Shown here one piece after another: positions 1 to 64,000 of a DNA stretch of 64,000 nt. The DNA lies in the NCBI GenBank assembly GCA_021399435.1, contig JAJTUP010000063.1, forward strand, positions 1 to 64,000. The letters run 5' to 3'. A program made the translations under genes and the position numbers. Origin of the DNA: Diaporthe sp. PMI_573 (taxonomy: Eukaryota; Ascomycota; Sordariomycetes; Diaporthales; Diaporthaceae). The notes below the pieces were generated by a model that searched no databases, was not told the DNA's origin, and saw only the letters and a program-made list of their open reading frames with translations. How positions within the stretch are numbered: position 1 is the first letter of the stretch; each line of letters begins with the position of its first letter.

Positions 1-485
1 TACTTTTATAGTTATATTAACTATAAATAAAATAATTAGGTATAGTTATTACCTATAGCATAGTTTTGTCTATAATAATATAGATATAGGTACTATAAAG
101 GTCTTACCCTTTTATATAAACTATAGCTATAAACCAGAAGCCTATAAAGAACTAATTTTTTAAGCTAGAAGCATAATTAGCTATAAAAGGGTCTAAAGGT
201 TAGTAGATTAAATAAGTTAGGTAGCAGTAGGGTGTACTAAAGTCTTGTTAGAATCTTGAGAATAGTTTAAACAACTTTGTATTAAATTTAAGTAGGCTTC
301 TATCAGCCCTCCTTACAGTCCCTCCAACATTGTCTCAACTCTAAGCACGCTGTGGTTAGCTCTAGTATGTAGATAGAGAGGCCAGAAAATTCAGCCCTTG
401 GACCTACTATCTTTAGCTTTAAATAACCAGCCAACCCTAACCCTGACAGTAACCAAACTAAATACAGATAAACTTCAGAAATCAG

Positions 486-700
486 GCTATCTAATGAACT
501 AGGTTACATGCTTTTTGGGTAAGAAATAAGGGGAATGCAGAGGTACGAAGTTAGGGTCTTAAAACAGCCCAAAAAATCGACTCACGGCCACCAAACTCAT
601 CTGCCGGCGTGCACGCCCCATAGGCACTTAGAGAAAATCCAGTGCCAAGTCTAGGGTAACTCTCTGCGTGCAGCGCCCACACAAGCGTTTCCGTTTAACA
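486..700 (+). repeat. Direct repeat, copy 1 (less mutated)
   Basis: Shares about 125 nearly collinear bases with 985-1109 (common core GAAGTTAGGGTCTTAAAA), plus a second matching block, GCGTTTC/TGTTTAAC, at 685-699 versus 1130-1144. This copy keeps many CA, CG and CC steps (for example the GCCGGCGTGCACGCCCC stretch near 602) that are TA in the other copy. Confidence 0.7.
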
Positions 701-984
701 ATGTCTATTAAAACCACAAAAATTCAAGGACTTTTTTAGTATGTAATGCAGGACGGGACAGAGAATTAATATTTTTTGGCGGGAGATGCATACTGAGGGA
801 TTTAACATGGTACGGGATAAAAGACTATTCTAAAAGAATGGCAAAGAATATAGACTAGTTGGCACCAATTAATGCTAATTTTAATTAATTCTTTTGCCCT
901 AAAAGGGTATTAGGGTTAGCCAAAGTTAGTTAACTTAGTAAAAGTAATCTACTAACTGTGCTAATCTACTAATTGTCTAACTAT

Positions 985-1145
985 ATTATCTAATAAACTA
1001 AGTTATATACTTTTAGGGTAAGAAATATAGGTAATGTAGAGATATGAAGTTAGGGTCTTAAAATAGCCTAAAAAATCGACTTATAGCTACTAAACTTATC
1101 TTGCCACGCTAGTATATAGCCGAATTTGAGCGTTTCTGTTTAACA
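985..1145 (+). repeat. Direct repeat, copy 2 (heavily C-to-T mutated)
   Basis: Diverged copy of 486-700. Most differences are C to T, commonly CA to TA, and about 54 bp are missing between the two matching blocks. It has no coding potential. The bias suggests RIP acted on it harder or for longer than on copy 1. Confidence 0.7.
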
Positions 1146-1437
1146 GAGCCTTTTGATTTCTCTCTCTCTTAATTAGAAAGGGCTGGCAGAACCGGGCTGC
1201 TTATATTTATTTGCTGGCCCGTTTTTTGTATAAAGGTGGGTATAAGGTTACTAGCTAATATATTAAATAAGGGTATTTTAGCACCTTAAGATATAAAAGA
1301 GGAAAAAGAAGGTACCTTACTACTAAAGGAGGTATAGGGGAAGTGGTAAACCTTATAGGCAAGAACTAGTAGTGGAACCTTAAAAGTGGGCTTAGTAGGA
1401 TAAACTTAGGTAGTAGCAAAGCTGGTGGTTAGGGCTT

Positions 1438-1442
1438 CTTTC
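1438..1442. repeat. Target-site duplication, left
   Basis: CTTTC immediately before the left LTR, repeated at 7445-7449 after the right LTR. A 5-bp duplication is normal for LTR-retrotransposon integrase and shows that both LTRs come from one insertion. Confidence 0.9.
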
Positions 1443-1716
1443 TGTAACGGTCTCAAGGTAGCATATTGCAACTAGCTAGGCCACTCTACGAGTATCTCAA
1501 CTTGAAGAATCAAAACAGAAGAAAACCAAGATGCGGGGCTTCCATACCATGTGTTGCCTCCTGATCAGAGACGTCCGTGCGTTGCTTTGTCATCGGAGGC
1601 TTCCGTTGTGGGCATAGCATGAATATGGCGGTAGCCGTGTCCCGGGTACCCCCCCCGGGGGGGGTGTGCGGCTAAGGGCAACCGAGTACCATTCCTCCAG
1701 GCCTCAGCCTGTTACA
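1443..1716 (-). repeat. 3' LTR of the gypsy element
   Basis: 274 bp, TG...CA termini, same length as the other LTR. I count five differences between the two, all A/G transitions (near positions 1469, 1491, 1551, 1553 and 1688); three are TG/TA, the RIP-preferred context. It includes a GC-rich stretch (CCCGGGTACC followed by C and G runs) and is far less mutated than the element's interior. Confidence 0.93.
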
Positions 1717-1729
1717 TTACCCCCCTTCC
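1717..1729 (-). other. Polypurine tract of the gypsy element
   Basis: On the minus strand this reads GGAAGGGGGGTAA and abuts the 3' LTR, which is where the plus-strand primer of an LTR retrotransposon lies. Confidence 0.75.
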
Positions 1730-1848
1730 ATGGTACTGACGTCCTGATCAGAACCCAGCCGATGTCCAATTTTTGATTTATAGGCGTCTAACACCTCAGT
1801 GTCGTCAAGGTCTTGTATACTTTCCCAAGTTGGCTAAGTATAGCCCGT

Positions 1849-4800
1849 CTACTTTACGCGTAGTTTCGTCTGGGAACCTTTTCTTTTATACACCAGGATC
1901 TTCTCTACCTTATATTTGTCCTGATTAGGATCACCCGTCTGGATTACCGGCGGTGGTTGCAAATCATCAACCACCTGTGAAGGTAACGGGTCCGTTATAG
2001 CGCGGCGGAGGAGGGAAACATGGAATACATTATAGACCCCTAGAGGTATATTTAGCCAGTAATTATATGTCCCAATAACGTCTAGGACTATATACTTAGC
2101 ATTAACCCAATCTAACTTCTTCAAAGGGCGTGTCATAACAATATTCTTTAGTTAGAGCCAAACCTTATTACCTTTGCGGAACTAATTAGCGGGTTGTCGG
2201 TCTCGGTTGCTATATAACTCCTGCCTCTCTTACGTAGAGGCTATAGCTATTTAAGCTAACTTAGTAGCTTCTCTGAGTCGACCTACAAATGCTTCTACTA
2301 CTGCTAGCGGGGACCGAGTAGTAGTCCTCAGCTTTTCTTCTAGCCCGATTAGGTCCAGAACGTCTATATAGTATCTATAGCTAGCGAGAAAGGGACTTAT
2401 ACCTATTAACACAGAGTCCTGATTATTAATAGCAAGTATAGCTATAAGGGCTAGCTCTTCCCAGTTTTCCTACCAATATATAGCGTACGTTCTAACATAG
2501 TCCTCAACTACTTAATTTACACACTTAGTTACCCCGTCTATCTCCAGGTAGTATACTAAAAATAAGCGCCTTGTAATCTGGAGGATCTTACAGATTTTCT
2601 TCTAGAATAAACTAACAAATTAGGGCCCACGGTCTAACACAATACTCCGGGGGATCCCATGGTATCTGATCAGACACCATAACAAACATTAGGCCACTTC
2701 TTTAGCCGTTATTAAGGTTATTAGCTCAAAGATTTAATCCTTAAAGAGCCGGTCCGTCACTACCATCATAATAGTTACATTGCTTTGCTTTGTCAGAGGT
2801 AAGTACGTGATAAAGTCGATAGAGATCTCTACCCAGTACCAATCAAGTATAAATAAGGGCTTTAAGAGGCCTCTCTTCTTCTTACACCAGATTACTTTCC
2901 TTCTGCAAACATCGCAATTCCTTAGAAAACGTCGTACATCCTGACTCAACCCAGGCCACGTGAAATTACAGTTGACCAGGGCCTTCGTAGTATCCCTACC
3001 TAGGTATCCAGCTAGATAGGAGTTATAGGTATCCTGGATAATCTTTGTACAGAGGGGTTTATAGTATAGGATCCAAACACGCTCCCTCTAAAGCAGCCAG
3101 GACTAATTGTCTACTAAGCATTCTAAGATTAAAATAGGCAACCCCTACTACTAGGGAAGCTACCTCTCTCCGTCTATTACTACCTTTCTAATCAGCCAGT
3201 AGCAGTTGTTTTATTATAATCCCGCAAACTATAGCTTCTATAATGCAGGATCTTTAAATGGGGGTGGTGGGGGACTTAACTTATCTACCTACTCATCAGA
3301 ATTACTATCACAATCTCCTTTTACTATAAATCCAGCCTTAACCTAAACAGCTCCTAGTCTAATTAGAGCCGTCTAAGTCAAAACACATATATGGCGAGTT
3401 GTAGCTTTTAGCAGCTAGAAGTATCTCTCCGCCAACCTGTCATTGCTTACATCTTGGGGCATATTTTACTTCTACTATAATAGTACATCAGGCACTACTA
3501 TTTCCTTCCCAGGGCAATATCGTAACTAGAAGTTATAACAAGCTAGGATCTAGGACCAGCAGATTTATCATTCTATTAGCTATCGTTTAGTCTAGAAGTA
3601 CTTAAGGTTTTTATAGTCAGTAAGGACCTTAAATAAGGGGACGCTCTATAGTTCTGCATCCCATTATTTCATACATTGTATAATTACTAGCAATTCCTTA
3701 TTATAAATCGGGTAATTATACTCTATTAGAAGGTTCTTCTTTAAATAAAACACCACTAGTTACAGGATTCCTTCATCGTTATATTAGGAGAGGGCTCCTC
3801 CAGTAGCATATCTAGAGGAATTAGTCTTAAACACCATCTGTCTATCTAGGTCCCATTGTACTAGTACTAGGGCACTAATCAGAAGATCCTTAAGCTTCTA
3901 GAAGGCCTGTTTACATTCATCAGTCTAATTAAACACAACATCCTTCTTAGTAAGCATTATAAGGGGGCAAGCGATATCCAAGAAGTTTAGGACAAATTCA
4001 CGATAATAATTAGCAAACCTGATAAAACCTTGTACTCCTCTAACTAATCAGGGGGGTTCCCAAGACTTGATAGCCTTGATTTTCCTAGAGTCTACTCAGA
4101 TCCCTTTTCCAGCTTCCACGATAAACCCTAGATACATAACGCTCTTTACCTTAAAGTCATACTTATTAATTTCCACTTATAGGCCAGCCTTCTAGAGTCT
4201 AGATAAGACCTTCTTTACCTTCTCACAATAATTAGATAAGCTTCCATCTAAGTAGATTAAAATATTGTTAATATAAACAGAAACAAATTCATTAAAGTAG
4301 TCCTATAACAAAGAGTTAATATAGCATTAAAAGGTTACAGGAGCTCCAGTTAACCCAAAAGGCATTACCAGCCATTTAAACAAACCATATCAGGTCCAAA
4401 AAGCTGTCTTCCATTCATCCCCTTCCTTAATCCAGATCTTATAAAACATAGTAATAATATCTAGCTTTATAAACTATCAAGCTTTAGACAAGGAGTATAA
4501 CGTCTTACTAATTAGAGGCAGGGGGTACTAGTCCTTCTTCATGATTTCATTTAGGGCCTAGTAATTAATATAAAATCATAGTCCTCTACTAGGCTTTTTA
4601 ATAAATAATACTAGTAAGGAAGTAGGTAAATAGCTTACTTAAATAAAATTCTTATCAAGGTATTCCGTTAGAGTCTTCCATAATACAATTAACTCCTCTC
4701 AAGACATTCTATATAGTAGCCCCCAAGGCACAGGTTTTTCTTTTCCTTCAAGTATGGTTTCCAAAGGAATGGCATAATCAGTTCCTTCCCAGTATTATAA

Positions 4801-5500
4801 GAGCTTGTCAGCTTCCTTCTAGTCAAATAGGGGCAGGAATTTATAATACTATGGAGGGAGCTTCTCACATAGGTTACCCTTAGGCTTTAGTTTTAGCACT
4901 TTCTCAATATCCACAAGGCTTACAATAAATATAGTAGGGCCCTACGTCTAATCAAAGGGCGTCTTCCTCTCTTGACAGACTATTACTAAATATACTAATC
5001 CTATAAGCTACTTGAGTAGATACCAAGGGTCCTCCTCGGAATCTCTTTCCTTTACAACTAGTCCTAAGAAACCAATCAACACTTCCTTCTTTACCAGGTC
5101 AAGCACTATATACTCAGTGTTCATCCATGGTCAACTAAGTATTAGGTCTTCTTTCTAATTAGGAATTATATAAAAAAATACCCTTAACTACTTATAGCCA
5201 TTAATATCAATATCACCATAAGCCACGTATATAATGGCATCCTCTACAGTTAAACTAACTTGTTCTAAGGACCTGGGGGTAATCAGAATACATAATAAAT
5301 ATTAGCATTAGGCAAAGTGTTTACTAACTAAAGCATAACATAGGCAACCACTATCAACAAATACCTTGGTATAATGGGTACCATTTATACTACAGTTAAC
5401 ATAGATCCCTTTACCATCCATCTACTTCTTAAACACTCGCCACTCAGCCCTAGCCTCTACTAACCCCTAACAACGACTTTTACCAGAGGTTACTCTTTTC
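1849..5500 (-). pseudogene. Decayed pol region: RT, RNase H and integrase remnants
   Basis: Only fragments stay open. 2734-2949 holds an integrase-like CxxC (CDVC) followed by SIDFI, the first Asp of a DDE integrase core. 1849-2136 resembles the integrase C-terminal tail of chromodomain-type gypsy elements (FHVSLLRRA, then DKYKVEKIL). Around 4264-4275 the minus strand encodes YINN followed by ILIY, where an active reverse transcriptase has YxDD; both Asp codons appear changed to Asn by G to A. Stops lie throughout, so no product is expected. Confidence 0.8.
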
Positions 5501-5559
5501 CCAAACTCCCTTCATCCTGATTAGAGACGACAGTAGTTTCTTCATCACTGTCTACTACC

Positions 5560-7100
5560 ATGGCCCGCTTACCAGGCTTGCTCTTCTTTATCTTAGTAAC
5601 CCTCTCTAGCAGGTTACTCGGGCAGCGTGTAGGTTTAAAGGGGCATTTCTCTACTATACACCCTGATCTTCCACATCTAAAGCATCTACCTTCCTTTACC
5701 CTTCAGTCAAGCTCCTTCTTGTCAACCCACTTAGCTCGTTTTCCTTCAAGCTTCTTATTGTTCCAAACAGAGGCACTATTAGCCCTGGTCAGCTCCCAAT
5801 TCATCTGATCATTAGCAACAGCAGCTTCTATAACTTCTCTACTATAGCTTAATCCTTATCTCCTATCTAGAGAGGGTAAGGCTTGCTATATCCTCCCTTT
5901 CTTCACAAATGCTAGACTATCCAGCATAGACCCAATGGTTTAAAGCATCTGAATATATACCCTAAAGTTATCTCTTAGTAAGCTGATCAGCCCAACAAGT
6001 CTATCCCTCATCGTGAGGTTAAGTACTCCCTCGAGTTAGTTAATCTATATATATGCAGGCCATTTAGCACTACCACAGTCTACGAGTTCCTTCTCAAATC
6101 ATGGGAGAAAAGCAGAAAACTTCTCCTTCTCTTGTTATTACAGGTAACAAAGGCAATCAAGTACCCTAGCCTTACTATTCAGGTCACCATAGATATTAGC
6201 AAGATATACCAGGTACCTATTAAGGTTAAACGTTCCTTCTAGTCCACCCCTCTCCACAAATACCACAGTCATATTCTAGGCAGACTTCTCCAGTCTAGTA
6301 TATATATACACAAACTAATTAGAAGGGCTCCTAATCACTGGCCCGTCAACTACCAGCTTGCTCTTCATCTCTATATACCACCCCCTAAAGGCACTTCAGT
6401 TTCCATCAAACTTAGGAGGGTTGGGAAACAAAGCTCTTTTCTTTATACTTCTAATCAGGTCAGGGGTAGTCGAGAGAGATGGGACTAGGTCATGGGGAGT
6501 CGTCGTAAGGGCTGGCCCTTATCAGAGGGCAGCCAGGTCTTCTTCTAGTTATCAGATCTTCTACCAACTAGCTTCTTTCTCCTTTAACTACTCAGATTAG
6601 ATCTCTGAGAGTTAGTTGCTCAAGAGTTTTAGCATCTCTGTTAACTAGGACTACTATTATGCTTGGGGTTCCCCTGACTAGGCATCCCCCATTGTATTGT
6701 TAGACGCCATTATGGTGGACGTCTCTTCAGGGCTATCTCCGGTAATAAGGAGTCAATATAGCGCCCTGGCTTCTAATCAGTCTAGACTGCAAGACCTTTG
6801 CAGATTTACAAGACCGCTAACTACTCTATTCCTATCTCAAGCACTCAAGACCTTTAAATGCAGGAACAGCTTCCTCATCAGCTATCCGAGACCTTCGGTA
6901 TGCAAGAGGGCGACAGGGCTTTCGTTCTAATCACAGGACGACTCTCCTCAAAATCAAGAGCTCCCCAGAAGAATCTGTCAACTTCACAGACTAACTTGTC
7001 TGCTACTGGACCGTGTGCAGTACACTCCCACAAGAGGTGTATACCGGCTTTCCGTGGTACTATTAGGCGGCGAGTCACGGGCCCAAATAGCGCTCCCTAA
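5560..7100 (-). pseudogene. Decayed gag-like region with a zinc knuckle
   Basis: Lies between the 5' LTR and the pol remnants, where gag belongs. At about 5643-5688 the minus strand reads CFRCGRSGCIVEKC, a C-x2-C-x4-[H]-x4-C zinc knuckle in which the His is replaced by Cys. No continuous frame remains; the short frames on the plus strand here are incidental. Confidence 0.6.
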
Positions 7101-7170
7101 TCAAAGAAAAAGGAGTTCTTCCGTGCTTCTATCAAAACAGAAGATACCGTGGTTATAGAAGTTGAGATAA

Positions 7171-7444
7171 TGTAACGGTCTCAAGGTAGCATATTACAAC
7201 TAGCTAGGCCACTCTACAAGTATCTCAACTTGAAGAATCAAAACAGAAGAAAACCAAGATGCGGGGCTTCCGTGCCATGTGTTGCCTCCTGATCAGAGAC
7301 GTCCGTGCGTTGCTTTGTCATCGGAGGCTTCCGTTGTGGGCATAGCATGAATATGGCGGTAGCCGTGTCCCGGGTACCCCCCCCGGGGGGGGTGTGCGGC
7401 TAAGGGCAACCGAGTGCCATTCCTCCAGGCCTCAGCCTGTTACA
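7171..7444 (-). repeat. 5' LTR of the gypsy element
   Basis: 274 bp, matches 1443-1716 apart from five transitions, begins TGTAACGG and ends CCTGTTACA. On the minus strand this is the upstream LTR and would hold the element's promoter. Its inner edge (about 7153-7170) is where a primer-binding site would lie; I could not match it to a particular tRNA. Confidence 0.93.
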
Positions 7445-7449
7445 CTTTC
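7445..7449. repeat. Target-site duplication, right
   Basis: CTTTC immediately after the right LTR, identical to 1438-1442. Confidence 0.9.
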
Positions 7450-7738
7450 TATAAAGCTAAGGAGCTTGGTTCCTATATAGGTGCCTAAAGCAGCTTCTTA
7501 GGATTACTAAGTGAGATAAGTTTGTTATTAGAGGGTGGCAAGTTTTCGTGGGATTGTGCTTGGAGGCTAGTGTTAGTACGTAAGAGCTGTGATTGTGGCT
7601 GGGGTTCGATTAGGTTAGCCGTCTTGTTGCCGAAGGAAGCTGTGGTGATGATGGGGTGGTTGAGCGGAGGTTGCCAACTGTTGGTGTGAGCGTTTGTAGG
7701 GAACAAACGGTGGTGAGGGGAAGTTAGGTGACTTAGGG

Positions 7739-7859
7739 CTTAGAGATTATTTGTTACAAGGGCTTGTGTGTGTGAAGGGCTTGTGTGTGTGAAGGGCTTG
7801 TGTGTGTGAAGGGCTTGTGTGTGTGAAGAGCTTGTGGTATTGTAATGATAATCTCTAAG
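7739..7859. repeat. Inverted repeats bracketing the minisatellite
   Basis: CTTAGAGATTAT at 7739-7750 is the exact reverse complement of 7848-7859 (ATAATCTCTAAG). The match continues imperfectly inward (TTGTTACAA against TTGTAATG). The arms enclose the 17-bp repeats, so the whole 121-bp unit could fold as a hairpin or be a tiny terminal-inverted-repeat element. Confidence 0.75.
7760..7837 (+). repeat. 17-bp minisatellite, about 4.6 copies
   Basis: Four perfect tandem copies of GGGCTTGTGTGTGTGAA at 7760-7827, then a partial fifth copy beginning GAGCTTGTG. There are no spacers, so it is not a CRISPR array. Confidence 0.95.
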
Positions 7860-8312
7860 GGGCTTTTAAGACTGCTGATGCTCCTGGGGTTTTCCTAGGA
7901 TGCTAGTGTAGTGTGCCGGCCATATGTAGACCATTAATCCTGGATGCCTAAGGCATCCCACTATGAACACGTCGACAGAGGACCCTCCGAGAATCCCCGT
8001 GTGACACGGTTACTGTGCCAATACCTATTCACTTCTATGGCGCAGCAGGCGCTAAGCACAGACCACCACCCACGTAGTATTTAGACCCTGAGTCTGGACT
8101 GGGCTTCGCCCACCAAACTTACTAGGAACCACCCCAAATGATACTCACCATTTGACGGTCACAAGTTACTGGTCGTGACACGCTAGACTGGACGAAATAT
8201 TGCAGCGCCTTGTCGCGTCAGCTGTCTACCACCCGCAATCGTCCTGGTACGCCTCCTTCTTTCTGTCAAAAGGAGCCGCCGAAGGAGCATCAAGTTCTCC
8301 AGCCCGAACGCA

Positions 8313-10066
8313 ATGGGAACTCGAGGCCTCGAGATAGTGCGCTTCCGCAGGCGCTACTACATTCGCCATCACCAGTACGACAGCTACTTCGAGGGTCTCG
8401 GCGCCGAAATCGTCGCGAGCATCCCCGCCGACCCCAAGGGATACCAGAGTACGCCGTGAAGAACGATCCGTGCCTCGCAGTATGCTGACGATTTGCAGAA
8501 TGGCTCGAGTCGATGCGGGCCAAGTATGCGGCCAAGGAAGGCGTCCTCGAAAGACATGTCCATGAGATCAGCGACGGCTTCGAACCCGACTATTCGCAGT
8601 TTCGCGAGTTCGAGGCGCTTCCTTCCGAGCTTCCGCGGCTGGGTCACCACGACGCCGAGTACATTTACATCATCAACCTCGACCTTGAAGTCCTCACCAT
8701 GAACTACAGCATGCACTGGAAGCTACGGAATATCCCGCGCCAGGACGGCCTATGGATTCGGGCCATCGCAGACAGCATTTATCGGTATAAGCCCACCATC
8801 TCCCTCGACATTTGCCCAGAAGATCACATGGCCTCGCTGGCTTTGGAGCTTCCCGAGCGGAACTGGGAGATCGAATATGGCTTCCGCCTCGTAAGCCCGA
8901 GGACAAAAATCACAGAGGCGCGAAAGGTGTTCCTCACGCACGTTCTAGCCAGGACGCTTGTTGAATATAAGGACGAGATCATTAGATTTGGGAGGGAGTG
9001 GAGTCCGGACTCGTTTCCTTTTCGCGAGCTGACCTTTGCCCTCGTCTCGATTGCGTCTGGCCAGGCCAAATTCCATTCTTTTCCCGCTCAGCAGTGTAAC
9101 CCTCGAAGTTGCGTCTGGCAGGGCTGCAAGTCGAACCACTTACCTGAGTCACCTGGATGGCTTGACGAAGAGTGGGCTGGCGATAGCGCTCCGTTGCTGG
9201 AGTTTGGATCCATGTCCCATCAACCAGGCGAGCCTCCAGGGGCGTCGCCCACGGAGACGATGTACTGGCTTGAGGACGTGCTTGTCAGCCTTACACTGGT
9301 GATTGACGGTGAGGCCATTACTAAGGCCGTTACTTGGGGTCTCGAACAGGGACGCGCCAACTTTCAGATCGTTGTTCTGTCGCTCTTTAAAGTAGCCTTT
9401 GCAGAGGTCTTCTGTGGCGGTGAGGAGAAGCCACTCATTGAAGTCAGCGATGCTGTCGATCTCTCGCCTCTGCGTGCAGAGTATTGTGTGAGCACACATC
9501 CGCGCGAGCGACCAGAATTGAAGCCGGGGATGAAGAGCCAGCATCGGCGCGGTGAGCTCATTATGCAGTCGAACTGCACGGGGACAGGGCGAAGACTACG
9601 AAGTCAGTTCCCTGGGCTCGCGGCCCTCGTCAACTTCTTCGAAGTCGCCGGGAGCCGCCTCGCAGCATCCAAATCGGCAGGCATTCTCGCGCCGGAGCTG
9701 TACGACCGGATTCTGGACTTTGTCGACTATGATACCTGGAAGACCTGCTTGGCCGTATCGACAGTGGTTCGTTCCTGCTGCCTCCGCAAGTATAGGCTGG
9801 ACGATCGGATGAGGATTGTGGCAGGCCCGTTTGTGAGGCTGCAAGAGTATCGCAAGGAGCGTCTGCTGTCGTTCGACTTTGAAAACATGCAAACGGGCAA
9901 GATCCTCCCGATGATGCAGGTTCCGCGTGGAGGTGGGACGGAAGAGTGTAACTGGATGCCGGTCATCGGCAGCGACAGAAAAGCACTCATGTTGGACATG
10001 GCCGTCCAGTTTGAGCCTGCGGGGGATGTGCCGGTGGAGGCAGACAGCGATGATGAATGTGCATGA
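8313..10066 (+). CDS. F-box-like domain hypothetical protein (567 aa)
   Basis: Two exons, 8313-8448 and 8499-10066, joined over a 50-bp intron with a GTACGC donor, a TGCTGACG branch site and a CAG acceptor. The start ATG at 8313 gives an N-terminus beginning MGTRGLEIVRF and reading through into KWLESMRAKYAAKE across the intron. I recall this N-terminus from a widespread family of uncharacterised fungal proteins. Near residue 439 there is a weak F-box-like segment (ILAPELYDRILDFV), which would suggest a substrate adaptor of an SCF ubiquitin ligase, but the match is short. The C-terminus is acidic (EADSDDE). No catalytic motif or membrane segment is seen. The reading frame is intact and GC-rich, in contrast to the adjoining transposon. 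Function unknown. Confidence 0.8.
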
Positions 10067-12004
10067 AGTCTTCTGGCACACGACGTTAGCATTGGCTGGA
10101 AGAAGCACGAGTAAGTCTGTCGTTAGAGGGAAGGTGCAACGCACCTATTTTGCTGGTAGTTAGAGGGAGCCCATCGTCACGGAGGCTTCCGCAGAACCTA
10201 GCCAGAACACACACACACACACAATACACACGAATTACCCTCATCACCGTACGTACAGAGAAGTCCTACCGACAAAGTCAGTCCAGACACCAAAAGAGGT
10301 TATTCAAACTGCTATCGACACCGACAAATAGGATCTTACGCCAGTGGTTGCCGGCGCCCCTCCTTGTACCCACCATCAGGTTAGTTAGAGATAATTTGCT
10401 TCGTAGACAAAGTGATTTGGATGGTTGCCTTTGGTTGCCCTTGGGCTCGGGGGAGACTGGTGCCTGAGGACGGTCAAGCGGTGTGGGAGGATGACCGTCA
10501 CGGAGCCAGGTTGTGTGAGGAGATGAAGCGACGCACGGATCTTATCTACGAGATCCGAGGCCTGAGATCTCAGATCTGAGATCTGAACCAGCATCCTCAC
10601 GGGAATGTTGCTAGGCGGGGGCCAGTAAGAGCAGGGGTAGAAATAGAGCTATCCGAACCAGAATGCATTAGCTTTGGACCATCTAACCAGTCACGGTACG
10701 ATGTTTCAGTAAGCGCCCTTGCTCCAATCCAGTGTCTTTGAAGCCTCTGTCCGAGTCAACGAGCCGTCTTCCAATCCCAAGATCTGCGCATCGCCGGGGC
10801 TCCCCGACAAGACCCGCGCGTTCAACACGTCGGCAAGGATACCAGCCTGTGGAGGAGGTAGCAGCGTCCTGCAACAGACATTGCGCACCTTCACAGCTTT
10901 TCCATTCAGACAGAATTAGTTGTAACGGTGACGTTTGAAATATAGAACATGTCCTTCTTTGTACCTCTATTCCCCTTCTGACGGCGGTGGCACAGGACAC
11001 GTCCGAGTCTTTCGGCCCGGTTATTGGTCTGTCTGAATTTTCCGCCCCGAGGCCCACCATAGCTTTGAACAAGCTCTCAGGCTCAGGCTATCTGTTTATG
11101 GTGTGGAGGGATAAGATCTTACTTCTCACCGAATCGCGGTAGACCTCGCCAGTCCTCGGCGTTCGGCTGTTGCTCAAGTCAGGGAGACGATGGACGCGTC
11201 CAGTCGAGAACGTAAGGCTTGGTGAGATCTGGCTTCTCGGCATCACCAAAAAAGACGAAACTATCAGTCCGCAAGGCCATGTGATAAAGCTGAAAGTGCA
11301 CATAGAGGGATCGGACCTGTGTTGCGATAATTCTGCTGAGGGCACGTCTGTCGTCACCGGAGGGCTTCTCTGGGGGCCCGGGGCCGTTGATGCCTCAGGA
11401 CGTACGGTATAGAGTCGCCAGGAGCCCAGCGAAAACGTATCAGGCGCCTCTGTGGCATCACTTGCTGTATAAAAAGAAAATACATTCTTTTAGCTATTTC
11501 AGAGTCTCAGAAAGGCCATTTGTGAGTCTTTGAGTGATTAAATCGGCCGCTCGCGTTGCATTACCGCTTCATCCCACGCTCAGATCCGACTCGACAAGAA
11601 GATGGATAGATGGGTATGTAATATAACGTGCCACAGTAGGAGAGCCAATATGCACAATTTCGCGTCCATATCGAATAATAAATACCTAATCTACTAAATA
11701 GAAACGTGGGAAATCCAAGCAGCTACCTCATGAATGAAGAATCACCATACACTGGCAACAGTGACATACATCCTTGTCGCAAAACAGCTCACCTTCGCTC
11801 AGCCAGTTAAGGCAGTTAGTCACTACAACTTTGCAGCCACTGTCAAGGTTTCCTTTAATTTTAGAGGTGCAGACATATTACAGCCTGATATATCTCCATC
11901 TTTCTTCCTGTAGCCGCGACATAGCCACGGATTGCCAATTGCGTCGGCCACTCTTGGAATTTCGTCGGTCCATTTAGAATTGTCTGCGCATTTTCTGCCT
12001 TCCA
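10067..12004. other. Long intergenic region, no supported gene
   Basis: About 1.9 kb with only short overlapping frames on both strands (the longest, at 10683-11072 minus and 11170-11412 plus, are unrecognised). It includes a CA dinucleotide run at 10207-10222 and a 20-bp palindrome at 10565-10584. It must hold the 3' end of the preceding gene and the promoter of the next. Confidence 0.55.
10565..10584. repeat. Perfect 20-bp palindrome of AGATCT units
   Basis: AGATCTCAGATCTGAGATCT equals its own reverse complement and contains three BglII-type AGATCT hexamers. No function is evident. Confidence 0.7.
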
Positions 12005-13363
12005 ATGGATTCAAATTCGAGCGTGCCAGTCCCGCCAGACACCGACCATCGTCATGTCTACATGGCCGCCATCATCGCGACCACGGTCTTGGCCGTTTTC
12101 ACGGCATGGGTAAGGCTGTACACTCGATTCTACATCAGTAAGAACATCTGGTGGGATGATTGGGTCATGTTAATTGCCACGGTGAGTGACCGAACCCGCT
12201 AATATCAACTCGGCGTGTATATGTCTGACATATTATCGATGCCATCTCCAAGTTCCTCATCATCAGTACAAACTCCGTGCTTTGTGAAGTATACAATTTG
12301 GGTCTCGGACGACACATTGTATACATCGCCGAGAGCCAAATACCAAGATGCTTCATGTTTCTGTGGATCGCAGAACCCACCAACCTCTTTGCTCTCTACG
12401 CCGTCAGAGTCTTCTTCCTACGCCTCGTTCCACAGCACAGGATACTGTATCGTCGCGCGGTATGGGGTGTTGTTTGGGCTCTCACCATCTCGGATATTTA
12501 TGTATCGATCAACTACTTCATACAATGCAGACCGATTCAGAAAGTCTGGGAGCCCAGGATCGAAGGGACCTGCCTACAAGATGCAGCATACCAGGCTGGT
12601 CCGTGGTTCTATCAAGGTATTCAAGAACCAGTCCAATCAATGTATCTGTTGATACTACTTCAAGTTTGTCGATTTGCGAACGATTTCGTGCAGCGGTGTC
12701 AATCATAACGGACCTTGGGCTTATATCCATTCCCATCCTGATGTTCCACACGCTCAAAATACCCACGAAGACAAAGATTGGCGTGATTCTCCTTTGTTGC
12801 CTCGGAGTCTTGTAAGTGGGAAGACCAAAAGTTACCGCCGGAATAGACAAAACTGATGAACCAACGATGCGAGTCAGCACATGTGCTTGCGCCTTTGTGA
12901 AGACTGCATTGCTTCCTGCCCTTTTCGACAGCGAGGAGGAAGACAAGACATGGAGCCTAGCCGATCTATGCCTTTTGGCTGCGTAAGTCTCTCCTGCCTT
13001 ACACAGATGCCGGTACATATTTATAGAACTTTCAGACCTGTCTAATCTACGTCTTCCAGGCTCGAGATCAACGTGGGAATGATGTGTGGCTCTATCCCCT
13101 GCATGAAACCGCTATACACACACCTTCGAAAAGAAAATTCGGTGGGCGGGTCCCACTCGTCGGACTCCTACCAAGTCTCAGATCGGTTCGCACGCAAGGC
13201 TGAGAATGCAATCTATCGGGACTATGACATTGAGCGCAGTAGCGGTCCTGCCGAGCCACCGTGCACACAATCGGAGGACTCGATCCTGCCACGCACCGTG
13301 ACCAATGGACAAGTGGAGACGCGAGTACAGGGCCCAGATGCTCCAAGAAGCCCGCCTGTGTAG
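12005..13363 (+). CDS. Rhodopsin-domain (PTH11-related) integral membrane protein, 355 aa
   Basis: Five exons: 12005-12181, 12253-12616, 12694-12811, 12878-12982, 13060-13363. Phases agree at every junction; the first acceptor is the less usual AAG. The protein has the fungal rhodopsin-domain pattern: a first membrane helix ending in WWDDWVM, then YNLGLGRH, helices with EPTNLFALYAVRVFFLR, a conserved Cys before AGPWFY, SIITDLGLISIPI, then TCACAFVKTALLP, and a last helix ending MCGSIPCMKPL. This is a seven-helix plan. The C-terminal tail is cytosolic and polar. Members include PTH11-type receptors and many orphans; no CFEM domain is present here, so a receptor role is only inferred. Confidence 0.85.
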
Positions 13364-13863
13364 GCTTGATGGTTCAGAAGTAGATGGAGATAGTCGTGAT
13401 TTATTTTGGAAGGTGAATACGATAGAGGGGTTATCAAAAGTAGTGCTGGTAATAAAAGTTGCATTCATCCTCACCTTAACGCTTGTGTTGGAATATGCCG
13501 GGTACTTGGTAATCTGGCCCAGTGCAAGGCAGAAAGTTATCATACAGCTCTTCGAGACATGCAAGGCCAGTTTGTTCACGTTTAAATACAACGATGAGTT
13601 CGGGGGTCGAGCATATCGCATATAGCGATGCCCAGCTTCACTAATGCATGCAACAACTGTTAAGTAAATAAACGTGGTTGCCAGATGGAGTCATTGACCA
13701 TGGGAAATTTGTTCGAGCCCACTGTGCTGCTGAGTCAAATGATTGCGTTACCCGGCTGGTACCCACATCTAATATAAAGGCGTCATTCTCTTCACGTCTG
13801 GATCATATGATACGCCTCACCCAACTCGGGCTACCATATTAAATCCCGCCGTCCACGTCGAGG
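13364..13863. other. Intergenic region
   Basis: 500 bp between two plus-strand genes. A 106-codon frame runs from within the previous gene to 13625 and encodes one hydrophobic stretch, but it starts inside the last coding exon in another frame and looks incidental. A TATA-like ATATAAA lies near 13773, upstream of the next start. Confidence 0.5.
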
Positions 13864-14934
13864 ATGAATCAATTCGCAAGCCTCGTGTTCGCGCTAAGCG
13901 TTGGAACTGCGCTAGCTAAGACTCAACTTAATACGAACGCCTCTGGATTGCAGATTTTCCTGGACTTCGATGGGTGAGTGACCCCCAGAATGAGCTTTCT
14001 TCTGTCTGAGAACCAATATGAGAACGTGGTTCAGCCTGAACTGACAAGAGTCAAATAGCACGATCGTCACTTCGGATGCATACACCTCCCTCGCGTCTGC
14101 GGCATACGCTAGCCTGCCTGCTAATACGTCTGGTCCCTTCCCATCATGGGATGAGATCGAGGCTACCTATGGCACGGTCTATGATGCTGTCTCGGCCACG
14201 GTGGACGAGCCTACCTCGTTGGCAGAGGCGATTGACTACGCAAACAATGCAGTAGGTCATAGATCAATCGGGAGTCCGCCCATTAGTCGCTGACATGGTG
14301 AACCAAGGCTCTACGCGCTGTAGAACAGTGGTCATTCTTCTGGGTCCAGAATCTCGGGGTCTTCGACTCCACCAAGCGCGATGAGCTCGTCAAGTTCGCC
14401 AAGAACCAAACACTTCGCGATGGATGGTGCACCTTTGCCACGGCTGCGCAGGAGAACGGCCTTAAGGTGAATGTAGTCAGCCTCAACTGGTCGCCCTCAT
14501 GGATCCGGCTCGTCCTGCAGGAGGCGAGCGACTGCCCACAAGTAGTTGAGAATATCGAGACGTACTGTCCTGAGATACTCCCTGAGAACATCCTCCCAGC
14601 TACTGGACTCGATCACGGCGTACAGCTATTCTCGGGTGGAGATAAGACGAAGCTGATAGAAAACCTTTTGAGGTCCGTGTCCGAAGAGGTAGAGAACGTG
14701 GTCTTCGTGTCGGATGGGGATGCAGATCTGCAGCCGTTGTGGGAAGGGCCTACTAACATTGGCGTCGTTGCTGGGTTCAATGGGAGCGCAGCGGAGAGTT
14801 TTCGGACATACGGTGTGGAGGTTGCTGATGTGAGCCTAGGCTGGCGAGGAAATACGGGTGCAGGACGCGAAAACAGCTCCTTTGTCTATGGTTTCGAAAA
14901 CTGGGAGGATGTTCGGAACCTTCTTTGGGGCTGA
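13864..14934 (+). CDS. Secreted HAD-superfamily phosphatase-like protein (309 aa)
   Basis: Three exons, 13864-13973, 14059-14251 and 14308-14934, with consistent phases. It starts with a likely signal peptide (MNQFASLVFALSVGTALA). Haloacid-dehalogenase motifs follow in order: motif I DFDGTIV, formed across the first intron; motif II Ser in VVSLNWS; motif III Lys in GGDKTKLI; motif IV VFVSDGDADL. These are the residues for a phospho-aspartyl intermediate and magnesium binding, so a small-molecule phosphatase acting outside the cell or in the secretory pathway is likely. Several N-x-S/T sites fit secretion. The substrate is unknown. Related proteins in fungi are usually called phosphoserine phosphatase-like or HAD-like. 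Confidence 0.82.
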
Positions 14935-14996
14935 GAATTTGAATTGGTCTGCCTCTTCACCTTCACTCCTATTCTAAATTCCGCATCGTCCTCTGC

Positions 14997-17900
14997 CTAT
15001 CTTATATATGCATTTGAAACAACTGCAGGCGACCGCGTCAGCTGGGTAGTATTATAAGAAAGCAAAAAAGTCCTCCAGAGTCCTGCAGCTACCGACTTTC
15101 TACCTAGGTAGGCTGGGTTGAGCCCAGCAGAACAGAGGTGAACAATCCGCCCATTTAAACTCAGCAGCTCAAGGACCTTGCCCGCTTCAACTTTTTCGTA
15201 GATTTTAGCTTGCTCCAGCCGCAACGCCGCGTAGTCACGAGGGGTTAAATTACTGTCTCGCTCAGCAAGCCCAGAATCGGCGCCGTTGCTGAGCAGCCAC
15301 CGCACAGCGTCCGCGCCCTGGTGCTCAATGGCCCAATGAAGTGGCGCCTTGCCGGAATCGTCTTGCGAGTTGATATCGGGCCCTGCCTCAACTAGCACGA
15401 GAATACATTCTGGGCGGTTCCATTTAGCCGCGTAGTGAATAGGCTGACTGCCATCGATGAGCCTCAGAGAGTGGTCAGCCTGACCTTCCGAAAAAAGATG
15501 ACCCGCAGGATACCAGTCGATCCTTTCCAGATTGCTGTGTGTAGCGCTTTGAAGCCCTCACTGGTCTGCTCATTGACCCTGCCCCCGTGTTTGATGAGAA
15601 CTCGCACAACCTCGGCATTGCTATGGCCCACCGCTGTTTGGATAGGCGTCTCCTCGCCCTGGGTAAAGCGACTAGTCTGGTGAACATCCGCACCTGCTTC
15701 AATCAAGGGGGAGACTATCTCGGCGTTGTTGCGCTTGCATGCTTGTGCAAGAACTGTGAGTTGCCCTTTCTCGCGATGCCTCAGGGCGTTTGGACTCACA
15801 CCTTGATGGAGCAATAACAAAACTATCGCCAGTGAGTCTGCCTTAACGGCCCAAAACAATGGCAATCCGCTGCCGTGTTGACAGTTGTCTCGCTCGATGA
15901 CCGCCCCGGAATCTAGCAGCCGTTCAACTACGGCGAATTGGCCCTTCTCACACGCAGCTTCAAGCGCGGTCGTTGGGTCCGTTGGATATTCTTCATACCG
16001 CTGGTTGACCTCAGCACCTGCCTCGAGCAGTCGCTCCACGATGCTGAGAGGCCCATGAGACGCAGCAATCATCAGGGGACTTCCGGTTTCAATGCCTCTG
16101 GGTGCCCAAGCCGGCCCCAATCCTCCGCCGTAATTAACATCCCCACCTTGATCCAGTAGCCAACTGACCAAAGACTCGTTTTTCGTGAATATAGCAGCTT
16201 TCAGAGGATTCCCCGATAATGGCAGAGTACTGCAAAGTCGGTTGACCTTGCCCAATGGCATATTGATATCCGCGCCTGAAGACACAAGAAGCCGAAGAAC
16301 CTCAAGGTGATCACTCAAAACAGCAGCCTGTACTGGGCCTCCATAGATACCCTCGCCGTCCGACAGCGAACAGCCACTCTGGATGAGCATATTCACAATA
16401 TTTAGGTGCCCTTTGTAAGCCGCCACAGCAAGACTAGGCCCATAGCTTTCATGACCTCCATTTACATCTACGCCTTCTTGAATCAGGCGTTCTGTGGCTG
16501 GGAGGCTTCCTGTCTCGCAGGCGCAGTATAGTGTCCCCGTCGGCGAATAATCCTTTGTTCTCCGATAGATGTCGCGATCGTCACTCCTGTCGATGTCCAT
16601 CTGCATGACACCACAGTCCAAAATGTCGTCAGCCAAGTTATCGAAGCGGAGTGCGATAGCATGGAGCAGAACGGCGTCTGGCACATAGTCCCTGAACAGT
16701 TCGAGCATGTTGATATCACACCCATCTCCTCTAACAACCATCTCCAGCCCCCTGAGCGCGGTGCTGCGGCTGGCTTTCGGCAGTAGCAACCTCAGACATT
16801 CTTTGGATCCTCGATATGCAGCAGCCTCCAAGGGGTTTACATCGTCTCCTTTTCGTTCATACCGGTCGGGGCTGGCCCCCGCGTTGAGCAAAAGCTCCGC
16901 CGCCAAAGGGCTGTCCAATCTGCAGGCCTCAAGCAGTGGTGTTCCCTCGTCATAGGCTAACCAGTTATTCCCGTCAGGGTTCGCGCCATATTTGAGTAGC
17001 AACTTCATGATAGCGGTATATCCCTGAGCCGTTGCTGCCTTGAGCGGGCAGTCAAAGAGATCATTGCCAGCGTTGGGGTCGGTACCCGCTTCCAGTAATA
17101 ATTCGACTACCCGGTGATGTCCGTTGTATGCTGCAGACTGGAGACAGCTTGCGTGAAGTTCTGTCTTCTTCAGAGCAGGTTCCGCACCTTCATCCAAAAA
17201 CCGTGACACGAGGGGATCTAGACCGAAAGTACTGACATAATATAGCGGATGGGCGAAGGAATCCCGGTCGACATTGGGCGATCTCCAAGGGTTGGTCGGG
17301 TCGTATAATCGACACCAATTTCTATATTGCTCCGTGTTTCCGTTGGATCCCAGGAGTCTCATTGCGAGCTCTGTGAGCTCGGGATTACTCCCAGCTTCAA
17401 TGTAGTGATTGGGCCAGAACTGCGCCGCGTGCCGTGAGAGAGGCCATTCGTTGAGCGACTCCGAGTCTAAGGGCTCGCGCAAGGATAGGAGGTAAGAAGC
17501 CGAGGTCTTCGCCACAAATTCGTGTACTTCCTCTTTTCTCGCAAATGGGAAAGGTCGTGTAAATTATGCCTCAAAAACTTCCGAGAGAAGATAATCCTTA
17601 ACGGTGTGGTGTGGTAGCCGAAGCTCGGTGGCCTCCTTCACACTGTCATGTCGCCGTGTGATTACTTTCCAAGGAGTCACTAGTGTCGAGCAGATATCTA
17701 TAATATCATCCAAATCCCGAAGGCGTAGTTCAGGGTCGAAGGAAGAGCCGTTTTCTGCCTCAAAGTCGATAGCCAAGGAGTCCACTGCTTCTTCTACGCT
17801 GAGTGGCCGCGAGGAGACTGCTAGCCATAAGAGTATCCTGGTAGCATATTCCCAGTGAATTTCATCAACCTGTGCAAGGACTGATGTATAAGAAATAGAT

Positions 17901-18665
17901 AAAGACGTCGGAAGGCTTCCTAAAGTTCTCTTGAGGTCTCGAGGTGTCACGCACTTGGCGATAACTTCAATTTGGCATGTGACTCAACGGAAGATACCTT
18001 GCGATCCTTTGATGAGAGACTCTTGGATTTCAGCTCGTGATTTGGGAGGCCATTTGCGAAGCCTAGGGTGTGACTCAAGTTGAGCTTGGATAAAAAGCTT
18101 GAAATCTTCTTCAACAAGCTCAGTCTTGACTTCGACGATCGGTATGTTCATGTCCTTGGTAGTTGTGTCGAGATGATGGTGAAATCGACTGGTGAGAAAT
18201 ACGTGCAAGTGTTTCACCTTCCATCCCAAGATTATATTCACCATCCTATGCAGCTCGTCCTGGTCCACACACTCGTCAAGTCCGTCGATAACCAAGAAAA
18301 CCTCACCGAGCTCTTCGATAATACCACGGAGAATCGAGGTTAGTTGCTTCGTTGATGGCTGCGAGACACTGTCTCTATAAGTTGACCTGTGTTCGTTCGG
18401 CCACCGTGAGCGTTCTCTCGGCCACCGTGACTTCTGGAAATGTCGGGAAGCATCTTCTTCAAGCGTTGCTGGTAGTGATCCCTTCCAAGATGAAAGCTGA
18501 GATATTAACGACCGCAGCATCAGATCCACTGTATATGTGCCCCGGTTGCTGAATTGAAAGTAGAAATAGGCCAGCGCTGCAGTACGCCCGTCGGCGGGGG
18601 AAAAGTGCCTCATGTAATCGACCACGGAATTTACCACAGCCGGGAATTCCGGAAGAGGAATCTTA
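14997..18665 (-). pseudogene. NACHT-ankyrin (NLR-like) pseudogene
   Basis: Remains of a STAND/NLR-type protein. A Walker A core (SGIPGCGK) is readable at about 18630-18660, but out of frame with the rest of the NACHT domain (17984-18637, with FLVIDGLDEC as Walker B and FLTSR as sensor). The frame then meets a TGA at 17984-17986, in the place where relatives have Trp in a GMFRWVTCQ-type motif. It continues in the same frame through the winged-helix region to a TAA at 17564-17566, and in the same frame again through about 18 ankyrin repeats (15464-17515). A frameshift near 15520 separates the last ankyrin repeats and the C-terminus (14997-15398). The N-terminal effector part is missing. Two in-frame stops plus two frameshifts argue for a dead gene. 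Intact relatives act in non-self recognition and cell death. Confidence 0.85.
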
Positions 18666-18954
18666 CATACTTAAGTACATTATGCATGCGCTAACCTGTT
18701 AAATATGGACATGAACCTGGCATGTAATAGAACAGCGTCGAGCCGACTGTGCTATGTACCCTGCAAATCCCCAGTCGAATTATGGATTATTCTGCTACAA
18801 CTGATTGCCTGAAATCGTGGCAGGTTAGGCTTAGACTACTTGTGTCGACGGGTCTAGTCTACGGCGGCGCTCTCAACTAGCATCGTCTGTGCGGCTGCCA
18901 CGAGACTGCCTATGTATTTTTGGCCCAACACAGCATACCCATCGTCACATTTCT
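18666..18954. other. Gap between NLR pseudogene and PKS
   Basis: About 290 bp where the N-terminal part of the NLR gene should begin, but no matching frame remains. It also holds the 3' flank of the PKS. Nothing else seen. Confidence 0.5.
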
Positions 18955-21900
18955 CTATGCTTCCTGAAATACCGGCCGAGCCCGTTTGACAACATTCGAC
19001 GCCAACCCACTCAGCGAGGAGCTTCCAATCAAGTCGAAAATGCTGATCTCGACGCGAGCATTGGGCACAAGCCAGTTTCGCAACTCCACGGCCACGAGCG
19101 AGTCCACACCGTAATGAGAAAGAGGACGGCCCGGGTCAATATCCGACTCGGTGATAACAAACATACTTGATATCTTTGCAACCAACGCGTCTTGTACCGC
19201 ATTCGCAGCCTCGTCCAGGCACCCTGCTCGGAAGATCTCCTCGTGCAGGCTCACATTCCCGGGGCCGGATCGAGAGCCCGCACGGCCCACGGGACTCGAA
19301 GTCGACTCACCCTGCAGTGTAGAGAAGCGTAGGTCATGCTCGACTAACCCGGCCCTGGAGATGCCCGTAGCTATCTGTGATGTACGCGGCGACCGGCGAG
19401 GATTGCGTATGGCATAATCGACCAAACCCAAGACCTCGGACTCGCTCAAGGGTCGAAATCCGTCTTTCAGCAAACGGTCCTTCATTCCTGTGTCTTGCGT
19501 GTTAGCAACAACGCCGACAGAATTAACGACGCTCAGGTCAATGGCTACGCATGGCAGGCCTCTGGTGCTTAGATGGCGTGCCATTGCGTCCTGATATGTG
19601 TTTCCGGCTGCGTAGTTGGCCTGTGATGGATTTCCGAGGACACCAGAGAGTGACGAAAGAAGTATGAGGAAGTCCAAGCTGGGACGCAACAGCTCTGCGA
19701 TGTTCTTGGTGCCGCTGACCTTTGGCTTCAGGGCATTACTCCATTGAGAGAATCTCATGCGCTCCAGAATGGAATCCTGTTGTTGTCGGACTATCAGTGA
19801 ACAGCCACTCAGGGTTAACCATGCTTGGGACCTACGTCGAGCATCATGCCCCCATGCACCACGCCTCGTATCTCTGGCAGCCTCGCCCTGCTGCATTCAC
19901 CAAGGACCAGCTGCAGGGATTCGGCGTCCCCAACGTCGCAATTCTTGACCAATATTCTGGCCCCGCCGCTGGCCAGCTCCTGTATGAAGGTTGAATTCTC
20001 CGAGCGTGACGCCGCATTCCGAGAAACCAGCAGGAGGTTTCGGGCGCCTTGAGATATGAAATACCTCGCTATGGACTGCCCGATACCACTAAGGCCACCA
20101 ACAATCATATACGAACTTTCTGGTCGAAGCTGAGCGTGTTTCAGCGGCTCGATAACCTGCGGAGTTGTCAGATCCATCCAATCCATTCGCCAGTAAATGT
20201 ATAAACAAGGCGGGTGCATTTACCTTGACGAGTTCATTCGGTCTGGGAACCAGGACAATTTTGCCAATATGGTTTCCCGCTTGCATGGTCCGGAATGCGC
20301 GAGCAGCCTCGGATAGAGGTACTGCCGCCACGGGCGTGATGCTTCGGATCTTGCCGCTCCCAAGCAGGCACAACATCTCCTGAAGGAGGCGCTGAACAAG
20401 GGCACCCTTGTTGTCAGTCAGCTGTATTATATCGACGTGTATAAAAGAGAGAGCTCTTCGGAATGGTTCCATCCCAAGGGACTTGTTCAGGTGCACATCT
20501 CTCTTTCCGATCTCAATGAATCGCCCATGGGGTGCGACCAAGTTCCAGCTTTCGTGGAGGAGGTTGCCAGCCAGCGAGTTGATGACTATGTCGACACCAC
20601 GTCCCGCAGTGGCATCTCGGATTTCCTGAGCGAAGAGTTCGTTTCGACTGGAGAATATATGATCCGACGGGATTGAGTACTGGCTCTCGAGAAACGCACG
20701 CTTCTCCTCGGTGCCGGCAGTGACGAAGATCTCGATGCCCTTCCACTGGGCCAAAATTATGCATGCCTGTCCCACACCCCCTGAAGCAGCATGGATGAGA
20801 ACAATGTCGCCAACCTCGCAGCGGCCGGCCTCGAATAGCGAGTAGTACGCTGTCAAGAAGGCTGTCATGAACGAGGCAGCCGTTTCAAAGGACATCGATT
20901 TCGGTATACGTGCCACAGATGTCCTTTGCGTCCGGACAGTGTTCGCAACATGACCATGTGGAGTCACCGCGCAGACACGATCTCCAACTTTTAGATCGTG
21001 TCCGACATCGACAAGAGTTGAACGTGGCCCAACTCGAGTCACCACTCCTGCACACTCAACGCCAATCTCTTGTTTCTCTTCCTTGAGCATTCCCATAGCC
21101 GCCATGACATCGTGGAAGTTGAGGCCAAAGGCACGTGGCTCGATTTCGACGTAGTCCTCCGGCAAAGGCAGCCCTGCATCCGGGTCTTGTCTAAAAACGA
21201 TGCTATCCAGGAGTCCCGGCGTGTCGATATGCATGCGTAGCTTGTGTTTGGACTGCACAAATGGTTTCATTTGTGGGGTCCCCCCTTCGAGACCATCCAT
21301 GAGGGCTTTGTTCTCTTCGCTGTCGACGCAGATTCGGGGCACAAATATTTCAGAGTTGCGTGCGGCATATTCCGTATCCAAATTCGTGACATCTATCGCC
21401 CAGTCCATCACTCTCTGGAACACCCGAGTTATGACTGAATGGCTGGATGAGCTCCATCCTCCTTCTGAAGTGTCAAGGTCAAGAGATATGTATCTCTTGC
21501 TGGTGTTCTCGAGGCGTGCAGTGCGAAGCAAGCCAATATGGCTTGCGTTTTCCGGAATCTCGCAGTTCATGGCGGAGCCTGTTGTGATCCAGAGCAGTGC
21601 TTTACATCTCGTGATTATTTTCTTGACACTTTCAAAAGTAGTTTCGTCGAACGGTGGCGCGGGACCGCCAAGACCAGAAATGAGAACGCAGACCTTTCCC
21701 TCTGGCACGACCTCCGAGAGCTTCTCAACGACCAATGACATAGCCAGGTCCTTGGAAAAAGTTTCGGAGAGATCATTCAGCCATTCCGAAGGCGGTTGCG
21801 TGCCGTGGTAGACCACTGTGGCCGATTCATCCAGATGGGGCTGCCGGTGTGTGGCGATAGAAGACATGATGCAGTTCAGGGATGGATTCTCTTCATCCCC

Positions 21901-24900
21901 ACAATCCCAAATTTCTGCCTCCAAACCAGTGAAGCCTGAGTTTCTCAGACAAATATCCCACGACTCTGATGACATATTGGGACTTGATCTTCTCTCTGAC
22001 TCCTCGCTCAGCCACCACCCGGGCAAGGTTCCAAAGATGAGTTGCACTTCAGGAGTGCCCCTTGTTGCTCCCACCAGGACAAGCTTCCCCTCGTCTTTGA
22101 GAAGCCTCCTTACGTGACCCATGGTTGTCTTTATACACTTCGCTTCGTGTAATACATGAGCCGCTATGATGATGTCGTACGATCCAGCCTCAAAACCCTG
22201 GTCGACCGGGTCCTTCTCGATATCCAGTTTCGTGTACGAGATTTCATCTCCCCAGTCCACCAATTTCTCTCGTGCTGTGTCCAAGAGCGCTTGAGAGATG
22301 TCTGTGAAATTGTAGTGCTCGAACAGTATCGCCCCGCCGCTTTCGCCGTTGAGAGCCTGCAGAACAGGCATTGTGCATCCTCCTGTCCCCGCGCCGATCT
22401 CGAGTATACGCACTCGAGGAATCTCCTCTGCAACGCCACGCACCAAACTTGCGGCCTGAGCAGCTGAACGTTTGAAGTGGTGGAAATGCTGGTAGAACTC
22501 GTAGAGGCGTTGATCTTCCATCATGAGCTCGAGCGGGGCGACTTGATTCCGCATGATTCGAACCAGATTCTTGCCTATCCTCACGGAAAGTGCGCCTGTC
22601 ACGCTCGCCTTCTCGACCTTGTCAACGTGCATCTGCTTGACCCCTGGGGAGCTCGAGGCCCATCTCGAGCTTCTTGGCGCCAGCTCGTTGTTTGCGGCCT
22701 GCTGTTCCAGAAGCAGCATCCATGCGTGCAGCCTCTTGTGGTGCCATTCCAGATTCGACACATCTTCGGCCGTGAGCCTTTTGAGCGCATCGGACACCAT
22801 GTAGAAGGTGGATCGCACGAGGTCCTTATTCAGAATCTTCTCATCCTCTGGAGCCTCAGTGCGCAGGGCGTCCGCGTAAGTCTTGGCATCATTGAGGATG
22901 AAACTCCTTTTCCAGTCGGTGACGAGACAAATTCTTTCCTTAGCAGAAATTCCCTCAGTTACGTGCCCAAGACTCTGGAAGTTCATGTCTTCGATTTCCA
23001 TCACCGGGGCTTTTGATTGCGCCGAGCGAACAGCAGTTGAGACATTGAAACCCTGCTTGCCGTAATGGAGTAGAACGGCGTTAGCTTCAAGCCGGGCTCC
23101 AGGGTCGGAACTGATGGTGGAGGAGATGAACAGGCTCTTGATTGATCTCGGAACCGCAGTGCCAACCGTCTTCTGGTGGTGTGAGGATAGGCATGGATAT
23201 GCCGCCTGAAATACCGAGTCCAAAGTAGTTGGATGTATGACATGAGAATCACGGCGTTCTGCCGCGGTTGCAGATGTAGACTTGGCGACAATCAGTTTTG
23301 TCAGCGATCTTCCCTCGCTTTGAAGGATTTCGTCCTCAATGTTTCGGAATGAAGGCCCATGCTGCACACCGAGGGCATGTAGGGAGTCATATAGTTCAGT
23401 GGGTCTCAACCTCTTGTTGCAGCTGTTGGTATTTAGCTGAACCCCTACTTTTTCTGCAACAGTACTGAGCACGAAATTGTTTACTGGCCGTTTTGTCTTC
23501 AAAACTGATATCAACCCGGAAGCGATCTCGTCCCACGGGCTTTCTTTGTCTGAAGCTGAGCAAATTCGAAATCGGCGACAGTCAGATATGAGTGATCGTT
23601 CATCGACGGGATCGAGGGACAGCTGGACTTCAACGCCCTCAGCGTCATCGGGCACCACAAGTGCCTTCAGTATTTCCACATCACGTAGAAGGTATCCGGT
23701 GGTCATCTCTTCCTGGGAGTCATATAGCTGGCGAACAGCCTCTATGGCCATGGCGACGTATCCAGATCCTGGGTACACTATGTTGGACTGGATTACATGA
23801 TCTCGTATCCAAGGCAATTCGGCAGTGCGTAACACTAGTCGCCAGATTGGTCCGCCACTTAGACCTGGAAGCCTGACTCCGAGCATTTCGTGAGGCGGGT
23901 CCTTTCGGAATCGGTGCTCTCGGCTTATCCTAGACTCGATCCAAAATTTAGTCGCATGGTTCCAGGGATATGAGGGCAGATCCGGGATTGCTGTCAGGTT
24001 ACTAACCCCTCTGGGAAAGTTTACATGAGAAATATTGACGGCACATCCATGTTGGAGTAGCTTTCCTGCGAGCGTCTGCGCTGTGGTGACGGCGTCCTTG
24101 CCCCTGTGCAGACAAGATTCGTAGACAATCCCCAAGTTCTTCGTGTTTTGCCAGCTCATTATCTGGCGTATAGGGCCTGCAAGCGCGCTGTGAGCGCCAA
24201 CCTCGACAATGAAGTCGAGGTTCTCTGCAAGCACCATGTTGCTGAAAGACTGGGTAAATTGCACGGGAAGAAGCATGTTCTCAACCCAGTGCGCCGGTCC
24301 GAGCTGGTTTGCGTCCGAGATCCGACACCCGGTCGTGGAGGAATAGAACTTGACGGAGTCGGGAAATAAGCGCTTGCCACACTCCATGTGTTGTTCCAGG
24401 TGACCCGCATAGCTCTCGGCGAGGGGAGCCATATGGTGCGAATGGAAGGCTGCTTGGACTTTCAGTCTTCGTGCAAATATTCCCGTCGATCTGAAAGGTT
24501 GTTCAAGGATTTCAATCGCGAGTGTATCTCCTGACAAGGTGACACTTGAAGGACTGTTGAAGCATGCGACCATCACCTTTCCCGCAGCTGTATCTGCCAG
24601 GTCGTCCAGGTATTGTTTGACTTCGTCGGGGCCCAAGCCCACAGCCATCATACTTCCTGAGACTGTCTGACTGGCAATGTGATGTGCGTTGACCAAACCG
24701 CGGAAGAAGGTTATGGCCATGGCTTCCTCGAGTGACAGCGCGCCGGCGGTAAATGCGGCGGCAACCTCGCCGGTCGAGTGGCCTGTTACTGAGGTGGGCC
24801 TGACGCCCCAGTCCGCAAGCAGGTAAACTAGGGCGATTTGAACGGCGCAAGTTAGTGGTATGCTGAACTGTACTTGATCTACTCGAGAATCTTTTCCATT

Positions 24901-27159
24901 CCGCTTCAATTCATCTAAGATTTAAATGTTAATCTCTGGAATCGTCGACCATTTGCCGGGATCACTTACCAATCAATGACCAAGTGCCACCAAAGGATCT
25001 TATGGCACCTTCGCACTTCTTGAGAGTATCTAGGTATGCGGGATATGCACCCATCAGTTCTCTGCCCATAGCAAACCACTGCGCGCCTTGTCCGTTGAAC
25101 ACGAACCCCAGCCTTGGTTGGCGACTGAGAGCTTGCAAGGGTCTTAGTTTGTTATCAGAGAACGATGAAATGAGTGATTCCAGTGAGGATGAAGAAACCG
25201 TCAGACTCCAAGGGAATTTCGAGCGACGTTGGCCAAGCGTAAAGGCCAAGCTTTTGAAATCGAGATGCTGATTCTGCTCCAGATGCTTGCGAAGATTCGA
25301 CACCATTGTGAGAACTGTCTTTTCATCTCGAGCACTCAGGACCAAGAGTTTTGGTGCTTCGTCTTGACGTGCGCCCTTAACTCCATTCCCGACGAGAGTT
25401 CTTACCTTCGGTGCAGCCTCGATAATAACGTGAGCATTCGTGCCACCGTAGCCAAAGTTGTTGATAGATGCTCGACGAGGATAGTTTGCTGGCCATTGCT
25501 GTAATTTCAGTGGTATCTGAGTACGCCGGATGTTTGAGTCAGCCTGTCGACCTGCATCGTGACTCCAAGTACAACAACTCACCTCCAGTCTTAGGTCATG
25601 CAGATCAATGTTCGGATTGGCTTTAGCGAAGTTGAGACTCGGTGCAATTTGCCCATGCTCTATGGACTTCGCCATCTTGATGAGAGCTGCTATCCCGGAT
25701 ACAGCTTCAGTATGCCCGAGATTCGTTTTCACAGACGCCATCAAAACAGGGGAACCCCTGGGCTGGGCCTCCTCGGCCCTGAAGGCTCGACCGATGGCTT
25801 TGGCCTCTATCGGGTCCCCAGCAGGCGTCCCAGTTCCATGAGCCTCCACCACGACGATGTAATGAGGGTCGAGGCCTGCTCTCTCATAACATTCTCTGAT
25901 GAGATGTTGCTGGGCGGCTCCGTCTGGTGAGGTTATTGTTGCGGTCTTTCCGTCCTGGTTCACGGTAGTCTCGCGGATGACCGCTCGGATTGGATCGCCG
26001 TGTCTTATTGCGTCTTCAAGCCGTTTTACAATCAAGATCGCCGCGCCTTCTCCTCTTCCGTACCCCTGGGCACGATGATCGAAAGCGTAGCACTTTCCTT
26101 CCGGTCCACATGTACTGAGCGAGGGTAGTTAGTACTCAATGTCCTCGATATCCTGATATGACGAGACACGGGCCGGAAGTGGCTGTGTGATCATGATGCT
26201 AATGAGAATCTCACCCGAGGCTGGAAAGGCTGGCAAACATGTCCGGGTTCAGATTGATAGAAGCTCCGCCGATAACAGCGCAGTCTGACTCTCCCGAGCG
26301 TAGGCTCTGGCAGGCCAAGTGAAGGCCCATCAGTGACGTGGAGCAGCCTGTGTCAATAGCAGTGCTAGGGCCTTTGAGGTCGAAGAAGTGAGATATTCGG
26401 TTGGCGACCATGGCGGAATAATTGCCCGTTATAAAGCTGCGAGGAACATGCAAGGGGTCGGATAATAGCCGATCGTGGTAGTCCTTGGTGAACGTCCCGG
26501 CGAAAACCGAAGTTTTTGACCCTGCAATTTCTTCTATCGGGATTCCGGCTGCGCAAAACGATTGTTCATCAGCCCATAATTCACCTCGTAAGAGGGTTCC
26601 TGCCCCAGTAGTAAAAAGAGAGCCTTGAACTCACCACTTTCAAGCGATTCGAATGTCAATTCGAGTAACATTCGAAGCTGTGGGTCCATTGCCTGGTATG
26701 GTATATTAGACAGGAAATCTTACGTGAACAAAGGCGTGGTAAAAGACTTACAGCAGCTACCTCGGCAGAAAGATTGAAGAACGAGGTATCGAAAAGAGCT
26801 ATGTCCTCTTCCAGGAAATATCCTCCGCGGATGTGCGTCTGATGTTTATTAGGGTCAGATCTGTTTCTCTCATAGAGCCTTTGGTTCACCCAAATATAGC
26901 CACTTACACTTCCAACCTTCTCAGCTTTATCGTGATGGAATGTTGGCATGTTGAACCTCTTCTCTGGTATCGTAGACCAGGCACTTTTCCCCTTCGAAAC
27001 GAAGTCCCACAGCTTCTCTGGACTGTTGACCCCACCAGCGAAACGGCAGGCCATGCCGACAACAGCCAGGGGCATCGTGTCTGGTTCTGAGCCATTGTCT
27101 TCGCTGATTGCCGATTGCTTGAGCAGGCTATCAGCGTTTGACGACTTTTGAGGTGTCAT
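18955..27159 (-). CDS. Highly reducing polyketide synthase, KS-AT-DH-MT-ER-KR-ACP (2570 aa)
   Basis: Eight exons: 27159-26752, 26692-26635, 26548-26215, 26114-25583, 25516-24970, 24914-20224, 20156-19836, 19776-18955; all phases agree. KS from about residue 30, nucleophile Cys224 in DTGCSTS, His in EAHGTGT and NLGHTEA. AT Ser673 in GHSTGE. DH His near 998 (RDHVIQSN) and Asp in HPTTLDSVFQ. C-methyltransferase SAM motif LEIGAGTGG near 1465. ER NADPH loop HAASGGVGQA near 2000. KR loop VGGLSGIG near 2211 and Tyr near 2352. ACP Ser near 2521 in GVDSL. All domains keep their key residues, so it should make a fully reduced, alpha-methylated chain. The protein ends about 45 residues after the ACP serine with no thioesterase or reductase, so release must happen in trans; the nearby BAHD enzyme is the candidate. 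Cytosolic. Confidence 0.95.
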
Positions 27160-27986
27160 GATTTTGCAGTCCAAATTTTGAGTTGCTGCTACAGGGTTCG
27201 GCTGCTTGAAAGTGCCCAGAATCTTTCTTACATGACTTGAAGGACAGACCGGCAGGTTGCAGGTTGGACAATGATTCCATTCACTCGGCGATCTTACATT
27301 GATAGAGGCTCAGGAGATGGGCACCCTGCAACACGCTCCGGGATCAACCGAGTTGAGCATTCTAGTGAGCACAGTTTGGAAACAGAATTCCTTGCAACTC
27401 CGAAGTCACTGGCCGATCCTGGCATTTTCCTTTTTCAGCAAACTCCGAAGGCCGCCCTTGTAGCAGGAGAGTCAGGCAATATCAAGACTACGAAACGCTC
27501 ACGAACGACTCATGCTGTGGAACAGCAATCCACTTGATTCACGAGTTTCCCATTCATTTAGATCCAGAGTGCCTTTCTCTTCTCCATCCCCAGCGGCTGA
27601 TCAAGTTATCAGATCCCAGCTTCGCTGATCCTGAAATATATTCTTGGCGCTGGCGGCTTCTCAATTTGGCACCAGGCATTTCGAGCTGGACTGCGAGGAA
27701 GCTCATGCATCAAGAGGGCTGGGATTGCAATTTATTATTCGACCTCGAAAGATTATACGCAGAGCCAAAGTGTCCCATCTTAGTCTTGAGGCCGTTCAGT
27801 CTGAAAAGCCAGGAGATACTAGTACTAGAATTAGACCTAGCGTCATCAAGCAGTGGCGATTCCACCTCGTTACGAATGGGCCGAATGCTATACCTTTGTG
27901 TGCTTTTGTGATTTCACAGACTTCTTGTTTTCGTGCTTTTACGAATATTACTATTTAATGCGGTCCATGGCTACAGAGTATTTCTC
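27160..27986. promoter_or_regulatory. Upstream region of the PKS
   Basis: 827 bp between the PKS start and the stop of the MFS gene, both minus-strand. It contains several CGG/CCG half-sites but no clean spaced palindrome that I can defend. A 125-codon plus-strand frame (27534-27911) begins with TTG and resembles nothing I know. Confidence 0.45.
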
Positions 27987-30363
27987 CTATGACCCTAGCT
28001 CCGTTGGACTCTCAAACCGTGACTTGACTGACTTCCATCCAACGAACAAACCACACAGGAAAGCTGAGCCTCCCGCCGCTATTGAAAATACAAATACCGC
28101 CACGATAGATTGGTTGTAAGCCTGTAGAACAGATGTGAGTGTCTGCGGTGGCGTCACGTGCCTGACACCCGTAGCGCCAGCATCAATGATTTGCTGGGGG
28201 TTGAGTCCAGGTATGCCGGCCAGCCCATGGTCCAGGCTATTAGAGAAGATATTTTGAGCGACCGAAACGCTGATGCTAGACCCCAATGTCATGAAAAAGC
28301 CAACCATGGCGTTACCGACTGGCACATCCGTCTCGGCGACCGAGCACTGCACCGCCAGAAGTGGCATCTGAAATGCCGTGCCTGCTCCCGCGCCTGCCAG
28401 CACTTGGAATCCAATCCACATCCCCTGATGGCTGTCGAGCTGCAACGTGGTCATCAGTCCAGCAGCAATAGTGAATATAGCTGTGCCTAGCCAGAAGAAA
28501 GGGGCAAAAAAGCCGATGAGCTGGACAAGGGCTCCCGCTATGATGGCGAAGAGCGATAGAGAGGCGACGTATGGGATGGTACGGATACCAGATTGTGTTG
28601 CATCTGTACCTTGAACCACCTGGAAATAGTAAGGCAAATAGTAGAAATGAGCGTAAATGCCCATGCACAGCAACGCTTGGAAGATGACGCTTGAGAGAAC
28701 CGTACGTTTAGAGAGTACTCGTGGCGGTATGAGAGCACTAATATCAGTGTCAGAATTACACAGATACATTCAGCATGAAAGCTCTTGTGGGTGTATGCAC
28801 TGACTTATCCTGTCTGTAAATTTGTATACCGACAAAGCCGGCAATCAGCAGGACGAAACCCAGGAGTGTGCCCCATACTCGGGAGTCAGACCAGGGATAT
28901 GTGGTTCCGCCCCACTGCAGAGACAGAAGCAGGCAGATTATACCCGGTATGAACGCGGAAGACCCCATGAAGTCAAGGCGCAGGATACGATCCATGACAG
29001 AGAGTGGGGTCGTCTGCCGCCGAGGAGGATTGAAGACCAGAACGACGACCAAGAAAGCGACCGCTCCCAGTGGAAGATTGATCCAGAAACACCACCTCCA
29101 GCTCAACTTGTCGGTCAATACACCGCCCAAGAGGGGGCCAGTAACGGAAGCAACTGCGACGTATAGGTCAGAGATGTGCGACGCGCTTTTGCGCTGTTCC
29201 AAGATGATTTAGGAATTCCCTCTCGCGGTAAGAGAAGCTATTAGAACCAGTAGGTACGGAGCGACTTACTTCCAAAGGTGCTCGCAAGTGAGCTATTAAA
29301 CAGTCCTCGCTTGTGAATTGGCACAGAGCCCGCAATGATAGTCGAGCCCCCGGATGTCAGACCCGCGCCGCCCAGACCCGCAACCGCGCGCCCGATGATG
29401 AGGACCAGCGAGCTAGGCGCAGTGGCACATATGACAGAACCGACTTCGAAGAGCAGGAGTGCTGAGAGATATGTCCACTTGACGTGGAAGTAGGTGAAGA
29501 TCTTTCCATATGTAGGCTGCAGCGCGCAGCTCGCGAGAAGGTAGGCGCTGCCGTACCAGCCCGTGTCGCTCAGTGTGTTGAACTCGCTCGTTATGCTGGG
29601 GATGGCAGTCGCTAAAGAGTGCCAAGAGAATTTTCAGCAGCGCTCCGGCCTTGTGTTATATTGAGGGACTTGACAAACTTATGATTGTGTTATCCACTGC
29701 AGTGGCGAATGAGACAAGACAGATGCCTAGTGTGATGGTTGTTGCCATCCATGTTGTTGGATATTGGGAGTCATCTTCCTTCACTTCATTCTCGGCCACC
29801 ATAACAGACTGTCGTGTTATCTGTGGTATGCTGACCCTTCGTCCCTGATTTATGTCTGCGGTCGGCACTGGTGACGTAGGTCTCGTGGCAAAAGTGACCT
29901 CGGTGTTGTATTCTGACGAGTGGGTCAAGGAGGACAGGAAAGTAGCCAAGTCTTGCGTGGACTGACTCTGACTTTCCGCCATCGACAATGGCGACAATGG
30001 CCGTTGTATGGAAGGCGTAATTCGACCATCTTCAGTATTCTTGGGCTTCCTTTCCGGTCCTGCTGTTGACGAAGGCGGGCGCAGAATTTCAGCAATGACA
30101 CTGTTACGATCAACAGCCTGTCGGGAGCTGAGTCGCGAGCTAAGTCGATACGCGTTGCCACCGTGTAGAGTATCGGGTGTATCAATACGATCCTCGTTAA
30201 ATGAAGTATATTGACGAGAACGTCGTCTTGCAGCGGAGCCTCCGGATCTTGAAATAACTGAATCCCGAGGAGTGCTCCATGGAGAGTATTGCGATGATTC
30301 GACAGTGGCCTCGACAGTCGCAATGAGCCAGTTGGGTGTCCACTCTGGCCACTGCTGAGGCAT
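27987..30363 (-). CDS. MFS exporter, DHA2-type with 14 predicted TM helices (708 aa)
   Basis: Four exons: 30363-29679, 29611-29270, 29153-28805, 28737-27987, joined in phase. A long polar N-terminal domain of about 205 residues, rich in Ser and Arg, precedes the first helix (TTWMATTITLGIC). Then come the drug:H+ antiporter motifs: DNTII at the end of TM1, GRAVAGLGGAG, motif C in VTGPLLGG followed by WRWCFWINLP, and a C-terminal half with many hydrophobic helices. The pattern is that of fungal 14-helix toxin and drug exporters. In this cluster it most likely carries the finished metabolite out across the plasma membrane and gives self-protection. The N-terminal extension is longer than usual and could be regulatory; a shorter start is possible but no better ATG stands out. 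Confidence 0.9.
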
Positions 30364-30904
30364 ATCTGCCGCAAGGGAGAATCTGTTCGGAGAGGGTGCT
30401 ATTCACAAGCGTGGAGTGACTCTGTGGTGGGGGCGTGGTCCATGCCGAAATTGAGCGCTGGGTTTGATGACAAGAACTAAGCAAGCATGCAATCTGAAAA
30501 GCAAGAGAGACATGATATGCACTCACTCTCGAAATGGAAAGGACCGTGTTCCTGCGAGCTTTGTGTTACTTCGCCTACCTGTTCTAATGCCTGTTACCTT
30601 GCTACACAAAACAAGTCAAACCTGGTCACTAGTTCAAATTGTGGCAAGCCGAGCAGGTAGCACAGTGGCATTCAATGACGAGGTTACGCTGTTATGTTTC
30701 GGATCAGCGGTGTGCCACCGGCTGTCTTCAAGATGATCTTGGCGAGCGAGCAATACATTGAAAAAGCGTGCTACCTCACTATTGATACCCGTTCTCTCCC
30801 ACTTTGTCCACCAAAACCCGTGGAACCACAGCCACAATGCAGGGGTAGCTCATAGCTTTTTTCGTTGCGTCCCAACTCAACTGCACTCCGAAAGTCCGTT
30901 GTGG
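30364..30904. promoter_or_regulatory. MFS upstream region and P450-A 3' flank
   Basis: 541 bp between the start of the MFS gene and the stop of P450-A. No coding frame is supported and no regulatory motif stands out. Confidence 0.45.
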
Positions 30905-32807
30905 CTATCTCGGAACCAGGCGCAACTTGATATCTTGAGGCGGCGTCAACGTGACCGGCGAGCCCCCACTGCGGCATCGGAGTGTCCATTCCAAGGCAGC
31001 ACCCGAGACCCCTTCGTCAAGCTCCAACTTATACGTCCGGAGCAAGCGCGAGAAGAACGCCAAGAACTCGGCCCGGGCGAAGTTGCGACCGAGGCACGTC
31101 CTTGGACCCTCATTGAACGTCATGAATGTGCCTTTCTTGTGGCTGTGAATTGACACTGCTTCTCGTCTTTGCGCTGAAGATGGATTCGACGGGTCGAATT
31201 TGTTGGGGTTCTGGGCTAGCCATCGTTCAGGTTCTATGATGTGAGGTGAAGGCCAGTTGGCTTCGGAGAAGTGAGTACCGGTGATGTTGACGACACAAAT
31301 TGTACCAGCAGGTAGAAAAGCTTTGACTCCATTCTCGCTAGAGTGCCCGCGCGTCATCACCTCTTGAACTGACTCCGTCTGACGTGTTATGGGGAGAACC
31401 GTAGGGAATACTCGCATAACCTCGTACTTGTTCTTTGTGAGCTTTTGCAGTGGGCTATCGAACTGTCTCGTCCACAAGGATTTGAAATGCTCTTACCATT
31501 AGCGCGACCAGGTAGTGAAAGCTGTGGAAGTGCTTCGAATATGACAACTCTCGATCATCGGACCCACCAATTTTGGCATAAACACTGTCGACTTCCTGTC
31601 GTGCCTTTTGCTGAATGTCTGTATAAATTGCCAGAACAACACAGGTGTAAATCATGGTATTTGCAGTCGTATCGTAGCCTCTCATCCAGTCAGTCTTCAG
31701 ATAAGACCTGTAAATCTTGAGAGACGAGACAAAGTGTTTTCTTACCAGCGAGAAGAAAAATAAAAATATTACCTTTAACCTCCTGATCTGTTAATTTGAC
31801 TCCAGGTCCCGTATGAGACTTCTCTGCTCCCGCAGACTCGCGGCGGGATCGGAGAAGCGCTGTCAAGAGATTTTCCCGTCGAGGTTCCATCGAACTCCCC
31901 TTTGTAAGTGCTAGATTTTCGCGAGCAAGTAACTCATCCATGTATTTTTCGAACTCTGAGAATGCAACCCAGACTGTTTTATCCGGAAGAATGCGAAGTA
32001 AAAATCGTGGTAGTAGCAGAATCAGCGGCAGTTCTGAGATAATCTTGGTTGCCGCCTCCACCAAGGACATTTGATGACCAGATGGGATGGAGTCGCGTCC
32101 GGACGCCCAGTCGGCTCTCCACCCAAAGCCAGCAAGAGACATTGTGTTCATAGTCAGTTGGTAAATGCTCCTCTTGATTTCAATTTCGCCGAGTTCCGAC
32201 CATGACTGACACAACATATCAGTTTGCCGCATGGTCTCTTCCCAGACGACGTTCTGCACTTGCTCTCCGAAAGAAGGCAGAGTGATCCGGATATGGGACC
32301 TCCAGAGCTCCCCGTCGGTAGACACGACGTTTGGACCGAATGGCTCGAGCATCTCTATCTTGCGATGAGCTGACACGTTTATCAGTCAAACCATGGTCCT
32401 CCATACTTACTCATCTTTTCTTGCATTTTCACAAATGCCTTCCTCTTGGTCACCATGCCAAGAGAAACGTCTGCATCAGCCGAGTAGCATATGATGCCTC
32501 CTGCCGAAACCACCAGGAAGACCGGTCCATATTCTCGATGTGCCCGGCCTTTATCCTCATAGTGCCAGTCTTTGACCATGAACCGAGCCCAATCTGGCCA
32601 TCCTTGGCCCTTCATGAGGTGCTCGTGGCAATACCATCGGATTAAAGCGTCGGTGAAGAAAGCGGCAATTTCTCCCTCGTGAATAGGGGACACAGTGTAC
32701 GGCAAGCCTGTCTGCCTTGCTATTCGTATGTTTCGCGCAAGGTGAAATAGCTTCCAAGTGAAGAACGAGGCTGCCAGAAAAGACGGCAAAGTCAGTCTGA
32801 GGTCCAT
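30905..32807 (-). CDS. Cytochrome P450 monooxygenase A (about 579 aa)
   Basis: Exons about 32807-32411, 32369-31746, 31678-31497 and 31441-30905. The first intron is short (41 bp). The last acceptor is uncertain: 31462 is an alternative, but it would leave a 34-bp intron. An in-frame ATG at 32828 is a longer alternative start. The N-terminal hydrophobic anchor is in LPSFLAASFFTWKLFHL. The I-helix AGYDTT is formed across the second intron. The ExxR motif is EVMR before VFP, and the heme loop is FNEGPRTCLGRNFA with the thiolate Cys near 517. An ER-bound monooxygenase that probably oxidises the sesquiterpene core or the acyl chain; regiochemistry cannot be read from sequence. It lies head-to-head with the terpene cyclase across a 582-bp promoter. 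Confidence 0.88.
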
Positions 32808-33389
32808 CACGCTACCTGTAATGCACATATGATGATGTTCGCTTTTCTTTCCCCGTGGGACTACTTTCGACTGCTTGAACCTCGGAAAGCAAGACGTTCT
32901 CTCGGTGAATTGATGCTCAATATCGCCCTGAGCTGAGCAAACCTCGTTGCCACACTAAGTCTCAGACAACGACCGGCCCCTGCGTTCCAGTTCTTCACGG
33001 CTGCCACGTGCATATGCAACCTTCTCAGGAAAGGGAATCGCCGAATTCGGTGTGCCTGTTCCAAAGCCTTTCGGCCATTGCCTTTTGGGGGGGATTTCTA
33101 TTATTTGTCTTGGCGTCTCGCCCAGAACACTGCCCTGTGTAATTCTGGAGCAGACTCAGTCCATCCAACAAGCCGATTGGTTTGCCAAAAGGAAAGTCCA
33201 GCTGGCACTGGTTTGTGACGAGTGACCGTTCCCATATGTACTTGGTCAGTGAACTTGATCCAATGTAGGCGCCTCTGACCTGTACATTGGAATTCTGCAC
33301 CTATTTAATACCAATCATTCATATCCGCCTGTAGTAGTATCGGGGATTTCAACACGCATTCTTTGTCATCAACCACATCGATATCAACA
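32808..33389. promoter_or_regulatory. Divergent promoter between P450-A and terpene cyclase
   Basis: 582 bp shared by two head-to-head cluster genes. It contains CCGAATTCGG at 33041-33050, a perfect palindrome with CCG/CGG half-sites four bases apart, the kind of site Zn2Cys6 dimers bind. The cluster's own regulator is the obvious candidate, though this single match is weak evidence. Confidence 0.45.
33041..33050. promoter_or_regulatory. Candidate Zn2Cys6 regulator site CCGAATTCGG
   Basis: Perfect 10-bp palindrome CCG-N4-CGG inside the divergent P450-A/cyclase promoter. I did not find an exact repeat in the other cluster promoters by eye. Confidence 0.35.
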
Positions 33390-34458
33390 ATGACGCAGCT
33401 GAGCTTAGACGACGTGCCATCTTCGTGTCTCCTTCCTGCGAAATCCCACTCTCTTTCAGAGGAAGTTGGCAGGGAGGTTAACAACTATTTTATTGAAAAT
33501 TGGCCCTTTTCAGGCGAGAAAGACCGGTTGAAGTTCTTGGGCGCCGGCTTCTCCCGTGTTACTTGCATGTACTTTCCCCTGGCTCTGGATGATCGTATAC
33601 ACTTCGCCTGCCGCCTGCTAACGCTTTTATTTCTCATCGATGGTGAGTCTTTGACATCGACTGGCAGTATGAATGAATTGATTCGTCATTCTGAGAGAGA
33701 CAGATCTACTAGAGCACATGTCCTTGGCGGAGGGTACGGAATATAATGAGAGATTGATGAGCATATCCCGGGGCGCTGTGCTCCCGGACAAGTCAGTCCC
33801 TGCCGAATGGATCACACATGAACTATGGGAAAGCATGCGCGCTCATGATTACGAAATGGCAAACGACGTACTGGAGCCTGTGTTTGTATTCATGCGCGCC
33901 CAGACAGATGCTACTAGGCTGAAGCCGCTGGATTTGAGGGCCTATCTAGAGTACCGAGAGAAAGATGTGGGCAAGGCGTAAGTTCATATAATTGATGATG
34001 ATATCCGTGCTTCACTTAGTTAGTAAAATTACCTGCTAATTGTCTACAGACTTTTGGGGTCGTTGATGCGCTTCTCTATGGGGCTACATCTTTCACCAGC
34101 CGAGCTTGCGGCTGCTTCCCCGGCAGATATGACATGCTCGAAGCACCTCTCCGTTATGAACGACATTTGGAGTTACGAAAAAGAACTGAAGACATCGAAG
34201 ACTGGTCATGAGGAGGGAGGCGTGCTCTGTACGTCGGTCGCCATCCTCGCCAGGGACGCAGCTCTATCAATCCCTGCCACTAAACGAGTACTGTATTCTA
34301 TGTGTCGTGAGTGGGAGTTCCAGTACAAAGAAAATGAAAGGGCGGTCCTTGATGCCTCCGACACGCCGGCTGTGCGGACATATCTGCTGGGCTTGGAGTT
34401 ACAGATGACTGGGAATGAATTGTGGAGCAGGACGACCGACCGCTATCTGTGTCCATAG
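33390..34458 (+). CDS. ari1-like: Aristolochene-synthase-like sesquiterpene cyclase (311 aa)
   Basis: Three exons, 33390-33642, 33704-33977 and 34050-34458; the first splice builds the Asp-rich motif DDLLE at residues 84-88. The second metal motif NDIWSYEKE (213-221) fits NDxxSxxKE. A C-terminal RY pair follows. The length is normal for a class I fungal sesquiterpene synthase. Segments such as EYREKDVGKALL, the RAQTD region and WSRTT closely resemble what I recall of aristolochene synthase, which turns farnesyl diphosphate via germacrene A into the bicyclic eremophilane aristolochene. A stereoisomer or a related eremophilene is equally possible. Soluble, magnesium-dependent. It supplies the terpene half of the cluster product. 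Confidence 0.92.
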
Positions 34459-34883
34459 ATAGGACATGGTTTTCCCAGTGATTATTTGTCTATTTGTATC
34501 TCGTCTTGAATTCTGTTTTGGCCAAGTTTCAATCTGAGGATATTATTCTCCGAATTTTCCATTCTCAGCTGTCGTACAATCAATACTTTTCGCATTTCGT
34601 CGATGCTGTCGTAAGTAGGTGTGACATGCACGCCATCCATGACCATCTCTTCCTCTCTGTCATACTTCAAATCTGCTATTCTGTTTCAGGTAATCGCCGG
34701 TCAGCGCTGTTTCTCGTGCGACATGTATGTACGAACTTGCATCATATGTAGACACCGAGGCATTCCAGCTCAGGGTCCTTGGCAAAGATGAGGGGCTTTC
34801 GCTCTTACGATCAACTTCGTCCTTCGTTAGAACTAATCGGGATGACCCTCCTCTCATCACGATTAGATCAAACTACGGACAAT
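34459..34883. promoter_or_regulatory. Gap between cyclase and acyltransferase
   Basis: 425 bp holding the cyclase 3' flank and the acyltransferase promoter. The upstream in-frame extension of the acyltransferase starts at TTG/ATG codons near 34779-34788 and is unlike the family, so I treat it as leader. Confidence 0.45.
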
Positions 34884-36350
34884 ATGGGCGAACCAGTGGC
34901 GATACCACTGAGCCCAATGGACAATGTAATGCCAAGGTTCTATATCAATTTTATCCTCACATTTCGCCTGAAATCCGCTCATGACTTTGGGCCTGTCCAC
35001 GAAGTTCTCCAAAAGAGTCTGGAGAAGACATGCAAGGAGTTGCCAGTGTTCCGCTCCAGGGTTTTCACCATACCACCAGACAGTATAAGCCCTTCCACGG
35101 GACGGCTCGCAGCACGAACATATGAGAATTGGAGTCCCGAGGTCGTCTACAACGACATCTCAGACACTTGGTCCACCTATGAAGACCTCATGGAAGACGG
35201 CCTGCATCAGGATTTGCTAGATGGCAAAGTTTTGCTGCCCAAATCAAGGCTTGACTCGGACTTCACGAGCACCGGCGCACCAGCTTTAATCACCCAAGCC
35301 AACTACGTCAAGTTGGGGTTGCTCCTCGCCGTGAGCATCTTCCATCCGACCATCGACGGGATGAGCGCCTCTCTTCTTATGAAGCTTTGGGCAAGCAACG
35401 CGCGGGCTATCCAAGGGTGCGGCAAGTTAGGACCGCCCATCACAATCCACCCCGATTCGTGCGACTATTCGATTCTGAGCCAGATCTGGGCTGAGCAAAC
35501 ACAAAACAGACTAAAGCCTACGGGTGTGGCATCGCCAGAGCTATGGCGCCTGATCGGCCTCCTGCCGCCCAATAAATCCTACCTTAGCCAAAGCCATTCG
35601 GGATGTCCGGCGCCAGAGATGCAGACACTTATTTTCTACATGTCATCAGAGACTTTCAAAGCCCTGACTTCACTGTCCGTTGCGGAAGATACGTCGCATC
35701 ACCCCTCGGCGAAGGTTACTGCCAATGATATGCTCATGGCACTGTTATGGCGCTGTATCATCCGAGCACGCGCGACAGCAGCTGGACCATACAGCGATGA
35801 ATACGGGGCTAATTCGATGTCATTGTTGGACACGACGCTTGACGGCCGGGCTTTGATCGGCGATCCGCTGCCATGGAGCTACATGGGAACGCTCGTACTC
35901 ATCGCCACGACGGAGATGTCTGTCGGCGACCTGACCAGGGATGGCACCAGCTTAGCTACGATAGCAAGAGCGATCCGAGAGTCTTTGAGTAATATTGGCC
36001 GGCAAAAAGCTCTAGATGCCTTTGGCCTCGCCTCGGATCTACACGACTACGGGGACAGCCTCCAGTACCCCTTTGCCACGTTCGATGGAGCCGAGGTCTG
36101 TGTCACCAGCTGGGTCGGACTAAGCGCCTTCGATAGCAGCTTTGGTGACAAGCTGTTCTCGGGACATGGACGGCCTGACCTCATCCGACCGCCAACACGG
36201 GAATTTGATGCGGTGTGTCGAAGGTGTGTCGTGTTGCCCATGCAGGTGTCAGGAGGATTCGAGGTTCTCGTGTCGTTGAAGACGGAAGAAATGGAAGTGC
36301 TCAAGACGGATTCGGAATATCTGGAATATTTCAAAGTAATCGATCATTGA
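34884..36350 (+). CDS. BAHD-type acyltransferase (488 aa)
   Basis: Single exon. I chose ATG 34884 because it places IPLSPMDNVMP at the N-terminus, as in the fungal trichothecene 3-O-acetyltransferase-like branch of this family; upstream ATGs add unmatched sequence. The catalytic HxxxD is HPTID (His154, Asp158). The structural DFGWG motif near the C-terminus is degenerate; the closest stretch is SSFGDKLF. Such enzymes move an acyl group from CoA, or in some clusters directly from a PKS carrier protein, to an alcohol. Because the neighbouring PKS has no release domain and the neighbouring cyclase makes a terpene that P450s can hydroxylate, transfer of the polyketide chain onto the terpene is the most attractive role. 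Plain acetylation remains possible. Cytosolic. Confidence 0.88.
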   Translation: MGEPVAIPLSPMDNVMPRFYINFILTFRLKSAHDFGPVHEVLQKSLEKTCKELPVFRSRVFTIPPDSISPSTGRLAARTYENWSPEVVYNDISDTWSTYEDLMEDGLHQDLLDGKVLLPKSRLDSDFTSTGAPALITQANYVKLGLLLAVSIFHPTIDGMSASLLMKLWASNARAIQGCGKLGPPITIHPDSCDYSILSQIWAEQTQNRLKPTGVASPELWRLIGLLPPNKSYLSQSHSGCPAPEMQTLIFYMSSETFKALTSLSVAEDTSHHPSAKVTANDMLMALLWRCIIRARATAAGPYSDEYGANSMSLLDTTLDGRALIGDPLPWSYMGTLVLIATTEMSVGDLTRDGTSLATIARAIRESLSNIGRQKALDAFGLASDLHDYGDSLQYPFATFDGAEVCVTSWVGLSAFDSSFGDKLFSGHGRPDLIRPPTREFDAVCRRCVVLPMQVSGGFEVLVSLKTEEMEVLKTDSEYLEYFKVIDH

Positions 36351-36522
36351 TTGGGTCACCGGTCACTCCACCCACTTATGCAGGAGACATCTTTGCCATG
36401 GAAAATATGTCTATCAAATGAAATTGTGGTCTTGAGATCACCCACGAGCGTAATTCAGAAATCTTCGGAAAGTTCACAGTCTTTTTCTCCTTCAACCCCT
36501 CCTTTCCTCAATTACGGGCTAA

Positions 36523-38229
36523 TTACTGAATGCCGAAGCCGTGGGCTAGGTACTTTTGCAGAAATCCATCACCATCGTATTTGTTCCGAATTTGGATGAG
36601 TCGCTCAAGACTCTTGCCTCCACCATAAGTTTCAAATGGCCTCTGAGTAGGACCGGCGTCGTTGAGATAAATGAAGTCGTACTCCAATCCCAGCTTCGTT
36701 GTTTCTTCAGTGATGATTGACGCCGCCTTTTCTGCGAACGAGTTGACTTTGTCATCATCGGCGGCAGTGTCCCAAGTACATGCTATCAAAGCAGCTGAAA
36801 AATATCACCTTGTCAGTCTCTCAATACCTAGACTCAAAATCTCGCTACTACAGGAATTTCTGCCCATGAAAAGCTCTCTGAATAGTCAGACTTCGGGTAT
36901 TCTCAACTTACCAATGAAGGTTCCTGAATTGGGGTCAAGATCAAGCACATTTGGACCACTTCGTTGTGATGCAAGAAGCCAATCTTTGGAGATCGGCTGG
37001 TACGTCAAGGCAACAACAGCCCCCGAAACATTCACAAGGTCTGCGAAGGCCAGATCGACGACCGTCTCATTGGCGATCCGTATCGCGCGTGGGTCCGGCT
37101 TGAAGCTGACGGACCAGAAGAGTTGGCGAGAACCTCGTGCTCCGGTCTGCTCCAGAGAGTTCAGAATTTCCGTCCAGTCCGGCACCACTTTTCCCCCTAT
37201 ATCTTGTATCACCGGCGCGACAATAGCGGTGAAATTCTCGAACGCTTTGGGATTGTCATCAGTCCCCGGTGCGAAACGAATGCTGATCAGCTGCGACGCG
37301 CCACTGCCGGGTGCCACCGACACAATGGCGCTCGTGGCGGCGTTGGGATCGTCGACTCCGCCCTCCGGGAGCATGTATGCACCAAGAGTTGAGAAGAATT
37401 GCGTCTGAGCTAACACGTTATTGCCGTCCCAGATGGTTCCGCCGACGTAGGCGGATGACATGGGGAAGGTCTTGAGATCAAAGCGCGTCACAATGCCAAA
37501 GTTGTTGTGGCCGCCGCGGAGTGCCCAGAACAAATCATCATGTTCGCCGTCAGCTGTTGCTTCCACGATACTGCCATCTGCGAGAACAACTTCGTATGCT
37601 ACCACTGTGTCGCAGCCCCAGCCGTGTTTGCTGCTGAAGTAACTGATCCCACCGCCGACGAGTAAGCCGCCAACACCGACCGTCGGATAGCGTCCCCCAT
37701 TAACGGCAAGACCATACTTTGATAGCCAGTGGTAAACGTCCCGCCAGACCTGACCAGGTCCGATGCTGGCGATGGACTGATCTTCTTTGAACTCTCGGGA
37801 GTTCAATTTGGAGAGCGATATCATGACTCCAGGCTGGACGGATTGTGCACCAGGGACAGGCATATGCCCTCCAGATAGGACGGAGAAGTGAGATGAGGAC
37901 TTTCTGATCATTTTGATGGCCTTGCTTATGTCTGAGGTAGATGATGGCTCGAATACGCAATCTGGCGACAGAATGCACGTGTTGGAAAATAATGCTATGT
38001 CAATTATTAGATGTATCGCACATGATGGACAAGAATTATGAGAGGATTGGGACCAACCGGTGGATGCATTCTGGTAAACACTTGTGTCCGGCCAAAAGAC
38101 ACTATCAGGAAACAGCGATGCGAGTCTGTTGCAAGCCAAGGCCGCAGAGCCTTTGTTGGTCCTGGGTTGAAGACCTGATTCCGCAAGTTGGGCCAAAAAG
38201 CCCAACGCAAGAACGGAATTCAGCCTCAT
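36523..38229 (-). CDS. Berberine-bridge-type FAD-linked oxidase, secreted (508 aa)
   Basis: Three exons: 38229-38058, 37994-36912, 36794-36523. The first intron is in frame (63 bp, no stop) with an unusual GTTGGT donor; removing it restores the family spacing before the CVFEP segment. N-terminal signal peptide MRLNSVLALGFLAQLAES. The FAD-binding PCMH domain is typical, with SGGHMP (covalent flavin His) and VGVGGLLVGGGISYFSSKHGWGCD-like loops, then LFWALRGGHNNFGIVT. The C-terminal BBE segment places Tyr and Asn residues near the flavin. The family oxidises alcohols or forms C-C and C-O bonds using O2 and makes H2O2. In this cluster it probably oxidises a terpene alcohol or allylic position late in the pathway, in the secretory system or outside the cell. 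Confidence 0.9.
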
Positions 38230-39149
38230 AGCGAACTACACAGCTCAATCTTCCCTGTGCTCTAGATAAAGGCGGTTTTTGGACTGTGATAGCTTGTCCC
38301 ATATTCCATTGTTGTGGGGTTCCTTTATTGATATACCCTCACTCGAACACACCTCTCAGAGCTGCCCGATTCCGTCCTTCGTGCCTGTTCCTAGCTGCGG
38401 TGCACCTTTCAGCTTCCAATAGTACACTAGAGCTGCAGGCTTAGCGACTACCATCATCAGTCATAATGTAAATATTTCTTCGTCCAATGTCCCAGGGAGA
38501 ACCGGGGACTACTTCTGCCACCTTGGGAAGTTTTCGTGCGGGATTTGATGCGTCGTCGGACGAAAAAGATTCTTGTACATCTCAGCTGACTGGCCAAGAT
38601 GCAAGAGCCCGGTCGTATTGATAGCTGGCAACTTAGTTCAATATGATGTCGGTCTATTCTGCAAAGACGCCTCACCGTGAAAACAATCCCAATAGATCCT
38701 AGCGGTCAAGTGTCCAACAACAGCTTTGCTTTACCCGCTTGACTAGTAGACTAGTAGCCTTCCTCGGTCACACCTCTGCATTCAAGTCTTCTCGTCCGCG
38801 CCACTCTGCGCTCTTCTCGTATCTTATGCTTGTGCTTTCCGCCAGGTCCTTAGTCCATGTTGCACAGCTCTCCTACAACGTCGCTGTGGCCAGCACACTG
38901 GGTATCACTGGGTATTCTATTTTGATCGCTCATCATTGTTCACCTTCCCATCCACTCCGTAATTTCGCGAATACGGTTTCACTTTTGATAGGCAGCAGGT
39001 GTGCCATCTTCTATGTGATCAAAGTCAAGTTCACGTGAGAGTATATGTTTGCCTTAATACATTGAATTCTTTTTGAAAAGGCCCATCTAGCCGGTTCACT
39101 TTATCTATTGAGCTGGCGTTTATATAATCTGTACCAAACAATATTCTCC
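38230..39149. other. Intergenic region, BBE upstream and P450-B 3' flank
   Basis: 920 bp with no supported gene. A 99-codon plus-strand frame at 38739-39038 begins with TTG and is Ser/Leu-rich without motifs. It contains the BBE promoter. Confidence 0.5.
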
Positions 39150-41235
39150 CTACGTAGAGCGGTTGTTGAACCTTACGTAGATCGGAGCTTTCTTCCACAT
39201 GATGTAGAAGCGAGACGCATCCTCCCAGTCCAGACTCTCGTCCACGAGCTCCCAATCATACTGAAAGACCAGCTTCGCCAAGCACAAGTTCATTTCCATC
39301 CATGCAAAACTATTTCAATTTCAGCGCTATGCCAAGAGAATAATCTAGGATGGGGGCAACGCTTACTTTCTGCCCAGACACGCTCGGTATCCGAGTGAGA
39401 AAGGCTGGCTGGCCTCCTTCACATCAGTGCAATCTGGGTCAAGCCACCGCTCTGGTTTGAAAGTCAATGGGTCGTGAAAATTGGCAGGATCGTGAACCAC
39501 CGCCCAAGCGCTCGTGAAAACTTCAGTCTGTATCTATCAGCCTCGAGGTATGCCCTTCATGCGACACGAAAGTGTACTTACCCCGGCAGGGATGTACTGG
39601 CCATCGATGACCACCCCGGGGGAGATGCGTGGAAAGCCCTGAGCCCCGGACGGGTGAATACGCAGGGCTTCGTGGATGACAGCATGGAGGTATTGCAGCT
39701 GTGACGCGGCGGTGGAATCGATCTCCTCGTAGGACTTGAAACGGGTTCTGACCTCGGACTTTAATTTTTCAAGCACTAGTGGTGTTTTCAAAAGGTAGTA
39801 TACTGCTGACGACAAGGAGTGTGCTGTGGTCTCCCCACCGGCGATACTGTAGCCTCGATGTTTAATCACTCTTATCTGTGCATGAACTTGCAAGGGGTGG
39901 TGAGATCTCACATAAGGGTGGATGCATGCGCTGTCAATTGCTCTCGTGAGATTTCTCCGTCTTTGACTTTGGAAACCACATTGGTCAGAAAGTCGTGGCG
40001 GGTATTAACCGCATCGAGTCGCCTGTATTTTCTGTGTTAGAACGACTCTGGTTCAAAGAACAACCAATACTCACTTCTGAACCTTGGCCCTACTGTATGC
40101 GGCATGCTGCCGACGGACACGTGCAGTTATAGGGGCCAGGAAGTAACGAGAAAGAACGGACAATAACGGTAATCGTCCTAGTACGTGTCAGTCACCTGCC
40201 ACGGAGCGTAGAGTGTTGCATTCTGGCACATTCCAAATATGAAAGACGGGGATCCGTAAAGGGACAAGAATGGGGCTTACGTAGGTTGTCGAGAAGGGTG
40301 ACTTCCACCATGTGGTCCAGGATGAGGTCCAGCCAGGAATGATGATTCTCTGTAGATTTATTGCAGTCAGACGAATCCAAGGCAATACAATATATGACTC
40401 TGAATTTCTGACGCAGGAAAGATCGGAGCCTACCATTTTCCACACAGCCAAAACTCTCTCCAAACGCCATCTCACCCAAGATATCAAACGTGACCATCTC
40501 GAACCAACTGACAACGTTGACTCCGTGAGGTCCTCGCTGGCTGACAGGTCCGATTTTGGAAATGAAGTCATCCCAACAACGCTGCACAATGTGCTCTTGG
40601 GCTGTGAGGGCCTTGGTTGAAAAGGCAGCGGCGAGGGACTTCTTCTTCCGAGCATGCTCAGCGGGATTTCTCTCTGATCCGACACACGGAACTTCAAAGC
40701 CAGCTCCAAATATATCATAGAATTCGCTCTTGATCAGTTGGGACTGCCCAGTCGGCGGGACACCATATACTGCCTGCCAAGAAGTGACGGATGCGAAGGC
40801 GAGTTCGTTGGGTGACACCCGGAAGACGGCACCTAGTGGTAGAGTATGAATCGATAAGAGCTCGAGGGCCGGTGTGATTTTGAAAACGGCTGTTCAGTTA
40901 CATACCGTACTTCCGGTGCTGCTCTTGCATCACTCTATGGGAGCGCCCACCCATAGTGTGCCAAAACCGCCAGAGCTGCCCTCACCGCTGCATCAATGGT
41001 ACATTCCCATGTGCTTGAGTGATAGTGAGACACCAACCAGTGAGACCCTGGCCCAGAAAGGCCCCGGAAACTTCGCCAATGGGTGAAAGTACAGGTTGTA
41101 GAAACAGCACACGCCGACATATGTCAAAGCCTGAAATTGTGAGACTCGTCAGTCAGCTGTCCTGAGGTGCAGGCTCGGCCCGTAGGTTCAACCCACCGCT
41201 ATGACTAGGCATTCTGTGAGCAAGGCCGCGGCCAT
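39150..41235 (-). CDS. Cytochrome P450 monooxygenase B (494 aa, ten exons)
   Basis: Exons 41235-41197, 41130-41038, 40975-40906, 40832-40434, 40349-40281, 40177-40075, 40031-39912, 39846-39582, 39533-39367, 39309-39150; every junction keeps frame. The N-terminal membrane helix is split by the first intron, followed by YNLYFHPLAKFPGPF, LWRFWHTM and KYGAVFRVSPNELAF. This is the layout I associate with the isotrichodermin C-15 hydroxylase-like branch. I-helix AGGETT, ExxR in HEALRIHP, heme loop FSLGYRACLGRN with Cys near 438. Introns are short (43-103 bp) and one donor is GTTGGT. Acts at the ER on a cluster intermediate, probably the terpene, given the branch. It is head-to-head with P450-C over a 702-bp promoter. 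Confidence 0.9.
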
Positions 41236-41937
41236 TGTGATGATTGGTAACGTAATAAGAAACAGCAGGTACTGGTTTCCGTACAATTCAGACTTCGAAT
41301 GAGCCCTGGCTTCAGGATCAGGCCATCAGCAGTGCAAGAGAACAGTAACCAAATTCCAGGCTAATCTCAGTTTCATCCGGATGCTCTCTAAGTTTCGCTT
41401 AGATCTACCCCTCAGTTTGTATCACCCGTGCGCGCCACCCGTCAGCAGTCAGCATTGGCTTCAATTTTCCCATCTGTTTCACAAGATTCGTGGGTGGCAT
41501 GGTCTAATTTTCGTGGGCAACACAGGCTGTCTCAACCACACTTGTTGTACATCTTGATATGCAGCAGATCGATCATGACTGAAGATTGCCTCAACGTTTC
41601 TGTCGGCCATTTCTCAATCCAGTATTGGCCGAATAAAACATGCGGAGATCGATGATGGAAAGTCCGGAGCCGACGGCCTACCTCTTGTGGAGCACCGGAG
41701 CAATGTATGGTGGCTTCAGCTCGTATACCCCGGCTCAGCCATGTACTCCCAAGGTGACTTGCGGTGATCAAAGACCAACTTATTGTGTGTCGGTTGCAAT
41801 AGTGTGGCATCCACCCACTTGGTCCTGTTGCCTCGTGGGTGAAATGCTGGGAAGATAGAATTATCCTCACAATCATCTTGCTTTCGAAGACACTATCTAC
41901 AGAGTGAACTTGTGGAAAGTGATCCTCACTGCTGGCA
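41236..41937. promoter_or_regulatory. Divergent promoter between P450-B and P450-C
   Basis: 702 bp between two head-to-head P450 genes, suggesting joint control. A 191-codon minus-strand frame over 41532-42107 runs into P450-C antisense and is incidental. Scattered CGG/CCG triplets, no exact palindrome found by eye. Confidence 0.45.
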
Positions 41938-43920
41938 ATGGCAGTCCACGAGCTTCTCCAGAGCTGCATCGCAGCAACACTTCCACACTGGAAATGGTGC
42001 TTCTTATCAACTATCATAGTTATTTGCCCCGTGACATTTCTAGTCACCAATGTAATATCATACAGTAGCCTAAGTGATTCAACGGATGGGAGGGAGCCAC
42101 CTCTCAACCCTTATTGGATTCCTTTCCTGGGCAACTGGATATCCTTCTTGCTGAAGCGTAGGACCTTCGTTGAGAATGTCTGGTGAGTCCCAACGCCTCT
42201 TGTCACGATTTGATCGCGGCTTTGTAACTGAAGAAACCCCACCAACAGCAAAAGATTTGGCGAGAGAACACCTGTGACCATCAGATTGGGTCCAGCCAAG
42301 GCATACCTGTTGACCCAAACGGAGACATATGGATCACTTCTTCGAGCTACACGTGCCTGCACCAACAAAGCTTTTGCTGTGCGTATTATGAAACAGATGT
42401 TCGGCATGCCAGATAGCGCAATACGTATGCATGTCTTCAGACGGAACGAGGGCAAGATAACTGATCCCGAACAGATATCTACAGAGATGACAAAAGCGGC
42501 GTAGGTACTATCCCTCTGCCTGGGTCGACAGTGCCACCATACCTTAGAGTATGGCATCACCAGCACAAGACAGCATTGCGCTTCCTCCAAGGCGACAGCC
42601 TGAAAGTACATGCAGCTAGTTTCATAGAATGCCTCTCAGCCGAGCTCAGCAGCTGCAGTGTCCCCGGACCCGTCGACTCAGGAGACTGGGTTCAGCTCGA
42701 TGACTTCTACAAATGGTGGACCCATCTCCTCTTCAAAGCAGCCATTACTGCGCTGTGCGGCCCTCACCTGGTCCGCCTCAGCCCGAGCTTCGTCCAAGAC
42801 TTTTGGGGATACCATGGCCAGTCCCCGACCATCTCGAATTTCTACCCTCGTATCCTAGCGCCGCGAGCATATGGAGCACGCCAGCGAGTGCTCGATGCCA
42901 TTAAGCGCTGGCACGTATATGCGAGAGAACACTCAGACTACCGCCTGAATGGGCCAGATGACCCTGACTGGGACGAGTACTGGGGCAGCAAATGGATGAA
43001 GGTTAGACAGCAGTGGGGTCAGGATTCCGGCGCGATGGATGATGATGCCCTCGCGAGCGATGACTTGGCGGTCATCACTGCGTGAGTTACGCTATATCCC
43101 TTCCGAGATGCTACGTAGACTAACTGATCTCCCTACCACACCCAGAACGAGTGCGAACGCCCTGCCCGCTGCCTTCTGGAACCTCATCGAGATCTACAAC
43201 GACCGCAAACTCCTGGATCGGGTCCAGAATACTTTGACAGCTAGCGTCATCGTGACGAACGATAGGAGCAACACCACCGAAGATGAGCCATTGCGCTTCG
43301 ACCTGACAGGCACCCTGTCCTCCCCGCTCCTGCAGTCCATCTACGCGGAGGTCCTCCGCCAGCGCGTCTCCCTATTCCACAACCGCTCCCCTACCGTGGG
43401 AGACTACAAGCTCGGGCCCTACACGCTGCGTAACGGCGGCCTGGTATGCATCTCGACCGACATCGCACATAACTCGAACAAGGCGTGGGGGACCGGCCGC
43501 ACCGACGGTGGCAGGCAGCCACTGGGCCAGTTCTGGGCCGAGCGCTTTCTCGTCCGCCACACGCCGGGCGCGGAAGAGAAAGAGGGTGACGAGAAGGGCG
43601 ACGCCAGTGGCTGCGTACGCTTTTCGACCGAGGGCCTCGACGGCGCGTGGATCCCTTATGGAGGCGGTGCGCTGATGTGTCCTGGTCGCCATCTCGCCAA
43701 GATCAAGATGCTTGGCAGTACTGCTGTGTTTGCTGCTTATTTCGACATGGAGGTTCTCAATGGTGTGCCATGTATGGATGATTCCTTCTTTGGGATGGGC
43801 TCCCAGCCGCCAGTGGAGCCTTGTCCTGTGCGGTTGCGCCGTAAGGTTGGGGCAGTGAGGGCTTCTGCACGGAGGAGTGGTGCACCGTCGGTATGGTTTT
43901 CGCACGACCAGTATCACTAA
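41938..43920 (+). CDS. Cytochrome P450 monooxygenase C, CYP7/CYP8-like heme loop (601 aa)
   Basis: Four exons: 41938-42182, 42249-42500, 42548-43081, 43146-43920, with matching phases. The second intron is only 47 bp and its true acceptor is the CTTAG before VWHHQHK. N-terminal membrane anchor (FLSTIIVICPVTFLV). The heme loop reads IPYGGGALMCPGRHLAK, Cys522: CPGRHLAK instead of the usual CxGRxxA, as in the sterol 7/12-hydroxylase and prostacyclin-synthase-like families and their fungal relatives. The I-helix region reads ANALPAAFWN, lacking the usual acid-alcohol pair (E/D-T). ExxR is in AEVLRQR. Loss of the acid-alcohol pair often goes with isomerase or rearrangement chemistry, so this enzyme may do something other than plain hydroxylation. 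Confidence 0.88.
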
Positions 43921-44092
43921 TGTTTCTTGTGTTATTTCTTGGTTGTGTGGACTATACAAGTTGTCTATTTCCATTTCGTTGAGCTCCAATCTAGGAACAA
44001 ATCGTTCAATGAATGAGTGAGGCCATCAAATTTCGTCCATGTGCAAGAATAACTATCCTTAAACAGCAACTCCCTTTCTATCCACAACACTC
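43921..44092. other. Short convergent gap between P450-C and SDR
   Basis: 172 bp between two convergent genes. It holds both 3' flanks; nothing else seen. Confidence 0.5.
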
Positions 44093-45113
44093 TCAAAGCC
44101 ACTTCTCTAGCTCCCGATCTGTCCATTCCCAAAGCCGCCTCGCCAGCGTCTCATCATCAGTATACTTCGTAGACACACCAGAAAGACAACCCGGCGGCTC
44201 ATAAAACCCACCATTCCTGATCCCACCCCGCGGCGCAGTCGCGCACCAGAGCTGCGTCTGGACGGCCTCCTCGGGCGGCGGGAGGCTGCCCTGCATCAGC
44301 ATGGCCGAGACCCAGATGGCAGCCCGGTGAGTGGCGCTCTGGCTCGAGACGAGATCGGTGGCGACTATCCCCGGCGTGACGCTCACCGAGGTGACGGACG
44401 GGTGGCGCCGGGCCAGCTCGCGCGCGTACAGCAGGTTGGCAAGCTTGCTCTGTCCGTAGCGCACCATGCCGCCCATGACCAGCATATTCTGCGGTGTGCG
44501 CAGCTCGTCGAAGCGCACGCCGCCTGACGGGGCGCCGCGGAGGCCGGTGCTGGTTAGCAGGACGATGCGGGCGTCTGCGTTGTTGGGCCCGGGAAGGGGG
44601 GCGGGATGTTGGACGGTTTTGGCCTTGGTTCTGTTGCTGGTTTTCTCCATAAGGGGCATCAGGGTCTTGATGAACAGCGCGTGAGCGAGGTGATTCGTGC
44701 CGAACTGGACCTCGTAGCCGTCCGCTGTCAGGCCTGGGGGCTTGTTCATTACTCCCGCGTTGGCCATCAGGATGTCCAGGCGCGTCTGCTCTGTGGCGAT
44801 TCTGGTAGCTGCGGCCTTGACAGATGCGAGGCTGGCTTGGTCACATTGGAGAAATGTTATCTGTGTGTCGTTGGAGCCGGACTGGGTCGCCTCTTGGATG
44901 ACACGCTCGGCTGCCTTCTCGTTTCGGCCAGTGAAGTATATGTGTGCTGGGTAACCTTGAGCAAAAGCAACAACACTTCGTGCTCCTAGCCCTGCAGTTC
45001 CTGTTGTCTTTTGGGTCAGCGTATAAACGATAATTACAATGTGAGGATTTATCGACTTGGCCCCTACCTCCCGTGACGAGGATAACCTTTCCTTGGACGT
45101 CGCCCAAATCCAT
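44093..45113 (-). CDS. Short-chain dehydrogenase/reductase (317 aa)
   Basis: Two exons, 45113-45068 and 45000-44093; the 67-bp intron interrupts the cofactor loop, giving VTGGTAGLGARS after splicing. Other SDR motifs are present: ANAG (NNAG equivalent), LTSTG with the catalytic Ser, and YGQSK with the Tyr and Lys. A PG motif follows in VTPGIVATDL. The N-terminal Rossmann fold has an Arg after the second strand (FTGRNEK), which favours NADP(H). The form resembles fungal retinol-dehydrogenase/WW-domain-oxidoreductase-type SDRs. Likely oxidises a P450-made alcohol of the terpene to a ketone or aldehyde, or the reverse. Cytosolic. Same strand as, and 247 bp downstream of, the regulator gene. Confidence 0.92.
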
Positions 45114-45360
45114 CTTGCCGTGATGTCAAGAATATCTGCTTACGATAGTCGACCAGAGATAAACTGAGGACTCGGTCAGCTTTAGATGGTACTTTGACGT
45201 CGTGAAGATTTCATTGGCTGTAGATGGGCTATGAATTCCTGGGTAAAAGCTTCTTGTCAAAGCCTTTGTCTACTGACAGAGAATGCGGAGCGCAAGGATG
45301 GCGAGACGAATCAAAGTTCGCAACGAAATTTCAAATTCAGCCTCGTACGAACCGAGACAC

Positions 45361-46903
45361 CTAGCTTGGGTCGCAGAAGACAGTGGCGTCGACGGTGCCA
45401 CCCCCGGGGCGACACAAGGACTGGATCCGATACAGCATCGGGACGATCCTCCTCTGCGTGGCCGCCGCTCTGCCATACATGGCGTCCCAGCGCATCGATC
45501 GCGACACCATCTTCATGGACTCGATCATCGAGTGCAGCGCCTCGAGCTGAAGGCCGATCAGGCCCCCGATCAGCGTGTCCCACTCCCGCGCCGAGTCCAC
45601 CTCGTAGCTGCCCAGCACAGCCGGCCAAGGCGGCGCGCCACCACTGCCGCTCCTACCATCGCGGTCTGCATTACTACCACGCACGGCCATTGCCCCAGGA
45701 GCCCCAGCCGCCGGGTGCAGCAGGCACTGCGTGTACCCGGCGACTATCTGCTCGCTCAGCCCTGCCAGCTTGTCGGTGAGGAACTTGAGGATGGTCATGT
45801 GCTCCGGGCGCGCCCGGCAGCGCTGGCACTCGATGAGGGCCTGGCCGTAGCGGAGGGCCTCCTTGTGCGAGGCGAGACTGGCGTCTAGACCCTGGCTAGC
45901 TACCGTGTTTCGACCTGCCTCGAGCTCGTCAATGAGGAACACTACTGGCTGGAGGCAGCGGCACTCAGGCTGGGGGCTTGCTTCGATCACGTCTATGTTT
46001 CCGGGGTGGATGGCCATCGCGGGTGGTTGACCAGGTTGTGTTGTTGGGCTGGCTGGTTCCACGATCGATTGGTTGTCTTGCCCGCGCAGGATATCAGTCA
46101 AACCGGTTGACTGTTGTGATACCTCGTTCGCCGGATTCGGGCCGGAAGGCAGCACAGAGCCTTGGGGCGTCGAGGTCAGTTTTGCTGGTTCGTCTGGCGG
46201 TGAGGCCAGTCTAGGATCCCAGTGTTCCAAATCAATGGTGTCGATGAGGGGCCACTGCTCGAGGATGTCTGGATCGTTCAGGCTCGAGGTGTGACAATGC
46301 TGGTCCGCGTCTGCGCCCATGTCGAAGAGTGTGAAGACTGACTGCAGCTGCCCGTGACTGGGGTCGGATGTGCCGGGGCCATCGCTAAGTGGCGTGGGAG
46401 GTCTATGAGCGATATCTTTGAGGGCGCATTCTTTGATGTCGGCACACGGTTGCTCGTCCCCTAGAACGTGGTGGCCCTTTTGCTCTCCGGAATTAGACTG
46501 AGGTGAAAACTTCGTAACAGCTTGCCTCTGTGATGGCCGTGGCATAGTCGGGCTAGTTGGAACCGCCAGGGGCTCCTCGTTAACGATTGGTTCTCGGCGG
46601 CGTTTCTTTCCAGCTTCTGCGTAGACACAGATCCTGTCCAATGCCTTGCACCGGCTGCATCCTGTCTTTTCACCTGTGCACCTAAGCTGGGTCCAAGGCT
46701 CGGGTCAGCCACTATGTTCATCTAGAGAAGTTGGCAAACGAAAAGGGAGAGCGCCGCTGAAGAACTCCGGCTCAACTTACCTTCTTAGCACGACAAGTAT
46801 TACATGCTTGTTGTACGATTGGCCGAGACGTTCCAGGGTCAAATGCTCGACGGATTGGAGCCTCGTTCTTGTTGGTCACGTTCAGACGCCAGGTTTCCAT
46901 CAT
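45361..46903 (-). CDS. AflR-like Zn2Cys6 cluster regulator (482 aa)
   Basis: Two exons: 46903-46781 and 46686-45361. The splice falls inside the zinc cluster and yields C-x2-C-x6-C-x6-C-x2-C-x6-C starting ACNTCRAKK, with LRCTGEKTGCSRC after the junction (residues about 34-60). A basic stretch KKRRREP follows. There is a long low-complexity middle (Pro, Ser, Gln) and then a C-terminal region with CQRCRARPEHMTILKFLTDK-type sequence that resembles the AflR C-terminal domain. Two ATGs overlap the start (46903 and 46900). Probably the pathway-specific activator of the PKS-terpene cluster, nuclear, binding CCG/CGG-type sites. It marks the right edge of the cluster. Confidence 0.9.
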
Positions 46904-47983
46904 CTTGACTGAAGAACAGTTCCGAACACAGAGCTTAACCACCCAGCTCTAAGATCGAGCCCAAAGGTATGAAGTTGAGTATGCAGCATTTCCAAATCGA
47001 GTGAAATTCGGAGGCCACCGAACTTGTTAAATAATTACCATGGATGCTATTGTTCACGAGTTGTTGTTCTCTCACTTTCAGTCCAAAACCCTTCCTAGCA
47101 TAATGCTGGTTCTTTTCATATCGCCAGACTCGCCTTGCCTCAGCTGTACACAACGTGCCGATCGATACCCTAATCAGAGCGCCACCTTCTCAGGTCTTAT
47201 ACCGTGTGTAATTCCTATTTGATACGATTTGTCGTGTCATACCCGGGATCATGCCAGCCAAGATTTCTGGCACCAACACTGAAAGTGGCAGGCAGAATGT
47301 AACACAGAGGATGGTCAGGAGGGCGAGTCGGAGACCTTGCCCATCAAATCTGTTCTCCATGGCACGGTGGAACTACATATCGCGTTGCAAAATGCTTGTG
47401 GATTAATGCAGTTACTTTGCACGGCATGCTATAGCTTGAAACAACAAAAAGCCTTGCAAATTGAACTGGATATTTAGCGCGGCGCCAGGTTCCAAGTTGT
47501 AACAGTGAGAGATGCTCAAGTATTGCAACTACCAGTCGATCGGACCCTGGCAATTGAGGCTCGTAGACGGTAGTCAGAGCAAGTACTAATTCCTTGGGTA
47601 TTTCATATCACGTGAGATTTCGAATGAGTACGCGCCCGTGCCCCATTCCGAAGCCTGGATGCCGACAAATCGGATATGTCGGATCCACGTGAGTAGTTGA
47701 TTCATAACCTTTGCTGTGAAGGCTTTGCTGGACGAGTTCTGCTAGAGCCTTCGTTTTCGTCTGGTTTTCCATTGCAGTAATTTGCCCTCTACTACGCGGC
47801 TTTCAGAGGCCTTCCAGCCCAAGATACCCGCAGATTCTGTTTTAGGGGTCCCATTTGCGCTTGATATCCGTCAGTTTATGATTCCTTGTTGCCCCAAGAC
47901 TTAGAGCCACGAGCCTAAAAATCATGCTCACCCAAGTAGGAACCGACTGCATGGTGCTCCAATTCCTCCATTACACTAGAGAG
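46904..47983. other. Intergenic region right of the cluster
   Basis: About 1.1 kb. On the minus strand near 47225-47345 a hydrophobic stretch (LRLALLTILCVTFCLPLSVL) can be read, but no surrounding gene could be built. The part nearest 46904 is the regulator's promoter. Confidence 0.45.
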
Positions 47984-48634
47984 TCACGACCCGCACTGGT
48001 CGTCGTCGGCCTTGTCTTCCCAAATAACGTAGACAGCCAGATAATGGTCCGACTGAATGCTGAGGGCCATCTTTGTGAGAGGCTGATTGCTGCGTGGTTT
48101 CATGGACGTCCAGAGTGCCATAGACTGCCTCGTTGGGAGCGTGGCAAAAGACGGTTCCAAGAGAGACACGATATCCTCATCTTTGCGAAGGAAGACGATG
48201 TCTACTTTGTACCGCTGGCCGACTGGATAGGCCTTGGCCTTGTTGGCATACTCTTGCTGTATGCTTGTTTCTTGGTAAACTGATGCGGACAATGCTCTAT
48301 CGGGCCGGGAGTCTTCTACGGATTGCAAAAGCTTCTGAACGAGGTTTTCGTCGTTGCTCAAGGCCAGGAGAATGACCAGGATACAGGGGTTTTGGATGCC
48401 GTCGTAGCAACTTCCAATGGCGGTGAGCTCAATGGTGTTCTCGAGAGTGGAGGCAATCTGCCCTGGTCAGGATTGTCTGAGTCGTAACAGATTTCGAAAC
48501 AATTATACCTCAAGCGCCCAGCCCAACGCCGTCTTGCAATTTACAAGGCGAACTGTTAGTCTCTGTTGTACGGCTTCAGGCAGAGGAGCGATTTTATTCC
48601 TGGGGGCCTGCGGGTCAAAGCTGTTACTTAACAT
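47984..48634 (-). CDS. Hypothetical protein (199 aa)
   Basis: Two exons, 48634-48509 and 48457-47984, joined in phase 0 over a 51-bp intron with a GTATAA donor and GCAG acceptor. Starts MLSNSFDPQAPRNK. The coding-like composition and the clean join support a real gene, though I recognise no domain. It is mostly polar, with a mid segment YDGIQNPCILVILLALSND and a region VGQRYKVDIVFLRKDEDIV. No signal peptide, no catalytic motif. It ends 31 bp from the stop of the decayed zinc-finger gene on the same strand, so it may have been its downstream neighbour or part of a larger locus. Confidence 0.55.
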
Positions 48635-48664
48635 TCAAGCCAAGTGCCGGCATCAATCCTTACT

Positions 48665-49742
48665 CTACTCTCTCATCTCGCTACCCGCGTTGTCGAGGAC
48701 TTCCTCTTCGTCATCGCCAAGTATTTCGTACAATTCCAATTCCTCTTGCAGCAGCGGCAATGCCACTTCTGACAATCTTTTCGGTGGGCCGTGTAGTCCT
48801 CACGAGGAATGCTCCATCTGCATTTGCTGCATTCTTTCGTGGGTGGCGGTCCACACATCTGAGAGTGTGTGTCTATTTCTTTCTGGTCGTGGCATACTCG
48901 TTCTGGAAGCACGGCAAAACCACATGCAACCACTCTTCCAAATGAGCGGCATATCTGGCGTAAGGGATAGCTATTCTGCACCTGCCACAGATTGGATTGG
49001 TTTTCTTAGGGGGTGGTCCACATGCCTGAATGTGCGCGGTTCTCTCCGTCCGTGGTATCCTCGCCTTGCATGCGAGGCAACGCCACATGCTACATTTTCC
49101 CAAGTGGGCAGCGTGGTCGTCGTGGGGATTCACGGCGCCGCACCTGTGACATCGTTTAGATACACGTCTGGACATAGTTATGGATCCTTCTTAATCCATG
49201 GCAATTTCATCTTGCAAAGGACACGAACACATTTCACAGTACTGCTTATAATCCGAAATGCAGAGCGGGTGAAATTTTATCTTGCAGTGAGGGTAGGTCT
49301 TTCGCGGGATCTGGGCTTGCCTGGTTCCCGGTTTTGTTTCCTGGCTGCTGCCTGACTTCTGGGCATTGCGATGCTCCTCAATACCGCCCTTGTCTTCAGC
49401 CTCTCTTCCAGTCTTAATCTTCTTCGTCAGCGGTTCTTCTATATCGATCCCGTCCTCTTTTCGCTTCTTGGTCTTTGTGAGGACCTTTTGCGCAGGCTCC
49501 TGCAGCTCCTCGTCTGTGCTGTGTAGAATGGCGGAGGAGGCAGGTAAGGGAGAAGCTTGCTGCTGGTTGGACTTGCTCTGCGACGGAAACGTGCGAGATC
49601 GATTGGTTAGCTTGCCAGTACTGCCAAAGGCGGGTTGGAGCAGGGCGGAGGGGTTGGCGGCGACCCCACTACTAGTACCTAGGTACTTGTTGGGGTCCCG
49701 CCGAAAGAGATACGGATCATTGGCCGGACCGACTCCAGGCAA
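48665..49742 (-). pseudogene. Decayed zinc-finger-repeat protein gene
   Basis: A minus-strand gene with an N-terminal Ser/Gln/Lys-rich part (49191-49742, including a KKRKEDG-type basic stretch) followed by tandem Cys/His units of the form CxxC-x8-HxxH-x3-C and CGPPPKK linkers (about 48750-49175). An in-frame TAA at 49191-49193 splits the two parts. The repeat region needs shifts near 48945, 48885 and 48750 to stay in register: the expected GCMWFCRA and LELYEILGDDEEE segments lie in other frames. The tail would end at 48665. No ATG opens the N-terminal frame. At least one stop and three frameshifts point to a pseudogene; zinc-binding repeats with acidic tails are of unknown function. Confidence 0.7.
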
Positions 49743-49830
49743 ATGTCACCCCGCAATTCTGTCTACCGCCACCTTACCGGCACTCCGAAGTCGCCAAAGC
49801 GTCATACAGCTTGGCCGCATTGCTTTCTCC

Positions 49831-49873
49831 AAAAAAAAAAAAGTCTCAGTCGCAGTCGCAGTCGCAGTCGCCG
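49831..49873. repeat. A-tract and CAGTCG hexanucleotide repeat
   Basis: A run of 12 A (49831-49842) is followed by about four tandem copies of CAGTCG. It sits about 50-90 bp upstream of the amidophosphoribosyltransferase start, in its 5' leader or core promoter. Confidence 0.8.
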
Positions 49874-49920
49874 TACTACACCACTACTTTCTCGACCAAG
49901 ATCCAAGGCAACGTGATACC

Positions 49921-52554
49921 ATGTGTGGTATCTCGGCCATATTGGTATGTTCCCACAGACTCATGTCCCGGGAAACAAACGCGTCACGAGACGGCAAAAA
50001 TAGAGGAGAGGAAAAGAAACACGCTGACTACCTCGGCAGCTGGGCGATTCAGAAGCCACCACTGCCGCTGTCGACCTACACGAGTCCCTCTACTATCTTC
50101 AGCATGTCAGTTACCCGATCGCGAAGCCTCTCTCCACCACAAACCACGTTGCTTGTTGTCTTGGAGGAATGCTGACGCTCGCAATAGCGTGGACAAGATG
50201 CTGCGGGTATTGCCGTATGCCGAGGCGGAAGGGTCTTCCAGTGCAAGGGCCTAGGCATGGCCAGCAAGGTGTTTGATGATGGCAGACGCGCGACGCCGGC
50301 GACGATACCTGGCTATATGGGGTAACCTCACCGCCAACAACCTCATGGCCATCGCGAGGAGAGCAATGGGGCTGACGTTGCGGCAGAATTTCCCACCTTC
50401 GGTACCCAACTGCGGGCACGTCATCTGCGTACGCCCGACCAAACTTGGATTCTTACCCTGCAGCCCCTAGAACAAGCACCTGTTAACGTCTTCGTCACTG
50501 CAGATCGGAAGCGCAGCCCTTTTTCGTCAATTCCCCGTACGGCCTGTCAATGAGCGTCAACGGAAATGTCGTCAACGCCCCGGAAATCGTCAAATTCTTG
50601 GATTACGAGGCTCGACGCCATGTGAACACAGACTCCGACTCGGAACTCATGTAGGGCTATCCGCCTGTTAGGTTTCAGTTCCGCCTTCTCGCTGACGTAG
50701 TACCGATTCCTCAGGCTTAACATTTTCGCCTGGGCCCTTGGCGAAACTGGCAAACGCCGAGCCAGTGTGGACGATGTCTTTGCTGCGCTGCGCGAGGTAT
50801 ATGCAAGGTGTCATGGTGCATTTGCATGTACCGCGATGATTGCCGGCTTTGGGATCTTGGGCTTCCGGTACGTCTTGCCCCCACCCCTCCTTTACGCCCT
50901 TCCGAATCTCTCAACTAACGTGCTTTGTCAATTTTGCAGTGACGAAAATGGTATTCGGCCCCTTTGCCTCGGATCTCGACCATCAGAAACACTTGACGGC
51001 GCTACAGACTACTTCTTAGCTTCGGAATCGATTGCTCTGACACAGCTTGGATTCAAGAATATCGTCGACATCTTACCGGGCCAGGCTGTCTTTATAAAAA
51101 AAGGAGGGGTTCCCCAGTTCTCACAGATTGTGGAGATGAAGTCTTACACCCCTGATCTGTTTGAATTCCTTTACTTCGCAAGGCCTGACACACACATGGA
51201 CGGGATTTCCGTCCATCGCAGCCGACAGAAGATGGGGCTGAAGTTGGCCAGCAGAATGAGACAGGTTTTGGGAGAAGATGGGGTTCGGGATATTGATGTT
51301 GGTATGTCACGCGTGTTGTTCCCATGTTCCATAAACCTAGCATCTCTTTCAATCCCTGCGCACCAGTGTGTATTTGGTTGGGTCCTGCTAACATCTCGTT
51401 CTCAAGTCATTCCCATACCCGAGGTCAGTATTTTCTGTATACCACATCTCAGGCAACGGGCCATTACTTACCAACCTGTTGCAACTAGACAAGTAATACG
51501 GCCGGCGCTGAGTTGGCTAAGGAGCTACAAAAGCCATTCTCAAATGCGTTTGTGAAAAACAGGTATATCTACCGCACGTTCATTGTAAGTCCTCCCCTCA
51601 CAGAATGTCAACCACTTGTGCATGTGCAATGCTAATTCTTTGGTTTTATCCAGCTTCCTGGCCAGAGGGCACGACAAAAAAGCGTCCGTCGGAAGCTCTC
51701 GCCCATTGCGTCGGAATTCAAAGGCAAGGTTGTTTGCCTCGTTGACGACAGCATTGTACGGGGGACGACGTCGTGTGAGATTGTGCGTGACCCTCTCCCT
51801 CATTCATGACGCAGGCATGATGTTTCTATTGCAAACTCATCTTCAAGTAAAGGGGGACGCGCGGGCTTAAAACGCCACGGACATGGGCACAGGGCTTACT
51901 GATTTGCCCATTCCAGGTTCAAATGGTTCAAGAATGCGAGGCAAAGCGCATCATCCTAGTGTCTTGCAGCCCAGAGATCACTCATCCACATGTTGTAAGT
52001 GTTGTATCTCACTCAAGAAATAGGCACATACGCACTGGCAGCTCTCTAGCTTGAAAAGTGGTTGCTAACCTGGCTTCTACAGCACGGCATTGACCTTGCT
52101 GACCCTGCTCGTAAGCATAGTCCCAGGCATATATATACTGATTAATAGGATAAACTGATCGCAACTGACGCAACGGCATCTAGAACTCCTCGCCCACGGC
52201 AGAACGCTGCAAGAAATGACCAACATTATCCAGTGTGACGCTTTGGTATTCCAAACTCTTGAGGATTTGAAAGCAGCTTGTACAGAAGCAGCCGACGCAG
52301 AGAGCCAAGTGCGGGACTTCGAGGTTGGTGTCTTCTGCGGTCAATACAGGAGCCCTCTTCCTGCCGATTATCTCGAGCGCTCCAGTCGGCTGTATAAGAA
52401 GACCAAACCGAAGAGCACAGCTTCCACAGAAAGAGAGGGAGATGCCGGCGCTTCTTTGGTAGCGAGCAGCGGTCCTGTGAACATACAAGCGCCGCAAGAA
52501 GCATTGTACAGTGAACGTACCAATGATTTCGAGGACCACGAGGACATCAAGTAA
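49921..52554 (+). CDS. ADE4-like: Amidophosphoribosyltransferase, 13 exons (548 aa)
   Basis: Exons 49921-49944, 50040-50105, 50188-50321, 50387-50428, 50504-50650, 50715-50867, 50940-51301, 51407-51423, 51489-51584, 51654-51782, 51917-51994, 52083-52110, 52184-52554; every phase closes and the product is intact. The N-terminal nucleophile is Cys2 (MCGISAIL), followed by glutamine-amidotransferase motifs [35 protein letters not shown] and DSDSELM. The PRPP loop is [14 protein letters not shown], then [10 protein letters not shown] and [10 protein letters not shown]. It catalyses the first step of de novo purine synthesis: PRPP plus glutamine to phosphoribosylamine. Oddities: 12 introns, far more than I would expect; ISHLRY where GIGHxRY is usual; a two-residue insertion before PGYMG; a diverged acidic C-terminal tail. 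It may be a second, divergent copy. Confidence 0.9.
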
Positions 52555-53606
52555 GCTCATATATCCTCTGACCCCAGATGTAGTAAAATTAGTGTTGGAA
52601 GGTTGATTAATGATTTTGCAGTCTTCACAACAATCTTACAACCAGGCATTAAGGTCACACTTTGGGCCCTAGATCTCTAAGAGGTCCCTTAGGATCCTTG
52701 CTGCCAGGCCGATGCTAGGATGTGGAGGGCCGGCACCGAGGCTTCTGTCATGGAGTCCAGAGGACGGTGCTGGTGGTAGTAGTGTGGTTGCCTCCGCTGC
52801 ATAAATGACTACGAAGTTTTCTCTATTAATTTGAAGAAACAGGGCAGAGATTTTATGTCATGAAGGGCATGACGTTTACTTAAGTAGCATAGACAGGCGT
52901 GGTGACCAACCTCCTGCGCCGTAGACTCCCCGCCAGGAGAGGGATATAGTTACATTATGCTGGATCCACTACCTTGATGTCAGCTACTGCCGTGCACGAT
53001 TGCTAAGTCTCTCCATCAAACAATCCCCTGTGGAACAATCTCCTACCTGCAAACAGGTAGTCTCAACTTGTACCATTCGCTCCTGCTGTGGAACATGATC
53101 GGAGGTCGCCTCTTGAGTGCCTAGTCGCTCGTACATGCGGTGAAACTAAACACAAGGCACAATCCAAGTCGCCTCGGGTGGCTACCTGGTCATGATTCGC
53201 TCCGCCCTCCGAGGATGCAGAATGATGCCGGCGCCGATACATATACCAGGATGGTCCGATGACAACATGAATCGCGGTGAGCATTGCTTCCGACAAGGAG
53301 CTAAGAGCGTCCTACCTAGGTAGCGAGCTACATGTTGTTTGGCGTTGTCTCTGGAGTTTCAATCAATCTGGACAGTTACTGGAGGAGCCAGGAGAACCGG
53401 TAGCGGGTTTGCATGTTTCAGTCACTCTTACCCAAGCATGAAATTTTATGTTATGTTTCTCTCTCCATCCTGGTTCTGTCTTTCCAAAACTCACTAGAAT
53501 GTTGCCGAGGGCTCGTAAGCACGTTCGTAGCATCCCGACCACATGTCATATTGGACTGTTAAACTACCTAGATGACCATTGCACACCTGAAATCGCTTCA
53601 TGTGTT
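52555..53606. other. Intergenic region
   Basis: About 1.05 kb between convergent genes. A 77-codon minus-strand frame at 53063-53296 has no recognisable feature. Nothing else seen. Confidence 0.5.
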
Positions 53607-54121
53607 TCAAATGATCTTTCCATTCTCGATGAAGGTCGCCTGTGTGCCAATTTGCACGTCCGCTTTTTCCATGTCAAGCCACCCTTCAGCAGACTTCGTG
53701 ACGTTGGCCTTCCAGCCCGGGTCAGCGAGCATGTTGCGGATGTTCTGAAAATCAGTGGTCCAGTAGATGGATGCCGAGTCATAAGGAGCCATATTCCAGC
53801 CCCAGGCAGATCCACCCTTGCGCTTCTCCAGGTCCTCCTGGAACTGCTTCTTCAAACTGCTCGGGGTGAAGTACTGTGTGCCGGGGTAGTCACAAGTCAG
53901 CACCAGATATGCGAAATTTAGTTGATGAGGGGGCTGGTAAACTCGTAGGAAAGTAGAGAACGCACAAGCTCAACCTTCTCAATTCCGTGCTTGATAGCAA
54001 TTGGCATGATCAAAGGCATATGCTCCTCATTCCACCACTTCATCCAAGTCGCCTCGTCGTGGGACTGGTCCCGGTAGTGAAACACCGAGACCTTGAGCAT
54101 CAACGCCGCTTGGGAAGCCAT
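53607..54121 (-). CDS. EthD-domain protein (140 aa)
   Basis: Two exons, 54121-53966 and 53873-53607, joined in phase 0 over a 92-bp intron. The ATG at 54121 (MASQAALMLKVSVFHYRD) fits the family; an in-frame frame reaches 54220 but adds a low-complexity leader. It is a dimeric alpha-beta barrel of the EthD type: KVSVFHYR at the first strand, WWNEEHMPL, then NMAPYDSASIYWTTD, MLADPGW and FIENGKI. Small fungal EthD proteins act as dehydratases, decarboxylases or cyclase helpers in polyketide pathways, though many are orphans. It lies about 7 kb beyond the cluster regulator, past the purine gene, so membership of the cluster is doubtful. Confidence 0.85.
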
Positions 54122-55044
54122 TATCTCTAGTGCAGTGGTCCTTTCTTCTAGACTTGGACTTGTGCTGTTGGTTGGCTGGCTGGAAACCTGAGATGAAAGA
54201 TTGTTCCAGGAGGCTTGCATGTATACATTTCCATCACAATATCTTGCGGAGGATGGGCCCCTTTATACTTTCATGGCCTGCTGGGGTCTTCCCACTCAGG
54301 TCTCAGGCAATCGCGCAGGGAGGGCGGTGCCGGTCTCTTCCGACTTGCATTCCTTAGAACTCTTACAGCCAATGGTTTTAACACATCAATGTTGTCCAAC
54401 ATAGGCAATCTCTTGTGAAGCATCGAGATCGGTCAGTGCTTTGTGTGATGCTGGTCAGGAAGTGGCTCAATGAGCGCACATTGATTTTCGCTTGATGTAT
54501 TCATTTCCTTCCACTCAGTATATCATTACACTCCAGTTCTGTTTGTTTGGTCAATGAATACATATGCAACGTAATTAATTGTCGCCATAGCTCATGGAGG
54601 GTGATGCCTGGTCACACCCGAGGTCACACTGGTGTGACAACTCACAACCATCTGGCAATGATTAGTATCCAACAAGTGCAGAGCCGCCAAATAATTTCAA
54701 AATGGTTTTAAAATACACATTGAAGTTCAGACCATATGTTCTTTGCTATGGCGACATTGTGGAAGACACCGTTTTGAGCATTGTGTTTTTCATCGTAATC
54801 GGCAGAGAGCGGCATCTGGTGAAGATCATGTTTTATGAAGAAGCAAGATTATAATTACAAGGAATAGCATTCCTTAGATACCTAGATATCCAGGTCTCGG
54901 TATCTTAGATCCCCTTGTCCACCAGTTGACTTTCAAGTTGGTAGGTGTCCTTGATGGCGGCTTTTTTCTTCTGCGACCCATACTCACCACTTCAAGCTAT
55001 TCCATCCAAGTAGCACATTCAAACCCCATGATATAGTTATGTTT
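54122..55044. other. Intergenic region
   Basis: About 0.9 kb, slightly AT-rich, between an EthD gene and a permease gene both on the minus strand. It holds the EthD promoter and the permease 3' flank. No gene seen. Confidence 0.5.
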
Positions 55045-57158
55045 TCAGAAATCATACCTGAAGTCGGGATTTTCTTTATCCGTGAGATCCTTGAACGCGT
55101 TTGAGTGGCCGATCTTCTCCGAGCCCGCCACGCCAGGGGCATCACCGCTGATCGGCGCAGCTTCTGAGGACACAGAGGCCAGACTCCTCTTTTTGTGGTT
55201 GCGCCTCGTGAGTATGATGCGAGTAATGGCGAGGGTGATGTTAAAGAGCACGTAGAGACAGAAGTGGGCAGTGAAGCCCTTGTGGTAGCGAGGGGCATCG
55301 CCACTTTGAAATATCTAGGGAATAAGAAAGACAATTAGCAAAATTTTCAATAAAGATGAAGGATTCTTCAGCTGCGTAGTTCTCAGTTTCATATTTGACG
55401 GAGAAAGACAAATACCTGTGGCGCGGTCATGTTACCCGCTGCCCATGCGATGAAAGTCATGGCGAGAGCAGTAGACTTCTTGGTCTGTCCGGCGATGTTG
55501 CGTGAAATTAGAGAGAAAATCATGTTGCCTTCGGCCAAGTAGAACTGCATGCAATAGAAAGCGATGAGAAGTCCGACTCGTGTTGAGGACGTAGGCTCTA
55601 TGTGATAGATGACAGCAGTTCCGATGATGGGAGGTCTGAGAGCATATCATTAGCACTGGAGACGCCCAGCCGAGGTTCCTACGACATTGCTTCTTACATG
55701 GTCCATGCCTGGTTATAGAGAAAATGTCAGTATGCGTACCACCAACCGAGCAGTATTGTGGGATGCTCAAGCAAGACTACTCACGTGCATAACCCAAGCG
55801 GTCTGGTCGGTCCACGTACACAACGCAGCCGACCCGACCATGACGATGATAGTCACCGCACCCTGTGCAATATTAAGCAGTTGCGTCTCGAGGTACGTGA
55901 AGCCGAACGAGGAGATGATGAGGTTGGAAAAGACGCCGAGCCCGCCGATGACGAGCGTCGAGGTCAGCTGGAGCATGACGTATAGCCACACGATGGGGTC
56001 GGTGAGGGCTTCCACCGCCTGGTAGCGCTTGTAGACCTTGTTCTGGATGCCCGTCTCGTTGGCGCGGACGCGCTCGACCATGAGGCGCTTCTCGTCCTCG
56101 TTGAAGCACTTGGCCTTCATGGGCGTGTCCGGGAGCCACCACCCGACGAAGAGGGCCCAGGCGCAGGTGAGGCAGCCCAAGATTAGGAAGAGGAGCTGCC
56201 AGGGTAGTATCGCGTGTCCAACGTACTGCGATACGCCCCATGCTATTATTCCGCCGACCTGCGATGCGTCAGTTCCAACACGGTGTGGGAAGCTATGCCA
56301 ATGAACCACAACTGCTTACCATGAGCTGTACTCCCATCATACAGTACCACATGGACGTCAGGAGCATCTGTTCCTTCTTGGTATACTAGAATGAGTTGAA
56401 GTCGAGTCAGCGTCGCTGTCAATATGACTGAATCGATGTTGTGATGAAGATTATTTGCGCGGCGATTCAAGTCGCGTGATTTCAAACTTACCCACATAGA
56501 AGTCATAATAATGAACGTAGGCTGGACACAGCTTTCGAAAACCCCCAATAAGAATCGGACCGTCATCAATGAACCAAAGTTCTTGCAGGCAGCGGAGCAG
56601 GCAATGACGACACCCCAGCAGAAGATATTGGCAGAGAGATATTTGGCGACGGGCAGCTTCTGGAGCAGGAAGTTGGTGGGATATTCGCCCACAAGCACGC
56701 CCATGTAGAGGATGGTCCCGAGCCAGCTGTACTGTTGTCCGACGAGATGGGTATCCTTTTGGATCCCCATGATGGATGAGAATGATAGAGTTCCCTTGTC
56801 AAGGGCCTGGCAGAAGTAGGTGCCTAGCATACAGACTAGGATTCGCCTGTTGATCTTCCAGAAAAGCATACGGTCTGTCTTCTCGTCGATATAGATAGCC
56901 TCGTGGCCTGCGTATTGGGCGGTCTATAAGATCCAGAAGGCGGAATTGTCAGTCTCGTATTCGCTCAAAATACAGGCAACTAGAAATTCCCGGAGATACT
57001 ACAGTGTTGCACGCGTATCTTATCAACATGTAGTGGACACTTGCCTCGTCGTCTGCCTTCTCGTGGGGCTCCGACACAGAGTACGACTTCGAGTCTGGCC
57101 CCTTTGTCACAGCGATCTCATCATGATCACCAGAGGGAATCGAATTTGACTTTTCCAT
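55045..57158 (-). CDS. Dal5-family (allantoate permease-like) MFS transporter (530 aa)
   Basis: Seven exons: 57158-57039, 56923-56492, 56385-56320, 56258-55785, 55708-55698, 55635-55416, 55314-55045; phases agree. Exon five is a micro-exon of 11 nt coding for the AWT region. The sequence follows the anion:cation symporter pattern: KTDRMLFWKINRRI before TM1, LDKGTLSFSSIMGIQKD, YMGVLVGEYPTNFLLQKLP, FLLGVFESCVQPTF, then YTKKEQMLLTSMWY, LPDTPMKAKCFNEDEK in the central loop, and IAGQTKKSTALAMTFI in the second half. Plasma-membrane uptake of small organic anions such as allantoate, ureidosuccinate or vitamins is typical. The first donor site (57038) is unclear. The substrate cannot be told from sequence. 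Confidence 0.9.
55698..55708 (-). other. 11-nt micro-exon
   Basis: The sequence GCATGGACCAT lies between a CAG acceptor and a GTAAGA donor. Including it keeps the frame between exons four and six of the permease and supplies AWTI ahead of PPIIGTAV. Gene finders often miss such exons. Confidence 0.7.
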
Positions 57159-58170
57159 GATGATTGCAAGACGAGGTGGTAGAATGTGAAGAAGGGTTCC
57201 AAAATTTCATGCGGCAGTAAGTTGTGCCACTTAACTGCAAAGGCTGAGGATAAGTCGATGCAACCACAAGGGTAGATCGGAATGCTCAAACCGGAGGCAA
57301 GATCCGAACAAGTATTTATCGAGACGCAGAAGACTGACTGGATCCTGGTGATGGCCTGGGGCCTAACTACGCCCGGAGTCAGCCTGCGTTCCCCAGGCTC
57401 TGACAAGGTTTAATGGGGTGTTGCTGAAGGCTACCCGCACGAGTGTAGCGGAGAGAAGGGCCACTCGCGCCCGAAGACCAGAGGATGCCCCTGCGCACGC
57501 TCCTCACAGTATTCCACAGTGGCTGGAGCAGAAACGCCACGGAAAACGAGTGATTGCAACGACTGTCTCCTACGGACTGCATTCCGCGCAGCAGCTCAGC
57601 GCACGAAATTCTCCTGACATGCTTTCCTGACAGGTCATCATTGCGCTTAGTGAGACCATGCCGTATGTTGGGACGACAATAGGGTGGAGTGGATGATAGG
57701 ATGGCTACGGTGGCCGGAGCGTTCTCCGGTACTTCCTCCGGCGGCCGGAATGGTGGCTGTCGCTCATGTGGGTTCCCCCCGCAATCCGCTTAAGCCACCT
57801 CCACGATCCGCACCTGGGTGCCCTCGTTCTTTGGTTTCTGGGTGGTATTGCAACCCCGAAGAAATAAACTACAATGCAGTGATTGGCGCGGTTTTCGTTG
57901 AAGAGCGAAGAGTCTTGAGTCTGTGCATGTCTTTGCAGGTAATGGTCACCTGACCCACTTCCCCGCGAACAGTCATGAAAACGGTTAGAGGATAAGGGCG
58001 GATGGCGCCGTAATTCAACGTAGGGTCTGAGAGTGAGCCTTTTTGCATGGGTAGTCGCCTTAGTGTTATCCGTCATCCCATCACTCACAAACATGGCATT
58101 GTGACCACACATTCGTGTCCAAACCATGTCGACCATGTTTCTTATCAGATAATGCGAGACTGTTGAGAGC
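57159..58170. promoter_or_regulatory. Divergent promoter between permease and regulator
   Basis: About 1 kb between two head-to-head genes. No supported coding frame; a 209-codon minus-strand frame (57705-58334) is antisense to the regulator's first exon. Confidence 0.5.
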
Positions 58171-61034
58171 ATGCAGAATTTGGGCGAAGCTTTCGACGAT
58201 GATCCGGATGCCTCAGCGTCTGAACCTGAGGAGGGTGGGGCCGAGCCGGAAGCCCCTGAGGGCGATGATAACGACGAAGCTGACGAGACACCACCGACGA
58301 AGAAGAGGAAGACGGATGGCAGCGCGGCTTCCAAGTTTGACGGCCCAGCGTAAGATATTTCCCAACAATTCCAATTCTACCGTTGCAGGCGACGTGCTGG
58401 GCAGCCATGTTGAGACTCAGGGGGGCTGGTTTGGATGCCCGATTTTATCTGAGCCGGTAGACTGATATGCACTCTCCCACGCCAGTTGCCAGTCTTGTAG
58501 ACGAAAGAAGGCAAAATGCACCAGACGTCTACCATGTTCGCAATGTGAGAAACAAAGTAAGCAATCGCTTTATTCACATAATGACCGAGGCCACCGCAAG
58601 TCCTAACCTTCCAAATCGTCAACAAGACCTTGAATGTGTGTACGATGAGAAAAAGCTCAAGCCAGGGCTGCGGTCCGGTGCTATAGAGCACCTCAGTCAG
58701 AGGATCACTGCCCTCGAGAACATGTTCCTCGGGCAGGGTATGCTGTGGCAACAGAATATCAACCAAATATGGCGCCGGTTCGATGACATTGCGCCAGAAG
58801 GTGCATCCAATTCCAGCCCACCGGATTCGGGGTGCTCCATGACTGGGCATTCGTTACAGGAACGTACGGCGCAGCTTAGAAAGACACTGCTATCCTCCGC
58901 GTCTGAGGATGGTACGTCACAGTTGATACAACCTGATGGACCGCAGGCTCCAATAGACTTAGCACCAAACAGTCGGCGTCGCCAAGCAGAACAGGCCCCG
59001 AGACCCAGAGTCACATATAGAGACGACAATGAGCTACCTCCCGACGAGGTTCTTTTTTCCCTTGTTGAGGTTTACTTCCGGCTCATCCACCCCTGGATCC
59101 CCATGCTCCATGTCCGGAACTTCCGCCAGCGCATGAAGGATCCATCCCAGCGTGGGCAGATGACCACGATATGTCATGCCATCGTTTCCATCTGCGCACG
59201 CTTCTCCGACGATCCTCGTCTTGGTCATGACAGCGAGGCACGAGCCCAACAAGCGAAACGCAGTCGTGATGCTGTTATTCTACAAAGCATGCAGTCTTTC
59301 TCCGTGGAGAATCTACAGGCACTCATCATCATCGCCTTTGATACCATCGGGAGTGGCCGGAGCCCAAGTGCCTGGTCTGTCGTGGGCAGCATGACACGCA
59401 CGGTCGAGCAGCTGCAGCTCAGCGTTGAACCTGCAGATGAGGATCACACTCGCTCTGCAGACACGTTCCAGAACCAGATCAAGAGGGCCGCCTTTCTACC
59501 TCCTGCCCGCGACTGGAGTGAGCTCGAGGAGAGGAGACGCGTGTTCTGGAACGTATTCCTGATGGACCGCTTCTGTAGCATCGCCACGGGGTGGAACCTG
59601 TCCCTGACGAGTGCCGATGTGAAGCGGAGGTTACCATGCGAAGGTGCTTTGTGGGAGACAGGCGAGGCCCTCGAGACTCCAACGCCTTTCTTTGGAGTTT
59701 CAGACAACAAATACAACCAGACATCCACCAACTCATCCTCTCTGAGCCACCACCAAAAGCACAACACGCCGGCAAACGAGATGAGGCTGCCTGCTGCCAG
59801 GGCCGAGAGTGAGGATCAGGAGTCCCTGGGTGGGTTCGCCTACTGCATCGAGGCAACCGAGAGTCTTAGCCTGGTTACCTCGTTCTTCCTACAGCAAGCC
59901 GTGGATGTTTCCAAGGCCCAAGATGTCCAGATGTGGCTCATGCGCTTCAAGCAGCTGGACCTCCGCCTCGTGCAGTGGAAGATCTTCCTGCCCGAGCGCT
60001 GGCGTGAGGCTTGCGCGCTCAACGAGGATGGAAATATGGACCCCAACCTGACGTTGGCACACATCACCCACAACATTGCCGTCGTCCTGCTCCATCAGGG
60101 TATCGCCTACCCATCTGCCGAGTGGCAATCTGTGCTCCCTACCATCGGCGTCCGTCTACCATCTGCCTCCAGTGCTGAGACCTGCCTCATTGCCGCAACT
60201 GAGGTGGTCACCATTGTCGAGCGGTTTCTACGTGATAACCCTGCCACACTCACAAGCCCCCAATTTGCATTCTGCTTGTTCATATGCGGCCGTATGCTAC
60301 TTGCCCATGCTGCATACTACAACATCTCGCTGCCGAGAGAGTTCGATGTATTACTGGATTCTCTGTGGGAGATCTCAAAAAGATGGAAATTGGAGAACAA
60401 TATCGCAGCCAAATTTGCCTCACGTCTACTCAGGGCCCGACAACAGGGCGCCTCCCTGGATATCCGACAGGCCGTCTTCTCGGACGACCAGGCTACCATC
60501 ACAGACCGCTCACCCGAGCTCCATCGAAACAGCGCCGAAATGGCGAGACAAAGCCGCGGAATGCCAGGTCTCCGAAACAACCAGCCACCTCTTGACTTCG
60601 TCCAGCGTAACCAGAGCTTGCCAGGCCCGTCCTACCAACAGGGGACTCGTTCCGACTACCAAGATCACTCCTCGCAATCGGCAGGACAGAGGATAGACTT
60701 GCCGGGCCGATTCAACGGCAGCTGCAACAGCAACAATAATAACATGCATCCCATCGACGAGGAATCCCCCGACAGCATATCCTTTGCTTTTCCACCCTTG
60801 CCCTTGGCCTTTCAGGCAGGTCAAATCGCGAGCGCAACACAAACGGCTCTCCAGTCGCCAGCCATGCAACCTGCGCCATACCCAGTTCAGGACTTTGGAA
60901 ATGGAATGGTGCCCATGGATGCAGACGCGTTTCAGGATCTCAATTTGTTCATGGAGTATACGTTTCCGCCTGATGAACGAGTTAGTATGTACGGGCATCC
61001 GAGTGATTCGAACGGGCCCTCGATGAGTCAGTAG
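58171..61034 (+). CDS. Zn2Cys6 transcription factor with fungal TF domain (885 aa)
   Basis: Three exons: 58171-58349, 58486-58556 and 58627-61034. The acidic N-terminus (DDDPDAS, EPEEGG) ends in a nuclear-localisation-like KKRK. The second exon encodes the zinc cluster ACQSCRRKKAKC, then CSQC; the last Cys comes from exon three (LECVYDEKK), giving C-x2-C-x6-C-x5-C-x2-C-x6-C. A coiled-coil-like dimerisation stretch follows (IEHLSQRITALENMF). The middle-homology region is present: VEVYFRLIHPWIPMLH, ERRRVFWNVFLMDRFCSI. The C-terminus is Gln/Asn/Pro-rich. The frame is fully open. A DNA-binding regulator of unknown targets; it lies beside the permease and GH88 genes and may control one of them, but could be a conserved unlinked regulator. 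Confidence 0.9.
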
Positions 61035-61466
61035 GCTGGAATAAGGTGTGCTTTTGAGCATGATAATCCAGAGAGAGGCGGGCAATAATTACTGGTCCAT
61101 CCATTTTTGACAACTGTATTCAATCTTGTCGCGTTTCTCTTTTATTCCTTACTCCACTGGTTTTCTGTCTGCTCAACTTGTATATTCTTTTCCGTCGGGA
61201 GGAAAGCTCCATGGCGCTCTGTTTCTTCCTGCACCACCCCAGAAAAAGTAACACGTCAATATGCTTTCAATCTTTTTTTTTTTTTTTTAATTGAGTAGGT
61301 TCATTGTTACATACATCTATGTTGCCCACACACCGGTCCTATACAGGACCAGTATCGCCACCAACAAAGCCCATGCAAAACCTCTCCCGTGTGCAGCCTC
61401 ATCAGTCTATTACAAAGTCTACTACCGACTGGACACCATGTATGTGAATGCAGCATGTGCCGTCTT
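61035..61466. other. Convergent intergenic gap with T-run
   Basis: 432 bp between convergent genes. It contains a run of 16 T at 61273-61288, probably the 3' flank. No gene seen. Confidence 0.55.
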
Positions 61467-62987
61467 TCAAGCCCCAAAGCCAACAAAGTCGTCACCAATC
61501 CCCATCTCTAGTAGCTTGTTACCCACGAGCATGAAATAGTAGTCCGCGTATACCAGCGAGTGGTTAGCCCACCTCCGAGGCGCGAATTCATAGTTGTTGA
61601 TGGTAGCACCGTCGAGGATGGCCTCGCAGCCGCCGTCGTCAACGTCGAACCCAGCGACCGCGACGTCCTGCTCCTCGGCCCCGTGGTCAGGTGTGTCGAC
61701 GATGGACCTGACCGTGGCCCCGTCGTTTCGGGGCACGAACTTGGCCCGTGGCGTCAGATACTTTTTGCACACCGCACCCGTGATCCTCAGCGCCGCGTCC
61801 AGGTATTTCTGCGCGTGGACACTTTGCCGCAGCTTCAGTGCCTCGTAGATGAGCAGAAACCCGTACGAGGCAATCATGGCCGCGCTGGTGTCCGTAGGCT
61901 CCACCTCGTCCTTCTTCTTGCCTTCATTATTCTCTTTTGCAGCAGCTCCATTAATATCCTCCATCCCCGCCGGAGCCGCCTCAAAGTCCCAAGGCGGAAC
62001 AGCGTCATCGCCCTCCGGCATCCGCGCCAGGAACGCATCGGCGCACAACACCGCCGTCTCCAGGAACTCCTCCTCCCGCGTCCACCCCCACGCCTCCGCA
62101 AACCCGGCCACCGCCCACGCCTGGCCCCGCGACCAGCAGCTCCCGTGGTGCCGCCCCTGGTTCGTAAGGCGCTGCCGGACCGCCCCGTCCGCCGGGTCCA
62201 GGACAACCAGGTGCGCCGTGGTCCCGTCGTGTCGGACGTGCGTGCGGCGCGTGGTGCGGGCGTGACTGACCGCCGCGGCGCGCATCCCGTTGTCCCCCGT
62301 CTGCGCGGCCACGTAGAACAGCAGCGACAGGTTCATCATGTTGTCGATGATGACGAGGAATTCCTTCGTGGGGTCTTGGAAGCTGTAGGCGCGCGTCACG
62401 CACGAGTCCCACGAGCGGATGGCGCCCACCGCAGGGCTGTAGCGGGCGTGCAGGGTCGCCGCGGCGGTCTTGAGGGTCTCGAGGGCGCGGGCATCGTGCC
62501 GGAGCTCCCAGGCTGGGCGGGCCCAGGGCGTGATCATGAAGCCTAGGTCGTGGGTTGTTGCCAGGTGGGCGTTGGCGTGGAGGTTTTCTGTCCACCAGGT
62601 GCAGGCGTGTTCGAGCTGGAGGCGGTGGAGGGGGGATGGTCGTTGCTTTTGTTGGAAGACGTGGGGGTATCGGACCTGCCTCTCTAGGAGGAGGTATAAG
62701 CTCCCTGGAAAGAAACCCGACGTCCAAAATTCTTGGTCGCGGTAGACGTATTTGCTGCCGCCTGGGTGAGTGTATTCTGGATATAGTGTAGGTGGGCTGG
62801 GACTGAGTCTCAATGCCTGTTGGGCAACAGACCACAGCTTGGCCGTCACAGAGGGAGCGTACAGCTCAGAGAGAGTTGTCGTAGGCTTTCCTCCGTTTGC
62901 AAGTGGCTCAGATCGATACGCAGATGTGATTTGAGCATGATTTCCATTTTGCAATGGTTGTCTTTCCGTTCCGCTCAATGTACCCAT
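61467..62987 (-). CDS. GH88 unsaturated glucuronyl hydrolase (506 aa)
   Basis: Single exon. The ATG at 62987 opens MGTLSGTERQ; the frame extends upstream only through a non-ATG codon. The (alpha/alpha)6 barrel sequence of glycoside hydrolase family 88 is clear: FWTSGFFPGSLYLLLER, THDLGFMITPW, NMMNLSLLFYVA, HHGSCWSRGQAWAVAGFAE and DTSAAMIASYGFL. The Asp residues in HDLGF and IIDNMMN match the pair needed for catalysis. The family removes delta-4,5-unsaturated uronic acids from the non-reducing end of oligosaccharides left by polysaccharide lyases. No signal peptide, so it is probably cytosolic, acting on imported oligomers. Codons are strongly GC-biased, which creates a long antisense open frame. 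Confidence 0.92.
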   Translation of the reverse strand: MGTLSGTERQPLQNGNHAQITSAYRSEPLANGGKPTTTLSELYAPSVTAKLWSVAQQALRLSPSPPTLYPEYTHPGGSKYVYRDQEFWTSGFFPGSLYLLLERQVRYPHVFQQKQRPSPLHRLQLEHACTWWTENLHANAHLATTHDLGFMITPWARPAWELRHDARALETLKTAAATLHARYSPAVGAIRSWDSCVTRAYSFQDPTKEFLVIIDNMMNLSLLFYVAAQTGDNGMRAAAVSHARTTRRTHVRHDGTTAHLVVLDPADGAVRQRLTNQGRHHGSCWSRGQAWAVAGFAEAWGWTREEEFLETAVLCADAFLARMPEGDDAVPPWDFEAAPAGMEDINGAAAKENNEGKKKDEVEPTDTSAAMIASYGFLLIYEALKLRQSVHAQKYLDAALRITGAVCKKYLTPRAKFVPRNDGATVRSIVDTPDHGAEEQDVAVAGFDVDDGGCEAILDGATINNYEFAPRRWANHSLVYADYYFMLVGNKLLEMGIGDDFVGFGA

Positions 62988-64000
62988 AGTTACAGAGTAC
63001 TCGTTATGTTTGACCTTAGGCAGTCCCTCGTACAGGAGATCTGATACCGCCCGTGGTGCGAACTTGCAGACCAATGACCACCGGTGACTTATATCGAGCC
63101 CGATTTTTAGAATAAATGTGTAAAAGAATTTCCATTGGGATGGAAAGTCATGGTCTTAAAAAGTCGATTGAAATAAATTGGGTGATCGACTGTGGGCTTC
63201 AATAGGAGGCTTAGATTTACGGAGCATTTGCCTCATTTTTAGGGTCATCTCAGCCCGCTTCAACACAGTGCACACTCTTTCCAAACTGTTCTAGGGGAGG
63301 AAGGGGAATATGGTGCGGTTGCTCATATGACATTGTCCCGGCCAGTCCTCCGCCCATGTCCTGACTGCTCGACATTGGTCTTGGCAGCCATGTCGAGACC
63401 CGGCATTGCGGAGGAAGCACCGGACCGCCCCCCCGCTCCCATACAAGGGTGTACGCAGGAGCTATTACTATGGCCCTCCCATTATCAAGCAAGGCAATTC
63501 CTCTGCAAGATCAACTCGTAGAGGTTTCGTAATTTAGAGATGACTCCTGTGTAAGGGAACCAATTGGCTGTTTGGCATCTTTGCTCTGCACATAGCCACA
63601 CACAAAACGTTAATACGGAGGAACCTTCAAAAAGAGTGTTCATAGAGCAGTCGGTAAAATATGGTATATGCGGGGAAACAAGCATGGGTTGCAGCCTGTT
63701 TGTCACTATGTTAAAATTATAACAATAGTAAGGCAGAGGTGGGTGATGTGTACGCCAAAAATGATGCATTACAGTGTTCACGACATAGGCCACACATTCC
63801 TCAATCCAAGCAAATACGGCCATAGACACAGGAAAATACGGGACTGCAGGGGCCACCTCGCCACCCCTCAGCCTGCCCTTCACTTCTAAGAACTGAAAAG
63901 GCGAAACATCTTATGATTAAACGTCTATATTAAATCTAAACTATATGGTCGATACTTTTCCACTATTCCTTTATAGACTCCAGACCTTTAGTGGCTTCTC
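62988..64000. other. Right-end intergenic DNA, turning AT-rich
   Basis: About 1 kb upstream of the GH88 gene. 63485-63883 has a 132-codon minus-strand frame opening with GTG and no motif. From about 63900 the sequence becomes AT-rich with TA steps like the left end, perhaps the edge of another repeat. Confidence 0.5.

Follow-up and report, generated by a model that had tools for sequence, protein, structure and literature searches.

Ten uninterrupted genes fill positions 18955-46903 of the window, the whole 64,000 nt stretch of DNA analysed, and very probably form one pathway, predicted to yield an oxygenated sesquiterpene of the eremophilane type that carries a methyl-branched polyketide as an ester. 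The set runs from the PKS stop at 18955 to the regulator start at 46903 (Table 1) and, as modelled with a gene finder and manual splicing, is free of internal stops. These spliced models replaced the raw list of open reading frames, which was too broken up by introns. The AT region of the PKS, the splicing of P450a, the SDR region and the opening exons of three genes (P450b, P450c and the FAD oxidase) were corrected by hand, and the intron nearest the start of the FAD oxidase is hand-placed. A plus-strand gene over the SDR region was rejected as a false fusion by the automatic model and replaced by the SDR model. Nine of the ten genes contain introns, the acyltransferase gene being intronless; all 32 introns have GT-AG ends, which are no independent check because the finder and the hand placement both seek them. 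A Pfam scan of all ten genes returned KS-AT-DH-CMeT-ER-KR-ACP, terpene synthase, PF02458, three P450s, FAD_binding_4, SDR, MFS and Zn_clus. Splicing and Pfam thus bore out the gene content given by a sequence-only reading of this DNA, namely a PKS, an MFS protein, three P450s, a cyclase, a BAHD acyltransferase, an FAD oxidase, an SDR and a regulator.

Table 1. Genes of the cluster in window coordinates
Feature	Coordinates	Strand	Length	Exons	Evidence
Highly reducing (HR) C-methylating PKS	18955..27159	-	2547 aa	9	KS-AT-DH-CMeT-ER-KR-ACP, Pfam
MFS exporter	27987..29982	-	581 aa	4	MFS_1 and TRI12 matches
Cytochrome P450 'a'	30905..32807	-	569 aa	4	Pfam
Aristolochene-synthase-type sesquiterpene cyclase (predicted)	33390..34458	+	311 aa	3	Pfam, homology, tree
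BAHD-type acyltransferase	34842..36350	+	502 aa	1	PF02458 and TRI-like N domain
FAD-linked oxidase, VAO/PCMH family	36523..38229	-	509 aa	3	FAD_binding_4; BBE-like
Cytochrome P450 'b'	39150..41235	-	489 aa	10	Pfam
Cytochrome P450 'c'	41938..43920	+	600 aa	4	Pfam
Short-chain dehydrogenase/reductase (SDR)	44093..45113	-	317 aa	2	Pfam
Zn2Cys6 regulator	45361..46903	-	482 aa	2	Pfam Zn_clus; no AflR domain match

The domain set of the PKS is complete, including CMeT, and no release domain was found after its ACP among the 25 of 29 Pfam families shown. Catalytic motifs were read by eye in the translations, and those of the PKS are DTGCST, GHSTGE, EAHGTGT, LEIGAGTGG and GVDSL. Among the matches listed, the best was a PKS of Diaporthe helianthi (77%), followed by proteins at 55-59%, mostly from Xylariaceae, and Diaporthe proteins were the closest named relatives. 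The Xylaria hypoxylon PKS E0Z10_g3631, which we infer to be xhPKS of the published eremoxylarin cluster, matches the window PKS at 56% over 99%.

The acyltransferase carries the HxxxD motif as HPTID and matches PF02458 above the cut-off (E 2.3e-23); the His and Asp are invariant in 20/20 aligned acyltransferases, taken from the 53 rows listed. BAHD enzymes generally also have a DFGWG motif. At that place the window protein reads DSSFGD and the consensus of the 20 aligned sequences is DISFGD, so the BAHD label holds for the PF02458 fold and HxxxD but not for the textbook DFGWG. Motifs were also read in the P450s (heme-Cys motifs CLG, CLG and CPG, and ExxR) and the SDR (TGGTAGLG, YGQSK). Two further labels proved to rest on generic domains. 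The FAD oxidase, called berberine-bridge-type, has FAD_binding_4 (E 3.3e-29) but lacks the BBE C-terminal domain PF08031 at E up to 1, and its solved relatives include both EncM and berberine-bridge enzymes; the regulator, called AflR-like, has Zn_clus only, with no AflR domain at E up to 1. Among models on four other stretches of the genome, the best match of P450b was the P450 beside the aristolochene-synthase-like gene of locus C142 (36%), and the window SDR had no match. Among solved structures, CYP7A1 is closest to the heme region of P450c.

We compared 120 cyclase, 118 PKS and 53 acyltransferase rows among the matches listed, taking an equal-sized contig with the same species name, rather than a view of the neighbourhood, as the sign of a shared contig; names were compared by eye, a few being incomplete, and some linked contigs are megabases long. 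On this basis, 23 records link cyclase with PKS, 15 link PKS with acyltransferase, 11 link cyclase with acyltransferase, and 9 link all three. Linkage to a cyclase or acyltransferase row was found for 26/60 top PKS rows vs 3/58 of the others. The 23 pairs and 9 triples span what we take to be Sordariomycetes, Dothideomycetes and Eurotiomycetes, which suggests that the cyclase-PKS pairing recurs across several fungal classes. For the gene pairs, the distances of one gene agreed with those of the other (rho 0.60, n=24; 0.83, n=12; 0.80, n=16), with 0/2000 permutations as high, although this agreement may partly mirror the species tree. In X. hypoxylon, E0Z10_g3631 shares a contig, by equal size, with the acyltransferase E0Z10_g3637, which matches that of the window at 49%; no X. 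hypoxylon cyclase was among the 120 cyclase matches listed. Within Diaporthe, neither the cyclase of D. eres nor the PKSs of D. helianthi and D. citri had an equal-sized-contig partner among the matches listed. Both absences count against the ester reading.

This recurrence bears on whether two clusters merely abut here. The first would be a small pathway based on aristolochene, served by the cyclase, P450s, SDR and FAD oxidase, in which the BAHD enzyme transfers acetate as it does for PR-toxin; the second would be an independent HR-PKS pathway making a separate polyketide. Such an arrangement would fit the C142 cyclase locus of the same genome, where the 10 kb read holds models of P450 and SDR genes but lacks a PKS, the mention of a PKS for only the eremoxylarin cluster among four compared (PMC10686045), and the six of 15 PKS-acyltransferase contigs that have no equal-sized cyclase match among those listed (Xylaria sp. 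FL1042, X. bambusicola, X. hypoxylon, P. digitatum, A. granulosus and A. ustus). Against it stand the 23 paired and 9 triple records, from three classes, and the gene order of the window, where the cyclase and BAHD genes sit between the PKS and most oxidase genes. We consider two separate pathways improbable.

The cyclase is predicted to be of the aristolochene-synthase type. It has 189 of 298 aligned residues (63%) identical to the crystallised aristolochene synthase of A. terreus, and its Asp-rich and NSE metal motifs (DDLLE, NDIWSYEKE) and diphosphate-binding Arg/Lys/Tyr are those of a class I terpene synthase. All residues checked that we take to bind metal or diphosphate are kept (D90, R175, N219, S223, K226, E227, R314 and Y315). 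In the cyclase tree the window protein falls in a 14-row clade (SH-aLRT 99) that is mostly PKS-linked and from Xylariaceae, a family known for its many eremophilanes; of the other 13 rows in the clade, 10 are linked by an equal-sized contig of the same species. Across the whole tree the 'linked' label requires 14 changes, and the cyclase-PKS pairing is therefore not one clean lineage. Product specificity of such cyclases is not provable from sequence, and at 63% identity to the characterised enzyme the window cyclase might yield another bicyclic or monocyclic sesquiterpene, for example of the germacrene or eudesmane type, so that the ester would not be an eremophilane. The retained residues and the grouping with Xylariaceae cyclases make this very unlikely, as does a PDB search in which aristolochene synthase scored E 6.6e-126 and the next kind of cyclase 2.9e-13.

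The cluster limits are putative, with no biosynthetic core enzyme among the ten flanking proteins or ORFs checked on both sides. On the left lies an ankyrin-repeat ORF; on the right lie an unknown protein, a sequence weakly matching glutamine-amidotransferase/phosphoribosyltransferase, one protein each of the EthD and MFS types, and a further regulator. Just outside the window, on the same contig, are two giant multi-modular PKS gene models of 10,979 and 5,679 aa, which we judge more surprising than the ester cluster itself; no report of such PKSs for fungi was among the literature matches listed (titles and abstract openings). A single larger locus whose product also bears a modular chain was considered, since the giant genes start 17 kb rightward on the same contig and the first model abuts the edge of the window with its 3' end, but was rejected as highly improbable: the genes in between have no evident tie to either, the giant-PKS locus on the right carries its own P450-like and hydrolase-like models (named by eye), and no modular PKS is part of the published descriptions of related clusters (PMC10686045 and the excerpt of PMC8403587).

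An eremophilane with a branched polyketide ester, as the sequence-only reading had proposed, is the best interpretation of a near aristolochene synthase, a methylating PKS without a release domain and the recurring linkage. Gene content, domains, motifs and, through equal-sized contigs, co-location are sequence-based; each reaction, the direct unloading of the PKS and the product type are predictions. The cyclase would convert FPP to aristolochene, and the P450s, SDR and FAD oxidase would oxidise the skeleton, giving, by analogy, an 8-ketone and one or more ring alcohols. The HR-PKS would build a reduced, C-methylated chain and, because it has no release domain, may pass it directly to the BAHD acyltransferase, which would esterify the sesquiterpene alcohol. 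The MFS protein would export the product and the Zn2Cys6 protein would switch on the cluster. Because the sequences are Diaporthe-like, a lithocarin-like C-3 ester is our tentative guess at the likeliest product type. A fuller proposal is more speculative still: that Diaporthe-like fungi make their C-3 eremophilane esters of the lithocarin type from this locus, that the aristolochene synthase, a methylating HR-PKS lacking a release domain and a distinct acyltransferase of the BAHD family form a cassette across several classes, and that the BAHD enzyme unloads the PKS carrier domain directly. If true, this would give the BAHD family a polyketide-unloading role. The cyclase, PKS and acyltransferase make a small testable set for polyketide attachment to sesquiterpenes in fungi.

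The combination had been hinted to be unusual on the ground that PR-toxin-type clusters, to our knowledge, lack a PKS, and a PR-toxin-type cluster was rejected as the window contains one. The cluster is not new in kind, however, and a novel class was rejected: clusters that join a PKS to an aristolochene-type cyclase have been described in X. hypoxylon (PMC10686045) and, in the excerpt of PMC8403587, in Annulohypoxylon truncatum, each with a putative ester product. The PR-toxin cluster of Penicillium roqueforti shares an aristolochene synthase, P450s, an SDR, an acyltransferase and a transporter (in part after PMC10686045), but its acyl group is acetate.

In X. hypoxylon, an eremoxylarin producer, the PKS-containing aristolochene cluster xhR3-xhPKS was proposed for eremoxylarin (Sun et al., 2023; PMC10686045); P450 XhL7 and SDR XhL6 are common to all four clusters compared there. 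Like it, the window has an aristolochene-type cyclase, tailoring P450s, an SDR and a PKS, proposed there for the ester chain; its HR-PKS is related to an X. hypoxylon PKS, and its acyltransferase is linked to both cyclase and PKS, directly in the window and through equal-sized contigs in relatives. Identity is only 49-56%, and the host, putatively one of the Diaporthales, probably belongs to another fungal order. The excerpt of Kuhnert et al., 2021 (PMC8403587) counts a single putative meroterpenoid cluster in X. hypoxylon, yanuthone-like, a point against the ester reading, and describes for A. truncatum one with an HR-PKS, an aristolochene-synthase-like cyclase, acyltransferases, three P450s, an FAD enzyme and oxidoreductases, as in the window, although with two acyltransferases and three oxidoreductases vs one acyltransferase and one SDR here. 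The A. truncatum rows P0060, P0145 and P0280, on an equal-sized contig and 43-58% identical to the window proteins, are, we infer, this cluster. The window cluster carries the eremoxylarin type beyond Xylaria-like fungi, into a probably Diaporthe-like one.

No lithocarin gene cluster was among the literature matches listed, and the comparison with lithocarin A is with a compound. According to the excerpt of PMC6165036, Phomopsis lithocarpus FS508 makes lithocarin A (C26H38O5), found beside the related AA03390, with an eremophilane ketone (read as C-8), an isopropenyl group and a 2-methyl-3,9-dihydroxydecenoate ester at C-3. Ester position and chain may differ between the systems, the ester being at O-1 in eremoxylarin (PMC10686045) vs C-3 in lithocarin A. 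As described in that excerpt, lithocarin A could arise from the joint action of aristolochene synthase, an acyltransferase and a methylating HR-PKS, which would tie this cluster type to a known compound class of Diaporthe-like fungi.

Ten genes occupy 18955-46903 of the window, in agreement with the count and limits of the sequence-only reading, and their spliced models contain no internal stops. Nine of them carry introns, 32 in total and all GT-AG, a count that is not independent as the intron-finding procedure seeks such ends. The class of each cluster enzyme was backed by Pfam. The PKS (2547 aa) has the domain order KS, AT, DH, CMeT, ER, KR, ACP, and no release domain was found after the ACP (residues 2464-2539) among the best 25 of 29 Pfam families. 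Two labels of the earlier reading survive in generic form only: the "berberine-bridge" oxidase contains FAD_binding_4 but not PF08031 at E up to 1, and the "AflR-like" regulator matches Zn_clus but no other family at that threshold. Among solved structures, the FAD enzyme is related to EncM, 6-hydroxy-D-nicotine oxidase and berberine-bridge enzymes, among others, and the heme region of P450c is nearest to CYP7A1. The contig start (1-6000) is AT-rich, with 37-40% GC where the remaining 2-kb steps of the window have 47-59%, and gene finding gave no models there.

The cyclase was compared with solved structures, where the A. terreus aristolochene synthase came first (E 6.6e-126; next cyclase kind 2.9e-13) with 189 of 298 positions identical. 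The alignment retains the Asp-rich and NSE residues of the metal motifs and the diphosphate-binding R175, K226, R314 and Y315. Among protein-database rows, the Diaporthe eres cyclase, deposited as "aristolochene synthase", is nearest (84%), followed by nine rows at 64-70%, eight of which are Xylariaceae by name. The deposited D. eres protein (row P0001, 306 aa) is missing part of the DDLLE metal motif, probably owing to a gene-model error in the record.

The nearest PKS is that of Diaporthe helianthi (77% across the full length), and the next rows are Xylariaceae and Diplogelasinospora at 55-59%; D. citri contributes a shorter protein, whose 77% match spans 31% of the query. These cyclase and PKS matches point to a probable host in the Diaporthales. 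Of 7996 candidates scored against the acyltransferase, 53 passed the E 1e-3 threshold (weakest 2.8e-58); the candidates were chosen by shared words, so that remoter relatives may be absent. The 20 of these 53 that were aligned all keep the His and Asp of HxxxD, and the DFGWG site reads D-x-S-F-G-D instead. Because the ACP is the last domain of the PKS and Pfam found no thioesterase or CoA-ligase family in any of the ten genes, the simplest mechanism would be direct passage of the polyketide chain from the PKS onto the sesquiterpene alcohol.

We surveyed linkage with 120 rows for the cyclase, 118 of 120 for the PKS and all 53 for the acyltransferase, matching contigs of equal size by script and species names by eye. 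Among the rows listed, cyclase and PKS coincide on 23 contigs, PKS and acyltransferase on 15, cyclase and acyltransferase on 11 and all three on nine, where a shared contig is presumed from equal contig size, which counts against the survey. Of the 60 top-ranked PKS rows, 26 have a linked cyclase or acyltransferase row, versus 3 of the 58 ranked lowest. Locus tags, where given, lie close together for cyclase and PKS (Cercophora OQA88_2952/2959, X. multiplex g398/g405) and for PKS and acyltransferase (X. hypoxylon g3631/g3637, P. digitatum 7811/7815, A. ustus 00218/00221). No partner rows were listed for D. eres, D. helianthi or D. citri. Six PKS-acyltransferase contigs have no listed cyclase row of equal contig size: three are from Xylaria, with none visible for X. 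hypoxylon among the 120 cyclase rows, and three are the equal-sized pairs of P. digitatum, A. granulosus and A. ustus, in which the two enzymes may serve another terpene or another alcohol.

When 121 cyclases were placed on a quick ML tree, the 26 linked rows (including the window) are clustered, with 14 changes versus a shuffled mean of 23.9 (0 of 500 shuffles as low). The window cyclase and that of D. eres belong to a clade of 14 rows (SH-aLRT 99) alongside rows from Xylaria, Nemania, Astrocystis and further Xylariaceae, where 10 of the 13 rows besides the window are linked. Because 10 of the 26 fall in the opposite half of the tree, the pairing does not trace a single clean lineage. Pairwise distances in the three families are correlated: rho is 0.60 for cyclase with PKS (n=24), 0.83 for cyclase with acyltransferase (n=12) and 0.80 for PKS with acyltransferase (n=16), each with 0 of 2000 permutations as high; a common species tree may account for part of this agreement.

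The same genome has three further clear aristolochene-synthase-like genes, on contigs C152, C142 and C140, and one weak match on C197 (E 1.5e-6). No ketosynthase match lies within 65 kb of the three in the KS list, which is a lower bound. At C142:649372-656943 (locus L062), a P450, an SDR and one more gene model, named by eye, adjoin the cyclase, and no PKS was seen on the 10 kb read. Thus, aristolochene loci lacking a PKS seem to occur in this genome as well. When window P450b was compared with four other stretches of the genome, its top match was the C142 P450 (36%, E 2.7e-107).

A second PKS region, C178:63999-117523 (C178 being the window's contig; loci L005-L010 and L011-L030), begins at the window's last bases.

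Gene models of the giant PKS region
Feature	Coordinates	Strand	Description
Giant PKS gene model 1	C178:63999-97751	minus	10,979 aa, 10 GT-AG introns
Giant PKS gene model 2	C178:99743-117523	plus	5,679 aa, 8 GT-AG introns

Pfam, run on 19 of the 20 exons, found six KS domains in model 1 and two in model 2, AT in some modules only, DH, ER, CMeT, KR and ACP domains, and a thioesterase at the end of model 2. In a careful phylogeny built from 55 KS, all eight form one clade (100/99) separate from 19 fungal HR-PKS KS (100/100), the latter being the window PKS and 18 chosen from its relatives; HR-PKSs were the only fungal class, and fungi the only eukaryotes, in the comparison. The eight branch in no settled place among 28 bacterial KS, which were retrieved by a single pattern-limited search using a fragment of the giant protein as query. 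Two multi-modular type I PKS gene models with introns are very unusual for a fungus, and PMC8708903 calls reports of modular PKSs in fungi "extremely rare"; these models merit separate study. Small serine-hydrolase-like and P450-like models (by eye) follow at C178:117811-121986 and may belong to this locus. In the interval from the ester cluster to the modular PKS locus, a model at window positions 50276-52554 has just weak amidotransferase and phosphoribosyltransferase matches, and by eye its predicted product looks like a diverged amidophosphoribosyltransferase.

For the product, the sequence-only reading had proposed an eremophilane with a branched polyketide ester. Such a compound, lithocarin A (C26H38O5), is made by Phomopsis lithocarpus FS508 and is described in PMC6165036 as an eremophilane ketone that bears an isopropenyl group and a C-3 ester of 2-methyl-3,9-dihydroxydecenoic acid. 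The acyl chain is a partly reduced pentaketide carrying a single methyl branch, which would be within reach of a methylating HR-PKS. No gene-cluster paper for lithocarin A was among the literature matches listed. Our best single guess, a tentative one, is a lithocarin-like ester.

Four aristolochene clusters, one of them the putative eremoxylarin cluster of X. hypoxylon, were described by Sun et al., 2023 (PMC10686045). According to Kuhnert et al., 2021 (PMC8403587), the A. truncatum cluster contains an HR-PKS, two acyltransferases, three P450s and further oxidases, along with a cyclase 66% similar to the aristolochene synthase of PR-toxin, and the only meroterpenoid cluster counted for X. hypoxylon is yanuthone-like. 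In our survey, the cyclase, PKS and acyltransferase rows of A. truncatum share one contig size. This kind of cluster is already known, and its ester product is putative in the text consulted of PMC10686045 and PMC8403587.
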